Positions 1-59,075 of a stretch of 59,075 bases of DNA are shown in pieces. Source of the stretch: Lentimicrobium sp. L6 (lineage in GTDB: Bacteria > Bacteroidota > Bacteroidia > Bacteroidales > UBA12170). Positions within the stretch are counted from its first letter, which is position 1, and each line of letters opens with the position of its first letter. Below the pieces are notes generated by a model. The model worked only from the letters and a program-made list of their open reading frames with translations. It was not told where the DNA came from and ran no database searches. The DNA lies in contig NZ_JABKCA010000024.1 in assembly GCF_013166655.1 (NCBI RefSeq), positions 1 to 59,075 on the forward strand, read 5' to 3'. The position numbers and the translations under genes are program-made.

Positions 1-85
1 CGGATGGAATGAAGACTACTTACTAAAGGTGCTTGATATAAAAGTGTGAGTTTGCTCTGAGGAAATCATCCACTTACAACATCAA

Positions 86-316
86 TTGACTTATATGGAT
101 TCTCTAAAGGTTCTGCTTATGAGCGATTGTGCCAATTTGGATGGAGAGCTGGCCAAAAATTTGAATCAGTTGAACGAGAGCCAGAATGTTATTTTTGCAA
201 AAATCCGAGATTTTGAATCTGCCCTTCAGTTTAATAAAAACATAGAAGTGATGGATGGTTTTATCGCCCAGCATCAATCCAAATCAAAATTATTGTCTCT
301 ATATATGATGATATGA
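86..316 (+). CDS. small hypothetical protein or C-terminal remnant
   Basis: I do not recognise this short reading frame. It encodes about 76 residues from a TTG, or 73 from the ATG at 95. It is polar, probably helical, with no signal peptide or membrane segment. The same frame is open from the window edge to a TGA at 47-49 and then again to 316. It may therefore be the tail of a longer gene broken by one stop, or two unrelated ends. No ribosome binding site is evident. It could also be chance coding. Confidence 0.25.
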   Translation: MTYMDSLKVLLMSDCANLDGELAKNLNQLNESQNVIFAKIRDFESALQFNKNIEVMDGFIAQHQSKSKLLSLYMMI

Positions 317-469
317 ATAGCGATTGGCTTGGGTTTAAGAATCCTATATATCATTTTTAAATAGCAATTAAAGTATACTAATTAAAAAAATAGGTTTTGA
401 TAAGCGATTGAATGCATCCGCATACTTCTCGATTATATAATGGTCTTAATCAGAAATAATGGTATCTCA

Positions 470-505
470 TTTAAAAACTAATAATACCTGATATTAGTTT
501 TTAAA
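470..505. repeat. perfect 14-bp inverted repeat (stem-loop)
   Basis: The arms TTTAAAAACTAATA (470-483) and TATTAGTTTTTAAA (492-505) are perfectly complementary around an 8-nt loop. The stem is AT-rich and has no clear U tract after it. It could be a weak bidirectional terminator for the reading frame ending at 316, or a protein site. Confidence 0.5.
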
Positions 506-581
506 CAATTCAGAAAGAAGATCTATAACACAGGCCATAAAAAAGAAGAATATTACATTTCACCATTTTTTATATTGATTA

Positions 582-599
582 TATTCTAGGCCTAGAATA
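582..599. repeat. 18-bp perfect palindrome
   Basis: TATTCTAGGCCTAGAATA is self-complementary with no spacer. A perfect dyad of this length in gene-free sequence is consistent with a dimeric protein site, but no second copy was noticed in the window and no partner can be named. Confidence 0.4.
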
Positions 600-794
600 A
601 TGTTTAAACTGGTGATTAATAATGATTTGTCAATTACAATTTTTACAATCTGAGTTTCAACCTCAGTGCTTAATTCCATAAAGAATGCACCCTTTTTAAA
701 CCTGATACCTAAATAGTTTGTAGTTTTAAGCTATTCTTGTTTGCATAAACAACTTGTATGGAAGAACCAAAGAAACACCTCAGAAGGATATTCT

Positions 795-802
795 TATCTT
801 TG
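795..802 (+). promoter_or_regulatory. candidate minus-7 element (TAnnTTTG)
   Basis: TATCTTTG matches the Bacteroidota housekeeping minus-7 consensus TAnnTTTG. Transcription would start near 808, which supports translation of the next gene from the ATG at 821 rather than an in-frame ATG at 758. No clear minus-33 TTTG is seen. Confidence 0.4.
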
Positions 803-820
803 CTCTATAAAACACCAAAA

Positions 821-1516
821 ATGAACTTCAAGACTTTCTTCATAATCATCGGGATTCTGGTTTCTATTACTGCCATTCAAGCACAAAAAAAAATAGGCTA
901 TATTTTGGAAATGGATTCAGTGATGAAGCATCAATATTTGGGATTATCTTCTTTTCAGAATTTCTCGAATATCTATTCTATGCCTTTTGAATTGCAAAAC
1001 TTTGCAGATGATATTACCCATCGTGTTTTAGGGAATTCTGACTTTGTTCTTGTTAGATTAGAGGAGACTATCTATCAAAACTATTTATTGGAGGAGTCGA
1101 AATTATCCAGAAAAGAGAAAAAGGTTTTTAGAAAAAAATGGTTGGACGAGCTGAAACAAGAATGGGGTTTAGATGGTTTTATTTTGCTTCAATCTGCGCT
1201 TTTGGATCCTTATCAGCAAGAAAATATTACTGTGGAAATGGGAAGAATTGGTTTTATTCAGGGAAATAATCAAGCCTTTATCAGAGTTTATCTACAAATG
1301 GATGTACAAGTCTTTACTCCAGATAAAGTGATACATATAAAAGCCAAGACTAAATATTTGAAAAAGAAAGGCTTTCCTAGTTTAAGGTCTAAAAACACTC
1401 GATTCACTAAAGAGGAATTACTACAAACTGAGGAAGTATATCAATCTCTTATTCAACTACAATTGGAAGAAATAAAAGAAAGCAAAAGCTATATTAAATT
1501 TCTAGAAAAACTCTAG
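821..1516 (+). CDS. secreted hypothetical protein
   Basis: A 231-residue protein of unknown function. An in-frame ATG 63 bases upstream exists, but translation from 821 gives a clean signal peptide (Met-Asn-Phe-Lys, a hydrophobic helix, then cleavage after Ile-Gln-Ala-Gln near residue 21) and follows a minus-7-like element. The mature part is polar and mixed alpha/beta in character, with many Lys, Glu and Gln and a Lys-rich C-terminus. No catalytic motif or repeat is visible. It probably lies in the periplasm. It faces the convergent remains of a potassium channel gene and shows no link to the glycan locus. Confidence 0.65.
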   Translation: MNFKTFFIIIGILVSITAIQAQKKIGYILEMDSVMKHQYLGLSSFQNFSNIYSMPFELQNFADDITHRVLGNSDFVLVRLEETIYQNYLLEESKLSRKEKKVFRKKWLDELKQEWGLDGFILLQSALLDPYQQENITVEMGRIGFIQGNNQAFIRVYLQMDVQVFTPDKVIHIKAKTKYLKKKGFPSLRSKNTRFTKEELLQTEEVYQSLIQLQLEEIKESKSYIKFLEKL

Positions 1517-1536
1517 AACTGATTGATTCATGACAG

Positions 1537-2406
1537 CTAAAAGCTACCTTGTTCTATTTGGAAAATAGACTTGAGTTTTTCTTTAGAATCAACATTAGCG
1601 ATTAAAAGCAGATAATCTCCGTTCTCTATTATTAATTCATGAGCAGGGTTTTTAAACAATACTCCTCTGTGAAATACTCCAAGTAAAACACAATGGTATT
1701 TTTGTTGTAAATCATAGAAAATCCAATTATAGTCTTTGCCTATATAGTCGTTTCCTTCTATAATTTTAAACTCCATAATATCAAAATCATATTTTCCTGT
1801 ATCGGAGGACATAATATCCTCAGTAAGTATGGTTACTTCTGGTTCGAAAATATAACTCGCCACTAATTTGGCTGCAATTTCATTCTGAGTTCGATTATTA
1901 AATAATTGCCACAGAAAGCCAATTATGCATTAGGTTTATATTAATAATCATGCAGTTATAGCGGTTTATATCAAAGTAATATTAAGTAAAAGATGTTGTA
2001 TTATTGCCTTTTCTACTAGTGGATTTCGATAATTAGCCCCTCTATTTCCCCAAATTTCATTGAGTTATCCCGATAACTCTTCATAAATTCGTGTCATATA
2101 TGAGCTAATTATCTGAAAATGTAGCCTAATACAATGTCATACTGAGGTTATTAGTTAATTTACTAATAAAAAAAGCCATAATTGCCAAACTACTTAAAAC
2201 AAAGGTGACACCTATATTTTTTCCAATAGGTGTAATGGGGTAACATCACCATAACCGATAGTAGAAATAGTAACCAGAAGGTAGCAGATAGCATTCCAAA
2301 TATTTTTAATGGAAGAGGCTTCTTTATCGCTTTCTACTATGACTAAAATCACTAATAGTACGAAATACACCAAAAGAATAATGGGATAGATGATTCTCTT
2401 TTTCAT
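1537..2406 (-). pseudogene. broken RCK-domain potassium channel
   Basis: The 5' part (2406 to 2212) encodes a first transmembrane helix, a pore helix and the selectivity filter Thr-Ile-Gly-Tyr-Gly-Asp, then stops. Shifting the frame by one at the run of six A near 2215-2220 continues into a convincing second membrane helix (IGVTFVLSSLAIMAFFISK) before another stop. The 3' part (1863 to 1537, open further upstream to about 1930) reads as the end of an RCK-N domain followed by an RCK-C (TrkA-C) domain. The approximately 200 bp between are stop-rich and do not code for the Rossmann-fold RCK-N domain expected there. So the gene has at least a frameshift plus loss or scrambling of its middle. Two independent defects make sequencing error alone unlikely. 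Confidence 0.75.
2062..2079. repeat. 8-bp inverted repeat inside the broken channel gene
   Basis: GAGTTATC-CC-GATAACTC lies in the degenerate centre of the potassium channel pseudogene. It may be part of inserted sequence that replaced the RCK-N region, but no element boundaries can be defined. Confidence 0.35.
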
Positions 2407-2514
2407 CTAATATTTAAATTAAGGGCTATGGTTTATGAGCCAAAAGATACAAAATAATCAAATCCTAAGTATTGAATATGATAGGTTTAAAAAACACTTC
2501 TTCTTATTGGAAAA

Positions 2515-3420
2515 TTATTTAAGCTCTTCCTTATAAGGAATAGAGGATTGTGCCCCTTTTCTGGTTACAGAAATCGTAGCTGCTTTATTGGCTATAATAA
2601 TGGAGTTTCTTACCCATAAACCTTCTGATATTCCTTGGGCTAAATAGCCATTAAAAACATCTCCTGCAGCGGTGGAGTCTACTGCAGATACGCGAATACT
2701 TGGAACCAAAATAGATTTACCTTCCTTAGAACTATAATAAGCTCCTCTTTGACCCAAAGTAAGGATGACTCCTTTATTCACTTTTTCGAGAAGCATGGTG
2801 GAAGCTTTTTTTATAGTAGCATCTGTTTTTGGGTTTACACCTACCAAAAAATGTGTTTCAGATTCATTAGGAGTAATATAATCTACATTCGCCCAGATTT
2901 CTTCGTTTAAATACTTAGCAGGCCCTGGGTTTAAAATGGTAGTTACACCATGTTTTTTAGCCATTTGTAAGGAAAACAATACTGTTTCCATGGGGATTTC
3001 AAGTTGAACCAAAACCACATCGGCTTTGGCAATCACATCTTCAGCCTTTTTAATATCTTCTATGGAGAGTTTGTGATTGGCACCTGGTGCTACCATAATA
3101 GAGTTCTGTCCGCTTACATCACCCACCATAATCAAAGCCACTCCAGAAGGTTCTTTTTCATCAACAAAAATATAGTCTGTAGAAATTTGGTCCTTTTTAT
3201 AATTCTCAATGGCCTCTCTTCCAAAATCATCATGACCAACTTTAGCTATTAAACTCACCTTTCCTCCTGCTCTAGCTGCAGCAACGGCTTGATTTGCCCC
3301 TTTTCCACCAAAGTGAATATTAAAACTAGTTGCTAATCTGCTCTCTCCTGGTACCGGAAGATTTGGTGCACATGCTACCATATCTGTATTTATACTACCT
3401 ATAACTACAATTTTCCCCAT
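2515..3420 (-). CDS. rbsK: ribokinase-type PfkB sugar kinase
   Basis: This 301-residue protein is a PfkB-family kinase closest in layout to ribokinase (ATP + D-ribose to ribose-5-phosphate), acting in the cytoplasm. The N-terminal Gly-Ser-Ile-Asn-Thr-Asp substrate motif (8-13), the GGKGANQAVA motif (38-47) and the C-terminal DSTAAGDVFNG motif with catalytic Asp254 are all present, so it should be active. It is the last gene of the long glucan operon, 11 bases behind the GH94 gene. That position is odd for a ribose enzyme. Substrate cannot be read from sequence: it may be ribokinase carried along, or a kinase for another sugar released by the locus. No dedicated glucokinase was seen in the window. 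Confidence 0.85.
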   Translation of the reverse strand: MGKIVVIGSINTDMVACAPNLPVPGESRLATSFNIHFGGKGANQAVAAARAGGKVSLIAKVGHDDFGREAIENYKKDQISTDYIFVDEKEPSGVALIMVGDVSGQNSIMVAPGANHKLSIEDIKKAEDVIAKADVVLVQLEIPMETVLFSLQMAKKHGVTTILNPGPAKYLNEEIWANVDYITPNESETHFLVGVNPKTDATIKKASTMLLEKVNKGVILTLGQRGAYYSSKEGKSILVPSIRVSAVDSTAAGDVFNGYLAQGISEGLWVRNSIIIANKAATISVTRKGAQSSIPYKEELK

Positions 3421-3431
3421 AAGGCTTTATT

Positions 3432-6212
3432 TTATTTCCTTTGTAAAAATACTTTAATATGATTCACTTCTCTATCGCAATACTTGTCCATATTTTTCCT
3501 AGAGACTAAATATTTGCTCAACTTCTGACTGGTAGATACCATTGGAATATCGTTGATACTGATGACTCCAATTACATATTCCGACATTTTATTAAGAGGC
3601 TTGAATACGTAAGTTACCAATAACCTTTTATCCTGAAAATAGAGTTCAATGGAAGCTTCCCCTTTTTCATCGAATTGCGAAGGCACCAATTTGGGTTCCA
3701 GAAGTAAATCTCCTTTTAAACCTCTTACTCCAAACATTTGGCTCGTCAGACTCAACATCATCCATGCCGAAGAACCAGTTAGCCAGGCATAAGATCCTCT
3801 ATCTTCTGGCTCGAAACAAGATGGAATACCAGGGAATATTTTTGAATGTCGAGAATTGGTGGATAAATGAAATACATCATCTAAAACTTGATTGGCTTTT
3901 TTGGAGAATCCACGCTCATATAAACCATAGGCTAGCATAATATTTTGCTGCATCCATTTGCTACCATGCTCTTTATGCCCATAGGCAAAACCTGAAATAC
4001 GGCCTACATTTAAATCTAATTCTTTAAATGGTCTACAGATTCTGAGTCCTTTTTTTCCTTTATCTTTCAGTAATTCTTGAACCGCATTTAGTATTAAAGG
4101 GACGCGCTCGTCTGAAGCTGCATTATTCATGATAGCCAGGGCTTGTGTGGTTAAGTCAATTTGAGTTTTGTCCTTTTTCACACCATCAATAGCTTGACCG
4201 ATATTATCATAATGTCCATTATAAAAACCAGCATTATCAGCATATTGCTTCCATTCTTTATCTTGAATGTGAGCAAATATATGAGCCGATTTGGCTTCCA
4301 AATCTTCTCTAAGACTTATAACACTAATGCTTACTTTTTTTCCACTAATTTGATGTTCTACAGCGGAGAAATATTTATAAACACAACGTTCTTTATCTTT
4401 TATCTGTCGATAATCGAGGCTTTCTTGATCTGCTAAAGTATCAAGCAATGGGAGTATTTCTTTGGCTAATTTTACTTCTGAAATTCCTTTTTCTTCAAGG
4501 AGGGTGAGCCATTGAGCCATTAAGCGTAAATTGTTTCCATAAAATGCATGAAAACCAACCGTTTCGCCTCTCTCTCGAGCCATATCATAAGTATCGTTCC
4601 AATCGGCGCCTTCCAATTGCAATATATTATGTTCTCCCACAGAATAGAATCCAGAAAGTTGCTGGAGTAATAAATGCTCAAGAACGCTTCCATTATATAC
4701 TTCCTGCTCTGCATTTAATTGCTGATTGCCTTGGGAAATATCCCATTGTGCATCTATTCCTTTGCTTCGATAGATATATTGGTCTTTCCAATAACAGAGG
4801 TCTCTCAATAATAAATCGAAGTCACCAGTTTGGTGCATATAAAAGTTGACTACAAATACAGGCCATGCTCCATGATCGCTCCAGGAGCGGGCAACATCAT
4901 TTCTATCTGCAATAAACTCTCCAGGCTCAGAGCCTATAATAGTGGCATTGGAGCCATCCATTCTAATACCTTTGAAATTGTTTATAATTTCATTTTTAGC
5001 ACTAATAGGATCTACTAATAAAACAGAAAGTAAATCTTGCCAAAGGTCTCGCCAGCCTCTACCTCCTCTGCCATAGCTAAAGTCTGGCAAAAATGAATTT
5101 CCTAATTCTTGATTTGCTTTTACTTGATAGATGACCCATTTGGCCCAATTGTCGAAATTAGAATCGGCTGTCGAGAAACGAATTCTATTGGTATATTTCA
5201 GCCAATAAGATTTAGTCTCCTCTATGGCCTGATTTATCTTTTCCTCATCGCCATATTTGGATATCCACTTCTGTGATATTTTATCGTCATCACTGATTCC
5301 TTGGATGATGATAAAGCTAGTTTTTTTATTGGGTTTGATTTCAATATCAGAAAAGCGAAATGCACCAATAGCTTCAAAACCATCCACATCTCCAAGTTCA
5401 TAAGATGGTGCATTTAGCTTTTTGAAAACGGCCTCAGGGTTATCCAAGCTTCCACCCTCCCCTATAAAATCGCTCATCTTCAGCCAAATATGATTGGGTT
5501 TATTACCTTCCGCATCGGCACCTAAAACCATATAACTGGTATGATTTGGGGAATGTCCATTTTCATCGTGGACTATATTTGCTTTAATTCTTGTTCCATG
5601 CTCCTCTTGAAAGATTCTTTGAAACATGGTGGTTACTTGTCGATGATCGCGAACATTATCGGCATGTCGGCCAAAGAGTGGAAGGGAATAAGTAAGATCA
5701 AAAGTTTTGGCTACCGTATCATTATTCTCTACTTCAATATGTATGAGCTCTACTTTGTCGTCTGTAGAAGGAATAAATACCTTCAAGGTACAGGCCAATT
5801 TGAGCACTTTATTTCTTCGTGTTACTGCAAATAAACCAGGTTGAGCATTTACTTCGGATTCATCAGGATTTAGCGTCCATTTGTTGGCTTTTTGCCAAGC
5901 AGATACTCCTGTTGCAGACCAAGGTTTTTCACCTTTTAAGCTAATCCAGCAATTTCTAGAAGCTACGGTTTTGCTAATATCCTCAGTCACTAGAGGAGGG
6001 TTTAAATAATGACTAAATGAGGAGCAAATATCTCCTTTTAAATCTGGGCTTACCCAAGACTTCATTCCGGCAGAATTCATCAAAGGGAAATATAACCTTG
6101 ATAAATAATCGGCCTCAGGTGCTATAAATGCACCACTTTCATTATCGCTAAATGTCCATAATGGCCCTTGTTCTATCCTAGCTAATTTACCCCCAAAGGT
6201 TTTTTTCTTCAT
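3432..6212 (-). CDS. GH94 phosphorylase, laminaribiose-phosphorylase-like
   Basis: A 926-residue cytoplasmic enzyme of the GH94 family (inverting phosphorolysis of beta-glucosides to glucose-1-phosphate). The reading frame opens 29 codons earlier, but the Met at 6212 is preceded by a GGAGG ribosome binding site and starts a typical family N-terminus, so I chose it. The general acid is expected to be Asp540 in Gly-Ala-Asp-Trp-Asn-Asp, within the alpha/alpha barrel. The Thr-Tyr-Asp-Met-Ala extension after it differs from the cellobiose phosphorylase motif elsewhere in this window. Length, motif style and the beta-1,3-glucan neighbours favour laminaribiose phosphorylase, but other beta-glucobioses are possible. 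No signal peptide. It lies between a GPH symporter gene and a kinase gene in one operon. Confidence 0.8.
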   Translation of the reverse strand: MKKKTFGGKLARIEQGPLWTFSDNESGAFIAPEADYLSRLYFPLMNSAGMKSWVSPDLKGDICSSFSHYLNPPLVTEDISKTVASRNCWISLKGEKPWSATGVSAWQKANKWTLNPDESEVNAQPGLFAVTRRNKVLKLACTLKVFIPSTDDKVELIHIEVENNDTVAKTFDLTYSLPLFGRHADNVRDHRQVTTMFQRIFQEEHGTRIKANIVHDENGHSPNHTSYMVLGADAEGNKPNHIWLKMSDFIGEGGSLDNPEAVFKKLNAPSYELGDVDGFEAIGAFRFSDIEIKPNKKTSFIIIQGISDDDKISQKWISKYGDEEKINQAIEETKSYWLKYTNRIRFSTADSNFDNWAKWVIYQVKANQELGNSFLPDFSYGRGGRGWRDLWQDLLSVLLVDPISAKNEIINNFKGIRMDGSNATIIGSEPGEFIADRNDVARSWSDHGAWPVFVVNFYMHQTGDFDLLLRDLCYWKDQYIYRSKGIDAQWDISQGNQQLNAEQEVYNGSVLEHLLLQQLSGFYSVGEHNILQLEGADWNDTYDMARERGETVGFHAFYGNNLRLMAQWLTLLEEKGISEVKLAKEILPLLDTLADQESLDYRQIKDKERCVYKYFSAVEHQISGKKVSISVISLREDLEAKSAHIFAHIQDKEWKQYADNAGFYNGHYDNIGQAIDGVKKDKTQIDLTTQALAIMNNAASDERVPLILNAVQELLKDKGKKGLRICRPFKELDLNVGRISGFAYGHKEHGSKWMQQNIMLAYGLYERGFSKKANQVLDDVFHLSTNSRHSKIFPGIPSCFEPEDRGSYAWLTGSSAWMMLSLTSQMFGVRGLKGDLLLEPKLVPSQFDEKGEASIELYFQDKRLLVTYVFKPLNKMSEYVIGVISINDIPMVSTSQKLSKYLVSRKNMDKYCDREVNHIKVFLQRK

Positions 6213-6381
6213 CTTTTTTTCCTCCAATAAAAAAGGAATATTTGCCGAGGCCTTATTCCCAATCGCATCACCTATATAGAAATGGTATTTATATACCAAA
6301 ATGATGACGCATCAAATTTAAGGATATCTAATGATATTATTGGTATGAACGAAGACGATTATTCCATGTTTTCTGCTTTTT

Positions 6382-7743
6382 TTAATCTTCTTCAACAAAA
6401 TCTATCTTTTCTCTTCTGGCTTCTAAATCTTTTTGCATGATTAAACATGTTTTATGATCGATGCTATAAAAGAAGAGTAAAATAGCCGTGGACATATAGA
6501 GAATACCTGGAAAAACAGAAATCATTAGTTTGATTCCAGTAATTGAACTTACCGTTTGCTCCACATTGGGTTCAAAATGGTAGATGGCCAAAATCCAACC
6601 AGCCAAAGCTCCACCAATTCCCCAACCTGCTTTTTGCGCAAAAGTAGCTGCAGAAAACACCAAACCTGTTGATCTTCTTCCAGTTTTCCATTCAGAATAA
6701 TCTGCGGTATCTGCTAGCATAGTCCATAATAAAGGCACTGCAGGTGCATAGGTCATTTTTGCTAGTATATTTAAAACATATATGCTGATTATATTATCGT
6801 TTCCAGGAATATAAAGCAGCATAAAGAACATTCCCGATATTAAAGAGCTGGCTAAGAACACATTTCTTTTACCAAAACGCTTGGCTAATGGTTTAGAGAA
6901 GGGGATGGCAACGATTAAAGCAATGGTTCCAATGACATTGAATAATTGCACATCAGATTCATTTCCGATATAGTATTTAAAATAGTAGGCAATCGTAAGG
7001 TTTTGCATGGCAAACATCACAAAAGAAATGATTCCCACGAAAAACAGAATAACCCATGGTTTGTTCTTAAAAAGATTCTTTAAATCCTCTTTGAGATTTT
7101 GTTTCTGACCTTTGGGTGGTTTCACTCTTTCTTTGGTGGTTTTGAAAGTAATCATGAATAAGGCAAAACTGATGAAGGCAAATAGGGTTAAAGTATATTG
7201 ATAACCTAAAGCAGTATCACCTTGCCCAAAATACAAGGCCAAAGTAAGTGCTGTACCAGTAACCACAAGCTGACCTATAAATGCAAAAATAAAGCGATAA
7301 GAGTTCAAACCTGCTCTTTCATAAGAATCAGAGGTCATTACTGCACCTAAAGAGGAGTAAGGTAGATTGATGGCGGTAAAAACGGTCATCAATAGGAAAT
7401 AAGTCACCCCTGCATATATCACCTTACCTGTTGGGCCTAAATCCGGGGTGGAGAATGTCAAAACCGCCAATACGCTATATGGTAAGGCCATCCACAAAAT
7501 ATAGGGACGAAACTTGCCCCAACGGGTATTGGTTCTATCGGCAATAATGCCCATAAGTGGATCACTAATCATGTCCCAAACTCTAGCAATTAACATAATA
7601 GTTCCTGCTGCTGCTGCAGAAATACCAAAGGTATCTGTATAAAAAATGAGGATCCAAAAACCCACCATATCCCATACAAAATGAGAAGCAGTATCTCCTA
7701 ATCCATATCCAATTTTTTCTTTTAATGATAATTTTGTTCCCAT
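6382..7743 (-). CDS. GPH-family sugar:cation symporter
   Basis: A 453-residue inner-membrane protein with about 12 hydrophobic segments. It shows the glycoside-pentoside-hexuronide (MelB-like) N-terminal signature: a Lys-Ile-Gly-Tyr-Gly-Leu-Gly-Asp start, Trp-Asp-Met-Ile-Ser-Asp-Pro in helix 2 and Arg-Trp-Gly-Lys-Phe-Arg-Pro-Tyr in the first cytoplasmic loop. Proteins of this family import glycosides with H+ or Na+. It lies 4 bases upstream of nothing but its own operon partners: the clan GH-A lipoprotein gene precedes it by 4 bases and the GH94 gene follows. The likely cargo is therefore a beta-glucan oligosaccharide bound for cytoplasmic phosphorolysis. Substrate and coupling ion are inference. 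Confidence 0.85.
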   Translation of the reverse strand: MGTKLSLKEKIGYGLGDTASHFVWDMVGFWILIFYTDTFGISAAAAGTIMLIARVWDMISDPLMGIIADRTNTRWGKFRPYILWMALPYSVLAVLTFSTPDLGPTGKVIYAGVTYFLLMTVFTAINLPYSSLGAVMTSDSYERAGLNSYRFIFAFIGQLVVTGTALTLALYFGQGDTALGYQYTLTLFAFISFALFMITFKTTKERVKPPKGQKQNLKEDLKNLFKNKPWVILFFVGIISFVMFAMQNLTIAYYFKYYIGNESDVQLFNVIGTIALIVAIPFSKPLAKRFGKRNVFLASSLISGMFFMLLYIPGNDNIISIYVLNILAKMTYAPAVPLLWTMLADTADYSEWKTGRRSTGLVFSAATFAQKAGWGIGGALAGWILAIYHFEPNVEQTVSSITGIKLMISVFPGILYMSTAILLFFYSIDHKTCLIMQKDLEARREKIDFVEED

Positions 7744-7747
7744 GTTT

Positions 7748-8761
7748 TTAATGCTTCTTGGTTTGACTCAAATAACTTTCTTTTACGGTAAAAAAAGCCA
7801 ACTTCTTATTTCTATTGATATCTAGAATTCCCCAATATTCTTCATTTGGACTGCCATCATAGGGTATACCACTGCTATTTGGCGCCCATCCTCCGGGATC
7901 GTATTGCTCGTTATTTCCTGCTTTCCATAACTCATCTATAAAAGCAAAAAGAGTGACTCCTGAGCATATTTCTTGATTTCTAAATGTAGCTTCTAGTATT
8001 TTTGCTGTGGCATCAGCTTGGGCTTGCTCATTAATACCTGCTTCATAACCTGGCTTTTCTACAGTCATATAACTATCTGCACCAGCTTCTGAAAGATACA
8101 TGGGCTTAGAGCTTATGGCCTTCCATTCTCCAAAAATGCTTTCTGGATTGTCCCAACGATAAACATTCATTCCCCAAACATCGATATTGGGGCAAGTGGC
8201 CAAAGCTAAAGAGTCAGGTAATTCCCCATGGGCTGTTGCAACAGGATGATTTGGATCCTGCTGATGAATGAGATCTGCTGCCGTATTTAAAGCAATATAC
8301 CAGTTTATCATATCTCCTTCGAACCATTCAGGATGGTAATTATACTCATTTCCCAATTCCCATAATAAGATGGCGGGATGTGCTTTATACTTTTCAATAT
8401 AGTCGATAAATGACCCTGAAAGAATATCAAAATATCCCTCTTGATTATAGCCAAATCCAATGATTACTTTTATTCCTGCTTCATGAATTTCATCTAACAC
8501 CTTTTTGTCATCCAGCGGAGCATATAGCCTTATGGTATTGATACCAGCTTCTTTCATTAAGGATAAATCTTCCGACAAATGACCGAAATCTCTATGATTG
8601 CTTCCTTTAGGTACTGGGTGATAGCAAATACCTTTGATGAGGTAAGACTCCTCATTCACTAATATTTTATTTCCTGAAATCTTTATTGCATCATCTGTCA
8701 TTTGGTTATTACAGGAAGCCAAGACGATAGTCATGAATAGGATTATAAAAGTTCTCATCAT
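7748..8761 (-). CDS. clan GH-A lipoprotein glycosidase (GH2/GH158-like)
   Basis: A 337-residue lipoprotein (lipobox Leu-Ala-Ser-Cys, Cys17) with a single TIM barrel and no other domain. The barrel has the clan GH-A pair: acid/base Glu139 in Trp-Glu-Leu-Gly-Asn-Glu and probable nucleophile Glu225 in Tyr-Leu-Ser-Glu-Ala-Gly. It resembles the catalytic barrel of GH2 without the jelly-roll and Ig domains. GH158 endo-beta-1,3-glucanases and GH5-like enzymes share the layout, so the family cannot be settled here. It starts 1 base after the GH30 gene stop and precedes a GPH transporter gene, so it probably trims beta-glucan oligosaccharides in the periplasm or at the outer membrane. Retaining glycosidase or transglycosidase are both possible. 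Confidence 0.7.
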   Translation of the reverse strand: MMRTFIILFMTIVLASCNNQMTDDAIKISGNKILVNEESYLIKGICYHPVPKGSNHRDFGHLSEDLSLMKEAGINTIRLYAPLDDKKVLDEIHEAGIKVIIGFGYNQEGYFDILSGSFIDYIEKYKAHPAILLWELGNEYNYHPEWFEGDMINWYIALNTAADLIHQQDPNHPVATAHGELPDSLALATCPNIDVWGMNVYRWDNPESIFGEWKAISSKPMYLSEAGADSYMTVEKPGYEAGINEQAQADATAKILEATFRNQEICSGVTLFAFIDELWKAGNNEQYDPGGWAPNSSGIPYDGSPNEEYWGILDINRNKKLAFFTVKESYLSQTKKH

Positions 8762-8762
8762 T

Positions 8763-10271
8763 TTAGTTTTTATCCTTATTTAAAGATGGAATCATTAGGG
8801 TTTGTATGGCTTGAGCACTAATTTGAATGTCAACCGAATCTTCACCAAGCATTAAATGAATGCTTTTGGCTTCTGTTTCCATATTTAAAAGTACTATGGC
8901 AATAGTTCCATCTGGGTTTTGTGCTGCTGTCATCATCAAGTTTTCGTCAGTGTTTTCAAAACCAATACGAACGGCATCGGGGCGAATAAACCGACTAAAA
9001 TGAGCCATGGTGTGATAGAGCGGGGTGAAGTATACCTCATCTTTTTCGGGGTCGACAATGACTGGAGCTGTACACCAATTCTTAAACCAATTAGGACCTC
9101 CTTGTCTATCTAAAACCATATTCCAGTCTACCCAACCATCTACCCAGTTGTTCATGCAACCAATAATATCACGAGCATATCTGTAGACTGGAACGTATTT
9201 AGGATGGTGGTGTTTTTGCTCTTCAGAAGCCCAATCCCATCCCCAATCGGTGGCTTCTTTTGACCAATACCAAGCATCATCTTTCCAATGTGGTACTTCT
9301 GCATCTACACAAGCTTCTGATTGAATAAGATATTTATTGGGTGCTAATTCATGAGTCAGATTCAAAGATTTAGGGAAATAATTAAAAGTACTGGCATACC
9401 AATGAATGGCAAAGCCATCGAAGTATTCTGATGAAGCTTCGTCTTTATAGATGGTTTCGGCCCACTCGATTAACTCGTCTCCACGATTTTGATCGTAGGC
9501 TAGAATTTTCACATCATGACCCTCCTCTTTTAATTTTGGGCCCATATAATTGTTTACAAAGTCTAGCATTTCTTCTGCTGAGAAATGCATACTTTCCCAG
9601 TTATTTCCATTTCCAAGAGGTTCGTTTTCTACAGTGAGACCCCAGATTTCTATTCCTTCTTTTTCATAAGCCTTTATGTATTTTGAGAAGAATAGGGCCC
9701 AAGTATCATAATATTCTGGCAATAATTTTCCACCCACATAGCTGTCATTGTCTTTCATCCAAGGTGGGGCGGTCCATGGAGAAGAGATGATTTTGAAACC
9801 ATCCTCAGAAATAGCCATGGCTTCTTTAATCATGGGGATGATATCGTCGCGATCTTCTTCTATGGAGAAACTTTTGAGTTCTTTATCACCTTTTAGAGGA
9901 GCATAGGAATAATTAGATATAGAAAAGTCGCAGGAGTTAATATGAGTACGAGTTAATGAGTATTTAGCACCTTCTGATCCAAAATAAGCTTCTAATATAA
10001 GTTCTCTATTTTCCTTGCTAAGCTGATTGAGTAAATAGGCAGAAGATTCAGTAAATGAGCCTCCAAAACCAGTGATGGTTTGAAATTTATTTTGCGGCAA
10101 TATCTTAATATTTATGGCTTCTTTGTTTTCTACAAACTCAGTACGTTTTGTGAGTTGATTTCCACTTGCTGAGGTTTCGTATACCTCCACGGCTAACTTG
10201 TTGGAGTCAACTTGACAACTGGATAAAGCCATAATAATAAGGAGTTTTAAAGTGAGTTTTATAGCTTTCAT
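8763..10271 (-). CDS. GH30 glucanase lipoprotein (probable beta-1,6-glucanase)
   Basis: A 502-residue GH30 enzyme with a lipoprotein signal (Leu-Ser-Ser-Cys, Cys19). The Gly-Phe-Gly-Gly-Ser-Phe-Thr-Glu motif (69-76) begins the barrel. Acid/base is Glu217 in Thr-Val-Glu-Asn-Glu-Pro and the nucleophile is Glu319 in Ile-Gln-Ser-Glu-Ala-Cys. The C-terminal 80 residues form the usual beta-sandwich. GH30 includes endo-beta-1,6-glucanases (subfamily 3) and beta-glucosidases (subfamily 1). In a laminarin-type locus a beta-1,6-glucanase that removes side branches fits best. That choice rests on context, not on a motif I can prove. It follows a GPH symporter gene by 20 bases and is nearly contiguous with the next lipoprotein gene. 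Confidence 0.85.
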   Translation of the reverse strand: MKAIKLTLKLLIIMALSSCQVDSNKLAVEVYETSASGNQLTKRTEFVENKEAINIKILPQNKFQTITGFGGSFTESSAYLLNQLSKENRELILEAYFGSEGAKYSLTRTHINSCDFSISNYSYAPLKGDKELKSFSIEEDRDDIIPMIKEAMAISEDGFKIISSPWTAPPWMKDNDSYVGGKLLPEYYDTWALFFSKYIKAYEKEGIEIWGLTVENEPLGNGNNWESMHFSAEEMLDFVNNYMGPKLKEEGHDVKILAYDQNRGDELIEWAETIYKDEASSEYFDGFAIHWYASTFNYFPKSLNLTHELAPNKYLIQSEACVDAEVPHWKDDAWYWSKEATDWGWDWASEEQKHHHPKYVPVYRYARDIIGCMNNWVDGWVDWNMVLDRQGGPNWFKNWCTAPVIVDPEKDEVYFTPLYHTMAHFSRFIRPDAVRIGFENTDENLMMTAAQNPDGTIAIVLLNMETEAKSIHLMLGEDSVDIQISAQAIQTLMIPSLNKDKN

Positions 10272-10292
10272 AATTCCTGATTTTATTTTCCT

Positions 10293-11726
10293 TTAATGAG
10301 ATACTTTTCCACGACGTGCAATTAAGGCTTTTCGTATTTCATGGGCTTTTCCTTCTGTAATATCATATTTCCAAACTATCACTATGGCCATAAGAGCTGT
10401 AAGTATAGGAATAATAATATCAGCAATTCTAAGGTTGGTTAAAGTGTCCACTGTTTGTTGATCTACAGATTGGTCGAAACCCACAAAAGACAAAACAATA
10501 CCACTTGTAAGTAGCGCCAATGCTGTTCCTAATTTTACCATCCACCAGTAAACTGCTCCAAACATTCCTTCCCTACGTTCACCATTATTTAATTCATCTA
10601 AATCACAAACATCAGCTGTCATTGACATCATCAAGGTAAACAAACCACCTATTCCAAAAGATAGGAAAGGGATAGGCATAAACATTAACCAGGGATTTTC
10701 TGGGTTGAATCCCCACCATTTTAAGCCATAACCAATAATAGAAATTAGTGTTGCGATAATGAAAGCATTTTTCTTTCCCATCTTTTCAGAGATTTTAGTG
10801 ACAATAGGAATGACGAGTACAGCAGTAGCAATTGCACTTATGGTTCCGAACCATGCAGGCCAAGTTCCAGATGCTACTTTATCACCATCAAAGAGATAGT
10901 AAACAATAATAAACATGGCAAATTGAGCGACTGTTTGGAAGCCATTAAAAATTAAGAATGTAGCTCCACAAAGCTTCATGAAGGGTTTGTTTTTAAGGGT
11001 CAATTTTATCCCTTTTACAAATTCTTTGGTGTTTGCTGCTAAATCTTTCATTGATAAATTCACCATTTTACTGTCATCTGGAGCAACTCTTTCTTTGTTG
11101 AAAAGAGCAGGTAAGATTCCAAGTATCATGCAGGCTCCACCAACCATAATAGATAGTATTCTTGCACCTTCGGGAGCAGATTCAAATATAGTTGGATCAT
11201 AGATAATCACCCAAAACCATGGAGCAATCATCCAGGCAATTTGTCCCATCCATTGCGAAACAGCCATTAATCTAGTACGCTCATTATAATCGGGAGTCAT
11301 CTCATAACCCAATCCAATTAATGGCGTAGCAAAAATGGTATAACCGATATAGAAAAATACGGAAACAATTAAAAAGTAAAAGAAATTATAGGTCTGAGAA
11401 TTCTCAGGGTTTAATTGCCACATGATCATAAATGCCACTCCAGTAATCACACTTCCTATGAAAATATAAGGTTTTCTTCTTCCCCATTTCGATTTGGTAT
11501 TATCTGAAATAAAACCCATAATAGGATCGGTAAGTGCATCTAAAAGCCTTGGAAGAGCACCCAGCAAACCTGCTAATATTGGATTCATATTTAATGACAT
11601 CACCAGCACCACCATAAACACTCCTAATGCTGCTGGAAATAACTGATTTGCTAGATGTCCTGAACCGAATGCTAGTTTTTGTCCAAAGGGGACTATGTCT
11701 TCTTTTGCTGTTTTAAAATGTGCCAT
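10293..11726 (-). CDS. second GPH-family sugar symporter
   Basis: A 477-residue polytopic inner-membrane protein of the GPH/MelB-like family. It has about 12 membrane segments, Leu-Asp-Ala-Leu-Thr-Asp-Pro-Ile-Met-Gly in helix 2 and Lys-Trp-Gly-Arg-Arg-Lys-Pro-Tyr in the loop after it. It is clearly diverged from the other GPH protein of this operon, which suggests a different oligosaccharide size or linkage. It lies between the lipoprotein GH17 and GH30 genes with gaps of 31 and 21 bases. The three permeases in this operon (this one, the other GPH and the sugar porter) would feed the cytoplasmic phosphorylases. Confidence 0.85.
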   Translation of the reverse strand: MAHFKTAKEDIVPFGQKLAFGSGHLANQLFPAALGVFMVVLVMSLNMNPILAGLLGALPRLLDALTDPIMGFISDNTKSKWGRRKPYIFIGSVITGVAFMIMWQLNPENSQTYNFFYFLIVSVFFYIGYTIFATPLIGLGYEMTPDYNERTRLMAVSQWMGQIAWMIAPWFWVIIYDPTIFESAPEGARILSIMVGGACMILGILPALFNKERVAPDDSKMVNLSMKDLAANTKEFVKGIKLTLKNKPFMKLCGATFLIFNGFQTVAQFAMFIIVYYLFDGDKVASGTWPAWFGTISAIATAVLVIPIVTKISEKMGKKNAFIIATLISIIGYGLKWWGFNPENPWLMFMPIPFLSFGIGGLFTLMMSMTADVCDLDELNNGERREGMFGAVYWWMVKLGTALALLTSGIVLSFVGFDQSVDQQTVDTLTNLRIADIIIPILTALMAIVIVWKYDITEGKAHEIRKALIARRGKVSH

Positions 11727-11757
11727 AGGATTAGTTTTACGAGTTTATTATTATAGT

Positions 11758-12804
11758 TTATTGCATCACTTTTTTAGGTTTTCTATCAACCGTATATAAG
11801 CCCCAATGTTTTTCGGCTCCCATCATATTTCCAGGTTCTCCTTTCCAATCTTCGTCAAAAGCCTCGAACCAAAAAGAGGTGATATTCATCTCCTTAGACC
11901 ATTGCATGAATTCTTGATAATACTGTAATTGCTTTTCTTCACTAGCACGCTCCCCAAATTCTGTAGCTATGGTAGCCCAACCTGCTTCAGTTATTACTAT
12001 TCTGGCATTAGGTAGTGTTTTTCTAACTTCATTATAATTCTCTATGGTAAAGGACAAGCCTTCGTTGATGTCTTTCCCTTCCCAGACAGGATAAATATGT
12101 AGAGAAACAAAGTCGACAGCCTTAGCTAACTCTATACCATGCTCTGCCCACCACTTGTAATTATCGGCTACCGTCACCAACTGTGGAACCGACTTCTTTA
12201 CTCTTTTTACATAGGAAATAATGGTATCCGTTGCTACTTTATGATCATTCCAATCCACTAAGGCTTCGTTTCCGACGTTGATGGCAATAATGATGTCTTG
12301 GTATTTATCAGCCAAAGCAATGGCCTTTTCAATTTCTAAAAGATTGAGCTCTTTATTTGCTGCCAGCTCTTCTTCAGGAATGGGTTCTGTTAACCAAGAA
12401 CAGGTTTCGTGGGCACTCAATTCGGCTTGAAGCCAAATGCCCAGCATCACTTTGATATCAATATTATTCTCCTTGATAACTCGCAAGGTCAGTTCTGAAT
12501 TCTCGCCACTATCATATAATCGAATTAAATGAAAATCGGCTTGCTCAGAAATGATTTTCAGGTCCTCAAGAACCTCCTCATAACTTGGGTTTACAGCGCC
12601 ATCGCCTCTGTCTGGATGTTGTCCACTCCTAAAGCCAGAATAGCAAACAGCTTTTGAAGTTCCCATTAGGAGAGCCTTTGTAGTTTGTTTAGTCATTATA
12701 GTTGAGTGCTTAGATTCGCTCATATTTTGTTGGTTTTGCTTGTGTTCGGTCTTACATGAAAATAGCGCTAATAAGCTGATTAATAAAATGATTTGTGTTC
12801 TCAT
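11758..12804 (-). CDS. GH17 beta-1,3-glucanase lipoprotein
   Basis: A GH17 protein of about 348 residues from the chosen start. The frame is open 20 codons further up, with other possible ATGs at 12831 and 12864. The Met at 12804 follows an AGGAAG and gives the cleanest lipoprotein signal (Leu-Phe-Ser-Cys, Cys17). The barrel carries acid/base Glu180 in Asn-Val-Gly-Asn-Glu and nucleophile Glu273 in Ile-Thr-Glu-Ala-Gly-Trp, then Phe-Asp-Glu-Asp-Trp-Lys and a His-Trp-Gly-Leu-Tyr ending typical of bacterial GH17. The family cleaves or transfers beta-1,3-glucan with retention. As a lipoprotein it should act in the periplasm or on the surface. Its partner GH17 upstream lacks a signal, so the two work in different compartments. 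Confidence 0.85.
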   Translation of the reverse strand: MRTQIILLISLLALFSCKTEHKQNQQNMSESKHSTIMTKQTTKALLMGTSKAVCYSGFRSGQHPDRGDGAVNPSYEEVLEDLKIISEQADFHLIRLYDSGENSELTLRVIKENNIDIKVMLGIWLQAELSAHETCSWLTEPIPEEELAANKELNLLEIEKAIALADKYQDIIIAINVGNEALVDWNDHKVATDTIISYVKRVKKSVPQLVTVADNYKWWAEHGIELAKAVDFVSLHIYPVWEGKDINEGLSFTIENYNEVRKTLPNARIVITEAGWATIATEFGERASEEKQLQYYQEFMQWSKEMNITSFWFEAFDEDWKGEPGNMMGAEKHWGLYTVDRKPKKVMQ

Positions 12805-12877
12805 GATTCTTCCTATTATTGCTGTTTTCATTTGTTTGTTATTTATTCTGCTCAAATTTTGCAAGAGCTGTTGTAAA

Positions 12878-13007
12878 GGTCATTGAGCTTGTCGAAATGG
12901 CCATAGTGACTATGGATTTTATTTGTCGCTTCGACAAGCTCAACGACCTCAGCTTAATCGGATTTGCAATCCGATTGTTATCTATATGCGGATTACAAAT
13001 CCGCATA
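12878..13007. repeat. cluster of REP/RIP-like palindromes between two GH17 genes
   Basis: Four inverted repeats are packed into 130 bp. (1) The arms 12878-12899 and 12927-12948 match at 19 of 22 positions (core TTGAGCTTGTCGAA); they enclose (2) a 7+1+7 palindrome, CCATAGT-G-ACTATGG (12901-12915). (3) ATCGGATT-TGC-AATCCGAT at 12957-12975. (4) TATGCGGATT-ACA-AATCCGCATA at 12985-13007. Units 3 and 4 share the GGATT...AATCC core with different loops. Such paired palindromes resemble REP or MITE-like dispersed repeats mobilised in trans by RAYT-type transposases, and could stabilise or punctuate the operon mRNA. No transposase lies next to them. Confidence 0.75.
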
Positions 13008-13023
13008 AGCTTGTCCTTATTTT

Positions 13024-13908
13024 TTAATATTTCAATTTTTCATCAGTATTCCAAAGTCCCCAAAATGGTCCCACATCACCTTCAGAATCTATTTTCCAAG
13101 ATTCATCGAATGAAGAGAAATAGAATAAGTCAATATCATCTTCTCTTGACCATGCCTGTGCATTCAGATAATAAATCAAAGCATTGATTTTGGAGGGCTG
13201 TGCACCATGAAGCTTTTCTCCTTCGTTGGGCCATCCTGTTTCGGTGATGATTACCTTTTTACCTTTAGCTACTTTTTTAGCTCTGGCATACATATCCTTC
13301 ATATAAAGTAAGGAATAATCTATGCTACAGCCTTCCCAAAAAGGATAACAATTGGCTAAAATCACATCACAAGCATATGCAATTTGAGGATGGTTTTCAA
13401 ACTCGTAATACGCGTCAACATATCCCACTGAAATCTCTGGAATTTCTTGTTTTACTCTATTGATATAATCTAAAAGTTCTGTTTCTGTTAAGTCTCCTCT
13501 ATACAAGACTTCATTTCCAACCACAGCAATATCAACATGGCCCTCTTTAGCCATTTCAATAAGCTTTGTTATTTCCTTTTCGTTTACTTCTTTATCTTCC
13601 CCTAACCATGCGCCTACTAGGGTTTTTAGTCCCATTTCATGCGCTATTTGAGGAATCATTTCGTTGCCTTCGGTACAAGAAAAGGATCTGACCCACTTGG
13701 TATGAGGCTGAATAATTTCTAATCGTCTACGAATTTGTTCTTCGCTCAATTGATCACCAGGTTTTTGCCCGTTTACATAAGGACTAAAACACATACCATG
13801 CATAGGATCCTTTAGACTCTCATGAAATAAAGAAATGATTTCTTCTTCTGTTTTGTGTAGGGCATTTACACCTGTTAAGGCCCATATTTTTTTGCTATTA
13901 AATGACAT
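13024..13908 (-). CDS. cytoplasmic GH17 enzyme
   Basis: A 294-residue GH17 domain with nothing else attached. There is no signal peptide or membrane segment, so it should be cytoplasmic, which is unusual for a beta-1,3-glucanase family. The acid/base is Glu133 in Val-Val-Gly-Asn-Glu and the nucleophile is Glu223 in Ile-Thr-Glu-Thr-Gly-Trp. The C-terminal Phe-Asp-Glu-Ser-Trp-Lys and Phe-Trp-Gly-Leu-Trp are in place. It starts 7 bases after the stop of the GH161/GH149-type phosphorylase gene, so the two are surely co-expressed. The likely role is cutting or transglycosylating imported beta-1,3-oligosaccharides to supply the phosphorylases. Which of the two activities applies is unknown. Confidence 0.85.
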   Translation of the reverse strand: MSFNSKKIWALTGVNALHKTEEEIISLFHESLKDPMHGMCFSPYVNGQKPGDQLSEEQIRRRLEIIQPHTKWVRSFSCTEGNEMIPQIAHEMGLKTLVGAWLGEDKEVNEKEITKLIEMAKEGHVDIAVVGNEVLYRGDLTETELLDYINRVKQEIPEISVGYVDAYYEFENHPQIAYACDVILANCYPFWEGCSIDYSLLYMKDMYARAKKVAKGKKVIITETGWPNEGEKLHGAQPSKINALIYYLNAQAWSREDDIDLFYFSSFDESWKIDSEGDVGPFWGLWNTDEKLKY

Positions 13909-13915
13909 TATTATT

Positions 13916-16900
13916 CTATTTAAAAAATACTTCTATTAACTTAATATCGCCAGTTCTTTTAAAAACCAATTGGCTGTTCTCTTTGCTTATTTCATCACCT
14001 TTTATGGATTCCATAATACCATTATCAAAAGTGATATCTATCTTTTGTTCTGTATTAAAACTATAAACCACAGGAACTTGACAGAAGGTGAAAGCAATTT
14101 GATTTTTATTTAACTCTAAAGAGGAGGTTTCTCCATCTAAGCTCAAAAATTCAAAGGATTGCTTATCTTTTAATATCTCCTCATCGTTTAATAAGGAAGG
14201 ATTAAATACCATTTTTCCCTCTTCTATAAGAACACCCATTTCGCCAATTCTAGAAATAAAATCTTCTTTCACTTGGCCTGTTAATCCGGGTTGTTTTACT
14301 CCAGCATTTAGTGGGGTATGAGAGTAAGCATCGGTAGGAAATGCTCCGTATAATTCTGGAGATTTATATAAACCAATACCGGCTTTAATTTCATAATAAT
14401 GCTGCTTTAATTCCCCAATGGTTTCTTTATCTTCACCATCCTCAAGAGCTTTCATATAGCATTCCTGAGTAGCCAATAATAACTTTGAAACCATGTGCCA
14501 ATAAATGGATCCTAAGCCCTCGTATCCATAAAAAGTACCAGATCTTCCGGTAAAGGATTTATGGTCAAATATTTTCTCATAAATACCTAAAATGAATTCT
14601 TTCTCCTCCTCAACCAAATGACCATAATTACCAATCCTCAAATTATTCAAGGCATGATCGAGTGCTTCAGCATTTCTAAAAGCACTATTGAAGTGGTAAT
14701 TATTTAGGTCATCAACTTTGATGATGGAGGTTTCTTGATTCTCTACCAGTTTCTTTAGTAATACTGACTGTTCCACCATCACTTGTGGAATATTATTTTT
14801 TTCGTTAAATCGAGGAAGTTCTCGATTAGGATATAGCATATAGCTATATTGGTCTTTTCTATAAATGGCGCTTTTCTTCAAAGCATTGAGCACTTTTAAA
14901 CTCTCTTTTACAGATAGAAGTCCTGAACTCAAAATGGCTACTTGTCCTTCCAACATCTCATAAAGGTTTCTGACAGAAATAGAATCCTCATGGAAAGTGA
15001 TGAGATTATAAGCATGATATAAACCATCCTCTCGTTCATTCTTTTTGATGCTTTGATCGATATGTTTTAAACATACTTCACAAAAAGAACTCATTTCTTT
15101 TGTAGAAATCTTCTTTCGTTCGCCAGAAAATGAGAATTGATAAATCTCGCCTCTGAATTTACTATGGGCTTCACCCAAAGCATCAGTCATCTTCTTCCTG
15201 TCCTGATCCTTAAAGCCATTTTCTAAAACTGCTTGTCCTTCATCAAAAACTTGATGGATACTGCTAAATAATCTGGCTAATTCTTCCGAAACACTGATGC
15301 TTTCATGTTTAGAATCCTCAAATTTACCTTTCCAAAATTTCAAGAATCTTCTGAGGTGATATAGGGTAACCATTGAAGTTCCATTGCCTACCAAGGCATT
15401 ATTGGCATCGTTCCATTCTGGGCGTTGTGTATTCAACCAGATACCAGCCTCAGGAATGAAATTACTCATTTTTGAAAGCAAGGTGGCTAATATCTTTTCG
15501 GTAAAGTTTACTTTGTAAATCTGAGAATCTGATTTGGATTTCAATAATTTAGCATCGGCACCCAAATATTCTACTTCTGCATTTATTTTTTCATTGAGTT
15601 CTTTATTAAATAAAACCGTGTCTTTTGGATTTTTTACAATTTCCTCATAAGGTTTTATTTGGTAGGGAACATTGGCATAGGTGAAGATTTCGCTGGTGAG
15701 CATTTCATCTAGTTTTCCAGGATGGAAATTATTCGAAAGCTCCAATAGCTTTTGTAAGTAGATGATTTGATGATCGCCCCAATAGCCAATATACGCCCAA
15801 GGATCATCCGGATTTGGAGATTCCCAATCTATGCCATCGCGCATAATACGATAGGGGTTATAACCATCAATGGTGGAGGCGTTTACAAATTTACTGATGA
15901 TACCTTCAATAAACTCTGGGAAAGAATAGGTGAGCGCTTCCCAGTTTTGAAAAATATCGCGCCAGTTGCCTTGATAGTTATATTTAATACTACCATCCTC
16001 ATTTTGGGTCTCCACTGAAAACTGATTCCATGGGCGACTAGGATCACCATGACGTCGGCTAAAGGTTAGCGGAAGGTATTCGTTGACGATTCTCAACAAA
16101 TCAGCATTGTTTAATTCCTCTGCCTTTGCTAATAAATCTAAATATGAAATATCGTCTGCCAAACTTTCGAGCCAGGACTGATGTTCCTTAAAAAGCAATT
16201 TATTGATTTGCCATAAATACTGCTTGAAATCATTTGCCTTTACCATATAATTATTGATAAAAACTCCTCCACGCATAATATTAAATAGGGTATTGGAATA
16301 ATGACGTGCCCAACATAAATCGGTATTGGTCATCTGAAAACCATCTGCATACGACACCATCTTCTTAAGGTTTTGGGTTCCCTTATTGATGTCCTCAAAT
16401 ATTAAATCCTCAATAGAGGTGCCGCTGCAAATAATTTGTTTCAAATTTGATACTTGAGTAGTATCGAGATTGATCTCAGCAATGGTAAACCAATCCTTCT
16501 TTGTATTTTGTTCTAATTCTATTTCATCATTTATAAAATAGGCTCCTCTGGACGCTCTGATATCGAATTCCGATTCCAGTTTTAATCCCTTTTTAAATTT
16601 AGAAATCTGCTTATCCGAAACTAGGATCGTGCTTTTCTTGCTAGATCCAAATGACCAAACAGCGGTAGCTTTTAAAGCTTCACTGGGTTCTGCTCTATCC
16701 ACAGGAATGGAGCTCAGCATGAATAAGCCAAGCGTACTACCTTCAATCAATTCATTTTTCTTATAAGCATCCAAAAGATTGCTGTATGCATTTTGGAAAT
16801 CATAATCTACACCATAGGGGAGTATGTTTCGCAATCCATCCAGAACTTTAACTTTTACATTTTCTTTATCATGATTAAACAAAGTGGATCTTTTCACAAA

Positions 16901-17368
16901 GCCAAATTGCTCACTATTATACCATCCATATTGAAAACTAAGTCCTAAATCATGATTTATCTCTTCAAAAATGAGACTGTTCCCATAAATGCTCTTGTAT
17001 AGGTTTCTGCTTATATTATAGAATTTTGGTGATTCGTCGGTAAAAGGTTCCCACAGAGAATTACGATTGTTTTTCTCCACCAAGAAATAGGATCTACTTC
17101 CTGTTATGCCTTTATAATCATGAATTTTATCATCGGTATAATAGGGGAATAAGGAACTATTCCTGTCTTTTCTTCCAGCTGACAATGAGCCATTGCTAGA
17201 TATAAACATCCAATGATCGGAATTACTCACTATGCTGATAAAGAAATCTGGCATTTCGTGATAATTCTGAATTTGGTAATATTTCTCACCGTCAATTTCT
17301 ACAAATTGACCAGAAACATTTCCTTTGTTAGATGTTATTTCACTGTTTCCGATATATATTTTATCCAT
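13916..17368 (-). CDS. giant clan GH-Q beta-1,3-glucan phosphorylase (GH161/GH149 type)
   Basis: A 1150-residue cytoplasmic protein without signal peptide. The alpha/alpha-barrel motif Arg-Pro-Glu-Trp-Asn-Asp-Ala-Asn-Asn-Ala-Leu-Val-Gly (expected general acid Asp654) marks it as a clan GH-Q phosphorylase related to GH94, but it is 200-350 residues longer than the two GH94 proteins in this window. That length and motif fit GH161 or GH149, families of beta-1,3-oligoglucan phosphorylases that release glucose-1-phosphate from chains longer than two glucoses. The N-terminal approximately 300 residues look like the family beta-sandwich; about residues 340-950 form the helical barrel. It is second in its operon, behind the sugar porter. 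GH161 versus GH149 needs a profile search. Confidence 0.75.
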   Translation of the reverse strand: MDKIYIGNSEITSNKGNVSGQFVEIDGEKYYQIQNYHEMPDFFISIVSNSDHWMFISSNGSLSAGRKDRNSSLFPYYTDDKIHDYKGITGSRSYFLVEKNNRNSLWEPFTDESPKFYNISRNLYKSIYGNSLIFEEINHDLGLSFQYGWYNSEQFGFVKRSTLFNHDKENVKVKVLDGLRNILPYGVDYDFQNAYSNLLDAYKKNELIEGSTLGLFMLSSIPVDRAEPSEALKATAVWSFGSSKKSTILVSDKQISKFKKGLKLESEFDIRASRGAYFINDEIELEQNTKKDWFTIAEINLDTTQVSNLKQIICSGTSIEDLIFEDINKGTQNLKKMVSYADGFQMTNTDLCWARHYSNTLFNIMRGGVFINNYMVKANDFKQYLWQINKLLFKEHQSWLESLADDISYLDLLAKAEELNNADLLRIVNEYLPLTFSRRHGDPSRPWNQFSVETQNEDGSIKYNYQGNWRDIFQNWEALTYSFPEFIEGIISKFVNASTIDGYNPYRIMRDGIDWESPNPDDPWAYIGYWGDHQIIYLQKLLELSNNFHPGKLDEMLTSEIFTYANVPYQIKPYEEIVKNPKDTVLFNKELNEKINAEVEYLGADAKLLKSKSDSQIYKVNFTEKILATLLSKMSNFIPEAGIWLNTQRPEWNDANNALVGNGTSMVTLYHLRRFLKFWKGKFEDSKHESISVSEELARLFSSIHQVFDEGQAVLENGFKDQDRKKMTDALGEAHSKFRGEIYQFSFSGERKKISTKEMSSFCEVCLKHIDQSIKKNEREDGLYHAYNLITFHEDSISVRNLYEMLEGQVAILSSGLLSVKESLKVLNALKKSAIYRKDQYSYMLYPNRELPRFNEKNNIPQVMVEQSVLLKKLVENQETSIIKVDDLNNYHFNSAFRNAEALDHALNNLRIGNYGHLVEEEKEFILGIYEKIFDHKSFTGRSGTFYGYEGLGSIYWHMVSKLLLATQECYMKALEDGEDKETIGELKQHYYEIKAGIGLYKSPELYGAFPTDAYSHTPLNAGVKQPGLTGQVKEDFISRIGEMGVLIEEGKMVFNPSLLNDEEILKDKQSFEFLSLDGETSSLELNKNQIAFTFCQVPVVYSFNTEQKIDITFDNGIMESIKGDEISKENSQLVFKRTGDIKLIEVFFK

Positions 17369-17411
17369 ATCGATTTTATTTTTCTGGATTTTTAATATGA
17401 TTTCTTAATTG

Positions 17412-18977
17412 TTATTCTTTAACCAATTGTTTTTCTAATTCTTCCAAAGACTTTCCTTTAGTTTCAGGTACTGCTTTTAATACAAATAGTAAACCTGCTA
17501 TGGCAAACAAGCCATAGATAAGGAAGGTGATGGAGCTACCTAATACTTCTAATTCCCAAGGAAAAACCAATTGAACCAAGAAGCTGGTCATGGAATTTAA
17601 AAAGCCCACAAACGATATGGCAATAGCTCTAATGGCATTGGGAAATAATTCGGAGAATAAAACCCACATCACAGGCCCTATGGAAACCGCGAAGGAAGCC
17701 ACAAAGGCTATAATGCCAAATAGAATAAAATTGGCATTCAATTGTATGGAAGATTGCATGATTTGACTTTCTGATTTTTCGAAAGTCTTGGCATCAATAA
17801 TATGTAATAATGCTTCTTTAAATTCCTCCTCCGATTGATAATTTACACCTAATATTTTATCAAATTTCTGAGTAGAGATATTCTCCTTAGTCATTTCTGT
17901 TAATGTCTTTTCTGTAATGGTATATTCTGCGGTGGAAAACCCATAAGATAATACCAACATGGAGATGGCAATACCCAACATACCAAATATCAATAATGGT
18001 TTACGTCCAAATTTATCAATCATTCCTATGGCAACAATGGTAAATACGAGATTGGTGAGTCCAACGAGAATGGCTTGAGAGAATGCGGCATCGGTTCCTA
18101 AACCTGTTTGTTCAAATATCATAGGTGCATAGAAGAATACAGAGTTGATTCCAGTTATTTGTTGCAGAACTGCAAGAACCACCCCTATCATTAATACGGT
18201 ACGTACTGAGGGTTTAAAAATATCCGTCAGTTTTGCTTTAGCCTTGTTTTTATCAGCATGAAGACTTTCTTTTATCACTTTTAGGTCTTGGTGGGCTTGC
18301 ACAGATCCAACAGATGCTTCCATTATTCTAATGGCATCTTCCTCTTTTCCTTTCATAATTAACCATCTTGGGCTACGCGGAACTATGAAGAGGGCAAAAA
18401 AGTAAATAATAGCAGGTAGTGCTTCTAAACCCAGCATCCAACGCCAGTTATATGCATCAAATTGCAAGGCTTGTGCCCATGAGGCATCAGATTTGCCCCA
18501 TTGTAAAATCAGATAATTAGTAAAAAATGCAGCAGAAATACCAATCACAATGTTTAATTGATTGAAAGATACCAAACGGCCGCGCATGTGTGGAGGAGCG
18601 GTTTCGGCAATATACATAGGGGCAATAATTAGGGAAGCTCCAACTCCAAAACCACCAATCATTCTAGCGACCACTAAAAACCAGAAGCTGGGAGCCAGAG
18701 CAGAAAGAATAGCAGATAAAGCATAGATGGCAGCTGCAAAGGAAAGAATCTTCTTCCTTCCGTATCTATCGCTTAAAGGACCAACAAGCATCATGGCTAA
18801 AGTCGCAGTAAGGGTAAGGGAACTAACAGCCCATCCTAATTCTAATTTAGTTAAGCCGAACTCTGGTTCAATGAATTTGACTACTCCAGAAATAACCGAA
18901 GCATCGAACCCCATTAAAAAGCCACCAAGGGCTACAATAAGAGAGATTAAAACTACATTTCCACTTTTTTGCTTCAT
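17412..18977 (-). CDS. sugar porter (MFS) symporter with long periplasmic loop
   Basis: A 521-residue, 12-helix inner-membrane sugar:H+ symporter of the sugar porter family (XylE/GLUT type). Visible signatures are Gly-Phe-Asp in helix 1, Asp-Arg-Tyr-Gly-Arg-Lys-Lys in loop 2-3, Gly-Arg-Lys-Pro-Leu in loop 8-9, Gln-Gln-Ile-Thr-Gly-Ile-Asn in helix 7 and Pro-Glu-Thr-Lys-Gly-Lys-Ser at the C-terminus. An insertion of about 70 polar residues (around 350-420) lies between helices 9 and 10 and should face the periplasm. It is the first gene of the long glucan operon, behind its own minus-7-like element. It probably imports glucose or a small glucoside. Confidence 0.85.
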   Translation of the reverse strand: MKQKSGNVVLISLIVALGGFLMGFDASVISGVVKFIEPEFGLTKLELGWAVSSLTLTATLAMMLVGPLSDRYGRKKILSFAAAIYALSAILSALAPSFWFLVVARMIGGFGVGASLIIAPMYIAETAPPHMRGRLVSFNQLNIVIGISAAFFTNYLILQWGKSDASWAQALQFDAYNWRWMLGLEALPAIIYFFALFIVPRSPRWLIMKGKEEDAIRIMEASVGSVQAHQDLKVIKESLHADKNKAKAKLTDIFKPSVRTVLMIGVVLAVLQQITGINSVFFYAPMIFEQTGLGTDAAFSQAILVGLTNLVFTIVAIGMIDKFGRKPLLIFGMLGIAISMLVLSYGFSTAEYTITEKTLTEMTKENISTQKFDKILGVNYQSEEEFKEALLHIIDAKTFEKSESQIMQSSIQLNANFILFGIIAFVASFAVSIGPVMWVLFSELFPNAIRAIAISFVGFLNSMTSFLVQLVFPWELEVLGSSITFLIYGLFAIAGLLFVLKAVPETKGKSLEELEKQLVKE

Positions 18978-19018
18978 ATGTCCTTTATTTCCGATAGATT
19001 TTTTAGTTAAATTGCTAA

Positions 19019-19026
19019 CAAATCTA
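19019..19026 (-). promoter_or_regulatory. candidate minus-7 element for the transporter-phosphorylase operon
   Basis: On the minus strand this reads TAGATTTG, a match to TAnnTTTG, about 42 bases upstream of the symporter start codon. No clear minus-33 motif is seen. It would let the long intracellular operon be transcribed separately from the genes upstream. Confidence 0.4.
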
Positions 19027-19098
19027 AAGAATTTGTTTTGAATGAGGATGTGAAAGAGGGGTTATCTAAAAAAGCAATTCTCTGTTCATTAGGCGGAC

Positions 19099-19128
19099 CG
19101 ATTTGAATACTTAAAAATATTCAAATCG
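19099..19128. repeat. perfect 11-bp inverted repeat upstream of the symporter operon
   Basis: CGATTTGAATA (19099-19109) and TATTCAAATCG (19118-19128) form perfect arms with an 8-nt AT loop. On the minus strand it lies 60 bases behind the T9SS protein stop and is not followed by a T run, so it is a poor rho-independent terminator. It could be an mRNA 3' stabiliser or an operator for the operon that starts about 85 bases further on. Confidence 0.5.
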
Positions 19129-19188
19129 CAAAACAACCAAAGTGCTTTTTAGACATCCCCACGATTTCAAATAATTATCAAATTATCT

Positions 19189-20451
19189 TTAATGTTTAAT
19201 GAATTTTGAATGATAAATTTTACCATCATTATTCTGAGAATAAACAAAATATACTCCTTTTGAAAGTTTACTTATGTTTATTGTTAAATCTGATGAAAAT
19301 GATTCAAAAACCACATTCCCTGTAATTGAATATAACTTAACATCGCTGCTTCCAATTGGAAGATTGATGAAATTTAAAGCTGGATTAGGATATACTGCAA
19401 ATTCAACTTGCTCTAATTCGTCAATAGAAACTCCGTTTGCTAGAAATTCAACATCATCCCAAAAATAAGTTTGCTCACCTGCCTCTGCTCCAGTAATACC
19501 GAAGTTGAAGAAAATACTGGCCTTATTATAGTTATAATCGAAGTTGATTGCAGCAGTACCTGTAGCTTCATTGCTAAAATCGAAAACTAAAACTTCCCAT
19601 GCTTCTGCTACGGTTGTTAAAGCTTCTGTTTCAACAGACATGGTTGGCTCATTGGCATCCTCTACTTTTAGTCTAACTGGAATTCCAGCTTCTGGAGACC
19701 AAACAGCAACAGACATATAAGTTAAATCTGAAGTAAATGGAATTGGATTTGCAAATCCTGCATTACCACCAACAGTTGTTCCTGCCCATAATTCAGCTCC
19801 ATCAGTTTTAATGGATTGAACAATCATATTTCCTGCATTATTAGGGTCTTCAATAATTGATGATGCATTTCCGCCAAAATCAATTAAACCATAGTTAAGT
19901 TCTGCATCATCAAAAGTAATAGGAAGGTCGATTTGAGTTGGAGGAGGTCCATTTTGAAAAGCAGGTCCTTCTATATCATCAATATAAAAAGTGCTTTCCA
20001 CTGAAGAATTAATATCAAAGAAAATAACTATTTTATTATAAATTCCAGTTTCTCCATCAGGAAAGTCATAACTCAGTTGGACCCATTCTCCAGTAGTGGT
20101 TACATCAACAGCTACTTCTGTAAATGCTCCATCAGCTGATTCAAGTTTTAATAAGGTTTGACAAGCAATAGGAAAATGCCCTTTAACTTGAAAAGTTGTT
20201 CCAGTTGTAAAGTCAATAGTACCATCTAATTCCAAAAACATATGAGCCCATTGTTCTCCAGATCTTACCCATTCACCTACATTTGCGCTAGTATTAATGC
20301 CACTGGCATCGGGGTTTGCTATTAAGTTGGCAACATTTGGCCAACCAGCTACTGTTACATTTTGATTCGCATCAAAATCATTATAAATATACTGTGCATT
20401 AACTGTGATAATGCCAATAACTAAAGCTAAAATTGTAAAGATTTGTTTCAT
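19189..20451 (-). CDS. T9SS-secreted protein with two binding-type modules
   Basis: A 420-residue secreted protein: signal peptide ending Val-Asn-Ala-Gln (about 1-19), two related beta-sandwich-like modules (about 20-165 and 175-340), and a C-terminal type IX secretion sorting domain (about 345-420; Tyr-Pro-Asn-Pro-Ala start, Ser-Lys-Gly-Val-Tyr-Phe-Val core). No catalytic motif is visible. Both modules share the pattern Asn-Pro-Asp-Ala-Ser-Gly-Ile-Asn-Thr-Ser or Ile-Glu-Asp-Pro-Asn, then Phe-Lys-Val-like strands and Phe-Tyr-Ile-Asp-Asp-Ile, with a module in the SusE-position lipoprotein of this locus. They are probably carbohydrate-binding. It is the last gene behind two GH16 genes and should sit on the surface or be released to hold glucan. 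Confidence 0.8.
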   Translation of the reverse strand: MKQIFTILALVIGIITVNAQYIYNDFDANQNVTVAGWPNVANLIANPDASGINTSANVGEWVRSGEQWAHMFLELDGTIDFTTGTTFQVKGHFPIACQTLLKLESADGAFTEVAVDVTTTGEWVQLSYDFPDGETGIYNKIVIFFDINSSVESTFYIDDIEGPAFQNGPPPTQIDLPITFDDAELNYGLIDFGGNASSIIEDPNNAGNMIVQSIKTDGAELWAGTTVGGNAGFANPIPFTSDLTYMSVAVWSPEAGIPVRLKVEDANEPTMSVETEALTTVAEAWEVLVFDFSNEATGTAAINFDYNYNKASIFFNFGITGAEAGEQTYFWDDVEFLANGVSIDELEQVEFAVYPNPALNFINLPIGSSDVKLYSITGNVVFESFSSDLTINISKLSKGVYFVYSQNNDGKIYHSKFIKH

Positions 20452-20487
20452 AATATTTAGTTTTTTGTTTAATAATTTATTGATTGT

Positions 20488-21318
20488 TTAATTCTTAAGT
20501 TGGAATACTTTTACCTCCTCAACCTCCATCACTTGAGGAAAGGTTTGTTCATCGATACCTTGCACATTTCCCCATGCTCCTCCAACTGCAACATTTAAAA
20601 GCAGATAAAAAGGTTTGTCATAAGGCCATTTTGATTCTCCTAGGCCTTCATTTTCATAAGTTAAATAGAGTTGATCGTCCACATAGAATTTCAAAACCTC
20701 TGGTGACCATTCCACCTTATAAGTGTGAAATTGTTCATGTACCTTAGAAATGGGAACGGTATTGGTTTTCTGTGAGTTTTTTTGCCATTGATAATCCTTG
20801 GAATGTGCTGATGCATGAATCACTCCCAAGTCATGTCCCACATGCTCCATGATGTCAATTTCACCAATATCTGGCCAATTTCCATCATTAAAAGACCATC
20901 CTCCGGGCATCATCCAAATGGCAGACCAGGTGCCTCTGGCTTCCGGAAGCTTTGCTCGTACTTCTATTTTACCATATTGCCATGCAACTCTTGACATGAG
21001 TCTAGCAGAAGTAAATTCTTTTCCTTCAAACTTTTCTTTTCTAGCTGTAATTTTAAGTTTACCATCCTCTACCCAAGCATTGTCTTTATCCATTTTGGTA
21101 TAATGCTGTGCCTCATTATTACCCCAGCCGGCAGAGTTTCCTTCAGTATCATAGTCCCATTTTGTGGAATCAGGAAGGCCAGAATAATTAAAATCATCTT
21201 GCCATACTAATTTCCATTCACCTTCATTTTTAGATGGAGATTTTGGATTTGAATCACAGTTTGTCATGAGCATTCCTATAATTAATATGACTAGAATTTG
21301 TAATACTGTTTTCATCAT
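20488..21318 (-). CDS. GH16 laminarinase-type lipoprotein
   Basis: A 276-residue GH16 enzyme that is one catalytic jelly roll behind a lipoprotein signal (Leu-Met-Thr-Asn-Cys, Cys21). The catalytic motif Gly-Glu-Ile-Asp-Ile-Met-Glu gives nucleophile Glu153, Asp155 and acid/base Glu158. The extra Met in the motif and the Trp-rich cleft are typical of laminarinase-like GH16 (endo-beta-1,3 or beta-1,3-1,4-glucanase). Its ATG directly follows the stop of the preceding PKD-GH16 gene with no gap, so the two are translationally linked. Periplasmic or surface anchoring cannot be told apart from sequence. Confidence 0.9.
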   Translation of the reverse strand: MMKTVLQILVILIIGMLMTNCDSNPKSPSKNEGEWKLVWQDDFNYSGLPDSTKWDYDTEGNSAGWGNNEAQHYTKMDKDNAWVEDGKLKITARKEKFEGKEFTSARLMSRVAWQYGKIEVRAKLPEARGTWSAIWMMPGGWSFNDGNWPDIGEIDIMEHVGHDLGVIHASAHSKDYQWQKNSQKTNTVPISKVHEQFHTYKVEWSPEVLKFYVDDQLYLTYENEGLGESKWPYDKPFYLLLNVAVGGAWGNVQGIDEQTFPQVMEVEEVKVFQLKN

Positions 21319-22620
21319 TTAGTTCTTATAAACTCTGATATAATCTACTTGCATGGTTTGAGGAAATACAGTACTTGCATTTGGTGATCCGGGCCAATTT
21401 CCTCCCACCGCCAAATTCAAAATAATGAAGAAATCCTCATGAAATTCACTTAAGCCAGAAGGGGTAATGTCGGCCACAAAATATTGTGAGCCATCCACAA
21501 AACCTCTAATGGATTGTTCATCCCACTCCACACTAAACACATGAAAATCATCAGCAAAAATCCCATTGGATAAGCTATAAGATTCACCATAGGAAGCATG
21601 CTGACCTGCATTATCCCAATGTATAGTAGAATGAGAGATATTATCTCTATTTGTACCACCCACTAATTCCATAATATCAATTTCTCCACAAGCGGGCCAG
21701 CTTACAGAATTAATATTACTTCCTAGCATCCAGAAGGCTGGCCATATCCCTTGGCCATAAGGAAGCTTTATTCTGGCTTCTATCTTACCATATTTGAAAT
21801 CGAATTTATTCTGAGTAGTGATTCTTGCTGAAGTATAATTTCTTCCGCCATAAACTTCTTCTTTGGCAGTAATGGTTAAGTAGCCATTGCCAACAAGAGC
21901 ATTGTCTTCTCTGTTGGTATAATTCTGGAGTTCGTTATTTCCCCAGCCTCCTCCGCCAGTTTCCATATTCCAATAACTAGCATCTGGTAAGCCCGTATAA
22001 TCAAACTCTTCTGACCATATTAAATTAGGTTCTCCTTGGTCATCCTCATCAATTATTATTGATTGTGTGGATGTGAAAACATCTTCACCACGAATAATTT
22101 GTAATTCTATTTCATAATCCCCTGCCAAAGGGAAATGAGCCAAATAATCATCTTCATTAGCTATGATTTGATCTCTATACAACCATTTAAACGAGTCAAA
22201 TTCGCCTTCTGTGGTATTAGTTAAGAGCACATAATTAGGATTACTTTGGGTTGGGGTTGCAGTAAAGCTTGCATTTAAATTAGGAAGATTAGAGTTATCA
22301 ATAACTATAATATCAGATGCTGTTTTTGTTGTTCCATTATAATTTAAAACTTTTAAACTAACAGTATAATCACCTTTCAATGCATAATGAATTTGAAAGC
22401 TTTCTTTTTTATCAGTTGTTGTAATGATGTCCCCATTTCCAAAATCCCACGTTAGTGAGTAATACTCACCAGAGGATGTATTGTTAAAATAAACTGTATT
22501 ATCATTGATATAATCAAAAGTAAAACCAGCTGTAAAATCTGATTCTTCTTTTTTGTCACATGACATAAAAATTAATGTAGAAAACATTAAAAACAAGCTG
22601 AACTTTAATAGAATTTTCAT
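21319..22620 (-). CDS. PKD-PKD-GH16 surface glucanase lipoprotein
   Basis: A 433-residue lipoprotein (Phe-Met-Ser-Cys, Cys21). Two PKD-type beta-sandwich domains (about 26-108 and 115-192; Trp-Asp-Phe-Gly-Asn-Gly in the first, a weaker version in the second) precede a GH16 domain (about 198-433). The catalytic set is Glu313, Asp315 and Glu318 in Gly-Glu-Ile-Asp-Ile-Met-Glu. The PKD pair probably works as a spacer lifting the enzyme from the outer membrane. It is the first gene after the strong terminator that closes the SusCD unit, so it needs its own promoter or read-through. I found no exact minus-7 match upstream. Endo-beta-1,3-glucan hydrolysis at the cell surface is the likely role. Confidence 0.9.
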   Translation of the reverse strand: MKILLKFSLFLMFSTLIFMSCDKKEESDFTAGFTFDYINDNTVYFNNTSSGEYYSLTWDFGNGDIITTTDKKESFQIHYALKGDYTVSLKVLNYNGTTKTASDIIVIDNSNLPNLNASFTATPTQSNPNYVLLTNTTEGEFDSFKWLYRDQIIANEDDYLAHFPLAGDYEIELQIIRGEDVFTSTQSIIIDEDDQGEPNLIWSEEFDYTGLPDASYWNMETGGGGWGNNELQNYTNREDNALVGNGYLTITAKEEVYGGRNYTSARITTQNKFDFKYGKIEARIKLPYGQGIWPAFWMLGSNINSVSWPACGEIDIMELVGGTNRDNISHSTIHWDNAGQHASYGESYSLSNGIFADDFHVFSVEWDEQSIRGFVDGSQYFVADITPSGLSEFHEDFFIILNLAVGGNWPGSPNASTVFPQTMQVDYIRVYKN

Positions 22621-22737
22621 CTGTATTATAGATTTTGTTAGTCAGATGGAACTCTCAATGAATTTAATCATGCTTGCTGGCGAATGATTACAAGCTAAAA
22701 CCATTGTTCGTTTCAAAAGCTATATTATTAAAAATAA

Positions 22738-22767
22738 AAGCTTTAGCGGTAAAAACCGCTAAAGCTT
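22738..22767 (-). terminator. rho-independent terminator after the SusCD unit
   Basis: On the minus strand the stem AAGCTTTAGCGGT / ACCGCTAAAGCTT (13 perfect pairs, 4-nt loop) lies 7 bases behind the stop of the PKD lipoprotein gene and is followed by TTATTTTTAAT. It separates SusC, SusD and the two surface lipoproteins from the GH16 genes. Confidence 0.9.
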
Positions 22768-22774
22768 ATTCATG

Positions 22775-23713
22775 CTATTGTACAGGTTTCACACTCACAA
22801 AAGTGTGGTACCATGCAAATTCACCATCTTGCTCAATTCTAACTTTCAATTGAGTATCAGAAACTTCAATGATATCATAGGTACTTTTACCAACCCACCA
22901 ACACATGGTTCCATTATCAGAAAGAGTAAAAGCTGTTCCTCTATACCCACCATCTTGAGCAGCCATAGTAGAAGAAGGAGCAAATGTTACTGTTTTAACT
23001 CCATAAAGATCTGGAACTACATCAGTATTGTGACATACATCACCTTCAACACCAATGACACCTGCATATGCACCAGGGACAAAGGCTGGACCAGAAACTT
23101 GCTCGAAAGTAAGTCCTGTACTTGTTTTTGTAAATACAAATTCAGCATCATACATACATGCTTTATCGGTATCCCAAGCACCAATTTGCCACCAGTTTGG
23201 CCAAGTATAATCAAGATTACCATAATCTTCGGTAACAGGACCTAATCCGGCATGACCTAATTGATCAGCAGCCCAATACCAAGATTTTGAGCTTCCACCA
23301 GTTAGGAATTCTAAAGCTTCTTCATCTTCGAAACTACTGAATACTTCAACAGGCTCAGTTTTTGTAGATTGAAGTCCTCCGGTTCCAACTGCAGAAACGG
23401 TAACATTATAAGTATTAACACCATTTATTGCAAAACGATATTTGATATTACCATCTGCAGCCACTTTTACATCGGTTCCGTCTCCGAAATCATAGGTATA
23501 AGTGATGGCATTATTAGCACTGGCAGTGAAGTTTACAAATCCACTACCATCGCCATTTGGGTTTTCAGCATCAACACCTTCAATAACATAAGAAACACTT
23601 AGATTTGTAGGTGTAACTAAATCCCCTAGCTCATGTTTGTCTTTATCACATGCTGAGAAAACAAATAGTATTCCAGCAAGAGCCACTATTAAATATTTAA
23701 ATCTATTTTTCAT
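22775..23713 (-). CDS. PKD surface glycan-binding lipoprotein (SusE/F position)
   Basis: About 312 residues from the second in-frame Met, which I prefer because it gives the classical lipoprotein signal (Phe-Ser-Ala-Cys, Cys22). A PKD-like domain follows (about 30-128, Tyr-Asp-Phe-Gly-Asp-Gly). The C-terminal domain (about 140-312) is rich in Trp and Tyr, with Trp-Trp-Gln-Ile-Gly-Ala-Trp-Asp and Cys-Met-Tyr-Asp-Ala-Glu-Phe-Val-Phe. That pattern loosely matches the duplicated C-terminal module of the preceding gene (Trp-Trp, then Cys-Phe-Phe-Asp-Asp-Glu-Tyr-Val-Phe). No catalytic motif. It is last in the susCD operon, 11 bases behind its neighbour and just before a terminator. Surface glucan binding is inferred from position and architecture. 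Confidence 0.8.
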   Translation of the reverse strand: MKNRFKYLIVALAGILFVFSACDKDKHELGDLVTPTNLSVSYVIEGVDAENPNGDGSGFVNFTASANNAITYTYDFGDGTDVKVAADGNIKYRFAINGVNTYNVTVSAVGTGGLQSTKTEPVEVFSSFEDEEALEFLTGGSSKSWYWAADQLGHAGLGPVTEDYGNLDYTWPNWWQIGAWDTDKACMYDAEFVFTKTSTGLTFEQVSGPAFVPGAYAGVIGVEGDVCHNTDVVPDLYGVKTVTFAPSSTMAAQDGGYRGTAFTLSDNGTMCWWVGKSTYDIIEVSDTQLKVRIEQDGEFAWYHTFVSVKPVQ

Positions 23714-23724
23714 AATTATCATTT

Positions 23725-25809
23725 TTAGCGTTTAATAAGTTTGTATCTCCACCAAACACCAGCTCCAGCTTCAATATCAATAATCATTGTACTGGCATCC
23801 TGTAATTCAACGATATAAGTTATTGATTCAGGGGCATCATCAGGACTGGTAAGCTCTCCGGTATTATTGGCTTTAGGAATACCTAAAAAGGCTCCAACAC
23901 CAGATAATGTTATAGTACCAGCTCCTTCGTCATAAGTAAATGTAGCAGCATTTGAGCCATCGTGAGGAGCTACTGGAACTCCACAACCATCCGCCTCAAT
24001 ACCTTGCCAAGCTTCAACCCATGTTTCGGAACCAAGAACATTACTAAAGCTGCCATTTGCTGAGAAAACATATTCGTCGTCGAAGAAACATCCTCTATCA
24101 CTTACACCAGCATCATCAATAGCCCACCAAGAAATATCTCCTTGTCCTGGACCAACACCTAGCGAACCTGCTTCTGGAGCCATTTGCCAAGTACCAGCTA
24201 TTGGAGAAGGTTCTCCTCCTCCGCCTTCTTTTACAAGTTTGTATCTCCACCAAACACCTGCTCCAGCTTCAATATCAATAATCATTGTATTTCCACCATC
24301 TTGTAGTTCAATAATATAGGTAATAGATTCTGGTGCATCAGCTGGACTTGTTAATTCTCCAGCATTATTTGCTTTAGGAATTCCAAGATAAGCGCCTATT
24401 CCATTAAGAGTAACTGTACCGGCGGATTCATCGTAATTATAGGTGGCAGCCGCAGAGCCATCATGAGGAGCCACAGGGCTTCCACATCCGTCTGCTTCCA
24501 CGCCTTGCCATGCTTCAACCCAAGTATCAGCACCTAAAACATTGCTAAAGCTGCCATTTGCTGAGAAAACATATTCGTCGTCGAAGAAACATCCTCTATC
24601 ACTTACACCAGCATCATCAATAGCCCACCAAGAAATATCTCCTTGTCCTGGACCAACACCTAGCGAACCTGCTTCTGGAGCCATTTTCCAAGTTCCTACT
24701 AAACCTGTTGATGGAGCTGCACTACCTAGTTTAATATCATCAAAATAGTAATCTGAATCATCTCCAACATTATCAAAGTCAAAGAAGATCACTATTTTTT
24801 GATAGCTTTGAGTTCCATCAATTCCTGAGAAATCATAAACTAATTCTTCCCATTCGTTGGAAGTTGTAGTTGTAGCATCCATTTCATAAGCTATATCACC
24901 GCTATCTAAATTTTCAACTTTTAGTTTAACAATAGCTCCAGACTTAGGCGACCATACTTTTACTTTAAATAAATTGCCGGCTGAAAAATCAATTGGAGCA
25001 CCTAGTGTTAACAAACTACCTCCCCAGGTTTCTGAACCAGCAGATTTGAAAGAATGACCAACTTTAGAACTGGTATTGATACCAGAAGCGTCTGGATTAT
25101 CGATTACTGCAGAACTCACTCCACCAAAATCGGAAAAAGTATAATTCACAGTGAAAGATTCAAAATCTATAGGTAACGTAATAGGGTCACTAGCTTCTAA
25201 GATAGTTAATGTTTCAGTATATTCAGTGGTGGCTGAGCCAGAGTTTTTAGCGATTACTTTTAATTCATAATCACCTGGTTCTGCATAAGTATGTTGTGTA
25301 GCTTCACCTGGTAAAATGCTTACAGGAGTTTCGTCTTCAACATCTCCAAAATAGATATGGATTAATGTTGCCATATCAGCTGTAGCCGACACCTCAACAA
25401 TCCTAGGATTCACTTGGTCAGGAGTCACAGTAACCACAAGGTTCTCTGGAGCTTTAAAGCTAACCGTAAGAGCTTGTTCACCCATTGTTGACAAACCTGT
25501 TAAACCAATTGCTTTAACTTTTACATTGTAGTTTCCCTCTGAATAGGTATGAGAGATGAGTTCTCCTAGAGTGTACTTAGAAGGGAGTTCTCCCTCAACA
25601 TCACCAAACCAAACCTCATAAGCGGTCACCCCTTCAGCAGCGGGTAAAACGGTAACTATACCCGTATTATCTTGAGCAACATCAAACATGATCTCAAGTT
25701 TTGAAGGTGGCTGGATATTATCCAGACTATAAGATGGATCGTCCTTTTGACAGGCACTAAAAATGGCCAGTAATAGAACGATACTCAATATATTTTTTAT
25801 TATCTTCAT
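23725..25809 (-). CDS. modular surface glycan-binding lipoprotein with duplicated C-terminal domain
   Basis: A 694-residue lipoprotein (Phe-Ser-Ala-Cys, Cys20) in SusE position. Order: two PKD/Ig-like domains (about 35-205), a binding-type beta-sandwich (about 213-375) related to the modules of the T9SS protein at 19189-20451, then two nearly identical modules of about 150 residues (about 383-535 and 547-694) joined by a Gly-rich linker. The modules carry conserved Trp-Trp, Cys-Phe-Phe-Asp-Asp-Glu-Tyr and Trp-Trp-Arg-Tyr-Lys-Leu motifs, which could form aromatic sugar platforms and a disulphide. There is no catalytic motif. It should sit on the cell surface next to SusC/SusD and capture long glucan chains. 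The family of the repeat module is not recognised. Confidence 0.8.
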   Translation of the reverse strand: MKIIKNILSIVLLLAIFSACQKDDPSYSLDNIQPPSKLEIMFDVAQDNTGIVTVLPAAEGVTAYEVWFGDVEGELPSKYTLGELISHTYSEGNYNVKVKAIGLTGLSTMGEQALTVSFKAPENLVVTVTPDQVNPRIVEVSATADMATLIHIYFGDVEDETPVSILPGEATQHTYAEPGDYELKVIAKNSGSATTEYTETLTILEASDPITLPIDFESFTVNYTFSDFGGVSSAVIDNPDASGINTSSKVGHSFKSAGSETWGGSLLTLGAPIDFSAGNLFKVKVWSPKSGAIVKLKVENLDSGDIAYEMDATTTTSNEWEELVYDFSGIDGTQSYQKIVIFFDFDNVGDDSDYYFDDIKLGSAAPSTGLVGTWKMAPEAGSLGVGPGQGDISWWAIDDAGVSDRGCFFDDEYVFSANGSFSNVLGADTWVEAWQGVEADGCGSPVAPHDGSAAATYNYDESAGTVTLNGIGAYLGIPKANNAGELTSPADAPESITYIIELQDGGNTMIIDIEAGAGVWWRYKLVKEGGGGEPSPIAGTWQMAPEAGSLGVGPGQGDISWWAIDDAGVSDRGCFFDDEYVFSANGSFSNVLGSETWVEAWQGIEADGCGVPVAPHDGSNAATFTYDEGAGTITLSGVGAFLGIPKANNTGELTSPDDAPESITYIVELQDASTMIIDIEAGAGVWWRYKLIKR
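24044..24686 (-). repeat. 501-bp internal tandem duplication with a 142-bp identical core
   Basis: Within the SusE-position gene, 24044-24185 and 24545-24686 are identical over 142 bp at an offset of 501 bp (167 codons). The surrounding parts of each copy have diverged at many silent sites. The pattern points to a duplicated module whose core was recently homogenised by gene conversion or is under strong selection. Confidence 0.85.
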
Positions 25810-25826
25810 TTTATCTGACTTTTAAA

Positions 25827-27311
25827 TTAATAATTTGGGTTTTGAGACCAGTTACCAGCAGAAAAGTTAATCTCTTCTAAAGGAATGGGGAAAACTTCGT
25901 GCTTACCCACTACAAAACCATCTATAACACTAGCGGCTTTTCCAGTTCTTACTAAATCGAAGAAACGATGTCCCTCTCCAAATAACTCAAGCCTTCTCTC
26001 ATGATATATAGCTTCAGTTAAATCAGCACCAGAAAGTGTAATGTCATGATTTTCATCAGTAAATGCACGTCTTCTTACTTGATTTAAATAATCTTGGGCT
26101 TTTGCATCAGAGATACCACCTCTATTATTTGCCTCAGCAGCCATCAATAATACATCAGAATATCTGATAGCTCGATAGTTGTTAGGATTGGTTAAGTTAA
26201 GATCATTCTGTGCATTCTCACTTCTTTTACGAGGAATATATTTTCTATTAAAATATCCAGTATGCTCATTTCCTGTTGAATAGCCAGCTCCAGCTGTATC
26301 AGACCAGGCCACAATATCTAAAATGGTTACACCTAATCTATGATCACCAGGACTATAAATACTTGCAGCTTCGGCAGTAGGAACATTAAAGCTAAATCCG
26401 GAAGAAAAGAGAGGACCATCGTAAGAACGAACTCCACTAAAACCAACGGCTACATTACCTTCACTACATTGTAGACATCCAAAACCAGCACCTTCAAGGT
26501 CTGTATATTGCACTTCAAATACAGATTCAGGGCCATTTTCACCTTCGTGTTCAAATATTGAATTATAATTATCGGCAAGAACATATACACCGCTATTGAT
26601 GACTTCATCTAAAGTGGTTGCAGCTTTAGTAAATTCTTCTTGATATAAATAGGCTTTTCCTAATAAAGACAAGGCAGCTCCTTTTGTGGCTCTTCCTTGT
26701 TGAAGAGGAACATCGGGCAAAACTGCTGCAGCAGCAATTAAATCAGCTTCAATTTGAGCATAAACCTCATCAACAGAAGACCTTGGAATATTTAATTCAT
26801 CACCTAATTGAAAGCGTTCATCAATTTTTAAAGGAATACCACCAAACCATTTAACCAGTTCGAAATGATAATAAGCTCTTAGGAATCTGATTTCACCAAT
26901 CATGGCTTCTCTACCATCAAAATCAGTTTTGTCTTTATATTCCATAAAATAATTACAACGCTGAACGCCAGAAAACATAAGGCTCCATATTTCACGAAGA
27001 TTACTATTTACAGGGGTATGTATCATGTCATCGATCTGTTGCCAGCCAATAACATCTGTAGGACTTTCGCCACCACAAAGTGTATTATCTGAGGCAATTT
27101 CACCAACTATTACATTTTGATAAGTTGGTTGTAATAGATCATAAGCACCAACAAGGGCTTTATAATAATCGTCCTCAGAATTAAAATAGTTTTCTGAGTC
27201 TATAGAGTATTCAGGAGCTTCCTGAACAAAATTGTCGGAACAAGAGTTTATAGTTATCATTAAGCCTATAAACCCTAAAATCATGATTGTTTTATATAAT
27301 AAATTTTTCAT
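25827..27311 (-). CDS. susD: SusD/RagB-family glycan-binding lipoprotein
   Basis: A 494-residue lipoprotein (Ile-Asn-Ser-Cys, Cys24) with a complete SusD fold: the N-terminal Tyr-Phe-Asn-Ser-Glu-Asp-Asp-Tyr-Tyr-Lys-Ala segment, TPR-like helices with Glu-Ile-Arg-Phe-Leu-Arg-Ala-Tyr-Tyr-His-Phe, and the C-terminal Glu-Arg-Arg-Leu-Glu-Leu-Phe-Gly-Glu-Gly-His-Arg motif. SusD proteins cap their SusC transporter on the outside and help take up oligosaccharides. It starts 11 bases after SusC, as in most such loci. The substrate, inferred from GH16, GH17 and GH30 neighbours, is a beta-1,3-glucan. Confidence 0.95.
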   Translation of the reverse strand: MKNLLYKTIMILGFIGLMITINSCSDNFVQEAPEYSIDSENYFNSEDDYYKALVGAYDLLQPTYQNVIVGEIASDNTLCGGESPTDVIGWQQIDDMIHTPVNSNLREIWSLMFSGVQRCNYFMEYKDKTDFDGREAMIGEIRFLRAYYHFELVKWFGGIPLKIDERFQLGDELNIPRSSVDEVYAQIEADLIAAAAVLPDVPLQQGRATKGAALSLLGKAYLYQEEFTKAATTLDEVINSGVYVLADNYNSIFEHEGENGPESVFEVQYTDLEGAGFGCLQCSEGNVAVGFSGVRSYDGPLFSSGFSFNVPTAEAASIYSPGDHRLGVTILDIVAWSDTAGAGYSTGNEHTGYFNRKYIPRKRSENAQNDLNLTNPNNYRAIRYSDVLLMAAEANNRGGISDAKAQDYLNQVRRRAFTDENHDITLSGADLTEAIYHERRLELFGEGHRFFDLVRTGKAASVIDGFVVGKHEVFPIPLEEINFSAGNWSQNPNY

Positions 27312-27322
27312 AGTTTTTAATA

Positions 27323-30300
27323 TTATAAGTTAAGGCTAAATCCGAAAGTATAAATTCTTGAAGCAGGATAAAATCCATAATCGATACCTGCTCCAATAGG
27401 GCTACCATTTGAAGCAGCAGGATCGAAACCAGTATAGTTTGTGAATGTAAATGGGTTATCAATGGATGCAAAAAGTCTAAATTTCTGAATAGATGCTTTG
27501 CTTGTCCATCTTTCAGGTATTGTATAACCCAACTGAATTTTCTGAATTCTTAAATAAGAGCCATCTTCCACATAAAAATCGGAGAATACATTATTTGCAG
27601 TTGCCGCAGTTGTTACTCTTGGTACTTCATTAGTGGTACCTGGACCAGTCCATCTGTCTAAAATATAACTCATTCTATTCACATTTGGCTGTGCTCTCTC
27701 ATAATTTCTTACGATATCATTCCCAAGAGATGCATAAGCATTAATAGCAAAATCAATTCCTTTGTAATCCAAAGAAAAACTAAACCCCATAACCACATCA
27801 GGAATAGGATTACCAAGGTTCACTCTATCCTCAGTATTGATAACACCATCATTATTTGAATCTTTAAATCTGAAGTCACCAGGTTGTGCAGGAGCACCTA
27901 AGGCTATTTGACTGGGGTGTGCATCTACTTCGGCTTGTGTTTGGAAAATACCATCAGTTTGGTATCCATAGAAATAACCAATGGGTTGACCCTCTTCCAT
28001 TCTTGAAATCAATGGTTGTCCAACACTAAAATTACCACCCTCAATAAATCCGGTTCCATTATCTACTTCAAGTACTTCATTACGGATAGTGGTCACATTA
28101 TAGTTTACATTGAATTTTAAGCCTTCTACAATTTGACCTCTATAACCTACTGAGAATTCTAAACCACTGTTTTTAACCGCTCCAGCATTTACCGTTGGGC
28201 CAGAAGCTCCAGGAGCAGTGATGCCCAATATACCTGACACAGGAATATTTCCAATTAGAAGTTGATCAGTCACTTTAGAGTAATAATCAACAGTGAAATC
28301 TAATTTATCGCGAAAGAAACTTAGGTCAGCACCTAAGTCAAATTGCTTTGAACGTTCCCATTTTACACTTGGATTTGGCAATGGACCAATGGCAGTACCA
28401 TAAGTCAACATATTATCAAATACATAAACGGCCTCTCCTGATAGTTGTGAAAGATAAAGGAAATCACCAATTCTATCGTTACCTAAGATACCGTAGCTAC
28501 CTCTTAGCTTTACTAAATCAACATTATTAATGTCCTTCATAAAAGCTTCGTCAGATAAAATCCAACCTCCTGTTACTGATGGGAAATATGCAGCTGCATT
28601 TTCCGGTCCAAACTTCATAGAAGCATCGCGTCTAAGCATGGCAGATATTAAGTATTTACCTTTATAATCATACTGCATTCTTGCGAAATAAGATAGCTTT
28701 CTAGTATCATAAACATAAGAACCAATGTTTTTAGAATCTACTAAGCCATTTGTTAGGCTGATATCGGCAAAATCCACTGAATTATTAGGGACATCATATC
28801 CTGTTGCACCTAAATAATCACCCCAGCTTTTAAGAACAGTAGTACCAAGCATGGCAGTAACATGATGTGTTTCGTTAAATGTTCTTTCATAAGTAACAAA
28901 AGCATCGAATGTATAATCGTTATAGTTGTTTCTATCTTGATATACACTACTTCTAGAAACATCAAAAACTTTTCCTCCGTAATCAACAATAGGTGAAAAG
29001 GATTTAGACTTAGCATAAGCAGTATTAAAACCAATACGTGCAGTTGCTTTAAAATATTGAGCAAAACTAGCATCTAAGCTGGCGTTTCCGAAAAGTTTAT
29101 TGATATCATAATCATTATAAGTATTAGCTATTTGAGCCATCGGATTAATCACCTCGATACCTAAATCGCTAGGAGCTAAAAAATAGTCACCTGATTCACC
29201 ATAAACTGGATGTACTGATGGCATATTTAAGGCATTAAACAATACGGAGGCCAAACCAAAATCATTTATAGTTTTTCTGTCAATATGAGAATACGAAACA
29301 TTTGTACTAAAATTCAACCACTCATATAATTCAGTTGTTAAACTTAATCTTGCAGTACTTCTGTTAAAACCTGTTTTATCACCACCTATAATACCTTGCT
29401 GGCGTAAATCAGAAGCACTTAAAGTATAGGTCGACTTTTCAGTACCTCCATACACGCTTAAGTTATTATCGAAAAGTGGTGCTGTTTGAAATAATTCATC
29501 CTGCCAATTGGTTCCTTGACCTAAACCAGAGAGGTCTGGATAAGGAATTGGATCACCTGCAGCAGCATAACTTTCATTTAGAATTGCAGCATATTCAGTA
29601 GCGTCTAACAGTGGGATTTTCCTAGATGTTTCCTGCATACCTAAACTACTATTAAGCGTAACTCTGGTTGGTGAATTTTTTTTGCCTTGTTTTGTTTTTA
29701 CTAGGATTACACCATTTGCCCCAGAAGCTCCATAAATAGCTGCCTGTGCATCTTTAAGTACAGTCACACTTTCGATATCACTAGGACTTAAGGTTCCTAA
29801 GTCCCCCACATATCCATCGACAATAACCAATGGAGCAGCATCACCATTGGTAGCAACTCCACGAATTCGGATATTGTATCCTGAACCAGGAGCACCAGAT
29901 TGACTGGTCACATTAACTCCAGCCATGGTCCCTTGTAAGGCTTGTTCCACCTTTACAGGTTTGAGCTTTTCGATTTTCTCAGCATTCATCTGAGAAACCG
30001 CACCTGTTACATCTTTTTTCTTGATTTCACCATAACCAATAACAACAACCTCATCTAGAGTTGTTGAATTAGATAATGTAACATCAATTTGGGTTCTGCC
30101 TTCAACGGCCATTTCTTGTCCTGCCATTCCCACAAATGAGAATACCAATACAGCATCTGGGGATACACTTATGGAATAATTACCATCAAAATCGGTAACA
30201 ACTCCATTGGTGGTTCCCTTCTCTAATATTGTGGCTCCTGGAAGTCCTAAATCATCACCTTCAGCGAAAACTCTACCACTGACAGTAATACTTTGAGCTT

Positions 30301-30352
30301 GTAGGCCAATAGTCAACATTAGAGCGAAAACTACTAGTAAAACATTTTTCAT
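27323..30352 (-). CDS. susC: SusC-type TonB-dependent oligosaccharide transporter
   Basis: A 1009-residue outer-membrane transporter. Signal peptide to Leu-Gln-Ala-Gln (about 20), a carboxypeptidase-regulatory-like domain (about 22-95), a plug (about 110-225, with Val-Ile-Arg-like Ile-Arg-Ile-Arg-Gly and Leu-Lys-Asp-Ala-Gln-Ala-Ala-Ile-Tyr-Gly-Ala-Ser-Gly-Ala-Asn-Gly), then a 22-strand-type barrel ending in a phenylalanine-containing strand. It uses TonB energy to import glucan oligosaccharides captured by SusD. It heads the operon susC-susD-two lipoproteins. A minus-7 element and a striking inverted repeat lie upstream, next to a SusR-like regulator gene. Confidence 0.95.
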   Translation of the reverse strand: MKNVLLVVFALMLTIGLQAQSITVSGRVFAEGDDLGLPGATILEKGTTNGVVTDFDGNYSISVSPDAVLVFSFVGMAGQEMAVEGRTQIDVTLSNSTTLDEVVVIGYGEIKKKDVTGAVSQMNAEKIEKLKPVKVEQALQGTMAGVNVTSQSGAPGSGYNIRIRGVATNGDAAPLVIVDGYVGDLGTLSPSDIESVTVLKDAQAAIYGASGANGVILVKTKQGKKNSPTRVTLNSSLGMQETSRKIPLLDATEYAAILNESYAAAGDPIPYPDLSGLGQGTNWQDELFQTAPLFDNNLSVYGGTEKSTYTLSASDLRQQGIIGGDKTGFNRSTARLSLTTELYEWLNFSTNVSYSHIDRKTINDFGLASVLFNALNMPSVHPVYGESGDYFLAPSDLGIEVINPMAQIANTYNDYDINKLFGNASLDASFAQYFKATARIGFNTAYAKSKSFSPIVDYGGKVFDVSRSSVYQDRNNYNDYTFDAFVTYERTFNETHHVTAMLGTTVLKSWGDYLGATGYDVPNNSVDFADISLTNGLVDSKNIGSYVYDTRKLSYFARMQYDYKGKYLISAMLRRDASMKFGPENAAAYFPSVTGGWILSDEAFMKDINNVDLVKLRGSYGILGNDRIGDFLYLSQLSGEAVYVFDNMLTYGTAIGPLPNPSVKWERSKQFDLGADLSFFRDKLDFTVDYYSKVTDQLLIGNIPVSGILGITAPGASGPTVNAGAVKNSGLEFSVGYRGQIVEGLKFNVNYNVTTIRNEVLEVDNGTGFIEGGNFSVGQPLISRMEEGQPIGYFYGYQTDGIFQTQAEVDAHPSQIALGAPAQPGDFRFKDSNNDGVINTEDRVNLGNPIPDVVMGFSFSLDYKGIDFAINAYASLGNDIVRNYERAQPNVNRMSYILDRWTGPGTTNEVPRVTTAATANNVFSDFYVEDGSYLRIQKIQLGYTIPERWTSKASIQKFRLFASIDNPFTFTNYTGFDPAASNGSPIGAGIDYGFYPASRIYTFGFSLNL

Positions 30353-30460
30353 ACGATTGATTTTAATTAAATTGAGTCTTAATTTTTATTAAAAATTATT
30401 GATTTGTTAAATTATTTAGTAACAATCGATTGCGAAAATAGCTTTACAGGTAGGTAATAT

Positions 30461-30468
30461 CAAATATA
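30461..30468 (-). promoter_or_regulatory. candidate minus-7 element of the main susC promoter
   Basis: The minus strand reads TATATTTG, matching TAnnTTTG, about 110 bases upstream of the susC start codon. The minus-33 position is not well conserved, as expected for an activator-dependent promoter. Confidence 0.5.
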
Positions 30469-30491
30469 TAGCTTCATCAAAAACACATCAT

Positions 30492-30520
30492 TTGTATTTT
30501 TGACTACATCAAAAATACAA
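30492..30520. promoter_or_regulatory. probable activator operator: 12-bp inverted repeat upstream of susC
   Basis: TTGTATTTTTGA (30492-30503) and TCAAAAATACAA (30509-30520) are perfect inverted arms around CTACA. A third, direct half-site, TCAAAAACACA, starts at 30477, 32 bases from the last arm. The dyad centre lies about 50 bases upstream of the predicted transcription start, a typical activator position. The SusR-like regulator gene directly upstream is the natural candidate to bind here. Confidence 0.65.
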
Positions 30521-30622
30521 CAATAATGCATTTATAGTGCTGTAATTGTGATACTTAAAAAGTATATAGGTGGATATTACTTACTACATCAATCATTGAT
30601 ATAGAAAAGAAGGGGCAATATG

Positions 30623-33505
30623 TTAAAATTTCAATATAAATTCGGTTAAATTGACTTCTCTATCAAGCTCCAATTTTTTTCTGAGACGGTATCGACTAAT
30701 CTCGACTCCTCTTACTGAGATATTCATTAGTAGTGAAATCTCTTTACTTGATTTATTGATTCTTAGATAAGCACATAATTTGAGCTCTCGAGGACTTAAG
30801 CCTGGGTAGGCTAACTTGATTCTCTTCAAGAATTCCTCATGCACATTTTCAAAATTGGTTTCAAAAACCTGCCATTGCTTATCGTTATTAATTTCTTTTC
30901 GTATTCTTTTGAGCATCATTCTTAATTGATGCTTATTCTCTTCACTAGTCACTTTAGTACTAATTTCTTTTAGTTCATTAATGAGCTGAATAAGTATTTC
31001 ATTTTTATGTATGGTTTCGTAGGTGGAGTTAACGAGTTCTTTGTTTTTTAATTTGATGCTGAGTCTTAATTTATCATTCCTCATTTTTATGAGTTCCTTC
31101 TCCGCTTCTAAAGCTTCTTTTTGTAATTCTGCTTCCTTCTTACGAAACAATCTTGCTTGTTCTTCTTCATGCTTGCTTTTTACCGCTTTTAGTCTTCTAT
31201 TAATAATAACAAAGAGCAGCATTAAGAAAATGAGAAAGGCTATGAAATAAATAATATAGGCCAGAATACTACGATAATATGGAGGGGAAACAATGAATTT
31301 AAACGCTATGGCTTGGGTGCTAACCCCATATATATTCTTGCTTCTTAGCTGGAAGGTATAATTTCCCTCAAATAGATTGGTATACTCTTTTGTGTTTCTA
31401 CTGTCCCAATCTGACCATTCCTTCTCGTAACCCTCTAACATGGTAGAATAAACTACATCATTAGGGTTTTCAAAATCGTTGGCTGAAAATGTGAACTCTA
31501 TATCGTTATTGGTATAATTAATTTGGACGGGTTTGTCAGTTGCAGAATAGTAATATACAGAATCGGGTTTGAAGGTCCGCATTTGATTAATATAGGACTG
31601 AAATGGAACATTATAATCTTTCTGAACTTTTAGAGAATAATACTCAAAACCATTTTCTGTAGCAATAAGACAATGATCTTCTTTTTGGGTGTTTACAAAC
31701 TCGAAACCATTCACAAATTGGCCTTTTAATTTCATAAAGGGGAGGGTGACATTATAGTATTTACCATCCTCTCCAAACCTTAATACAGCTAATTCCCCAG
31801 CAGTAAAATACCAGATATTATGATTTTTATCTTCACTAACCATTCTTACTTGGGAATCCTTAATAAAAGGCTTAAAAAAATCCTCCCTTATAAAGTCCTC
31901 TTTTTTATTGGAATAGGAGAACATTCCATCTCCAGTCAGAAAATGTATTTTCCCTTTTAGTGTGCAGAGGCTAAAAAGCTGTTCATCCAAAATGGAGTTA
32001 CTTGAATTAAAATAATCGACTTGCAATATGGTTTCATAATCATCACTAAGAATAAATCGATAAACGCCTTTAAAGCCATGCATCATCCACAAATATCCAT
32101 CCCCATCAAATGCTATGTCTCTGGCGGATTCGGAAAAGCCATCCAACACCTTTTTAAAGGCCCATTGTCCATTTATCTTTTCAAATAGTATTAATCCACT
32201 ATAAGTACCCCCGATTACCTTAGTAGAGTCTTTTGGGGTTTGAATATAGGCCCAGCCCCCTGGGATATCGGATATTTGTTGGGCTTCTTCTCCTTCAATA
32301 ATAAACGTCCCATAATTATGTCCACAGAAAAGGCTTCCATCTATTTCATTCAAGGACCAAACTTGCCCTTGGGTTTTAGGGATGATTTTTAATTTTTTGT
32401 TCAACAAGTTATTCGACAAAGTTGAATTTTGCTGCGTAACTTGTAGTCCTTGATTAGTACCCAAATACAGATTGTCTTCAAAATATCTGGCAGTGTATCC
32501 AGTACCCGCGCCAAAATTGTAAGATATACGCGACAATGGAGAACTAATTTCTACAAAATCGATTCCTTTATCGGTGCCTAACCACAAATTACCCAAATTG
32601 TCTTCACCAATGCTAAGAATGGTATTGTTTTGAAGTCCATCGGACATGTTTAAATGCTGTATTAATTCGCCTTTGGTATTCACCATGACTAATCCATTTT
32701 GGATGGTTCCGAAGCATAATATTCCTGATTTCGTTTTATAAGAGCAGAATATTTGATTCTTCTTTAAAAACTCGTTGACATTTGTAGCCCATGGGATTAC
32801 AGAATTCCCATCATAGGTAAAAACTCCATCGGAAGCCGTGGATATCAACATTTGATCATTGTGTTCTAAGATTCCCCAAATTTCTTTCCCCCTTAAACTT
32901 TCGGCCCCTTTGAGTGGAAAAAGTTTACCCATCGCCAAGCGCAATAAGCCTTGTTCCATATCATTTACATAAAAATTATTATTGAGTTGATAAGAAAGAT
33001 GAAATTCGGAAGGGGCTGCTATCACCGTAATACTATCATCATTATAAATCATTAATTGAGAAAAGGATTGATAGATGATACCATCCAAATTAAAAGATAT
33101 TCTCCAGACGTCATCAAAATCATTATACTCATTGGGAATTAAATTTCTAATAGAATGAAACTGATAAAACCCATCTTCCTTTTTTTTATAATATCCAATT
33201 TCATTAAATCCACCAGCGTAAATGATTCCTTCAACATCAATATATAAGCTTCTAACCAATCCATTATTGGTTATTGGAAAGTTTCTCCAATTTACACCAT
33301 CAAACTCCAATAATCCTGAATTATTGGCAAAATACATTTTTCCATTATCGCCTTGCTGAATACTCCAGTTTTGGATTCCAGCATTAATTTCGGATCGTGA
33401 ATAGTTTCGTACGCTAGAAGTGCCTATAAGTTTCTGCTGCGAAAAGCCAGAAAGACAAAGCAATATAGTAAAGAGTAAAAAGGTTTTTTGTAATCTAGAA
33501 GCCAT
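30623..33505 (-). CDS. SusR-like membrane sensor-regulator
   Basis: A 960-residue one-component regulator. Signal peptide or N-terminal anchor (about 1-22), a periplasmic beta-propeller of Reg_prop-type repeats (about 40-630, e.g. Leu-Gly-Asn-Leu-Trp-Leu-Gly-Thr), a Y_Y_Y-type sandwich (about 670-750), one membrane helix (about 755-780), a cytoplasmic coiled coil (about 785-840) and a C-terminal LuxR-like helix-turn-helix (about 890-950; Leu-Ser-Pro-Arg-Glu-Leu-Lys-Leu-Cys). There is no kinase or receiver domain, so it is not a hybrid two-component sensor; the layout is that of Bacteroides SusR. It should sense a periplasmic glucan oligosaccharide and activate the adjoining susC operon, 270 bases downstream. 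Confidence 0.85.
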   Translation of the reverse strand: MASRLQKTFLLFTILLCLSGFSQQKLIGTSSVRNYSRSEINAGIQNWSIQQGDNGKMYFANNSGLLEFDGVNWRNFPITNNGLVRSLYIDVEGIIYAGGFNEIGYYKKKEDGFYQFHSIRNLIPNEYNDFDDVWRISFNLDGIIYQSFSQLMIYNDDSITVIAAPSEFHLSYQLNNNFYVNDMEQGLLRLAMGKLFPLKGAESLRGKEIWGILEHNDQMLISTASDGVFTYDGNSVIPWATNVNEFLKKNQIFCSYKTKSGILCFGTIQNGLVMVNTKGELIQHLNMSDGLQNNTILSIGEDNLGNLWLGTDKGIDFVEISSPLSRISYNFGAGTGYTARYFEDNLYLGTNQGLQVTQQNSTLSNNLLNKKLKIIPKTQGQVWSLNEIDGSLFCGHNYGTFIIEGEEAQQISDIPGGWAYIQTPKDSTKVIGGTYSGLILFEKINGQWAFKKVLDGFSESARDIAFDGDGYLWMMHGFKGVYRFILSDDYETILQVDYFNSSNSILDEQLFSLCTLKGKIHFLTGDGMFSYSNKKEDFIREDFFKPFIKDSQVRMVSEDKNHNIWYFTAGELAVLRFGEDGKYYNVTLPFMKLKGQFVNGFEFVNTQKEDHCLIATENGFEYYSLKVQKDYNVPFQSYINQMRTFKPDSVYYYSATDKPVQINYTNNDIEFTFSANDFENPNDVVYSTMLEGYEKEWSDWDSRNTKEYTNLFEGNYTFQLRSKNIYGVSTQAIAFKFIVSPPYYRSILAYIIYFIAFLIFLMLLFVIINRRLKAVKSKHEEEQARLFRKKEAELQKEALEAEKELIKMRNDKLRLSIKLKNKELVNSTYETIHKNEILIQLINELKEISTKVTSEENKHQLRMMLKRIRKEINNDKQWQVFETNFENVHEEFLKRIKLAYPGLSPRELKLCAYLRINKSSKEISLLMNISVRGVEISRYRLRKKLELDREVNLTEFILKF

Positions 33506-33558
33506 TAATTGAATATTTAACCTCGCTAAGTTATGAAAATCAATGGCAATATTACATA

Positions 33559-34761
33559 CTAAGTCTTCGAATTAATTGTTTTTCTTTTTAGTGGAATCGA
33601 GAAGTCCAGCTGAGTCAAAGCTCTCCATAGCCATTCCAATGGACCATAATAATAGTTTCTCATCCAAAATTGGCTAAAGCTGACTTGCAGAATAAAAAAC
33701 AGTATTCCATAAATTAAGCTCCAAGAGGAGCCCATAAATCTGTACATGCCCAATCCATATCCATAGAAGATGAATACTCCTATCATGGATTGACCCGCAT
33801 AGTTTGATAGGCTCATTCTACCATAAACAGCTAAATAATTAAATGCTTTAGCCTTGCTAAACTTGATGTAAATGAGACAAAAAACTGAAAAGATAAAGAA
33901 GGTATGAGTGAAACTGGTATAAGCTCCTAATAGTACATTTAAAAAATAGCTCTGGGTTTCTCCTAAGGGCAAAGTGATTAATAAAGTCTTGAATTGAATA
34001 ATGACCACAGAAAAAACGAAAGTGATTAAGGCTATTTTTTCTAGCGTTTTTTTATTCTCCTTTAATTTGTGGAAAAATTGTTCCCTCCCTAATACCAAAC
34101 CAAAGATAAATAGAGCAATCAACATTAAATATCTTCCATTATAAAAGGTCCAGCCCCAAACAGCTGTTCTGGCTCGCCAGTTATTATATTCTATGACTTC
34201 AAAGAAGCTCCCTTTAGCAAATATTTCGCTACCAATGCCCCATAATCCTGCTCCAAAAGTCTCTTGAAATATATAATTAGGATTCAGTAATGAGACTGTC
34301 AGCTGGACTAAAGTCGGAATCTGCAAGGCCAAGAGGCCAGCAATAATGATCAAATGCTTTGTTTTAAATCTATCAAATAAAACCAAGCTCATACCTAGAA
34401 TGGCATAAATGTGCAATATATCTCCTTCGTAAAATAAGGAATGCACAAAACCTAAACCCATCAATATAAACAACCTCCAAATAAATTGGGCTCTGAAATC
34501 TATACCTAATTGTTTCTGCCTATCCATTTGTATAAAAAAGCTAAAGCCAAACATTAAAGCGAAAATGGAATATGCTTTTCCTGCTATTAAAAGGAAAATA
34601 GTTTCAAACACAAAACCATCAAGAGCAGGTGAGAATAAATAGTTTAGCTCTGGAGGATAGAAAAAATCAAAATGTTCGATGCTGTGAATCAATATGATTC
34701 CTAATAAAGCAAATCCTCGTAAGGCATCTACTATGACAATTCTAGGTTTTTTTTGACTCAT
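33559..34761 (-). CDS. DUF418 (YeiB-like) integral membrane protein
   Basis: A 400-residue inner-membrane protein with about 10 hydrophobic segments. The N-terminal Val-Asp-Ala-Leu-Arg-Gly-Phe-Ala-Leu-Leu-Gly-Ile and C-terminal Tyr-Gly-Pro-Leu-Glu-Trp-Leu-Trp-Arg are the usual DUF418 landmarks. Function is unknown. Related acyltransferase-like membrane proteins suggest transfer of a group across the membrane, but no catalytic residue is proven. It starts 3 bases after the T9SS GH16 gene and precedes the SusR-like gene by about 50 bases, so it seems to be transcribed with the glucan locus. Confidence 0.8.
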   Translation of the reverse strand: MSQKKPRIVIVDALRGFALLGIILIHSIEHFDFFYPPELNYLFSPALDGFVFETIFLLIAGKAYSIFALMFGFSFFIQMDRQKQLGIDFRAQFIWRLFILMGLGFVHSLFYEGDILHIYAILGMSLVLFDRFKTKHLIIIAGLLALQIPTLVQLTVSLLNPNYIFQETFGAGLWGIGSEIFAKGSFFEVIEYNNWRARTAVWGWTFYNGRYLMLIALFIFGLVLGREQFFHKLKENKKTLEKIALITFVFSVVIIQFKTLLITLPLGETQSYFLNVLLGAYTSFTHTFFIFSVFCLIYIKFSKAKAFNYLAVYGRMSLSNYAGQSMIGVFIFYGYGLGMYRFMGSSWSLIYGILFFILQVSFSQFWMRNYYYGPLEWLWRALTQLDFSIPLKRKTINSKT

Positions 34762-34764
34762 TAT

Positions 34765-35826
34765 CTATTCCTTTATGAAACGACCTTTGTCTAAATTTTC
34801 ATTTCCTGAAGAAATTTGATAATAATACATCCCTCCCTTTAATTCTGAGATATTCAAGCTCACCAACTTTTCTTGTATGCTTCTTTTCAGAACTAGCTTA
34901 CCCAAAGAGTTATATAGAGAGAACTCTAGAGCTTCAGGACCATTATGTTCACTAGAATCTATGAATAATTTTTCTTGAGCAGGATTTGGATATACCTTTA
35001 TGGTTTTGTCTGTCTCTTTTTCAGGAATGGCATTTGGCGTAGTTCCAGGAGCGTAAACTCTAATGTAATCAATGACAAATTGAGTGGGGAATGCATCGGA
35101 ATCTACCCCCTCTACTCCACCCCAGTTTCCGCCTACAGCAAGGTTGACAAGAATGTGGAATCTTTTATCGAAGGGCCAAGCTTGCCAATTTCCTTGATTC
35201 TCAAATGTAAAATAAAGTTCATCGTCAATATACATTTTGATGTAATCGGCTGTCCATTCGCAAGCATATACATGAAAAGCCTCTTCACAATCGGGGACTG
35301 GTTTTGCTACACCAACTTGAGTTCCGATGATGTGGTTATAGCTTTTGGTGTGGACTGTTCCATGGACATTCTCGGTATCGTAGCCCACATGTTCCATGAT
35401 ATCGATTTCTCCACTACCGGGCCATCCTCCATATTCCCAATCGGTGGGCAACATCCAAAAGGCGGGCCAGGTTCCTCTTCCGCTTGGAAGTTTGGCTCTC
35501 ATTTCGAAATAACCATATTGCCAATCGCCTTTGTTTTTAGTAATGAGACGAGCTGAAGAATAAGCTTTTCCACTAAAAAACTCGTAGTGGGCTTCAATAA
35601 TTAGATTTCCATTTTCAACTCGAGAGTTTTCTAGTCTACCATCGGCATAATATTGCAATTCATTATTTCCCCATCCGTTGCCACCCACATCGTAGCCCCA
35701 CTTAGCCGTATCTGGTAGTCCTTCATAATTAAACTCGTCGGACCAAATGACTTCTCTATTTTGAGAGGAGGCTAAAACAGGAAAAAGAAAAAGAGCTAAA
35801 AAGAGATATATTAGTTTGTTCATCAT
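34765..35826 (-). CDS. T9SS-secreted GH16 laminarinase-type enzyme
   Basis: A 353-residue protein: signal peptide to about residue 21 (Ala-Ser-Ser-Gln), GH16 domain (about 24-260) with Gly-Glu-Ile-Asp-Ile-Met-Glu (Glu140, Asp142, Glu145), and a type IX sorting domain (about 270-353; Val-Tyr-Pro-Asn-Pro-Ala start, Lys-Gly-Gly-Met-Tyr-Tyr-Tyr core). Unlike the two lipoprotein GH16 enzymes of the locus it should be exported by T9SS and attached to, or released from, the surface. It probably makes the first cuts in beta-1,3-glucan. Its upstream region, including the first codons, has been tandemly duplicated. Confidence 0.9.
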   Translation of the reverse strand: MMNKLIYLFLALFLFPVLASSQNREVIWSDEFNYEGLPDTAKWGYDVGGNGWGNNELQYYADGRLENSRVENGNLIIEAHYEFFSGKAYSSARLITKNKGDWQYGYFEMRAKLPSGRGTWPAFWMLPTDWEYGGWPGSGEIDIMEHVGYDTENVHGTVHTKSYNHIIGTQVGVAKPVPDCEEAFHVYACEWTADYIKMYIDDELYFTFENQGNWQAWPFDKRFHILVNLAVGGNWGGVEGVDSDAFPTQFVIDYIRVYAPGTTPNAIPEKETDKTIKVYPNPAQEKLFIDSSEHNGPEALEFSLYNSLGKLVLKRSIQEKLVSLNISELKGGMYYYQISSGNENLDKGRFIKE

Positions 35827-36134
35827 AATATCTTAATTATCATTGAGTAAAAGTAGTAATATCTAGCATACGAGTGGCTTTAGTAAGTTTAGTTAAAATG
35901 GTTTCGTATTGATAGTGACATCTCTTTAAAGCATCTATTTCTTATTTTGCATTATGGTTTTATGTTTTTCAATATTTAAAAAAAGGATAGAGCTAAAAAG
36001 AGACTCTAGTTTGTTTATGATAAAAAAATTATCATTTGTTGTTTATAGTGATATCTAGTATACGAGTGGTATTAGTAAGTTTAGTTAAATTGGTTTCGTA
36101 TTGATAGTGATATCTCTTTATAGCATCTATTTCC
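35792..36134. repeat. tandem duplication of the T9SS-GH16 upstream region
   Basis: About 145-150 bp are repeated. 35792-35942 contains the first codons of the GH16 gene and its upstream DNA; 35989-36134 is a diverged copy offset by 192-197 bp. The copy keeps the text equivalent to the GH16 N-terminus (on the minus strand AAACAAACTA and CTCTTTTTAGCTC), but both ATGs are mutated. The best-conserved block, 35861-35942 versus 36053-36134, includes TAGTAAGTTTAGTTAAA and TGGTTTCGTATTGATAGTGA. This fills the approximately 330 bases between GH16 and GH3; no other gene is seen there. Confidence 0.85.
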
Positions 36135-36153
36135 TTTATATTTTATCTTTAAT

Positions 36154-38511
36154 TTATGGTGTATATGTAATTCCTTTACACTTTTCAATAAAATCTTTCA
36201 CCCCTTGCTGATCAACTTCTCCTCCTGTTACATAAGGTAATTTTATGATGGGATTATCAATAAGGAAATCATTAAATACGGCATCGTCTAAGGATTTTCC
36301 TTCGGGAACAAAATTACCAATCCATTGAGGAACCATGGCTTTTAATAATTCACGAGTTTCTTTATTATCCCAGTATTCTCTAAAGAAAGTATACTCATTA
36401 TAAGCCAATGGCACTATTTGAGTAGATTGTAGTTGAATGGTTTCTTGTAGTTTGATATCCCTAGAGGAAGCTCCAACTAAAATATCAAAAGCACCACTTT
36501 CAGCAATCCAAAGCGCTCTATGTCCATCGAAATAGGAAAAATCGCGAGTATTGAGTTCGAAACTTACTTCTTTGGTTTCCCCTGGATTAAGTTCTATTTT
36601 AGCAAATTTCTTGAGTTCTTTTTCGGGACGTTGTAAAGTGCTTTCTTCATCCTTTACATATAACTGAACTATTTCTTTTCCTTTAGTTTCTCCTGTGTTT
36701 TTAATATTCATAGTTACTACTAAACCATCTGTATCTTTAATGTTTTTAGCAGATACTGTGAGGTCGCTATATTCAAAAGTAGTATAGGAAAGTCCGAATC
36801 CAAATGGGAAAAGAGGCTCCATTTTCTTCTCGTCATAATATCGATAGCCCACAAAAATGCGCTCCCCATAAATCACTTCTCCTTGCTCACCAGGAAAATT
36901 AAAAAACGCTGGTGTATCTTCTAGTTTCATTGGGAATGTTTCCGCCAATTTTCCGGAAGGATTCACTTTTCCAAAAAGCACATCGGCTGTGGCTCCTGCT
37001 CCCGCTTGTCCACCTAACCAGGTCTCTAATACTCCATCTACCTCATTTATCCAAGGCATGGTAATGGCAGAACCATTGGTTAAAACTACCACTGAATTTT
37101 CTTGAACTAGAGCAATTTCGCTGATCAGTTTATTATGCGATGGAGGTAAATCAATATGAGTTCTATCAATTCCTTCCGATTCATAATGTAAGGGTAAGCC
37201 CGCAAATACTAAAGCAATATCAGCTTTAGCTGCAGCTTCTTTAGCTTCGGCTATCATAGAATAATCTACATCATCTGTTAGGCTATAACCTTGGGAGTAT
37301 GTGAATTTAAAATCATTACCATATTCTTGATTTAGAATATCGAGAACTTTATCGAGTTGAGTGGGTTTTACTTCTGAGCTACCATTTCCTTGAAAACGTG
37401 GATTATTAGCAAATTCACCAATAATGGCCACTTTCTTATACTTCTTCTTAGTTATAGGAAGTACCTTATTGTCATTCTTCAATAGTGTTGCTGCCTCTGC
37501 TGCTACTTGTCTGGCAAAGGCATGGTGTGCTTGTGCATCCAATTCCACTCCTTCTTTCTCCAGAGATTTTGCTTTTAATACCACCTGTAGAATTTCTTTC
37601 ACTAAAGCATCTAATACAGACGCCTCTAATTCGCCATTTTTAACGGCTTCTACTATGAGTTCATCGTTAAAGGTACTTACACCAGGCATTTCGATATGCA
37701 TTCCTGCTTTTATTCCTTCCACTCGGTCAACCACAGCAAACCAATCAGAAATCACAATGCCTTCAAATCCCCATTGATTTTTTAATACCTCTGTTAAAAT
37801 ATAAGGAGATTCGGTTCCGTATATCCCTTGAACTCGATTATAGCAGGCCATCACTGTCCAAGGTTGTGCCTTTTTAACCGCAATTTCAAAAGGCCTTAAA
37901 TAGATTTCATGAAGCGTACGAATATCCATATCAGAATTATTATACATCCTCATGGTTTCCACATTATTAGCCACATAGTGCTTTAAAGAAGTTCCTACTC
38001 CTTGGCTTTGTACCCCATTAATAAAGGCAGCACCAAGTTCTCCAGAAAGAATGGGATCTTCGGAGAAAAACTCAAAATTTCTTCCCGCTAAAACCGATCT
38101 TTTAATATTAACCCCAGGCCCTAATAATACATTCACATCCTGAGCTTGACATTCTTCTCCAAGAGCTACACCCAACTTCTCTATCAAATCTAAATCCCAA
38201 GTAGCAGCCAAAGCTGAAGCTGTAGGAAAACAAGTGGCAGGTAATTGGTCACCATAACCCGGTACATTAGTTGCAGGAGCACGGCGAAGACCATGAGGGC
38301 CATCGGAAACCCAAATCCATGGGATATCTAATCGCTCAATGGGCTTGGTACTCCAATCATCTCTGCCAGAACATAAAGATGCTTTTTCTTCTAAAGTCAT
38401 TTTTGAAACTAAGTCCTCAATTTTTTGTTTCATGTCCTCATTGCTTTTGTCCTGAGCGTTTAAAGAAATTACGCCTAATAATAGTATTCCAATAATGATA
38501 TAGTTTCTCAT
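36154..38511 (-). CDS. GH3 beta-glucosidase (exported)
   Basis: A 785-residue GH3 enzyme with a signal peptide (to about residue 19, Leu-Asn-Ala-Gln) and the full three-domain layout: TIM barrel with Lys-His-Tyr-Val-Ala-Asn and nucleophile Asp in Val-Ile-Ser-Asp-Trp, alpha/beta domain, and C-terminal fibronectin-III-like domain. Family members remove terminal beta-linked glucose with retention. It should act in the periplasm on oligosaccharides brought in by SusC. It follows a second GH3 gene by 18 bases and is the last gene of the unit that begins with cellobiose phosphorylase. The linkage specificity (beta-1,3, 1,4 or 1,6) cannot be told from sequence. Confidence 0.92.
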   Translation of the reverse strand: MRNYIIIGILLLGVISLNAQDKSNEDMKQKIEDLVSKMTLEEKASLCSGRDDWSTKPIERLDIPWIWVSDGPHGLRRAPATNVPGYGDQLPATCFPTASALAATWDLDLIEKLGVALGEECQAQDVNVLLGPGVNIKRSVLAGRNFEFFSEDPILSGELGAAFINGVQSQGVGTSLKHYVANNVETMRMYNNSDMDIRTLHEIYLRPFEIAVKKAQPWTVMACYNRVQGIYGTESPYILTEVLKNQWGFEGIVISDWFAVVDRVEGIKAGMHIEMPGVSTFNDELIVEAVKNGELEASVLDALVKEILQVVLKAKSLEKEGVELDAQAHHAFARQVAAEAATLLKNDNKVLPITKKKYKKVAIIGEFANNPRFQGNGSSEVKPTQLDKVLDILNQEYGNDFKFTYSQGYSLTDDVDYSMIAEAKEAAAKADIALVFAGLPLHYESEGIDRTHIDLPPSHNKLISEIALVQENSVVVLTNGSAITMPWINEVDGVLETWLGGQAGAGATADVLFGKVNPSGKLAETFPMKLEDTPAFFNFPGEQGEVIYGERIFVGYRYYDEKKMEPLFPFGFGLSYTTFEYSDLTVSAKNIKDTDGLVVTMNIKNTGETKGKEIVQLYVKDEESTLQRPEKELKKFAKIELNPGETKEVSFELNTRDFSYFDGHRALWIAESGAFDILVGASSRDIKLQETIQLQSTQIVPLAYNEYTFFREYWDNKETRELLKAMVPQWIGNFVPEGKSLDDAVFNDFLIDNPIIKLPYVTGGEVDQQGVKDFIEKCKGITYTP

Positions 38512-38529
38512 CTCCCTTACTTTTATGGA

Positions 38530-40878
38530 TTATAATTTTACTTTACTTGGCATATTAAAAGCAACATCCTCTGTCAAAGTAATCTGATGTTCAAAATCTT
38601 TAATTCTAATGATAAAATCTCCTTTTTCGCAGACCAGCTGATTATTATAATTATGGAATGCCAAATCTTCAGCATTGATAGTGAAGTTCACATTCTTAGA
38701 CTCCCCAGCTTTTAAATTGATTTTCTCAAATCTTCTCAGTCTCTTATTGGCCGGTGAAATTGAAGCTACTATATCAGAAGAGAAAAGCATGACCACTTCT
38801 TGTCCAGCTCTATCACCTGTATTAGTCACTTTCACTGAAATCTCCACTTCATTATTAGAGTCAAAAGTACTGGTGTTTACTTTGAAGTCTGAATATTCAA
38901 AAGTGGTATAACTTAACCCATGACCAAATTCATATTGAATAGCCACATCAGATTCGTAATCGTAAAGACCTTCCATTTTATCTTGTTTCTCCGCAGGTAA
39001 ATAATCGTAAGTGATTAATGAATTGGGATACATAGGATAGGTATATGGAAGTTTTCCGCTTGGGTTGGAATCTCCAAAAAGCACATCGGCCAGAGCATCA
39101 CCTCCATAATTGGCAGGTAAATAGGTATGGATAACCGCATCCATTTCATGCTCAAACTTAGAGATGATTCTTGGTCTACCTTCGTTCAATACAAGAATGA
39201 TGGGTTTACCTGTTTCTGCCAATGCCAAAGCCAAATCTTTTTGATTGTCAGAAATATATAAATCATGTAAATCTCCAGGTTTCTCGGTATAAGAATTCTC
39301 GCCTAAAAACAAGAGTACATAATCAACAGCCTTGGCCGCTTTCACCGCTTTATGAATGTCGATATCTTTTTCCATATAATATTTACCTTCAAAATCATAA
39401 GAAACACCTTCCACAAATTTTACATTTCTATGCCCTATTTTATTCTGTACCGCTTCGAGAAATGTATGATAGTCTTCCGCAAATTCTTCTACTTTTTCAC
39501 CTTGCCAAGAATAGGACCATCCTCCGTTTATCGTTCTCATACTATTAGAATTAGGCCCAGCCACCAATACTTTCACATCTTTCTTCAACGGAAGGATATC
39601 TTCATCATTTTTCAACAAAGTGATTGATTCTGTAGAAGCTTGATATGCCAATCTTTTGAAATACATACCACCAAATTCGGTATAGTCTTTCTGATAAGTA
39701 TTAGGGGTTTCAAATAATCCCAATTCCATTTTTAGCTTTAAGATTCTAGTTACTGCATCATCAATTCTCGACATGGGAACTTCGCCTTCATTAACTAATT
39801 CTATTAAATAATCACAGAATTTGAAATTATAAGGAACCATAGACATATCGATTCCTGCATTGATGGCTAATTTCACCCCTTCTTTTTGAGTAGACACAAT
39901 TTTGTCACGGTCATAGAAGTTTTCAATATCCTTCCAGTCGGTTACGATCATCCCCTCAAAGCCCATTTCTTCTCTAAGTAATCTGGTTAGAATCTCGAAA
40001 TTGGCATGAACAGGCATTCCATTGATTAATCCAGAGTTGATCATGATGGTTTTAGCACCAGCATCAATTGCTGCTTGAAAAGAAGCGGCATGTATTTCTT
40101 TCAACTCTCTAGCTGAAATGCTTAAAGGATTTCTATCTTTACCTGAATTGGAATTATAAGCTAAGAAATGCTTTAAACAAGCAGCCCCATGTTTTGTATC
40201 AATATGACTCAAATCATCGCCTTGCAATCCTTCAACAGCTGCTTTACCTAATTCTTGAGCCAAATATATGTCCTCTCCATAAGTTTCCCATATTCTCGCA
40301 TCACGAGGGTCTCTTCCCATATCCATAACAGGAGAAAAAGTCCAAGGTATATTACAAGCTCTCATTTCATAAGCTGTAAGTTCGTTGAGTTTTTTCACCA
40401 GTTTAGGATTAAAACTAGCCCCTTGTCCTATTTGCTGAGGATAAAGAGTAGAACCAGCTGTATATCCTACACCATGAATGGCATCGATGCCAAATAAAAT
40501 AGGAATTCCAGTTTCCTTAATGGCTTTTATATTGAGTAATTCTACCGTTTTATTCCACCACTCTTTAGTTTGTGCCCTATTGTTTACCGTATTCAAAATA
40601 GAACCCAGTTTATAGATTCTAAAAGCTGAGTCTAGAGTTTCAGGGTTTATGGTTAAAGGTAATGGGCGATGATCATTATCTCCACCTTTAAAAAAAACGC
40701 CCAAAGTTATTTGCGTCATTTGCCCTACCTTTTCTTCAAGTGTCATCCCAGCCAATATTTCCATCACTTTCGTGTTGGAAACTTGGCTGTTTTCACTTTT
40801 CTGCAATTCTTTGCAACCTACGGCCATAGCTATAAGCAGCAACATAAAATAGATTAAATATGATTGGTCCAGTTTCAT
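38530..40878 (-). CDS. GH3 beta-glucosidase lipoprotein
   Basis: A 782-residue GH3 protein with a lipoprotein signal (Met-Ala-Val-Gly-Cys, Cys22). The barrel has Lys-His-Phe-Leu-Ala-Tyr and the nucleophile motif Ile-Val-Thr-Asp-Trp-Lys; an alpha/beta domain and a C-terminal fibronectin-III-like domain follow. Its sequence differs clearly from the GH3 next to it (BglX-like layout here), so the pair probably divides labour by linkage or chain length. It lies 13 bases behind the cellobiose phosphorylase gene and 18 bases before the other GH3. It is likely anchored in the periplasm, or on the surface if exported. Confidence 0.92.
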   Translation of the reverse strand: MKLDQSYLIYFMLLLIAMAVGCKELQKSENSQVSNTKVMEILAGMTLEEKVGQMTQITLGVFFKGGDNDHRPLPLTINPETLDSAFRIYKLGSILNTVNNRAQTKEWWNKTVELLNIKAIKETGIPILFGIDAIHGVGYTAGSTLYPQQIGQGASFNPKLVKKLNELTAYEMRACNIPWTFSPVMDMGRDPRDARIWETYGEDIYLAQELGKAAVEGLQGDDLSHIDTKHGAACLKHFLAYNSNSGKDRNPLSISARELKEIHAASFQAAIDAGAKTIMINSGLINGMPVHANFEILTRLLREEMGFEGMIVTDWKDIENFYDRDKIVSTQKEGVKLAINAGIDMSMVPYNFKFCDYLIELVNEGEVPMSRIDDAVTRILKLKMELGLFETPNTYQKDYTEFGGMYFKRLAYQASTESITLLKNDEDILPLKKDVKVLVAGPNSNSMRTINGGWSYSWQGEKVEEFAEDYHTFLEAVQNKIGHRNVKFVEGVSYDFEGKYYMEKDIDIHKAVKAAKAVDYVLLFLGENSYTEKPGDLHDLYISDNQKDLALALAETGKPIILVLNEGRPRIISKFEHEMDAVIHTYLPANYGGDALADVLFGDSNPSGKLPYTYPMYPNSLITYDYLPAEKQDKMEGLYDYESDVAIQYEFGHGLSYTTFEYSDFKVNTSTFDSNNEVEISVKVTNTGDRAGQEVVMLFSSDIVASISPANKRLRRFEKINLKAGESKNVNFTINAEDLAFHNYNNQLVCEKGDFIIRIKDFEHQITLTEDVAFNMPSKVKL

Positions 40879-40891
40879 TTCTTTATCCAGT

Positions 40892-43312
40892 TTAGTCTAG
40901 TGTAATCTTTACATTATAAGTCTTGCTTTCGGTGTCTAATGGAAGAGGTCCCTCCCATACATTACCATCCACAAAACAAGTCATATGATCACCACCATTA
41001 TTTACAATGTCGATGTGATAAGTATTACCTCTATAAACACGCGTAGCTTTAAACCCCTTTAAATGTGCTGGGATTTTAGGATCAATAACTAATCCCTTAT
41101 AATCTGGTTTGATTCCCAAAATATGTTGGCTCACGGAGAAAAAGTTCCATGCTGCGGTTCCCGTTAACCAAGAATTTTTGGCTTCCCCTGGTTTGGCGGC
41201 ATCTTTTCCGGCTATCATTTGAGAATATACATAAGGTTCTGTTTTATGCAACTCGCTAATGTCTTCTAAATAAGCAGGTGCTATTCTGGTATAATAATCA
41301 AATGCTTTTTCTTTGTTTCCGAGCATGGCTTCAGAAATAATAATCCAAGGATTATTATGACAGAATATTCCAGCATTTTCCTTATAACCTGGAGGATAAG
41401 AGGTGATTTCGCCAAGGTTGAGTTTGTATTTGGTATAAGGAGGATTCAATAAAACAATACCATAAGGTGAAGCCAATCGCTCGGCAACACTATCCATGGC
41501 TTTTTGTGCTCTACCGTCTTCATGACCAATTCCTGCCATTACACAGAAGCCTTGAGACTCAATAAATATTTGACCCTCTTCATTTTCTTTAGATCCTACT
41601 TTTTCACCATAATAATCGTAGGCTCTCAAGAACCAATCACCATCCCAAGCTGACTCGTCTATCGCATTTTTCATATTAGCGATATGTTTCTTAGCTTGTT
41701 CTGCTTCTTCATGCTCTCCTCTGAGTTCACATATTTTGGCAAATTCTTCTCCGTAAATCACAAACATACCAGCGATCATCACTGATTCTGCTACTTTTCC
41801 TTTTTGGTTTTGGGTGGTTTGGAATGATTCTCCAGGTTTGTCGGAGAAACAATTCAAATTGAGGCAGTCGTTCCAATCAGCTCTACCTATCAAAGGTAAG
41901 TGATGAGGTCCTAAATTATTTACTACATGATAAAATGATCGCTTGATATGCTCAAACATGGGGAACTCTTCTCCATCATTATTAAATGGAGCCTTATAAT
42001 CCAATAATGACCAATCACCAGTTTCTTTAATATAAGAAGAAACAGAGAAAATAAGCCATAGTGGATCATCGTTAAAGTTACCACCTACTTCGTGATTTCC
42101 TTTTTTAGTGAGAGGTTGATATTGATGATAAGCACTACCATCCTCCAATTGTGTGCTGGCCAAATCGATAATTCTTTGACGAGCCAGTTCAGGTACCAAA
42201 TGTACCATTCCTATAATATCTTGATTAGAATCGCGGAATCCCATACCACGACCAATTCCCGATTCGAAGAAGGAAGCAGAACGAGAAAAGAAATAGGTCA
42301 CCATATTTTGATATTGGTTCCAAATATTCACCATTCTGTCTAATTTCTCATCCTCACTCTTAATAGTAAGTTTACTGAGTAGCTTATTCCAATATGCTTT
42401 TAATTTGGCTATAGAAGCATCTACTTGTTCGCTGGTTTGGAATTGAGACAACATAGACTCGGCATTGGTTTTATTAATGACATTAGGAGCAATGAATTTC
42501 TCTTCCTCTTTATTTTCAGCATATCCCAAAACAAACACCAAGTCTTTTTCTTCGCCTGGAGCTAATTCCACCTCTAAATAATGAGAAGCAATAGGAGACC
42601 AACCATGAGCATGGGTGTTTCCACTTGTTCCCTCAGTGACCATTTCTGGAGTATCGAATCCATTATAAGCTCCCAAGAAAGATTCTCTATCGGTATCAAA
42701 ACCTTTAATCTCTTGATTTACGGAGTAGAAAGCAAAATGATTTCTTCTTTCACGATACTCGGTTTTGTGGAAGATGGTAGAATTTTCAATTTCCACTTCA
42801 CCGGTATTGAAATTACGTTGAAAGTTGGTCATATCATCTAAAGCATCCCATAAAGCCCACTCCACAAAAGAATGTAATTTGATGGATTTTTTCTCAGAAC
42901 TCTTGTTTTTCAGTTTTACCCTTTGAACTTCTCCATTAAAATCTAGAGGAACAAAGTAAAGTACTTCTGCTTCTAGACCATTCAATTCTCCTTTTATGGT
43001 GGAATAACCCAAACCATGACGACATTCGTATTTGTCAAGTGGAGTTTTGACAGGTTTCCATCCTGGCGACCAAATCTTCCCTCCATCATTTATATAAAAA
43101 TACTTTCCTCCGTCATCTGTAGGTACATTATTGTATCTGTACCTGGTGATTCTTCTCATTTTAGCATCTTTATAGAAGCTATATCCACCCGCTGTATTCG
43201 ACATCAAACTAAAAAAGCTCGATGTTCCCATATAATTGATCCACGGTTGTGGTGTCTTGGGATTCGTAATCACGTATTCTCTATTATTATCGTCGAAATG
43301 TCCGTATTTCAT
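40892..43312 (-). CDS. cbp: cellobiose phosphorylase (GH94)
   Basis: An 806-residue cytoplasmic enzyme whose length and motifs match characterised cellobiose phosphorylases (cellobiose + phosphate to glucose-1-phosphate + glucose). Visible landmarks are the N-terminal Phe-Asp-Asp-Asn-Asn-Arg-Glu-Tyr, [12 protein letters not shown], [11 protein letters not shown], general acid Asp482 in [10 protein letters not shown], and His-Asn-Asn-Pro-Trp near the C-terminus. No signal peptide. It heads an operon with two GH3 genes. Its presence in a beta-1,3-glucan locus suggests that cellobiose also arises, as from mixed-linkage beta-1,3/1,4-glucan. Confidence 0.93.
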
Positions 43313-43743
43313 TAGATCTAAAATTTAATTAATTATTTGGGTCATTCAGTCTGCCAAGTTTATTAGTCTTGGGATAAAAAATCACCATCAGCAATAAGTA
43401 TATGATCCTTATTGACCATATTTAAAAAAGTAAACAATGGAATAAATATAGAAGAGAACAAGTAGAAGGATAGAATTATTCTTTCAATTGCTTTTTTTGT
43501 GAATTAGAGAATTTATTCCATAGCAAAATAAGGCGCCATATGGAAAGAAAACAGGCTTTCTATATGTTCCTTAAGCACAAAGGCCTTAGCTATTTTAGGA
43601 AAACATCTATTAATACCAATAATAGATGTTACCTCTTATTTAATAAATCACTCATGCGTAAGTCTTTAAATTTCACTTTTAAGAAATTGAAAGCAAATCA
43701 CCTTTCACTCTCTACTTACACTATTCATTTTCACTCAAATATG
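43313..43743. other. gene-free region between regulator and cellobiose phosphorylase genes
   Basis: This stretch holds the 3' end region of the Nudix regulator gene and the upstream region of the cbp operon. It contains one hairpin (43602-43630). I found no exact TAnnTTTG for cbp and no second GTGTA-N5-TACAC site. The plus-strand frame at 43540-43851 looks non-coding and runs into the regulator gene. Confidence 0.6.
43602..43630 (-). terminator. hairpin, possible terminator of the Nudix regulator gene
   Basis: AACATCTATTA / TAATAGATGTT are 11 perfect pairs around a 7-nt loop. On the minus strand the stem is followed by TTCC and includes a T-rich end, about 115 bases behind the regulator stop codon. 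It could instead be an operator for the cbp operon. Confidence 0.45.
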
Positions 43744-44478
43744 TCAGACGGAAAAGTCCAGCTTTTCCTTTTTTGTTCTATCGTAAACATCCTTACTAAA
43801 GATAAAAACTTGAGCAGGTTTATGTGCCACACCTTTTTGTTTTTCATCTAAAGGAATAAGGTATTTCATTTGGCTCACTTTCTTTCTAAAGTTACGCCTA
43901 TCGAATTTTGCTCCAAAAACGCATTCGTAAAGCTTTTGCATTTGCGAAATCGTAAATTTCTCAGGCAATAACTCGAAGCCTATGGGTTCTCTTCTCAGTT
44001 TTCTTTGGAGAAACTCTAGGGCTCTTTCTATCATTTCTTGATGATCGAACCCAAGTTCAGGTAAATCATCAACAGGAAACCATTGGGTATTGGCATGTTT
44101 TTCGTCGGGTTTCACATCAAAGCAATCCACCAAAGAATAATAACCCACCGACACCACATGATCCGAAATCATAGGATATTTTAATTTGGTCCACATTTGG
44201 TCTTTCTCAGAACTCATTCGGCTCAATCCACCAAAAGTATAAAACTGTTCAAGAAATATATTATCCAAACCTGTTTTATCCTTTAGAACTCTAGATGCTG
44301 CTGTATCAATGGCCTCACCCTCCAAAACATGGTGTCCTTGTACGGTATAATCTATGAAAATGATATCCTTAGTAATGGGATCCAACAATTCACGTTTAGT
44401 GAGCATCACGTTTAACCTTTCATGGTCAAATCCGAAAACAACACAATCCACAGATAAGTTTGGAATATAAGATTTCAT
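43744..44478 (-). CDS. Nudix-domain transcriptional regulator (NrtR/AraR-like)
   Basis: A 244-residue regulator: N-terminal Nudix-like domain (about 8-150) and C-terminal winged helix (about 165-240). The Nudix box is degenerate (Glu-Ala-Ile-Asp-Thr-Ala-Ala-Ser-Arg-Val-Leu-Lys-Asp-Lys-Thr-Gly-Leu lacks the Arg-Glu-x-x-Glu-Glu core), so it is probably a ligand sensor and not a hydrolase, as in NrtR and AraR repressors. I start it at the Met at 44478; an earlier in-frame Met would bury an operator and the minus-7 element inside the coding sequence. It is divergent from an orphan SusC/SusD pair and likely represses both itself and that pair. The effector sugar is unknown. Confidence 0.85.
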   Translation of the reverse strand: MKSYIPNLSVDCVVFGFDHERLNVMLTKRELLDPITKDIIFIDYTVQGHHVLEGEAIDTAASRVLKDKTGLDNIFLEQFYTFGGLSRMSSEKDQMWTKLKYPMISDHVVSVGYYSLVDCFDVKPDEKHANTQWFPVDDLPELGFDHQEMIERALEFLQRKLRREPIGFELLPEKFTISQMQKLYECVFGAKFDRRNFRKKVSQMKYLIPLDEKQKGVAHKPAQVFIFSKDVYDRTKKEKLDFSV

Positions 44479-44489
44479 AGTTTTATAAA

Positions 44490-44504
44490 GTGTATTTGTT
44501 ACAC
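44490..44504. promoter_or_regulatory. operator copy 1 (GTGTA-N5-TACAC)
   Basis: GTGTATTTGTTACAC lies 12 bases upstream of the Nudix regulator start codon and 4 bases downstream of its minus-7 element, so bound protein would cover the transcription start. The same half-sites and spacing occur at the divergent susC promoter. Confidence 0.7.
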
Positions 44505-44508
44505 ACTG

Positions 44509-44516
44509 CAAATATA
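44509..44516 (-). promoter_or_regulatory. minus-7 element of the Nudix regulator gene
   Basis: The minus strand reads TATATTTG (TAnnTTTG). A TTG at 44538-44540 on the same strand could serve as the minus-33 element, about 21 bases away. Confidence 0.55.
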
Positions 44517-44673
44517 TGGATTAATATTTAAAATAATCAACACCTATGTATAATTTCTATAATATACCTCAATAGACAGTAATGATAGTCAATGCCTTAT
44601 GATTTTGTTATTTAGAATGAATATAAATTAATGCTGGGCTGTTAATTTTAGTTAATTAAATCAAAAAAAAATA

Positions 44674-44681
44674 TAGTTTTG
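44674..44681 (+). promoter_or_regulatory. minus-7 element of the second susC gene
   Basis: TAGTTTTG matches TAnnTTTG, about 160 bases upstream of the susC start codon and 3 bases before operator copy 2. The long leader has no visible structure beyond the operator. Confidence 0.55.
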
Positions 44682-44684
44682 TAA

Positions 44685-44711
44685 GTGTATTTAATACACA
44701 TACTAATGTGT
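44685..44711. promoter_or_regulatory. operator copy 2 with overlapping extra dyad
   Basis: GTGTATT-T-AATACAC (44685-44699) is a perfect 7+1+7 palindrome and contains GTGTA-N5-TACAC. Its right arm is shared with a second dyad, ACACAT-ACTA-ATGTGT (44696-44711), so two dimers could bind side by side. It covers the expected transcription start. Confidence 0.7.
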
Positions 44712-44843
44712 CTTGAATATCAATAAAATAAACATAACAATATATATAAGGAGTATATTTTACATTATTATTTAGAATTCGAATAGTCAGTTTTGTTAGA
44801 CAATTAATCAAATGCAATCATTATAAAAATAAATGTTAATCGT

Positions 44844-47800
44844 ATGAAATCAGATGTTTACAATTTTTTAGGATTGAACACCTTCGCAAAAAGAGCAATG
44901 CTTTTGTTAGGAATGCTATTACTTAGTGTTTCTTTTACATTAACTGCTCAGAACGTGTACAATTATAATGGTATGGTTCAAGATGAAAATGGAGAACCAT
45001 TGCCCGGCGTCAATGTGATAGAAAAAGGTACCTCAAATGGTACTATTTCCGATATTGACGGAACCTTCAATATGCAATCTACTCAAGAAACCGTTACTGT
45101 TTCTTTTTCTATGATTGGATATATTACACTTGATCAATCATTAATTGCTGGTCAAAAGGCAGTAGTAGTGATGAAAGAAAATGTAGAAACACTTGGGGAG
45201 GTGTTAGTAGTAGGTTATGGTACACAGAAAAAAGCAAATATTACTGGTGCTGTAGCTAAAATCGATGGTAAAACATTACAAGAAATACCAACAACAACTG
45301 TTGCAGGTGGTTTACAAGGCCGTTTAGCTGGTGTTGCTGTTTCTCCTTCTTCTGGTTCTCCAGGAGCAGGTCAGAAAGTGGTTATTCGTGGTGTTGCTAC
45401 AAATGGTGATGCTCAACCTATTTATGTGGTTGATGGTATGGTTTCTGGAAACATTGATAATCTAGAACCAAACGATATCGAAAACATTACTGTATTAAAA
45501 GATGCTGCTTCCGCTGCTATTTATGGTGCCAACGCTGCCAATGGTGTGGTTTTAGTAACTACTAAAAAAGGTGAAAAAGGTGCTGGAAGAGTTTCTTATA
45601 GTATGCAAGTAGGATCTCAAAGTGTAGGTGATTATACTAAACCTATGGATGCACAAAGCTATGCAACATGGTTAGATGAAGCCAATGGTACTGAAGTAAG
45701 AAGTACTGGTTATAACACAAATTGGATGGATGAGACCTTACAAACTGCAATGATGCAAAAGCATCACTTGTCTTTTTCTGGAGGTTCTGATAAAGGAAAT
45801 TATTATTCTTCAATTTCTTATTTAAACCAAGATGGTGTTGTTGGTGGTGACAATGCAAACTTTGAACGTTTGAATGCTCGCGTAAACATCAATCAACAAA
45901 TTAAAAAATGGATGAAAGTTGGTGTTTCTGCTAACTATACTCGTTTTAAAAGAACTTCAGTTTCTGAAGATGATGAATTTGGTGGTGTTGTGGCAAGTGC
46001 TTTATCTTTTGACCCAACTACTCCTGTTATTTATGAAAACGCAATTGGTGATAACCTAACTGCAGCATACTTAAATGATATTTATATGCCAGCTGTTAAT
46101 GGTGGTCTTGCTGTAACTAATGATGATGGAAAATATTATGGTGTATCTGAAATAGTAGCTGGTGAAATCGTAAATCCATTGGCTCAAATTCAAAGTACAA
46201 AAGGATATACTAAGCAAGATAAATTGATGGGTAATATGTATATGACCCTAGGTGATGATACTTGGAAAGGTTTCAAATTCACTACACGCGCTAGTATAGA
46301 TGTGGCTAACGAATTATATAGCTACTGGACTCCAACTTATTGGTATAGTTCAGAGAGAAATAACTCTGGAACAAACTCAAATAAAAACTATAACACTTGG
46401 TCTACTTGGATGTGGGAAAACTACATTTCTTATGACAAAACTTTTGCTGAAAAACATAATTTAGCCGCTGTTGTGGGTATGTCATCTCAAGAGTACACTC
46501 ATATTTGGAATAATAGCACCAGTAGCCCAATGGCTGCAGAAGGTGATGCCTTTAATGAGCATGGTGATGCCCAAAGACCTGGTGATGTTGCTGGTAACAG
46601 TCAAGTTGAAAGACAAGTATCATATTTTGCAAGAGTATCTTACGATTATGAAGGTAAGTATTTATTACAAGCTATTTTCCGTCAAGATGGTACTTCAATG
46701 TTACACCCAGATCAAAAATGGGGTTCTTATCCTTCAGTATCGGCAGGTTGGATTGCTTCAAATGAAGATTTCTGGAATGTAAGCTTTATAGATTTCTTTA
46801 AAGTTAGAGCTAGTTGGGGTAGAAACGGTATGCTAAATGAATTAAGACCAGACCAATATCGCTCATTAATTACTTTTAGTGGATTACAGTATCCTGATGC
46901 AACAGGTGGTTGGTATGCAGGTGCAGAACCTGAATTATTAGCAAACCCAGAATTAACTTGGGCTTCTTCTGAGCAGTTAGATATCGGATTCGATATGTAT
47001 ATGTTAGGTGATAAATTAACTATTGGATTTGATTATTTCAACAAGAAGACAAAAGATCTTTTAACCATTGGTTCTCCTCCATTGTCTGTTGGTAATACAC
47101 CTTCAACAGTAAATGCTGGTGATGTAACTAATAAAGGTGTTGAAATTGAGTTGGGCTATAGAAACTATGATAATGAGTTCAAATATGGTATTAGCGCCAA
47201 TATGACTTTCATGAAAAATGAAGTGACCTATTTGAATCCATTACTTGATAGACTTGATGGTACTGGTTTAGGAACTGGTTGGACTGCAACTGCTTTTGAA
47301 TTAGGTCAGCCTGTATGGTTCTTCCGTGGCTACGAAACCAATGGAATCTTCCAAAATCAAGCACAAGTTGATGCTTATAAAGAAGCCAACGGTGGTTTAG
47401 CTGGTTATGATCCTGTTCCTGGAGACCCAATCGTTGTAAATGTAAATGGTGATAATTTAATTAATGAAGAAGATCAAACTAATATCGGTAACCCTCATCC
47501 AACATTTACTTGGGGTGCTAGTATCGATTTAGCTTATAAAGGATTCGATTTCAGAACTATTTTACAAGGTGTTCACGGACATGATGTATTATTAGGATGG
47601 AACCGTTACGATAGAACTACTTATAATAAGCCTCAATTCTTCTTTGATGACAGATGGACTGGTGAAGGTTCAACAAACGAATTCCCAAGAGCAGAACAAA
47701 CTAGTTCTTATGTTTATAATAGTGACTTAATGGTTTTCAAAGGTTCTTATGTAAGAATTCGCCAAATCCAATTAGGATATACTGTTCCTAGAAGCTTTAT

Positions 47801-47978
47801 GAAAGATAAAGTTCAGAACTTAAGATTATATGTTTCTTTAGATGATTATTTCACTTTCAGCAACTATCCAGGTATGGACCCAGCTGCAGGTACAAGTAGA
47901 AATGATGCACAAGGTATCGACCGTGGATATTATCCAACACCACGAAAAATTTACTTTGGTTTATCATTCTCTTTCTAG
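44844..47978 (+). CDS. susC: second SusC-type TonB-dependent transporter
   Basis: A 1044-residue outer-membrane transporter with a longer N-terminal signal (to about residue 36, Leu-Thr-Ala-Gln), a carboxypeptidase-regulatory-like domain (about 40-115), a plug with Val-Val-Gly-Tyr-Gly-Thr-Gln-Lys-Lys and Leu-Lys-Asp-Ala-Ala-Ser-Ala-Ala-Ile-Tyr-Gly-Ala, and a barrel ending in Leu-Ser-Phe-Ser-Phe. It is diverged from the SusC of the main locus. Codons lean strongly to GGT, GCT and TTA, as expected for an abundant protein. It is controlled from a promoter carrying the Nudix-regulator palindrome. No enzyme gene follows, so the substrate is uncertain; the cellobiose phosphorylase operon next door hints at beta-glucan. 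Confidence 0.95.
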   Translation: MKSDVYNFLGLNTFAKRAMLLLGMLLLSVSFTLTAQNVYNYNGMVQDENGEPLPGVNVIEKGTSNGTISDIDGTFNMQSTQETVTVSFSMIGYITLDQSLIAGQKAVVVMKENVETLGEVLVVGYGTQKKANITGAVAKIDGKTLQEIPTTTVAGGLQGRLAGVAVSPSSGSPGAGQKVVIRGVATNGDAQPIYVVDGMVSGNIDNLEPNDIENITVLKDAASAAIYGANAANGVVLVTTKKGEKGAGRVSYSMQVGSQSVGDYTKPMDAQSYATWLDEANGTEVRSTGYNTNWMDETLQTAMMQKHHLSFSGGSDKGNYYSSISYLNQDGVVGGDNANFERLNARVNINQQIKKWMKVGVSANYTRFKRTSVSEDDEFGGVVASALSFDPTTPVIYENAIGDNLTAAYLNDIYMPAVNGGLAVTNDDGKYYGVSEIVAGEIVNPLAQIQSTKGYTKQDKLMGNMYMTLGDDTWKGFKFTTRASIDVANELYSYWTPTYWYSSERNNSGTNSNKNYNTWSTWMWENYISYDKTFAEKHNLAAVVGMSSQEYTHIWNNSTSSPMAAEGDAFNEHGDAQRPGDVAGNSQVERQVSYFARVSYDYEGKYLLQAIFRQDGTSMLHPDQKWGSYPSVSAGWIASNEDFWNVSFIDFFKVRASWGRNGMLNELRPDQYRSLITFSGLQYPDATGGWYAGAEPELLANPELTWASSEQLDIGFDMYMLGDKLTIGFDYFNKKTKDLLTIGSPPLSVGNTPSTVNAGDVTNKGVEIELGYRNYDNEFKYGISANMTFMKNEVTYLNPLLDRLDGTGLGTGWTATAFELGQPVWFFRGYETNGIFQNQAQVDAYKEANGGLAGYDPVPGDPIVVNVNGDNLINEEDQTNIGNPHPTFTWGASIDLAYKGFDFRTILQGVHGHDVLLGWNRYDRTTYNKPQFFFDDRWTGEGSTNEFPRAEQTSSYVYNSDLMVFKGSYVRIRQIQLGYTVPRSFMKDKVQNLRLYVSLDDYFTFSNYPGMDPAAGTSRNDAQGIDRGYYPTPRKIYFGLSFSF

Positions 47979-48030
47979 GGTGAATTGATTTAAAGAAATA
48001 ATTAATGTTTAAATTAAAAAGATATAGAAA

Positions 48031-49545
48031 ATGAAAATTCAATATAAAATATTTGTAGTCTTTGCTTTGATGCTGTCTTTCACAGCTTGTAAAAAAGACT
48101 TTTTAGAAGTGGACCCAATTGGAAAATTGGCTGTTCAAGATTTTTATCAAACTGATGAAGATGCCACAAGAGCTATCATGGCTAGCTATGATATCCTGCA
48201 ATGGATGAACGCTCGTGACTGGAATAGTGCTTATTTGGTGAAAACTTTCCCATCAGATGAATCTAATGTAGCTGGTGGTGGGGATGGTGACCAACCTCCA
48301 TATCAAGAATTAGGAGTTTATAGTTATGGTGCCTCAAATCCTACTATTACAGCAGTTTGGGAATCAAATTATTTCGGAATTTACCGTGCCAATATGGTGA
48401 TTAATAATGTTCCTGGAACTACACCATTGCAACAACAGATTATTGGAGAAGCTCAATTCTTACGTGCTTATTATTATTTCGAAATTGCTGCAATGTTTGG
48501 AAATGGACCACTTATTCTTACTGAATTAGCTCCTTCTGAATATTCTCAGCCTTTCGTTGATGCTACTGTTCTTTATGACCAAGCTATTGCTGATTTAGAA
48601 GCTGCTATAGATGTACTTCCTAAGAAAAGTGAATACGATCCTCGCGATGTATTTAGAGCTGCCAAAGGTACTGCTCAAGCTTTATTAGGTAAAGTAAACT
48701 TGTATGCTGAAAATTGGGCTGATGCTGCTACTGCTTTTGAAGCTGTAATTACAAGTAACGAATATGAATTACAAGGTGACTATTCAACATTATTCTTACA
48801 AGAATCTGAATTTGGTGTTGAATCTTTATTAGAAGCTTCTTGGGTAACTACAATGGGCTATGACTGGGGAACATTCCAGTGGGGCGGAAATAGAGCTATG
48901 GAAAATAACATTACATGGCAGTTAACTGGTCCTAGAGGTGATTTCTTTAATGCTGGTGAAACAGGCTTGATAGGAGGATGGGGATTCAACCTTCCAAAAC
49001 AAGGATTATATGATGCTTTTGCTTCTGAAGGAGACGAAATAAGAAAAGCTGCAACTATTCTTTCATTAGAAGACTTAAGAGCTTTAGGCGGTAATTGGAC
49101 TGACGAAAGTGCTTGGGGTTGGGACAACTGTATTAGAGTTAAATATTCTACTCGTATGGACGAAACAAATGGTGACGGTGGTGCTGTTCCTGAATTAAAC
49201 TATGGAACAAACTTACGTCTTATTCGTTATGCTGATGTATTATTAATGGCTGCTGAAGCACACCATAAAAATGGTAACGATGGACAAGCTGGCACATACT
49301 TAAACATGGTAAGAACTAGAGCTGGTTTAGATGGATATACTGGAAATATTATGGACGCCATTAAGAAAGAACGTCAAATGGAATTGGCATTTGAAGCTGT
49401 TCGTTTCTTAGACTTGGTACGTTGGGGTGATGCTGCTACAGTATTAGGACCTCTAGGTTTCCAAGCTGGCAAACATAATTTATACCCTATTCCTTCGGCT
49501 GAAATGCGTAACAATACAAATGCAGTTCAAAATGCTGGATATTAA
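48031..49545 (+). CDS. susD: second SusD-family lipoprotein
   Basis: A 504-residue SusD/RagB lipoprotein (Phe-Thr-Ala-Cys, Cys20) that caps the adjacent SusC. The TPR-like region has Gly-Glu-Ala-Gln-Phe-Leu-Arg-Ala-Tyr-Tyr-Tyr-Phe, and the C-terminal helix motif Lys-Glu-Arg-Gln-Met-Glu-Leu-Ala-Phe-Glu is present. It lies 52 bases behind susC, shares its codon bias, and is followed by two strong terminators. There is no SusE/F-like or glycosidase partner, so this is an orphan pair that depends on enzymes encoded elsewhere, probably the minus-strand glucan locus. Confidence 0.95.
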   Translation: MKIQYKIFVVFALMLSFTACKKDFLEVDPIGKLAVQDFYQTDEDATRAIMASYDILQWMNARDWNSAYLVKTFPSDESNVAGGGDGDQPPYQELGVYSYGASNPTITAVWESNYFGIYRANMVINNVPGTTPLQQQIIGEAQFLRAYYYFEIAAMFGNGPLILTELAPSEYSQPFVDATVLYDQAIADLEAAIDVLPKKSEYDPRDVFRAAKGTAQALLGKVNLYAENWADAATAFEAVITSNEYELQGDYSTLFLQESEFGVESLLEASWVTTMGYDWGTFQWGGNRAMENNITWQLTGPRGDFFNAGETGLIGGWGFNLPKQGLYDAFASEGDEIRKAATILSLEDLRALGGNWTDESAWGWDNCIRVKYSTRMDETNGDGGAVPELNYGTNLRLIRYADVLLMAAEAHHKNGNDGQAGTYLNMVRTRAGLDGYTGNIMDAIKKERQMELAFEAVRFLDLVRWGDAATVLGPLGFQAGKHNLYPIPSAEMRNNTNAVQNAGY

Positions 49546-49592
49546 GAAATAACTTGAGTTTTAGTTATATAATTGATGATTTGTAACATTTG

Positions 49593-49625
49593 GACGGGGT
49601 TCTGATTTAGCCCCGTCTTTTTTTT
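49593..49625 (+). terminator. rho-independent terminator after the second susCD pair
   Basis: GACGGGG / CCCCGTC form a GC-rich 7-bp stem with an 11-nt loop and are followed by eight T. It lies about 48 bases behind the susD stop codon and is the most GC-rich hairpin noticed in the window. Confidence 0.92.
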
Positions 49626-49638
49626 GTGTGTTTTTATA

Positions 49639-49670
49639 AGCCTTGCTAAGTTTTTAGTGAGGCTTTTTTT
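49639..49670 (+). terminator. second tandem terminator
   Basis: AGCCTTGCTAA and TTAGTGAGGCT pair over 11 positions (two G-U) around GTTT, followed by six T. It stands directly behind the first terminator and gives a tight block ahead of the sigma-54 activator gene. Confidence 0.8.
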
Positions 49671-49864
49671 GATAATGCTATTGACATGAGATTTATTCTT
49701 TATTGGAAATCAGGATCCCTTGTCTGCTCTTTTGCCACTCTTCTAAACTTAAATTAAACCCAATATAAATTAGCAATTACATAAAATCTACACCAAATAA
49801 TTCCGAGATTTGCCTCCTCATAATTAGTGTATCTATAGTGTTTTTCAATTAAAGAGAAAGAAGA

Positions 49865-51772
49865 ATGAGTGTAGTGGAAAGAGAAAATATTATAGATCGT
49901 TCTAGACATAGAAGTGAAGAAATTGGGCTAAAAAAAGATTTTCAAACCGCTTGTATTAAGCTTCAAAGCCATAATAAAGAGGCCTTACTCGATAAAAACA
50001 AAGCCTTATTGGCCATAGCCCAACCTTTTATTGAAGGACTTAAGGATATTCTTCTTGAATCAAGATTCATTCTTATTCTTTCTGATGTCAATGGCAGCGT
50101 TTTGGACATCAAAGGCGCAGAGAAGACGATAGAAAAAGCCAAACAATCCAATATCATTATTGGAGCCTCCATGGAAGAAAAGAATATTGGCACCAATGCC
50201 ATTGGAACAGCTATTTTCGAGGATCGTCCCATTCAGGTTACTGCCCAGCAACATTACTCAGAGGCTTTTCACAATTGGACCTGTTCTGCAGCTCCTATTC
50301 ACAATGCCAGCGGAAAAGTAATAGGTGCATTAAATCTCACTGGCGATCACAAGCAAGAACATGAACATACCTTGGGTTTAGTAATTTCAGCTGCCAAGGC
50401 CATCGAGAATAAGATTGCCAGTGAGGAGATTCAAAAGAACTTGTTCCATGCACAGAATTATGCTTTTGCCATGATGAATCAGCTCTCTTTTGGGGTTTTC
50501 GCTCTAAACCTCCACGACCAAATAGTTTGGGCTAATGATACTGGTTGCCGAGCCATCAATACGAGAAGAAGTATTCTGGTGGATTCTCCCATCGGAGACA
50601 TCCTCAAATCTTGGCCAAAGATTAAACGAATCATTCTTTCTAATCTGGGTTTCCTCGATGAGGAACATAGCTTTAATATCCCTAATTTAAAAGATCATTT
50701 CCTATTCAATGCCTATCTCATTCGTACAGATGGAAACGAAATCATAGGATACCTAATCACCTTCAGACCTTTTAAAAGATTAATGAGTTTGGTGAATAAA
50801 TATGCCGGAACCATCACCTCTTATAAATTTGAAGACATCAGCAGTTCTAGTCCATTAATGATGGATGTAATTGACTATGCCAAAAAAGTAGCTCATAGCC
50901 CAACCTCAGTTTTGATTAGTGGAGAGAGTGGAACGGGTAAAGAAGTGTTTGCACAAGCCATACATAATGCCAGCGACAGAAAAAATCAAGCCTTTATTGC
51001 CATCAACTGTGGTGCTATTTCTGCCTCCTTGATTGAAAGTGAATTGTTTGGTTATGAAAATGGCGCATTTACAGGAGCGCTAAAAGGAGGAAGGCCAGGT
51101 AAATTTGAATTAGCCAATGGAGGAACTTTATTTTTAGATGAAATAGGAGAAATGCCTCCCGATATGCAAGTGAAGCTTTTGAGAGCTATACAAGAAGGAC
51201 AGATTACGCGTTTGGGAGGCGATAAAATCATCCCTGTGGATGTCAGGATTATTGCCGCCACTAATAAGAATTTAGAGGAGGAGGTTAAGAATAATAAATT
51301 CCGCCTCGATTTATATTATCGTATCAATGTGATCAGTATAGAAATTCCTCCTTTGAGAAACAGGCGTGAGGACATTCCCAACCTTGCCATGCATTTTCTT
51401 CAAAATAAAGCCATTAAACTCAACAAACCCATGATGCGTTTGAGCAATACCTTGCTGAAACAAATCAGTAGTTATTCATGGCCAGGGAATGTAAGAGAAT
51501 TGGAGAATTATATTGAGAAAGTCACTATTTTAAGTAGCCCAATCAGCATACAACAACATCAATTTACAAAAGAAGAAAGTCGAGTGCTTATTGAGCCGAA
51601 AGAGGAACTCGAGTTTTCACCATCCTCTCTTAAAGATATGGAGAAGCAAGCCATTCTAAAAACCATAGCCTTTCACCATTCCAATATGACTCAGGTGGCC
51701 AAATCACTTGGCATTAGTCGAAATGCCCTTTATCAGAAGATGAAACGTTATGATATTTCTTTGAAAGCATAA
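49865..51772 (+). CDS. sigma-54-dependent activator with GAF domain (AcoR-like)
   Basis: A 635-residue enhancer-binding protein. A GAF-type sensor region (about 55-190; Lys-Asn-Ile-Gly-Thr-Asn-Ala-Ile-Gly-Thr is typical of AcoR/DhaR relatives), a PAS-like stretch (about 200-305), an AAA+ domain (about 325-560) and a Fis-type helix-turn-helix (about 595-635). Walker A Gly-Glu-Ser-Gly-Thr-Gly-Lys-Glu (about 352), the sigma-54 contact loop Gly-Ala-Phe-Thr-Gly-Ala (about 400) and Walker B Leu-Phe-Leu-Asp-Glu are intact. It should activate RpoN promoters in response to a small metabolite. No target promoter was recognised nearby, and its link to the glucan locus, if any, is only position. It ends 1 base before the convergent glycosylase gene. 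Confidence 0.9.
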   Translation: MSVVERENIIDRSRHRSEEIGLKKDFQTACIKLQSHNKEALLDKNKALLAIAQPFIEGLKDILLESRFILILSDVNGSVLDIKGAEKTIEKAKQSNIIIGASMEEKNIGTNAIGTAIFEDRPIQVTAQQHYSEAFHNWTCSAAPIHNASGKVIGALNLTGDHKQEHEHTLGLVISAAKAIENKIASEEIQKNLFHAQNYAFAMMNQLSFGVFALNLHDQIVWANDTGCRAINTRRSILVDSPIGDILKSWPKIKRIILSNLGFLDEEHSFNIPNLKDHFLFNAYLIRTDGNEIIGYLITFRPFKRLMSLVNKYAGTITSYKFEDISSSSPLMMDVIDYAKKVAHSPTSVLISGESGTGKEVFAQAIHNASDRKNQAFIAINCGAISASLIESELFGYENGAFTGALKGGRPGKFELANGGTLFLDEIGEMPPDMQVKLLRAIQEGQITRLGGDKIIPVDVRIIAATNKNLEEEVKNNKFRLDLYYRINVISIEIPPLRNRREDIPNLAMHFLQNKAIKLNKPMMRLSNTLLKQISSYSWPGNVRELENYIEKVTILSSPISIQQHQFTKEESRVLIEPKEELEFSPSSLKDMEKQAILKTIAFHHSNMTQVAKSLGISRNALYQKMKRYDISLKA

Positions 51773-51773
51773 A

Positions 51774-52349
51774 TCACTTTTTAAGGCTTTTGCTTATCTC
51801 AGTTTTCAAAGCAGGAAGAACCTCCTCAGCAAACCAAGGATTTTTAGCTTGCCAAAGATTATTTCTTGGTGATGGATGAGGGAGGACAAAATACTTTGGT
51901 AAGTATTCTTCAAAATGCATGACTGTTTCAGTTAGATTTCTTTTGGCTAAGCCCTTTAGGTAATAATCTTGCGCATATTTCCCTATTAGAATAACTAATT
52001 TTACTTCAGTTAAATGGCTCAATAAATCTTCATGCCATAAGGGAGCACATTCTTTTCGTGGAGGAATATCTCCTGACTTTCCTCTTCCAGGATAACAAAA
52101 GCCCATAGGAATTAATGCTATTTTCTCCTCATCATAAAAGATATGGTCTTCTATTCCCAACCAATTTCGAAGGTTCTTTCCACTTTTATCGTCCCATGGA
52201 ATTCCAGTATTATGAACCGCTATGCCTGGTGCCTGACCAATAATGATGACTTTACTTTTGGGATGTGCCGTAATAATAGGACGTGGCCCTAATGGCAAAT
52301 TCGACTTGCATACTTTACATTCTGAAATTTTTCTTTTTAGTTCTTCCAT
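51774..52349 (-). CDS. uracil-DNA-glycosylase superfamily protein
   Basis: A 191-residue protein of the uracil-DNA glycosylase fold, cytoplasmic. Motif 1 Ile-Gly-Gln-Ala-Pro-Gly (about 37-42) is followed by Thr-Gly-Ile-Pro-Trp-Asp-Asp-Lys-Ser-Gly-Lys-Asn-Leu-Arg, and motif 2 is His-Pro-Ser-Pro-Arg-Asn near residue 160. An N-terminal Cys-x-x-Cys is present but the further cysteines of the iron-sulphur families are not obvious. Removal of uracil or another damaged base is likely. The exact subfamily is not certain. It is convergent with the sigma-54 activator gene, almost touching. Confidence 0.8.
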   Translation of the reverse strand: MEELKRKISECKVCKSNLPLGPRPIITAHPKSKVIIIGQAPGIAVHNTGIPWDDKSGKNLRNWLGIEDHIFYDEEKIALIPMGFCYPGRGKSGDIPPRKECAPLWHEDLLSHLTEVKLVILIGKYAQDYYLKGLAKRNLTETVMHFEEYLPKYFVLPHPSPRNNLWQAKNPWFAEEVLPALKTEISKSLKK

Positions 52350-52406
52350 GCTATTATTAAGCGTTTCTCAAATCTAAATATAATTATAGAGGAGACACAT
52401 CTTCAA

Positions 52407-53060
52407 TTATCCACCTAACAAATCAGTTAAGAGCTTTTTATAAACATCCACTGGTTGTGCCCCAGTAATACCAGTGGTTCTATTGAAAACCATGGTGGGT
52501 ACTGCTGTTACTCCCCGTTTCTGCCAATAGGCTTCTTTAGCTATAATTTGTTCACGAGCTTTTGTATCCTTTAATCTTTCTAGTCCTTCCTCTGCATTTA
52601 ATCCCACAGCTTTTAATTCTTGAGCCAGAACCTTGGGATCTGAAATATCTTTATGTTCACCAAAATGAGCAGAAATCAAACGAAGGTTTAATTCTGTTTG
52701 CTTTCCATTTTCTAAAGCATAATCAATTAAAATATGAGCATCTCTGGTATTGGGCATTCTCATGCCATCAAAAAAATCGAATCTAAAATCCAAGTCGGCA
52801 GCATATTGAGTGAGCTGTGCTCTAGATTGCTTTCCTTGCTCAATGGTAGAACCATATTTCTGACTGATATGCTCTTGTAGTTCTTGTCCTTCAACAGGCA
52901 TAGTCGGGTTGAGTTCAAAAGCTTGCCACTCTATCTCTACTAGATCTTGTAACCCCATTTCCTCTATTGCTTTCTCTAATCGCTTATAGCCTATCACACA
53001 CCATGGACAAACCACATCTGAAACGATATCTATTATCATCTTACTTGCCATTTTCATCAT
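52407..53060 (-). CDS. DsbA-family oxidoreductase, FrnE-like
   Basis: A 217-residue thioredoxin-fold protein with the active site Cys-Pro-Trp-Cys (about residues 18-21) and the cis-Pro segment Val-Thr-Ala-Val-Pro-Thr-Met-Val-Phe. It has no signal peptide, as usual for FrnE/2-hydroxychromene-isomerase-like members, which act as cytoplasmic disulphide or thiol oxidoreductases. The Met at 53060 follows a GGAGGAGGG, which supports this start. A small DsrE-like gene lies upstream on the same strand, about 105 bases away. Confidence 0.88.
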   Translation of the reverse strand: MMKMASKMIIDIVSDVVCPWCVIGYKRLEKAIEEMGLQDLVEIEWQAFELNPTMPVEGQELQEHISQKYGSTIEQGKQSRAQLTQYAADLDFRFDFFDGMRMPNTRDAHILIDYALENGKQTELNLRLISAHFGEHKDISDPKVLAQELKAVGLNAEEGLERLKDTKAREQIIAKEAYWQKRGVTAVPTMVFNRTTGITGAQPVDVYKKLLTDLLGG

Positions 53061-53165
53061 TACCCTCCTCCAAATTTATTTAAATACTATTCAACAAAGG
53101 AAAGTGATTCTTTTCTGAACTCACTTCCTTAATTCATTAAAGAAATGCTAAAATTATTAATGATA

Positions 53166-53501
53166 TTAAACAGTTAAAAGCTTCCCATCCTGCTTCAATA
53201 TCTCAGTTAATGGCTCTCCCATATATTTGACATCTATTCCTAATTTCTCTAGAGTGTCGGTCACTCCCATATTATCACAACATGCTCTACACGCACCTAT
53301 TTGAACCCCTTTTTCCATTATAGTAATAACTTCTTTCTGCAAGTCTTCATTTTCTCCTAAAAGCTTTACAGAAGCTCCCCATACAATGATACTTACTTCA
53401 TCCCATAATCCCTTTTTTAAAGTATTTACAGCATACATGGAGATCATATGAGTAATAGTGTCTCTGTTATTCGTTGTCCAAAGAATGTTTAATTTATTCA
53501 T
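53166..53501 (-). CDS. DsrE-like small protein
   Basis: About 111 residues from the preferred Met at 53501; the frame is open 23 codons further up but that part is not family-like. It has the DsrE/F alpha/beta fold pattern (Asn-Ile-Leu-Trp-Thr-Thr-Asn-Asn, later Val-Ile-Val-Trp-Gly-Ala-Ser) and a conserved Cys-Arg-Ala-Cys-Cys cluster after Gly-Val-Gln-Ile-Gly-Ala. Relatives handle sulphur transfer or are of unknown role. Upstream of a DsbA-like gene, it may share thiol chemistry. Confidence 0.75.
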   Translation of the reverse strand: MNKLNILWTTNNRDTITHMISMYAVNTLKKGLWDEVSIIVWGASVKLLGENEDLQKEVITIMEKGVQIGACRACCDNMGVTDTLEKLGIDVKYMGEPLTEILKQDGKLLTV

Positions 53502-53727
53502 TTCTATTTGTTTTATGTAATGAGGTTTCAACTTATCTGTATGTAAAATGATGAGCATTGAATACAGCAATCACCTTTCTGTCAATAGTATAAGTGCTGA
53601 TTTATAATGTTCAATTATAAGCTTTTTCATCCAATAAAAAGCAAAGTTAATTCTATTATATGTTGTTCAAGAATATTTAGAATGTTATTTTTATGGTAAC
53701 AAGAAGCACCAAATAAAACAGATGAAC

Positions 53728-53735
53728 TAGTTTTG
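53728..53735 (+). promoter_or_regulatory. candidate minus-7 element of the ABC exporter gene
   Basis: TAGTTTTG (TAnnTTTG) lies about 80 bases before the ABC transporter start. It is identical to the element at the second susC gene. No minus-33 motif is clear. Confidence 0.4.
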
Positions 53736-53816
53736 TAGAAAACATCCTTTCAAACATTCAATATGATTTAGAAGTACAATAGATCTTGAATAAAGAAATT
53801 AGACTGAAAACAAATA

Positions 53817-55604
53817 ATGGCAAAAATAGACACCTCAAATGTTCCCAAAGGAAAGCTCAATAAAAATGGCTTTGCCAGTGCAATGCGTCTTTATAAATAT
53901 ATCAAACCCTATAGAGGACAGTACTTTTTAGGTGTTTTCTTTTTATTGGGTTCTAGTTTGGCGAGTTTGGCTTTTCCAAAACTCTTGGGTGATTTGGTGA
54001 ATTCAGTCGAGAATACTACTTTTGGTTTGAGTTTAAATCAAACTGCTCTATTGATTGCTGGAGTATTAATACTTCAAGCGGTATTTTCCTATTTCAGGAT
54101 TGTTTTATTTGTGAATGTAACTGAGAAATCTCTTGCTGCTCTGCGTTTGGCTAGCTATAGTCATTTGATCAAACTCCCACTTCAGTTTTTCGAGAAGAGA
54201 AGAGTTGGAGAATTAAACAGTAGAATTTCAGCAGATGTAGCTTTGCTTCAGGAGACCATGACCACAACCTTGGCCGAGTTTATCCGACAGATTATCATCA
54301 TCGTTGGTGGGGTTACATTATTGGGTATCATCTCTATAAAACTTACTGGTTTTATGCTAATCATACTCCCTCCTACTATGATTTTTGCTCGATTTTTTGG
54401 TAAGTTTATTCGCAAATTCTCCAAAGACATACAATCGGAGTTGGCTGATTCAAATACCATTATAGAGGAAACTTTACAGGGAATTCAGAGTGTAAAGGCC
54501 TTTACCAATGAATATATTGAGATTGCTCGTTATAAGAAAAAGACGAAAGAGATAGCTGACTTGGGTATGACGAGTGGAAGGTATAGAGGAGCATTTTCCT
54601 CCTTTATCATACTCGGGCTTTTTGGTGCCATTGCCACTGTGGTATGGCAAGGTTCACGATATTTGCAGGCTGGCGAAATGGCTGCAGGTGATTTATTCTC
54701 CTTTGTTATCTACTCTGTGTTTGTGGGTGGTACCATAAGCGGTTTGGCCAATGTTTATACCAATATTCAGAAATTTATTGGTGCCACTGAGGACCTTTTT
54801 AAAATCTATGATGAAGAGCCAGAAGAACTTCAAGACCTCAAAGAAATAGATTCAAAGTATAAAATGAATGGGCAAATCAGTCTTAAGAATTTGAACTTTG
54901 CCTATCCATCGCGCCCAGACCAAAAAGTGCTTCAAAATATCAATATAAACATCGAAAGTAATAATATGGTAGCTCTTGTGGGTCATAGTGGAGCGGGGAA
55001 AAGTACCATGGCTTCTTTATTATTGATGTTGCATCCGCCAGCAAAAAATAGTCTGTTTTTCAATGACATCGATAGTCATGATTTTCCATTATCGGCTTTA
55101 AGAAGTCAGATTTCATTGGTACCACAAGACATCTTTCTATTCGGAGGAAGTATTAGTGAAAACATAGCTTATGGAAAGCCCAATGCCAGTGAAAAAGACA
55201 TTTATGAGGCTGCACAAAAAGCCAATGCTTTGGAGTTTATCGAACGCTTTCCAGAGCAATTTGATACCATCGTTGGAGAACGAGGAACTCAGCTTTCTGG
55301 TGGGCAAAGGCAAAGAATAGCCATTGCCAGAGCCATTTTAAAAGACCCTAAGATTTTAATATTAGACGAAGCCACTTCATCATTAGATTCAGTTTCAGAA
55401 AAACTAGTTCAAGAAGCCCTTGAGAAATTAATGCAAGGCCGAACCTCCATTATCATTGCCCACCGCTTATCAACCATTAGAAAAGCAGATGAAATTGTGG
55501 TAATGGAACAAGGAGAAATAGTGGAGCAAGGCACCCACGAAAATCTAATGAAAGTAAATGATGGCAAGTATAATAAACTGATTCAGTTGCAGTATTCTAG
55601 TTAG
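53817..55604 (+). CDS. ABC exporter, fused membrane and ATPase domains
   Basis: A 595-residue half-transporter of the ABCB/MsbA type: six membrane helices (about 30-315) and an ATPase domain (about 355-595). Walker A Gly-His-Ser-Gly-Ala-Gly-Lys-Ser is near residue 390, the signature Leu-Ser-Gly-Gly-Gln-Arg-Gln-Arg near 491, and Walker B Ile-Leu-Ile-Leu-Asp-Glu-Ala near 515; the H-loop His in Ile-Ile-Ala-His-Arg is present. It should work as a homodimer exporting a lipid or hydrophobic compound from the inner membrane. No neighbouring gene points to a particular cargo. Confidence 0.92.
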   Translation: MAKIDTSNVPKGKLNKNGFASAMRLYKYIKPYRGQYFLGVFFLLGSSLASLAFPKLLGDLVNSVENTTFGLSLNQTALLIAGVLILQAVFSYFRIVLFVNVTEKSLAALRLASYSHLIKLPLQFFEKRRVGELNSRISADVALLQETMTTTLAEFIRQIIIIVGGVTLLGIISIKLTGFMLIILPPTMIFARFFGKFIRKFSKDIQSELADSNTIIEETLQGIQSVKAFTNEYIEIARYKKKTKEIADLGMTSGRYRGAFSSFIILGLFGAIATVVWQGSRYLQAGEMAAGDLFSFVIYSVFVGGTISGLANVYTNIQKFIGATEDLFKIYDEEPEELQDLKEIDSKYKMNGQISLKNLNFAYPSRPDQKVLQNININIESNNMVALVGHSGAGKSTMASLLLMLHPPAKNSLFFNDIDSHDFPLSALRSQISLVPQDIFLFGGSISENIAYGKPNASEKDIYEAAQKANALEFIERFPEQFDTIVGERGTQLSGGQRQRIAIARAILKDPKILILDEATSSLDSVSEKLVQEALEKLMQGRTSIIIAHRLSTIRKADEIVVMEQGEIVEQGTHENLMKVNDGKYNKLIQLQYSS

Positions 55605-55699
55605 TGTTCGGTAATAGTTTCATGATGGCAATTTTTTGTATACCACAAACCCTAAAAGGAGCAAAAATCCCTAGGTTGTCATATTGTTTATTGATTTGG

Positions 55700-55720
55700 A
55701 CCATTCAAAGAATGGTATTT
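55700..55720 (+). terminator. weak hairpin behind the ABC exporter gene
   Basis: ACCATTC-AAA-GAATGGT is a perfect 7-bp stem followed by ATTTTA, about 95 bases behind the stop codon. The T run is short, so termination is plausible but not sure. Confidence 0.4.
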
Positions 55721-55793
55721 TAAATAAAATGCAAATCTTGCAAATCAGACTCCCAATTGGGCTGAGGAAAACTGATTTGTAATGTCGAATCAG

Positions 55794-56306
55794 CTACATA
55801 AACAACATAGTATTCCCAAAAATCCTCATCCCAATTATAGCACAAGCATAGGCATCATCCAGAGCTTCGTGGTGTTTTCTCATTTCGTAGCCACAGTGCT
55901 TTGATACGGTATGGAGCTGATGGTTTTCAAGTTGAGGAAAGTGTTTTCTAGCCGCTTTTACGGTACAGTAAAAACGGTATTTTGGATAATCCATTTGATA
56001 TACTTGGAAGACTTTTTTTAGACAACCTTCATCGAATTTACTATTATGTGCCACCAAGGGGAGGTCTTCGATTAAAGGTATTATCTGGTCCCAAACATCG
56101 GGGAAAACAGGAGATTGATCGGTGTCGAGTTCTGTGAGCCCGTGAACTTGAGTATTCCAGTAGTCGTAGTAGTTGGGCTCAGGTTGAATAAGACTGTAGA
56201 ATTTATTGGTGATTTCTCCATCCTTTACAACGACCACTCCAACGGCACAAACACTACTGCCTTTTTTATTGGCAGTTTCAAAATCTATGGCGGCAAAACT
56301 AATCAT
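55794..56306 (-). CDS. DnaQ-like 3'-5' exonuclease
   Basis: A 170-residue DEDDh exonuclease domain, about the size of the stand-alone proofreading-type nucleases. Motif I is Ile-Asp-Phe-Glu-Thr-Ala (Asp8, Glu10), motif II His-Asn-Ser-Lys-Phe-Asp, motif III His-His-Glu-Ala-Leu-Asp-Asp, so all metal ligands are present. It probably trims single-stranded DNA or RNA in the cytoplasm. It lies 12 bases behind a small Cys-rich gene on the same strand. Confidence 0.88.
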   Translation of the reverse strand: MISFAAIDFETANKKGSSVCAVGVVVVKDGEITNKFYSLIQPEPNYYDYWNTQVHGLTELDTDQSPVFPDVWDQIIPLIEDLPLVAHNSKFDEGCLKKVFQVYQMDYPKYRFYCTVKAARKHFPQLENHQLHTVSKHCGYEMRKHHEALDDAYACAIIGMRIFGNTMLFM

Positions 56307-56318
56307 AACCCAAACTGC

Positions 56319-56585
56319 TTATTTGTTACTCGTTTCACTACCTATTTTCATAATCATGCCCATTTTACTCATCACATGGTCGTATCCTCCAGTAGCATGA
56401 GTTATGGTACAATCGCTACAGTCTTTAATACCTTGGGCATATTTAAAATTTCCTCCACATTTATCTTGAAGCATATAAAGCGGACAATAACAGAATAAGC
56501 AATTAAACTCCTCCTCTTTTAATCCTTGATGGCAAGGGAAGTATTCGCATTTTTTGTGTTGGGAGAATTTATAGTTTTCTGACAT
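56319..56585 (-). CDS. Cys-rich small zinc-binding-type protein
   Basis: About 88 residues from the Met at 56585, where the conserved part begins; the frame is open 14 codons further up. Ten cysteines are arranged as Cys-x4-Cys, Cys-x2-Cys-x-Cys, a single Cys, then Cys-x2-Cys with a following His, in the pattern of the 'cysteine-rich small domain' family. Metal binding is likely. Function is unknown; relatives are sometimes found with cobalamin genes, which are absent here. Upstream of the exonuclease gene with a 12-base gap. Confidence 0.7.
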   Translation of the reverse strand: MSENYKFSQHKKCEYFPCHQGLKEEEFNCLFCYCPLYMLQDKCGGNFKYAQGIKDCSDCTITHATGGYDHVMSKMGMIMKIGSETSNK

Positions 56586-56989
56586 ATTTTTATGGTGTTG
56601 AAAACAACTGATTTGTAAATATGGCACAAAAGTATGGTTTTCATTTTCAATTATACTGCAGTTTTTCTAAGCATGGTAAATATTTTTTAGTGATAGCGCC
56701 TAAATCTTTAAACTTAAGATTCGATTTATGTGATTTACATTATTTAATACATTTTTATTTCCTCATTCGATTCCAATATTTTCAATTCAAAAACACGAAA
56801 AAAAAGCTGAAAGCCTATTATTGAACGGATACCATTTTATAATACTAAAAAAAAGCTTTTTCAACAGCATTTGATATTAATAATTATTAAATCCATTTCT
56901 TCAAAACATTTCTCAAGGCTAACTTTAACTCCTATTTTAGGATAGATATACTCTAATAAAATAATAATAATTTTTAAATGTTTGAAACT
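56586..56989. other. gene-free AT-rich stretch
   Basis: It separates the divergent Cys-rich gene and the interrupted T9SS gene. A short plus-strand frame (56621-56824) has low-complexity, Phe/Lys/Leu-rich content and no ribosome binding site, so I do not call it. No clear promoter, hairpin or RNA gene seen. Confidence 0.55.
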
Positions 56990-58900
56990 ATGAAAAAAAA
57001 ATTACTGTTTAGTTTAGCTTTAAGCCTTTCATTTGCTGCTATGGCCGATTGAAAAAAGGGTGATAGACCCAAAGACGAAATAGATCCCCGAAGTAAAAAC
57101 GATTTACAGATGACTCCAGTACAAGTAAACCCTAGTATTACAGCTAATTATGATTTCAAAGGTGTACAAGCTGTTGAGCGAGTATATATAGGAAATTCTG
57201 CAAATATTTGGTCGGTTCTACTTGAAGAGCAAAGATATCTAGATTATAATACAGAAATAGGTACCTATGCCTTTACCTTTAGAACAGATCCAGCAACTTA
57301 TCCTGAAGCTCTAAATAGTGGTAACATTATTACTGCTACTTCTACAGATGGTGCTAATACGTGGGATAATACATGGATGATGCAAACAGAATATGCTTGT
57401 AGATATCCCTCAGGTGTTATTTATAATCCAGAAGGAAATACAGATCCTGATGAGGCGTATATTGTTTCATGTGGTCCTAATAGCAATGATGGTTGGCATG
57501 AAAATTTCCGTGCTACTTCAAAGGTAAATGGAGATGATTTAGTTCAAGAAGTTATTCCCGCAGACCCGAATTGGTCTGGTAGTCAGATGCTTCGTAATGG
57601 TTTGCAAGTATGTTCCGATGGAATGGCTCACGTAATAGAGAGAAGATATCAAGTGGAGGATGGTTATTCAACTGAATTTAACATTGGTGGTTGGTATGCT
57701 GATTTTAATGGCTCTAGTTTTGATTGGTACTATGTTGAAATTCCTGTAGATTTAGCTATGAGAATTGGTGGATCTAACCCAGGAACTACAAAGAATAAGT
57801 GGACATTTGGTAATGCTTGGTCAAATAATGGTTCTGTGGGTTATACATGGATGATTGGTGTTGATGCAAATTTAGATGACGAAGGAGGATACTCTCCTAT
57901 TGTGTTTAAGACAGAAAATCAAGGTCAAGATTGGGAACAAATAGAAATTGACTTAGCCGATAACGAAGTAATGAGTGAATATCTTTGGGCTACTGGTGGT
58001 TTTGAAGGACCTATGTGGCCTAATGTTAGCGAACTTGATGGGGTTGCTGATAATGAAGGTAAGTTACAGTTATTCGTAAAAGCTACTGGTACTTTCTCTT
58101 CACATACCGATTCTGTGGGGTGGACTTATAGCAATAACCTAGATTATATTTTTAACTTAGACATTAATATGAATGGTGTTCAGAATGTATATTTTGTAGA
58201 TTCACTTCTTGCTGAAGATTTAGGTGATGAATCTACTTATGGTTTTGGTACAGAATCATGGGGCTCTAGACTTCGTGCAACAAGAACTGAAGATGGTACA
58301 GCCGTATTTGCTGTTTGGTGTGATACTGAAAACCCAGAAGATTTCGAAGGTGGAAATGGGGCTCCTAATATTAAAGCTGGTGGTAGGTTTGTTAATGGTG
58401 GCGATTTCACAGACTTTCCGGTAACTAATTTCACATCCGATGATTTATATGCTGGATTTTACTTTTATCATAATGTTGGGCAAATTAGTATAATAGAAGA
58501 TAATTTTGTTCATATTCCTGTTGTTACCTCTGTAACTTCTGCTGAATTTAATGCAGGTAATGAATCTGATCCCGTTACTCATAGCTATGTAAAGGGAGTG
58601 AAATTTCCTTGGACTGTTGGTTTAAATAAATTAGAAGCTGTTTCTAATATTGCAGTTAGTCAAAATAGCCCAAATCCATTTACTGATGCAACAACTATTG
58701 AATTAACAAGTGCTGTTTCTGCTCCTGTTCTCATTGAAGTGAGTAACTTAATGGGACAAACTGTTTATACCTTGAATCCTAGAATTATCAATAATACAAT
58801 GAAAATAGAATTACCTGCAAGAGACCTACAGTCAGGTGTTTATTTCTATACAGTGACCATTGGCAACGAAAGTGTTTCTAAGAAAATGATTGTGGAATAG
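56990..58900 (+). pseudogene. T9SS-exported protein interrupted by an in-frame TGA
   Basis: The frame from the ATG at 56990 gives a typical signal peptide (Met-Lys-Lys-Lys-Leu-Leu-Phe ... Ala-Met-Ala-Asp), then TGA at 57050-57052, then continues in the same frame without another stop to 58900. The continuous product would have 636 codons. The part after the stop is open, begins Lys-Lys-Gly-Asp-Arg-Pro-Lys-Asp, and ends in a type IX sorting domain (from about 58650; Asn-Ser-Pro-Asn-Pro-Phe start, Ser-Gly-Val-Tyr-Phe-Tyr core). Translation from a later ATG (57110) would lack the export signal and so could not use T9SS. The body has Asp-box-like pieces but no domain I can name. One base (TGA for TGG or similar) decides between a live and a dead gene; a recent mutation or sequence error are both possible. 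Confidence 0.75.
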
Positions 58901-58929
58901 TCAATTCATATTTTTAATGATTTTTAGCA

Positions 58930-59075
58930 CTAGTGTCCAGTAAAAGTCAGCTTTAGGATCTTGAAAACCTTGTAAATACTATATCTAAGGTAAGAATATA
59001 GACGGTGACGATTTGAATCAACTATGTTTGTGATTATAAATTATTCATTATGAACACAGGCAAGTATGTTTTCGC
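58930..59075 (+). mobile_element. left end of a probable IS4-type element
   Basis: The last bases start a reading frame Met-Asn-Thr-Gly-Lys-Tyr-Val-Phe at 59050, the N-terminus common to DUF4372-containing IS4-family transposases of Bacteroidota. Upstream, TAGTGTCCAGTAAAAGTC near 58931 has the look of an element terminus. The gene is cut by the window edge, so only 8 residues are seen and the exact terminus is a guess. If real, the insertion lies just behind the interrupted T9SS gene. Confidence 0.5.

Follow-up and report, generated by a model that had tools for sequence, protein, structure and literature searches.

Laminarin is a major carbon store of the sea (PMC13188888), and β-1,3-glucan phosphorylases of family GH149 are a regular part of the Bacteroidota loci described for it. 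They occur "often" in such loci according to a passage of PMC11093988 and in most of the Muricauda clusters treated in PMC13188888, some of which have GH3 instead, and further instances are described in PMC10108472 and PMC5827456. Therefore, phosphorolysis itself is not surprising in a laminarin locus, and the statement of a preliminary description of the present locus that hydrolysis drives most of the described laminarin loci is at variance with these four sources. GH149 enzymes need substrates of DP 2 or more and GH94 laminaribiose phosphorylases (LBPs) take DP 2 only, as given in PMC6484121, which also describes GH94-GH161 tandem loci (GH161 being found mainly in Paenibacillus) where two phosphorylase families, one for oligosaccharides and one for the disaccharide, are proposed to act sequentially. 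In addition, the mixed-linkage glucan locus of the Gram-positive Blautia producta combines an outer GH16 with an inner phosphorylase, a single GH94 cellodextrin phosphorylase accompanied by an ABC transporter (PMC10318527).

The locus discussed here lies in a 59,075-nucleotide stretch of DNA from Lentimicrobium sp. L6 (the window). Like the Muricauda PUL it has GH16, two GH17 (one lipoprotein and one signal-less), GH30, MFS, GH149, a LuxR-type regulator and PKD proteins (PMC13188888); the Formosa loci likewise carry TonB receptors and SusD-like proteins alongside the same GH families (PMC6246565), and the Polaribacter order GH149-GH0-GH17-GH16_3-GH30_1 is similar as well (PMC10108472). Unlike the PULs of all three genera, however, it has a GH94 LBP and a ribokinase after the last MFS gene, and unlike known GH149 PULs it is adjoined by a probable cellobiose unit. 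Moreover, GH30 carries a lipoprotein signal here, whereas that of Muricauda was predicted to be cytoplasmic (PMC13188888). The GH94-GH161 loci resemble it in pairing two phosphorylase families, but in the present locus GH149, which reaches DP 2, replaces GH161, and SusC/D and MFS proteins replace the ABC transporters. By sequence, the locus would thus be a GH149-plus-LBP variant of a known laminarin locus beside a probable cellobiose unit.

Composition of the Locus

All of the 23 scored genes at 2515-43312 are on the minus strand. Profile matches bear out the families named in the preliminary description, namely three GH16, GH30, a lipoprotein GH17, a clan GH-A lipoprotein, two GH3, three MFS transporters and three clan GH-Q phosphorylases, and in agreement with it none of the three phosphorylases has a hydrophobic N-terminus by a hydropathy count (not SignalP). 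The block also encodes a SusC/SusD pair (25827-30352), a Y_Y_Y/LuxR regulator, two PKD lipoproteins, a T9SS-tail protein, a DUF418 protein and a ribokinase. The features are as follows.

2515..3420, minus: RbsK, ribokinase-like PfkB kinase, last gene after LBP (TIGR02152, 357.7 bits, cut-off 299.65)
3432..6212, minus: probable GH94 LBP, 926 aa, no signal peptide seen (6ggy, WRD/WND, tree branch)
6382..7743, minus: MFSa, GPH-family cation symporter (TIGR00792, 407 bits, cut-off 231)
7748..8761, minus: GHA, clan GH-A lipoprotein, tentatively a GH158/GH2-like TIM barrel (PF02836, 38.9 bits; 9oro of GH158, 45.7 bits)
8763..10271, minus: GH30 lipoprotein (PF02055, 266 bits; lipobox LSSC; best solved chains are glucosylceramidases)
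10293..11726, minus: MFSb, GPH-like symporter (PF13347, 236 bits; TIGR00792, 199 bits, below the cut-off of 231)
11758..12804, minus: GH17 lipoprotein (PF00332, 28.5 bits, cut-off 28.2; lipobox LFSC; 6fcg of GH17, 114.7 bits)
13024..13908, minus: second GH17, without signal peptide, β-1,3-glucanosyltransferase-like (PF00332, 50 bits; 4wtp, 105 bits)
13916..17368, minus: predicted GH149, 1150 aa, no signal peptide seen (NF058639, 6hq6, WRD/WND)
17412..18977, minus: SP, sugar porter of MFS (PF00083, 362 bits; TIGR00879, 357 bits)
19189..20451, minus: T9SSa, secreted all-β protein with T9SS tail (PF18962, TIGR04183)
20488..21318, minus: GH16a lipoprotein (PF00722, 94.7 bits; lipobox)
21319..22620, minus: GH16b, GH16 and PKD lipoprotein (PF00722, PF18911; lipobox)
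22775..23722, minus: PKD lipoprotein, putative surface glycan binder (PF18911, 27.1 bits, cut-off 27; lipobox)
23725..25809, minus: PKD lipoprotein, putative surface glycan binder (PF18911; lipobox)
25827..27311, minus: SusD (PF07980, PF14322)
27323..30352, minus: SusC (TIGR04056, 844 bits)
30623..33505, minus: sensor-regulator with propeller, Y_Y_Y and LuxR HTH (PF07494, PF07495, PF00196)
33559..34761, minus: DUF418 protein (PF04235)
34765..35826, minus: GH16c, laminarinase-like, with T9SS tail (PF00722, PF18962; 3iln laminarinase, 333 bits)
36154..38511, minus: GH3a (PF01915, PF00933; 7ms2, 816 bits)
38530..40878, minus: GH3b, GH3 lipoprotein (PF00933; 5jp0 BoGH3B, 792 bits)
40892..43312, minus: probable GH94 cellobiose phosphorylase (CBP), 806 aa, no signal peptide seen (PF17167, 571 bits; 3qde)
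43744..44511, minus: Nudix and winged-helix regulator of NrtR/AraR type, near CBP (PF21906, PF19368, PF00293)
44844..49545, plus: second SusC/SusD pair, adjoining the Nudix regulator (PF07715, PF13715, PF07980, PF14322)

A SusC/D pair accompanied by GH16, GH17, GH30 or GH3 is characteristic of a Bacteroidota laminarin PUL, and all of these were recognized here by profile matches. The core order SusC/D–PKD–GH16–GH149–GH17–GH17–MFS–GH30–GH-A–MFS is that of a known type of Bacteroidota laminarin locus of which GH149 is a regular member. The assignment of the hydrolases to the outside of the cell does not hold for all of them, since the GH17 at 13024-13908, a gene absent from the earlier gene list and located 7 bp from GH149, is signal-less. 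In GHA, E139 and E225 are invariant across four aligned rows; its structure model is of low confidence (pLDDT 56, pTM 0.62), so that the first fold matches, GH158 and GH2, give only a hint. The model of T9SSa, all-β, is also of low confidence (pLDDT 51, pTM 0.41).

The Three Phosphorylases

The 1150-aa protein had been described as of GH161/GH149 type, and of these the GH149 half stands. It matches NCBIfam NF058639 over the whole length of the family (1681.2 bits, cut-off 1150, residues 16-1148), its best solved chain is 6hq6 (1286 bits), and the active-site motifs WRD at 469 and WND at 652 align to that chain. GH161 was rejected on these scores, since the other two solved chains listed, 9qqk (of GH161) and 9h8v, gave only 69 and 70 bits, respectively. 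The protein is accordingly classed as a GH149, with phosphorolysis of β-1,3 oligosaccharides as its predicted reaction.

The two GH94 assignments of the preliminary description were likewise supported. LBP matches the PsLBP chain 6ggy with 762 bits over 870 residues, the catalytic-loop region included (next match, 80 bits), and has the motifs WRD at 387-389 and WND at 538-540. In a tree of the rows fetched with the LBP family, without assayed LBPs among them, it shares a branch of 100/100 support with one Calditrichaceae row and 12 further rows from Bacteroidota. By similarity it is a predicted GH94 laminaribiose phosphorylase. The ORF has 955 codons from a TTG at 6299, with an ATG 29 codons further on; the TTG start was discarded because the relatives align from near the ATG, giving 3432-6212. 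No assayed Bacteroidota LBP was found in the literature consulted; PMC8950772 lists two LBPs from uncultured bacteria, which may or may not belong to this phylum. CBP matches 3qde with 1263 bits over residues 1-804 as against only 464 bits to a chitobiose phosphorylase, and this full-length similarity to solved CBPs makes it a predicted GH94 cellobiose phosphorylase.

Distribution in the Order Bacteroidales

Among 51 GH149-bearing genomes of the order, LBP was found in two, the present genome and a congener (G003) whose locus is laid out almost identically, in a scan from whose sample records close to the window may be missing; within the genus, GH149 occurs with LBP in two genomes and without it in five. 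From SusC to MFSa, one genome (G181) shares the core arrangement of the present locus except for T9SSa and the sugar porter, which are missing, and it has no LBP at all. What is unusual among the features described earlier is therefore the GH149 and LBP pair, that is, an LBP appended at the end of a GH149-type laminarin locus.

GH149 and LBP can occupy one and the same position, because SP-GHA-GH149 occurs in nine of the 47 GH149 stretches (three with an intervening GH3) and SP-GHA-LBP in six of the 12 LBP stretches. In the latter six (G002, G056, G112, G210, G211 and G239), which carry an LBP of the same branch as ours, the sugar porter is present in 6/6 stretches, SusC/D in 5/6 and GH16 in 4/6; they differ from the present locus in that GH149 was not found in the six genomes and no GPH symporter match in their stretches. 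MFSa is found in 17 of the 47 GH149 stretches and in none of the 11 LBP stretches counted. The sugar porter was considered as a fixed partner of LBP and dismissed: it is present in 20 of the 47 GH149 stretches, and a search of the 86%-complete G003 assembly at E 1e-60 did not find it. Mutual exclusion of LBP and GH149 is also unsupported, their co-occurrence in the order being about that expected by chance (P = 0.41 of no overlap for the other seven LBP genomes).

The Probable Cellobiose Phosphorylase Unit and the Congener

In the congener, a single contig carries DUF418 (in part), the regulator, SusC and onward to GH149-GH17-GH17-MFSb-GH30-GHA-MFSa-LBP-RbsK, without the sugar porter. LBP and RbsK adjoin there too, with 84% and 77% identity to ours, so that their order is kept in both species; the G003 LBP, for which two TAA had been tabulated, is not a pseudogene, its frame being open from the ATG. 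CBP (92% identity) and GH3b (86%) are also kept as a pair, on another contig than the laminarin genes, and the second SusC/SusD pair is conserved on contig C242; GH3a had no match within the G003 stretches read. DUF418 is matched there only at residues 222-395, a C-terminal piece beside the regulator, and of GH16c only the start is left, a remnant of about 30 codons beside GH3b. Beyond the break, C34 runs for about 36 kb and C192 for about 48 kb (sequence read in part). The truncated DUF418 and GH16c point to a formerly continuous block, CBP-GH3-GH16c-DUF418-regulator. The idea that CBP was never linked to the laminarin genes is weakened, the missing parts of GH16c and DUF418 being those that join the halves in the window.

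In the window, CBP-GH3-GH3 are separated from the rest by 327 bp. They are taken as a second unit, to which the genes at 43744-49545 (the Nudix regulator and the second SusC/D pair, outside the originally described 2515-43312 block) probably belong as well, and this unit probably serves β-1,4 or mixed-linkage products.

Proposed Degradation Route and Alternatives

From the families, motifs, absent signal-like N-termini, layout and conservation observed, a route may be proposed, in which substrates, cell compartment, order of action, energy gain and regulation are all predictions. Surface GH16 enzymes would cut laminarin, SusC/D would import the pieces, and the lipoprotein GH17, GH30 and the GH-A enzyme would trim and debranch them. 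The MFS symporters would then bring short β-1,3 oligosaccharides inside, where the cytoplasmic GH17 may remodel them, GH149 would take off glucosyl units as glucose-1-phosphate and LBP would split the final disaccharide into glucose and glucose-1-phosphate. Three matches to PF02878 (a phosphoglucomutase-family domain) and four to ROK in the host genome count in favour of this explanation. We consider it probable that the genes from the regulator and SusC to the ribokinase (about 33505-2515) form a Bacteroidales laminarin locus of GH149 type extended by LBP, with CBP-GH3 as a second unit, although the GH16 and GH3 enzymes could serve other β-glucans too. More tentatively, and with some doubt on our part, LBP may have moved in one Bacteroidales genus from loci of the SP-GHA-LBP type to those of the GH149 type. 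The outcome would be a relay by chain length in two steps, with GH149 trimming laminari-oligosaccharides and LBP disposing of the disaccharide; in the rest of the order the two enzymes would serve as alternatives within one cassette.

The preliminary description took the block as one locus built around three phosphorylases, which would amount to a single β-glucan programme (for example, for mixed-linkage glucan) with CBP acting on β-1,4 and LBP and GH149 on β-1,3 bonds. CBP does lie next to the laminarin genes on the same strand, the G003 remnants are as expected of a formerly joined block and speak for CBP being tied to the locus more closely than in our proposal, and one Anaerolineales locus combines LBP and GH3 with a protein resembling CBP (55%). 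This reading is nevertheless unlikely: the halves are on different contigs in G003 and phosphorylase genes persist in both, CBP remains beside GH3b, with the Nudix regulator and the second SusC/D pair as probable further companions, no CBP match above 300 bits was found in the 47 GH149 and 12 LBP stretches of other genomes, and 16 stretches of 11 other genomes that have CBP-type matches show neither GH149 nor LBP. Cytoplasmic phosphorolysis of imported β-glucan oligosaccharides, as originally suggested, is upheld by family and layout, but the three-phosphorylase locus is not.

GH149 is itself able to split laminaribiose, reaching DP 2 (PMC6484121), so LBP may be redundant; it could be a relocated passenger of this kind, or one whose substrate is a different disaccharide produced by the locus, and there would then be no relay between the two enzymes. 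The rarity of the pair is in keeping with this, but the LBP-RbsK order conserved in two species with open LBP frames, and the intact active-site motifs, make it improbable. Reversal of the reaction in vitro is described in PMC5827456, and the phosphorylases might work in the synthetic direction, using glucose-1-phosphate to lay down a β-1,3-glucan store in the cell; their place within an import and degradation locus makes this very hard to credit. If, as in the proposed relay, GH149 and LBP act in turn, relatives in the genus with and without LBP would test whether the last disaccharide limits energy yield. Furthermore, that either GH149 or LBP can stand behind the same transporter pair offers a functional hint for Bacteroidota LBPs.

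The Bacteroidota promoter pattern is TTG, 17 to 22 bases and TAnnTTTG, and its distribution in the window is uninformative. Among the upstream regions scanned, the single full match belongs to the Nudix regulator gene; those of 23 other minus-strand genes gave none. The TAnnTTTG part alone stands upstream of LBP, the sugar porter and SusC as well, and over whole strands the window has 10 full matches on the minus and five on the plus strand.

Phosphorylases of the Gene Block

The window is a single contig (C24, 59,075 bases) of a 5.1-Mb, 195-contig assembly that is 96.5% complete. All 23 genes scored between 2515 and 43312 lie on the minus strand, and the families named in the preliminary description were recovered there by profile searches. 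Genes absent from that description are a SusC/D pair, a Y_Y_Y/LuxR regulator, two PKD lipoproteins, a T9SS protein, a DUF418 protein and a ribokinase. The three phosphorylases are as follows.

3432-6299 (ORF), minus strand: putative GH94 laminaribiose phosphorylase (LBP), 762 bits across 870 residues to 6ggy, the Paenibacillus enzyme, next chain 80 bits
13916-17368, minus strand: GH149 β-1,3-glucan phosphorylase, 1681 bits to NF058639 (cut-off 1150) and 1286 bits to 6hq6
40892-43312, minus strand: putative GH94 cellobiose phosphorylase (CBP), 1263 bits to 3qde

Judged by sequence, the earlier calls of a laminaribiose-phosphorylase-like GH94 and of a cellobiose phosphorylase hold, and for LBP the ATG at 6212 is preferable to the start at 6299. 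The 1150-residue protein had been called a GH161/GH149-type enzyme, of which the GH149 part is right; a GH161 identity is excluded by score (69-70 bits versus 1286 to 6hq6). WRD or FRD and WND motifs occur in all three proteins, and RD and WND are described as the donor and catalytic motifs of the GH149 enzyme Pro_7066 (PMC6771811). A hydropathy count (not SignalP) shows no hydrophobic N-terminus in any of the three, in agreement with the reported lack of signal peptides. Phosphorolysis would turn n linked glucoses into at most n-1 glucose-1-phosphate plus a single glucose, a saving of ATP only on paper; the genome has three matches to the phosphoglucomutase-family domain and four ROK matches, one of them weak.

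A Probable Laminarin Locus of Known Type

GH149 is described in Bacteroidota polysaccharide utilization loci (PULs) together with GH16, GH17, GH3 or GH30_1 in the original family description (PMC5827456), in Formosa (PMC6246565) and in Muricauda (PMC13188888); expressed bloom PULs include GH149-GH0-GH30_1-GH17 (PMC10108472), and marine Bacteroidota laminarin PULs "often" encode GH149, with glucose-1-phosphate as the product (PMC11093988). Because of this, phosphorolysis of laminarin pieces is already an accepted idea, the core of the locus is of a known type, and the contrast formerly drawn with laminarin loci relying on hydrolysis fails. Muricauda has a lipoprotein GH17A and a signal-less GH17B transglycosylase (PMC13188888), and the window has the same kind of GH17 pair. 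The second GH17, without signal peptide (13024-13908, minus strand, 7 bp from GH149), had been overlooked; its nearest solved chain is 4wtp, a β-1,3-glucanosyltransferase.

GH149 was found in 47 of the 393 genomes of the order (E 1e-100 or better), and one compared genome, G181, has the core order from SusC to the GPH-type symporter MFSa as in the window, minus the sugar porter (SP) and the secreted all-β T9SS protein. Some other genomes have the latter (19189-20451, minus strand) close to their GH149 and LBP genes as well.

LBP Joined to a GH149 Locus

The unusual feature is the joining of LBP to a GH149 locus. LBP was found in eight of the 393 genomes (E 1e-50 or better), and this list overlaps that of GH149 only in the window's own genome. 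In direct tests, one of 50 other GH149-bearing genomes (46 from the order search plus G003, G004, G008 and G009) had LBP, namely the congener G003, and two of 14 LBP-bearing genomes (17 handles, three same-genome pairs merged) had GH149; these two, the window's own genome and G003, belong to genus g1. Among the 11 genomes of this genus, several of them incomplete assemblies, full-length LBP is present in three and GH149 in seven, partly as contig-end fragments. About one genome with both is expected by chance among 393, and with a probability of 0.41 the other seven LBP genomes would show zero overlap; the counts therefore point to neither avoidance nor attraction in this order.

G003 carries the block from the regulator to the ribokinase on one contig, without SP, with LBP 84% and GH149 74% identical to the window's. 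The ribokinase behind LBP (2515-3420, minus strand), kept in G003, had no match in any of the other 11 LBP stretches that were counted. Searches of open-licence papers turned up no description of a locus that combines GH149 with a GH94 LBP; the nearest published arrangement is a GH94-GH161 tandem (PMC6484121).

In other genomes, GH149 and LBP can each occupy a shared slot after SP and the clan GH-A lipoprotein (GHA). The 47 GH149 stretches compared (5-20 kb) came from 46 genomes, two from G010, with G253, G324, G336 and a short piece of G009 left out. Nine of them have the order SP-GHA-GH149, three with an intervening GH3, and none contains LBP (that of G003 sits in the adjoining stretch). Six of 12 LBP stretches have SP-GHA-LBP and five more SP-LBP, two of these five with GHA at lower scores. 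In those loci, GHA shares just about 25-28% identity with that of the window. GPH symporters gave no match in the 11 LBP stretches counted, nor in the twelfth, L183, where LBP is cut at the edge.

The LBP tree has 49 rows from the best 80 of at least 546 confirmed stretches; two rows with a stop in the translated match were omitted, and then every second row from other phyla was kept. The window and G003 are joined by G002 and then G239 with full support. LBP switched locus type within genus g1, since its tree neighbour G002 has LBP in an SP-GHA-LBP locus and no GH149 found in the genome; the switch may have run from the SP-GHA-LBP type to the GH149 type. One Calditrichaceae row falls within the Bacteroidota branch, perhaps through gene transfer; its LBP (L061:342-3110) lies beside a GH30 piece. 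In Paenibacillus rhizophilus (L102:6731-12673), a presumed GH161, 23% identical to GH149, lies near LBP.

CBP as a Neighbour

The block had been described as one locus centred on three phosphorylases. For CBP this is not supported, and it is more probably a neighbour of the laminarin locus: no CBP match above 300 bits occurs in the 47 GH149 stretches (5-20 kb), and in G003 CBP (92%) and GH3b (86%), one of two GH3 genes beside CBP, are on contig C192, separate from the laminarin genes on C34. Across 11 other genomes, 16 stretches gave CBP-type matches, and neither GH149 nor LBP is in any of them; four of the 16 matches, just 34-35% identical, may be other GH94 enzymes.

C192 ends about 160 bp past the CBP start, and C242, with a Nudix regulator and a second SusC/D pair, starts about 130 bp past the regulator's end, so the two probably adjoin. 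Beyond the break, G003 has about 36 kb on C34 and 48 kb on C192 (partly read). C192 (L058:6366-6900) has the first 30 or so codons of GH16c, the laminarinase-like GH16, and then a permease piece of 90 residues, 92% identical to the C34 copy; C34 (L176:2896-6888) has the intact permease, which we take to be FtsX-like, and then the C-terminal part of DUF418. In the window, the two halves are linked by just those GH16c and DUF418 parts that G003 lacks, so G003 has probably lost an older, joined order. The phosphorylase genes of both halves are still open frames in G003, and therefore the linkage of CBP to the laminarin genes is not needed.

In the window, the Nudix and winged-helix regulator and the second SusC/SusD pair (43744-49545) lie next to CBP and are 87-91% conserved in G003. 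The gap between GH3a and GH16c (35735-36154) has two similar copies, about 165 bp each, of the GH16c start region; both are present in G003 and may be left over from a duplicated GH16 gene. Furthermore, an Anaerolineales locus (L100:901-12721) unites GH3, a CBP-like protein (55% identical) and LBP (39%).
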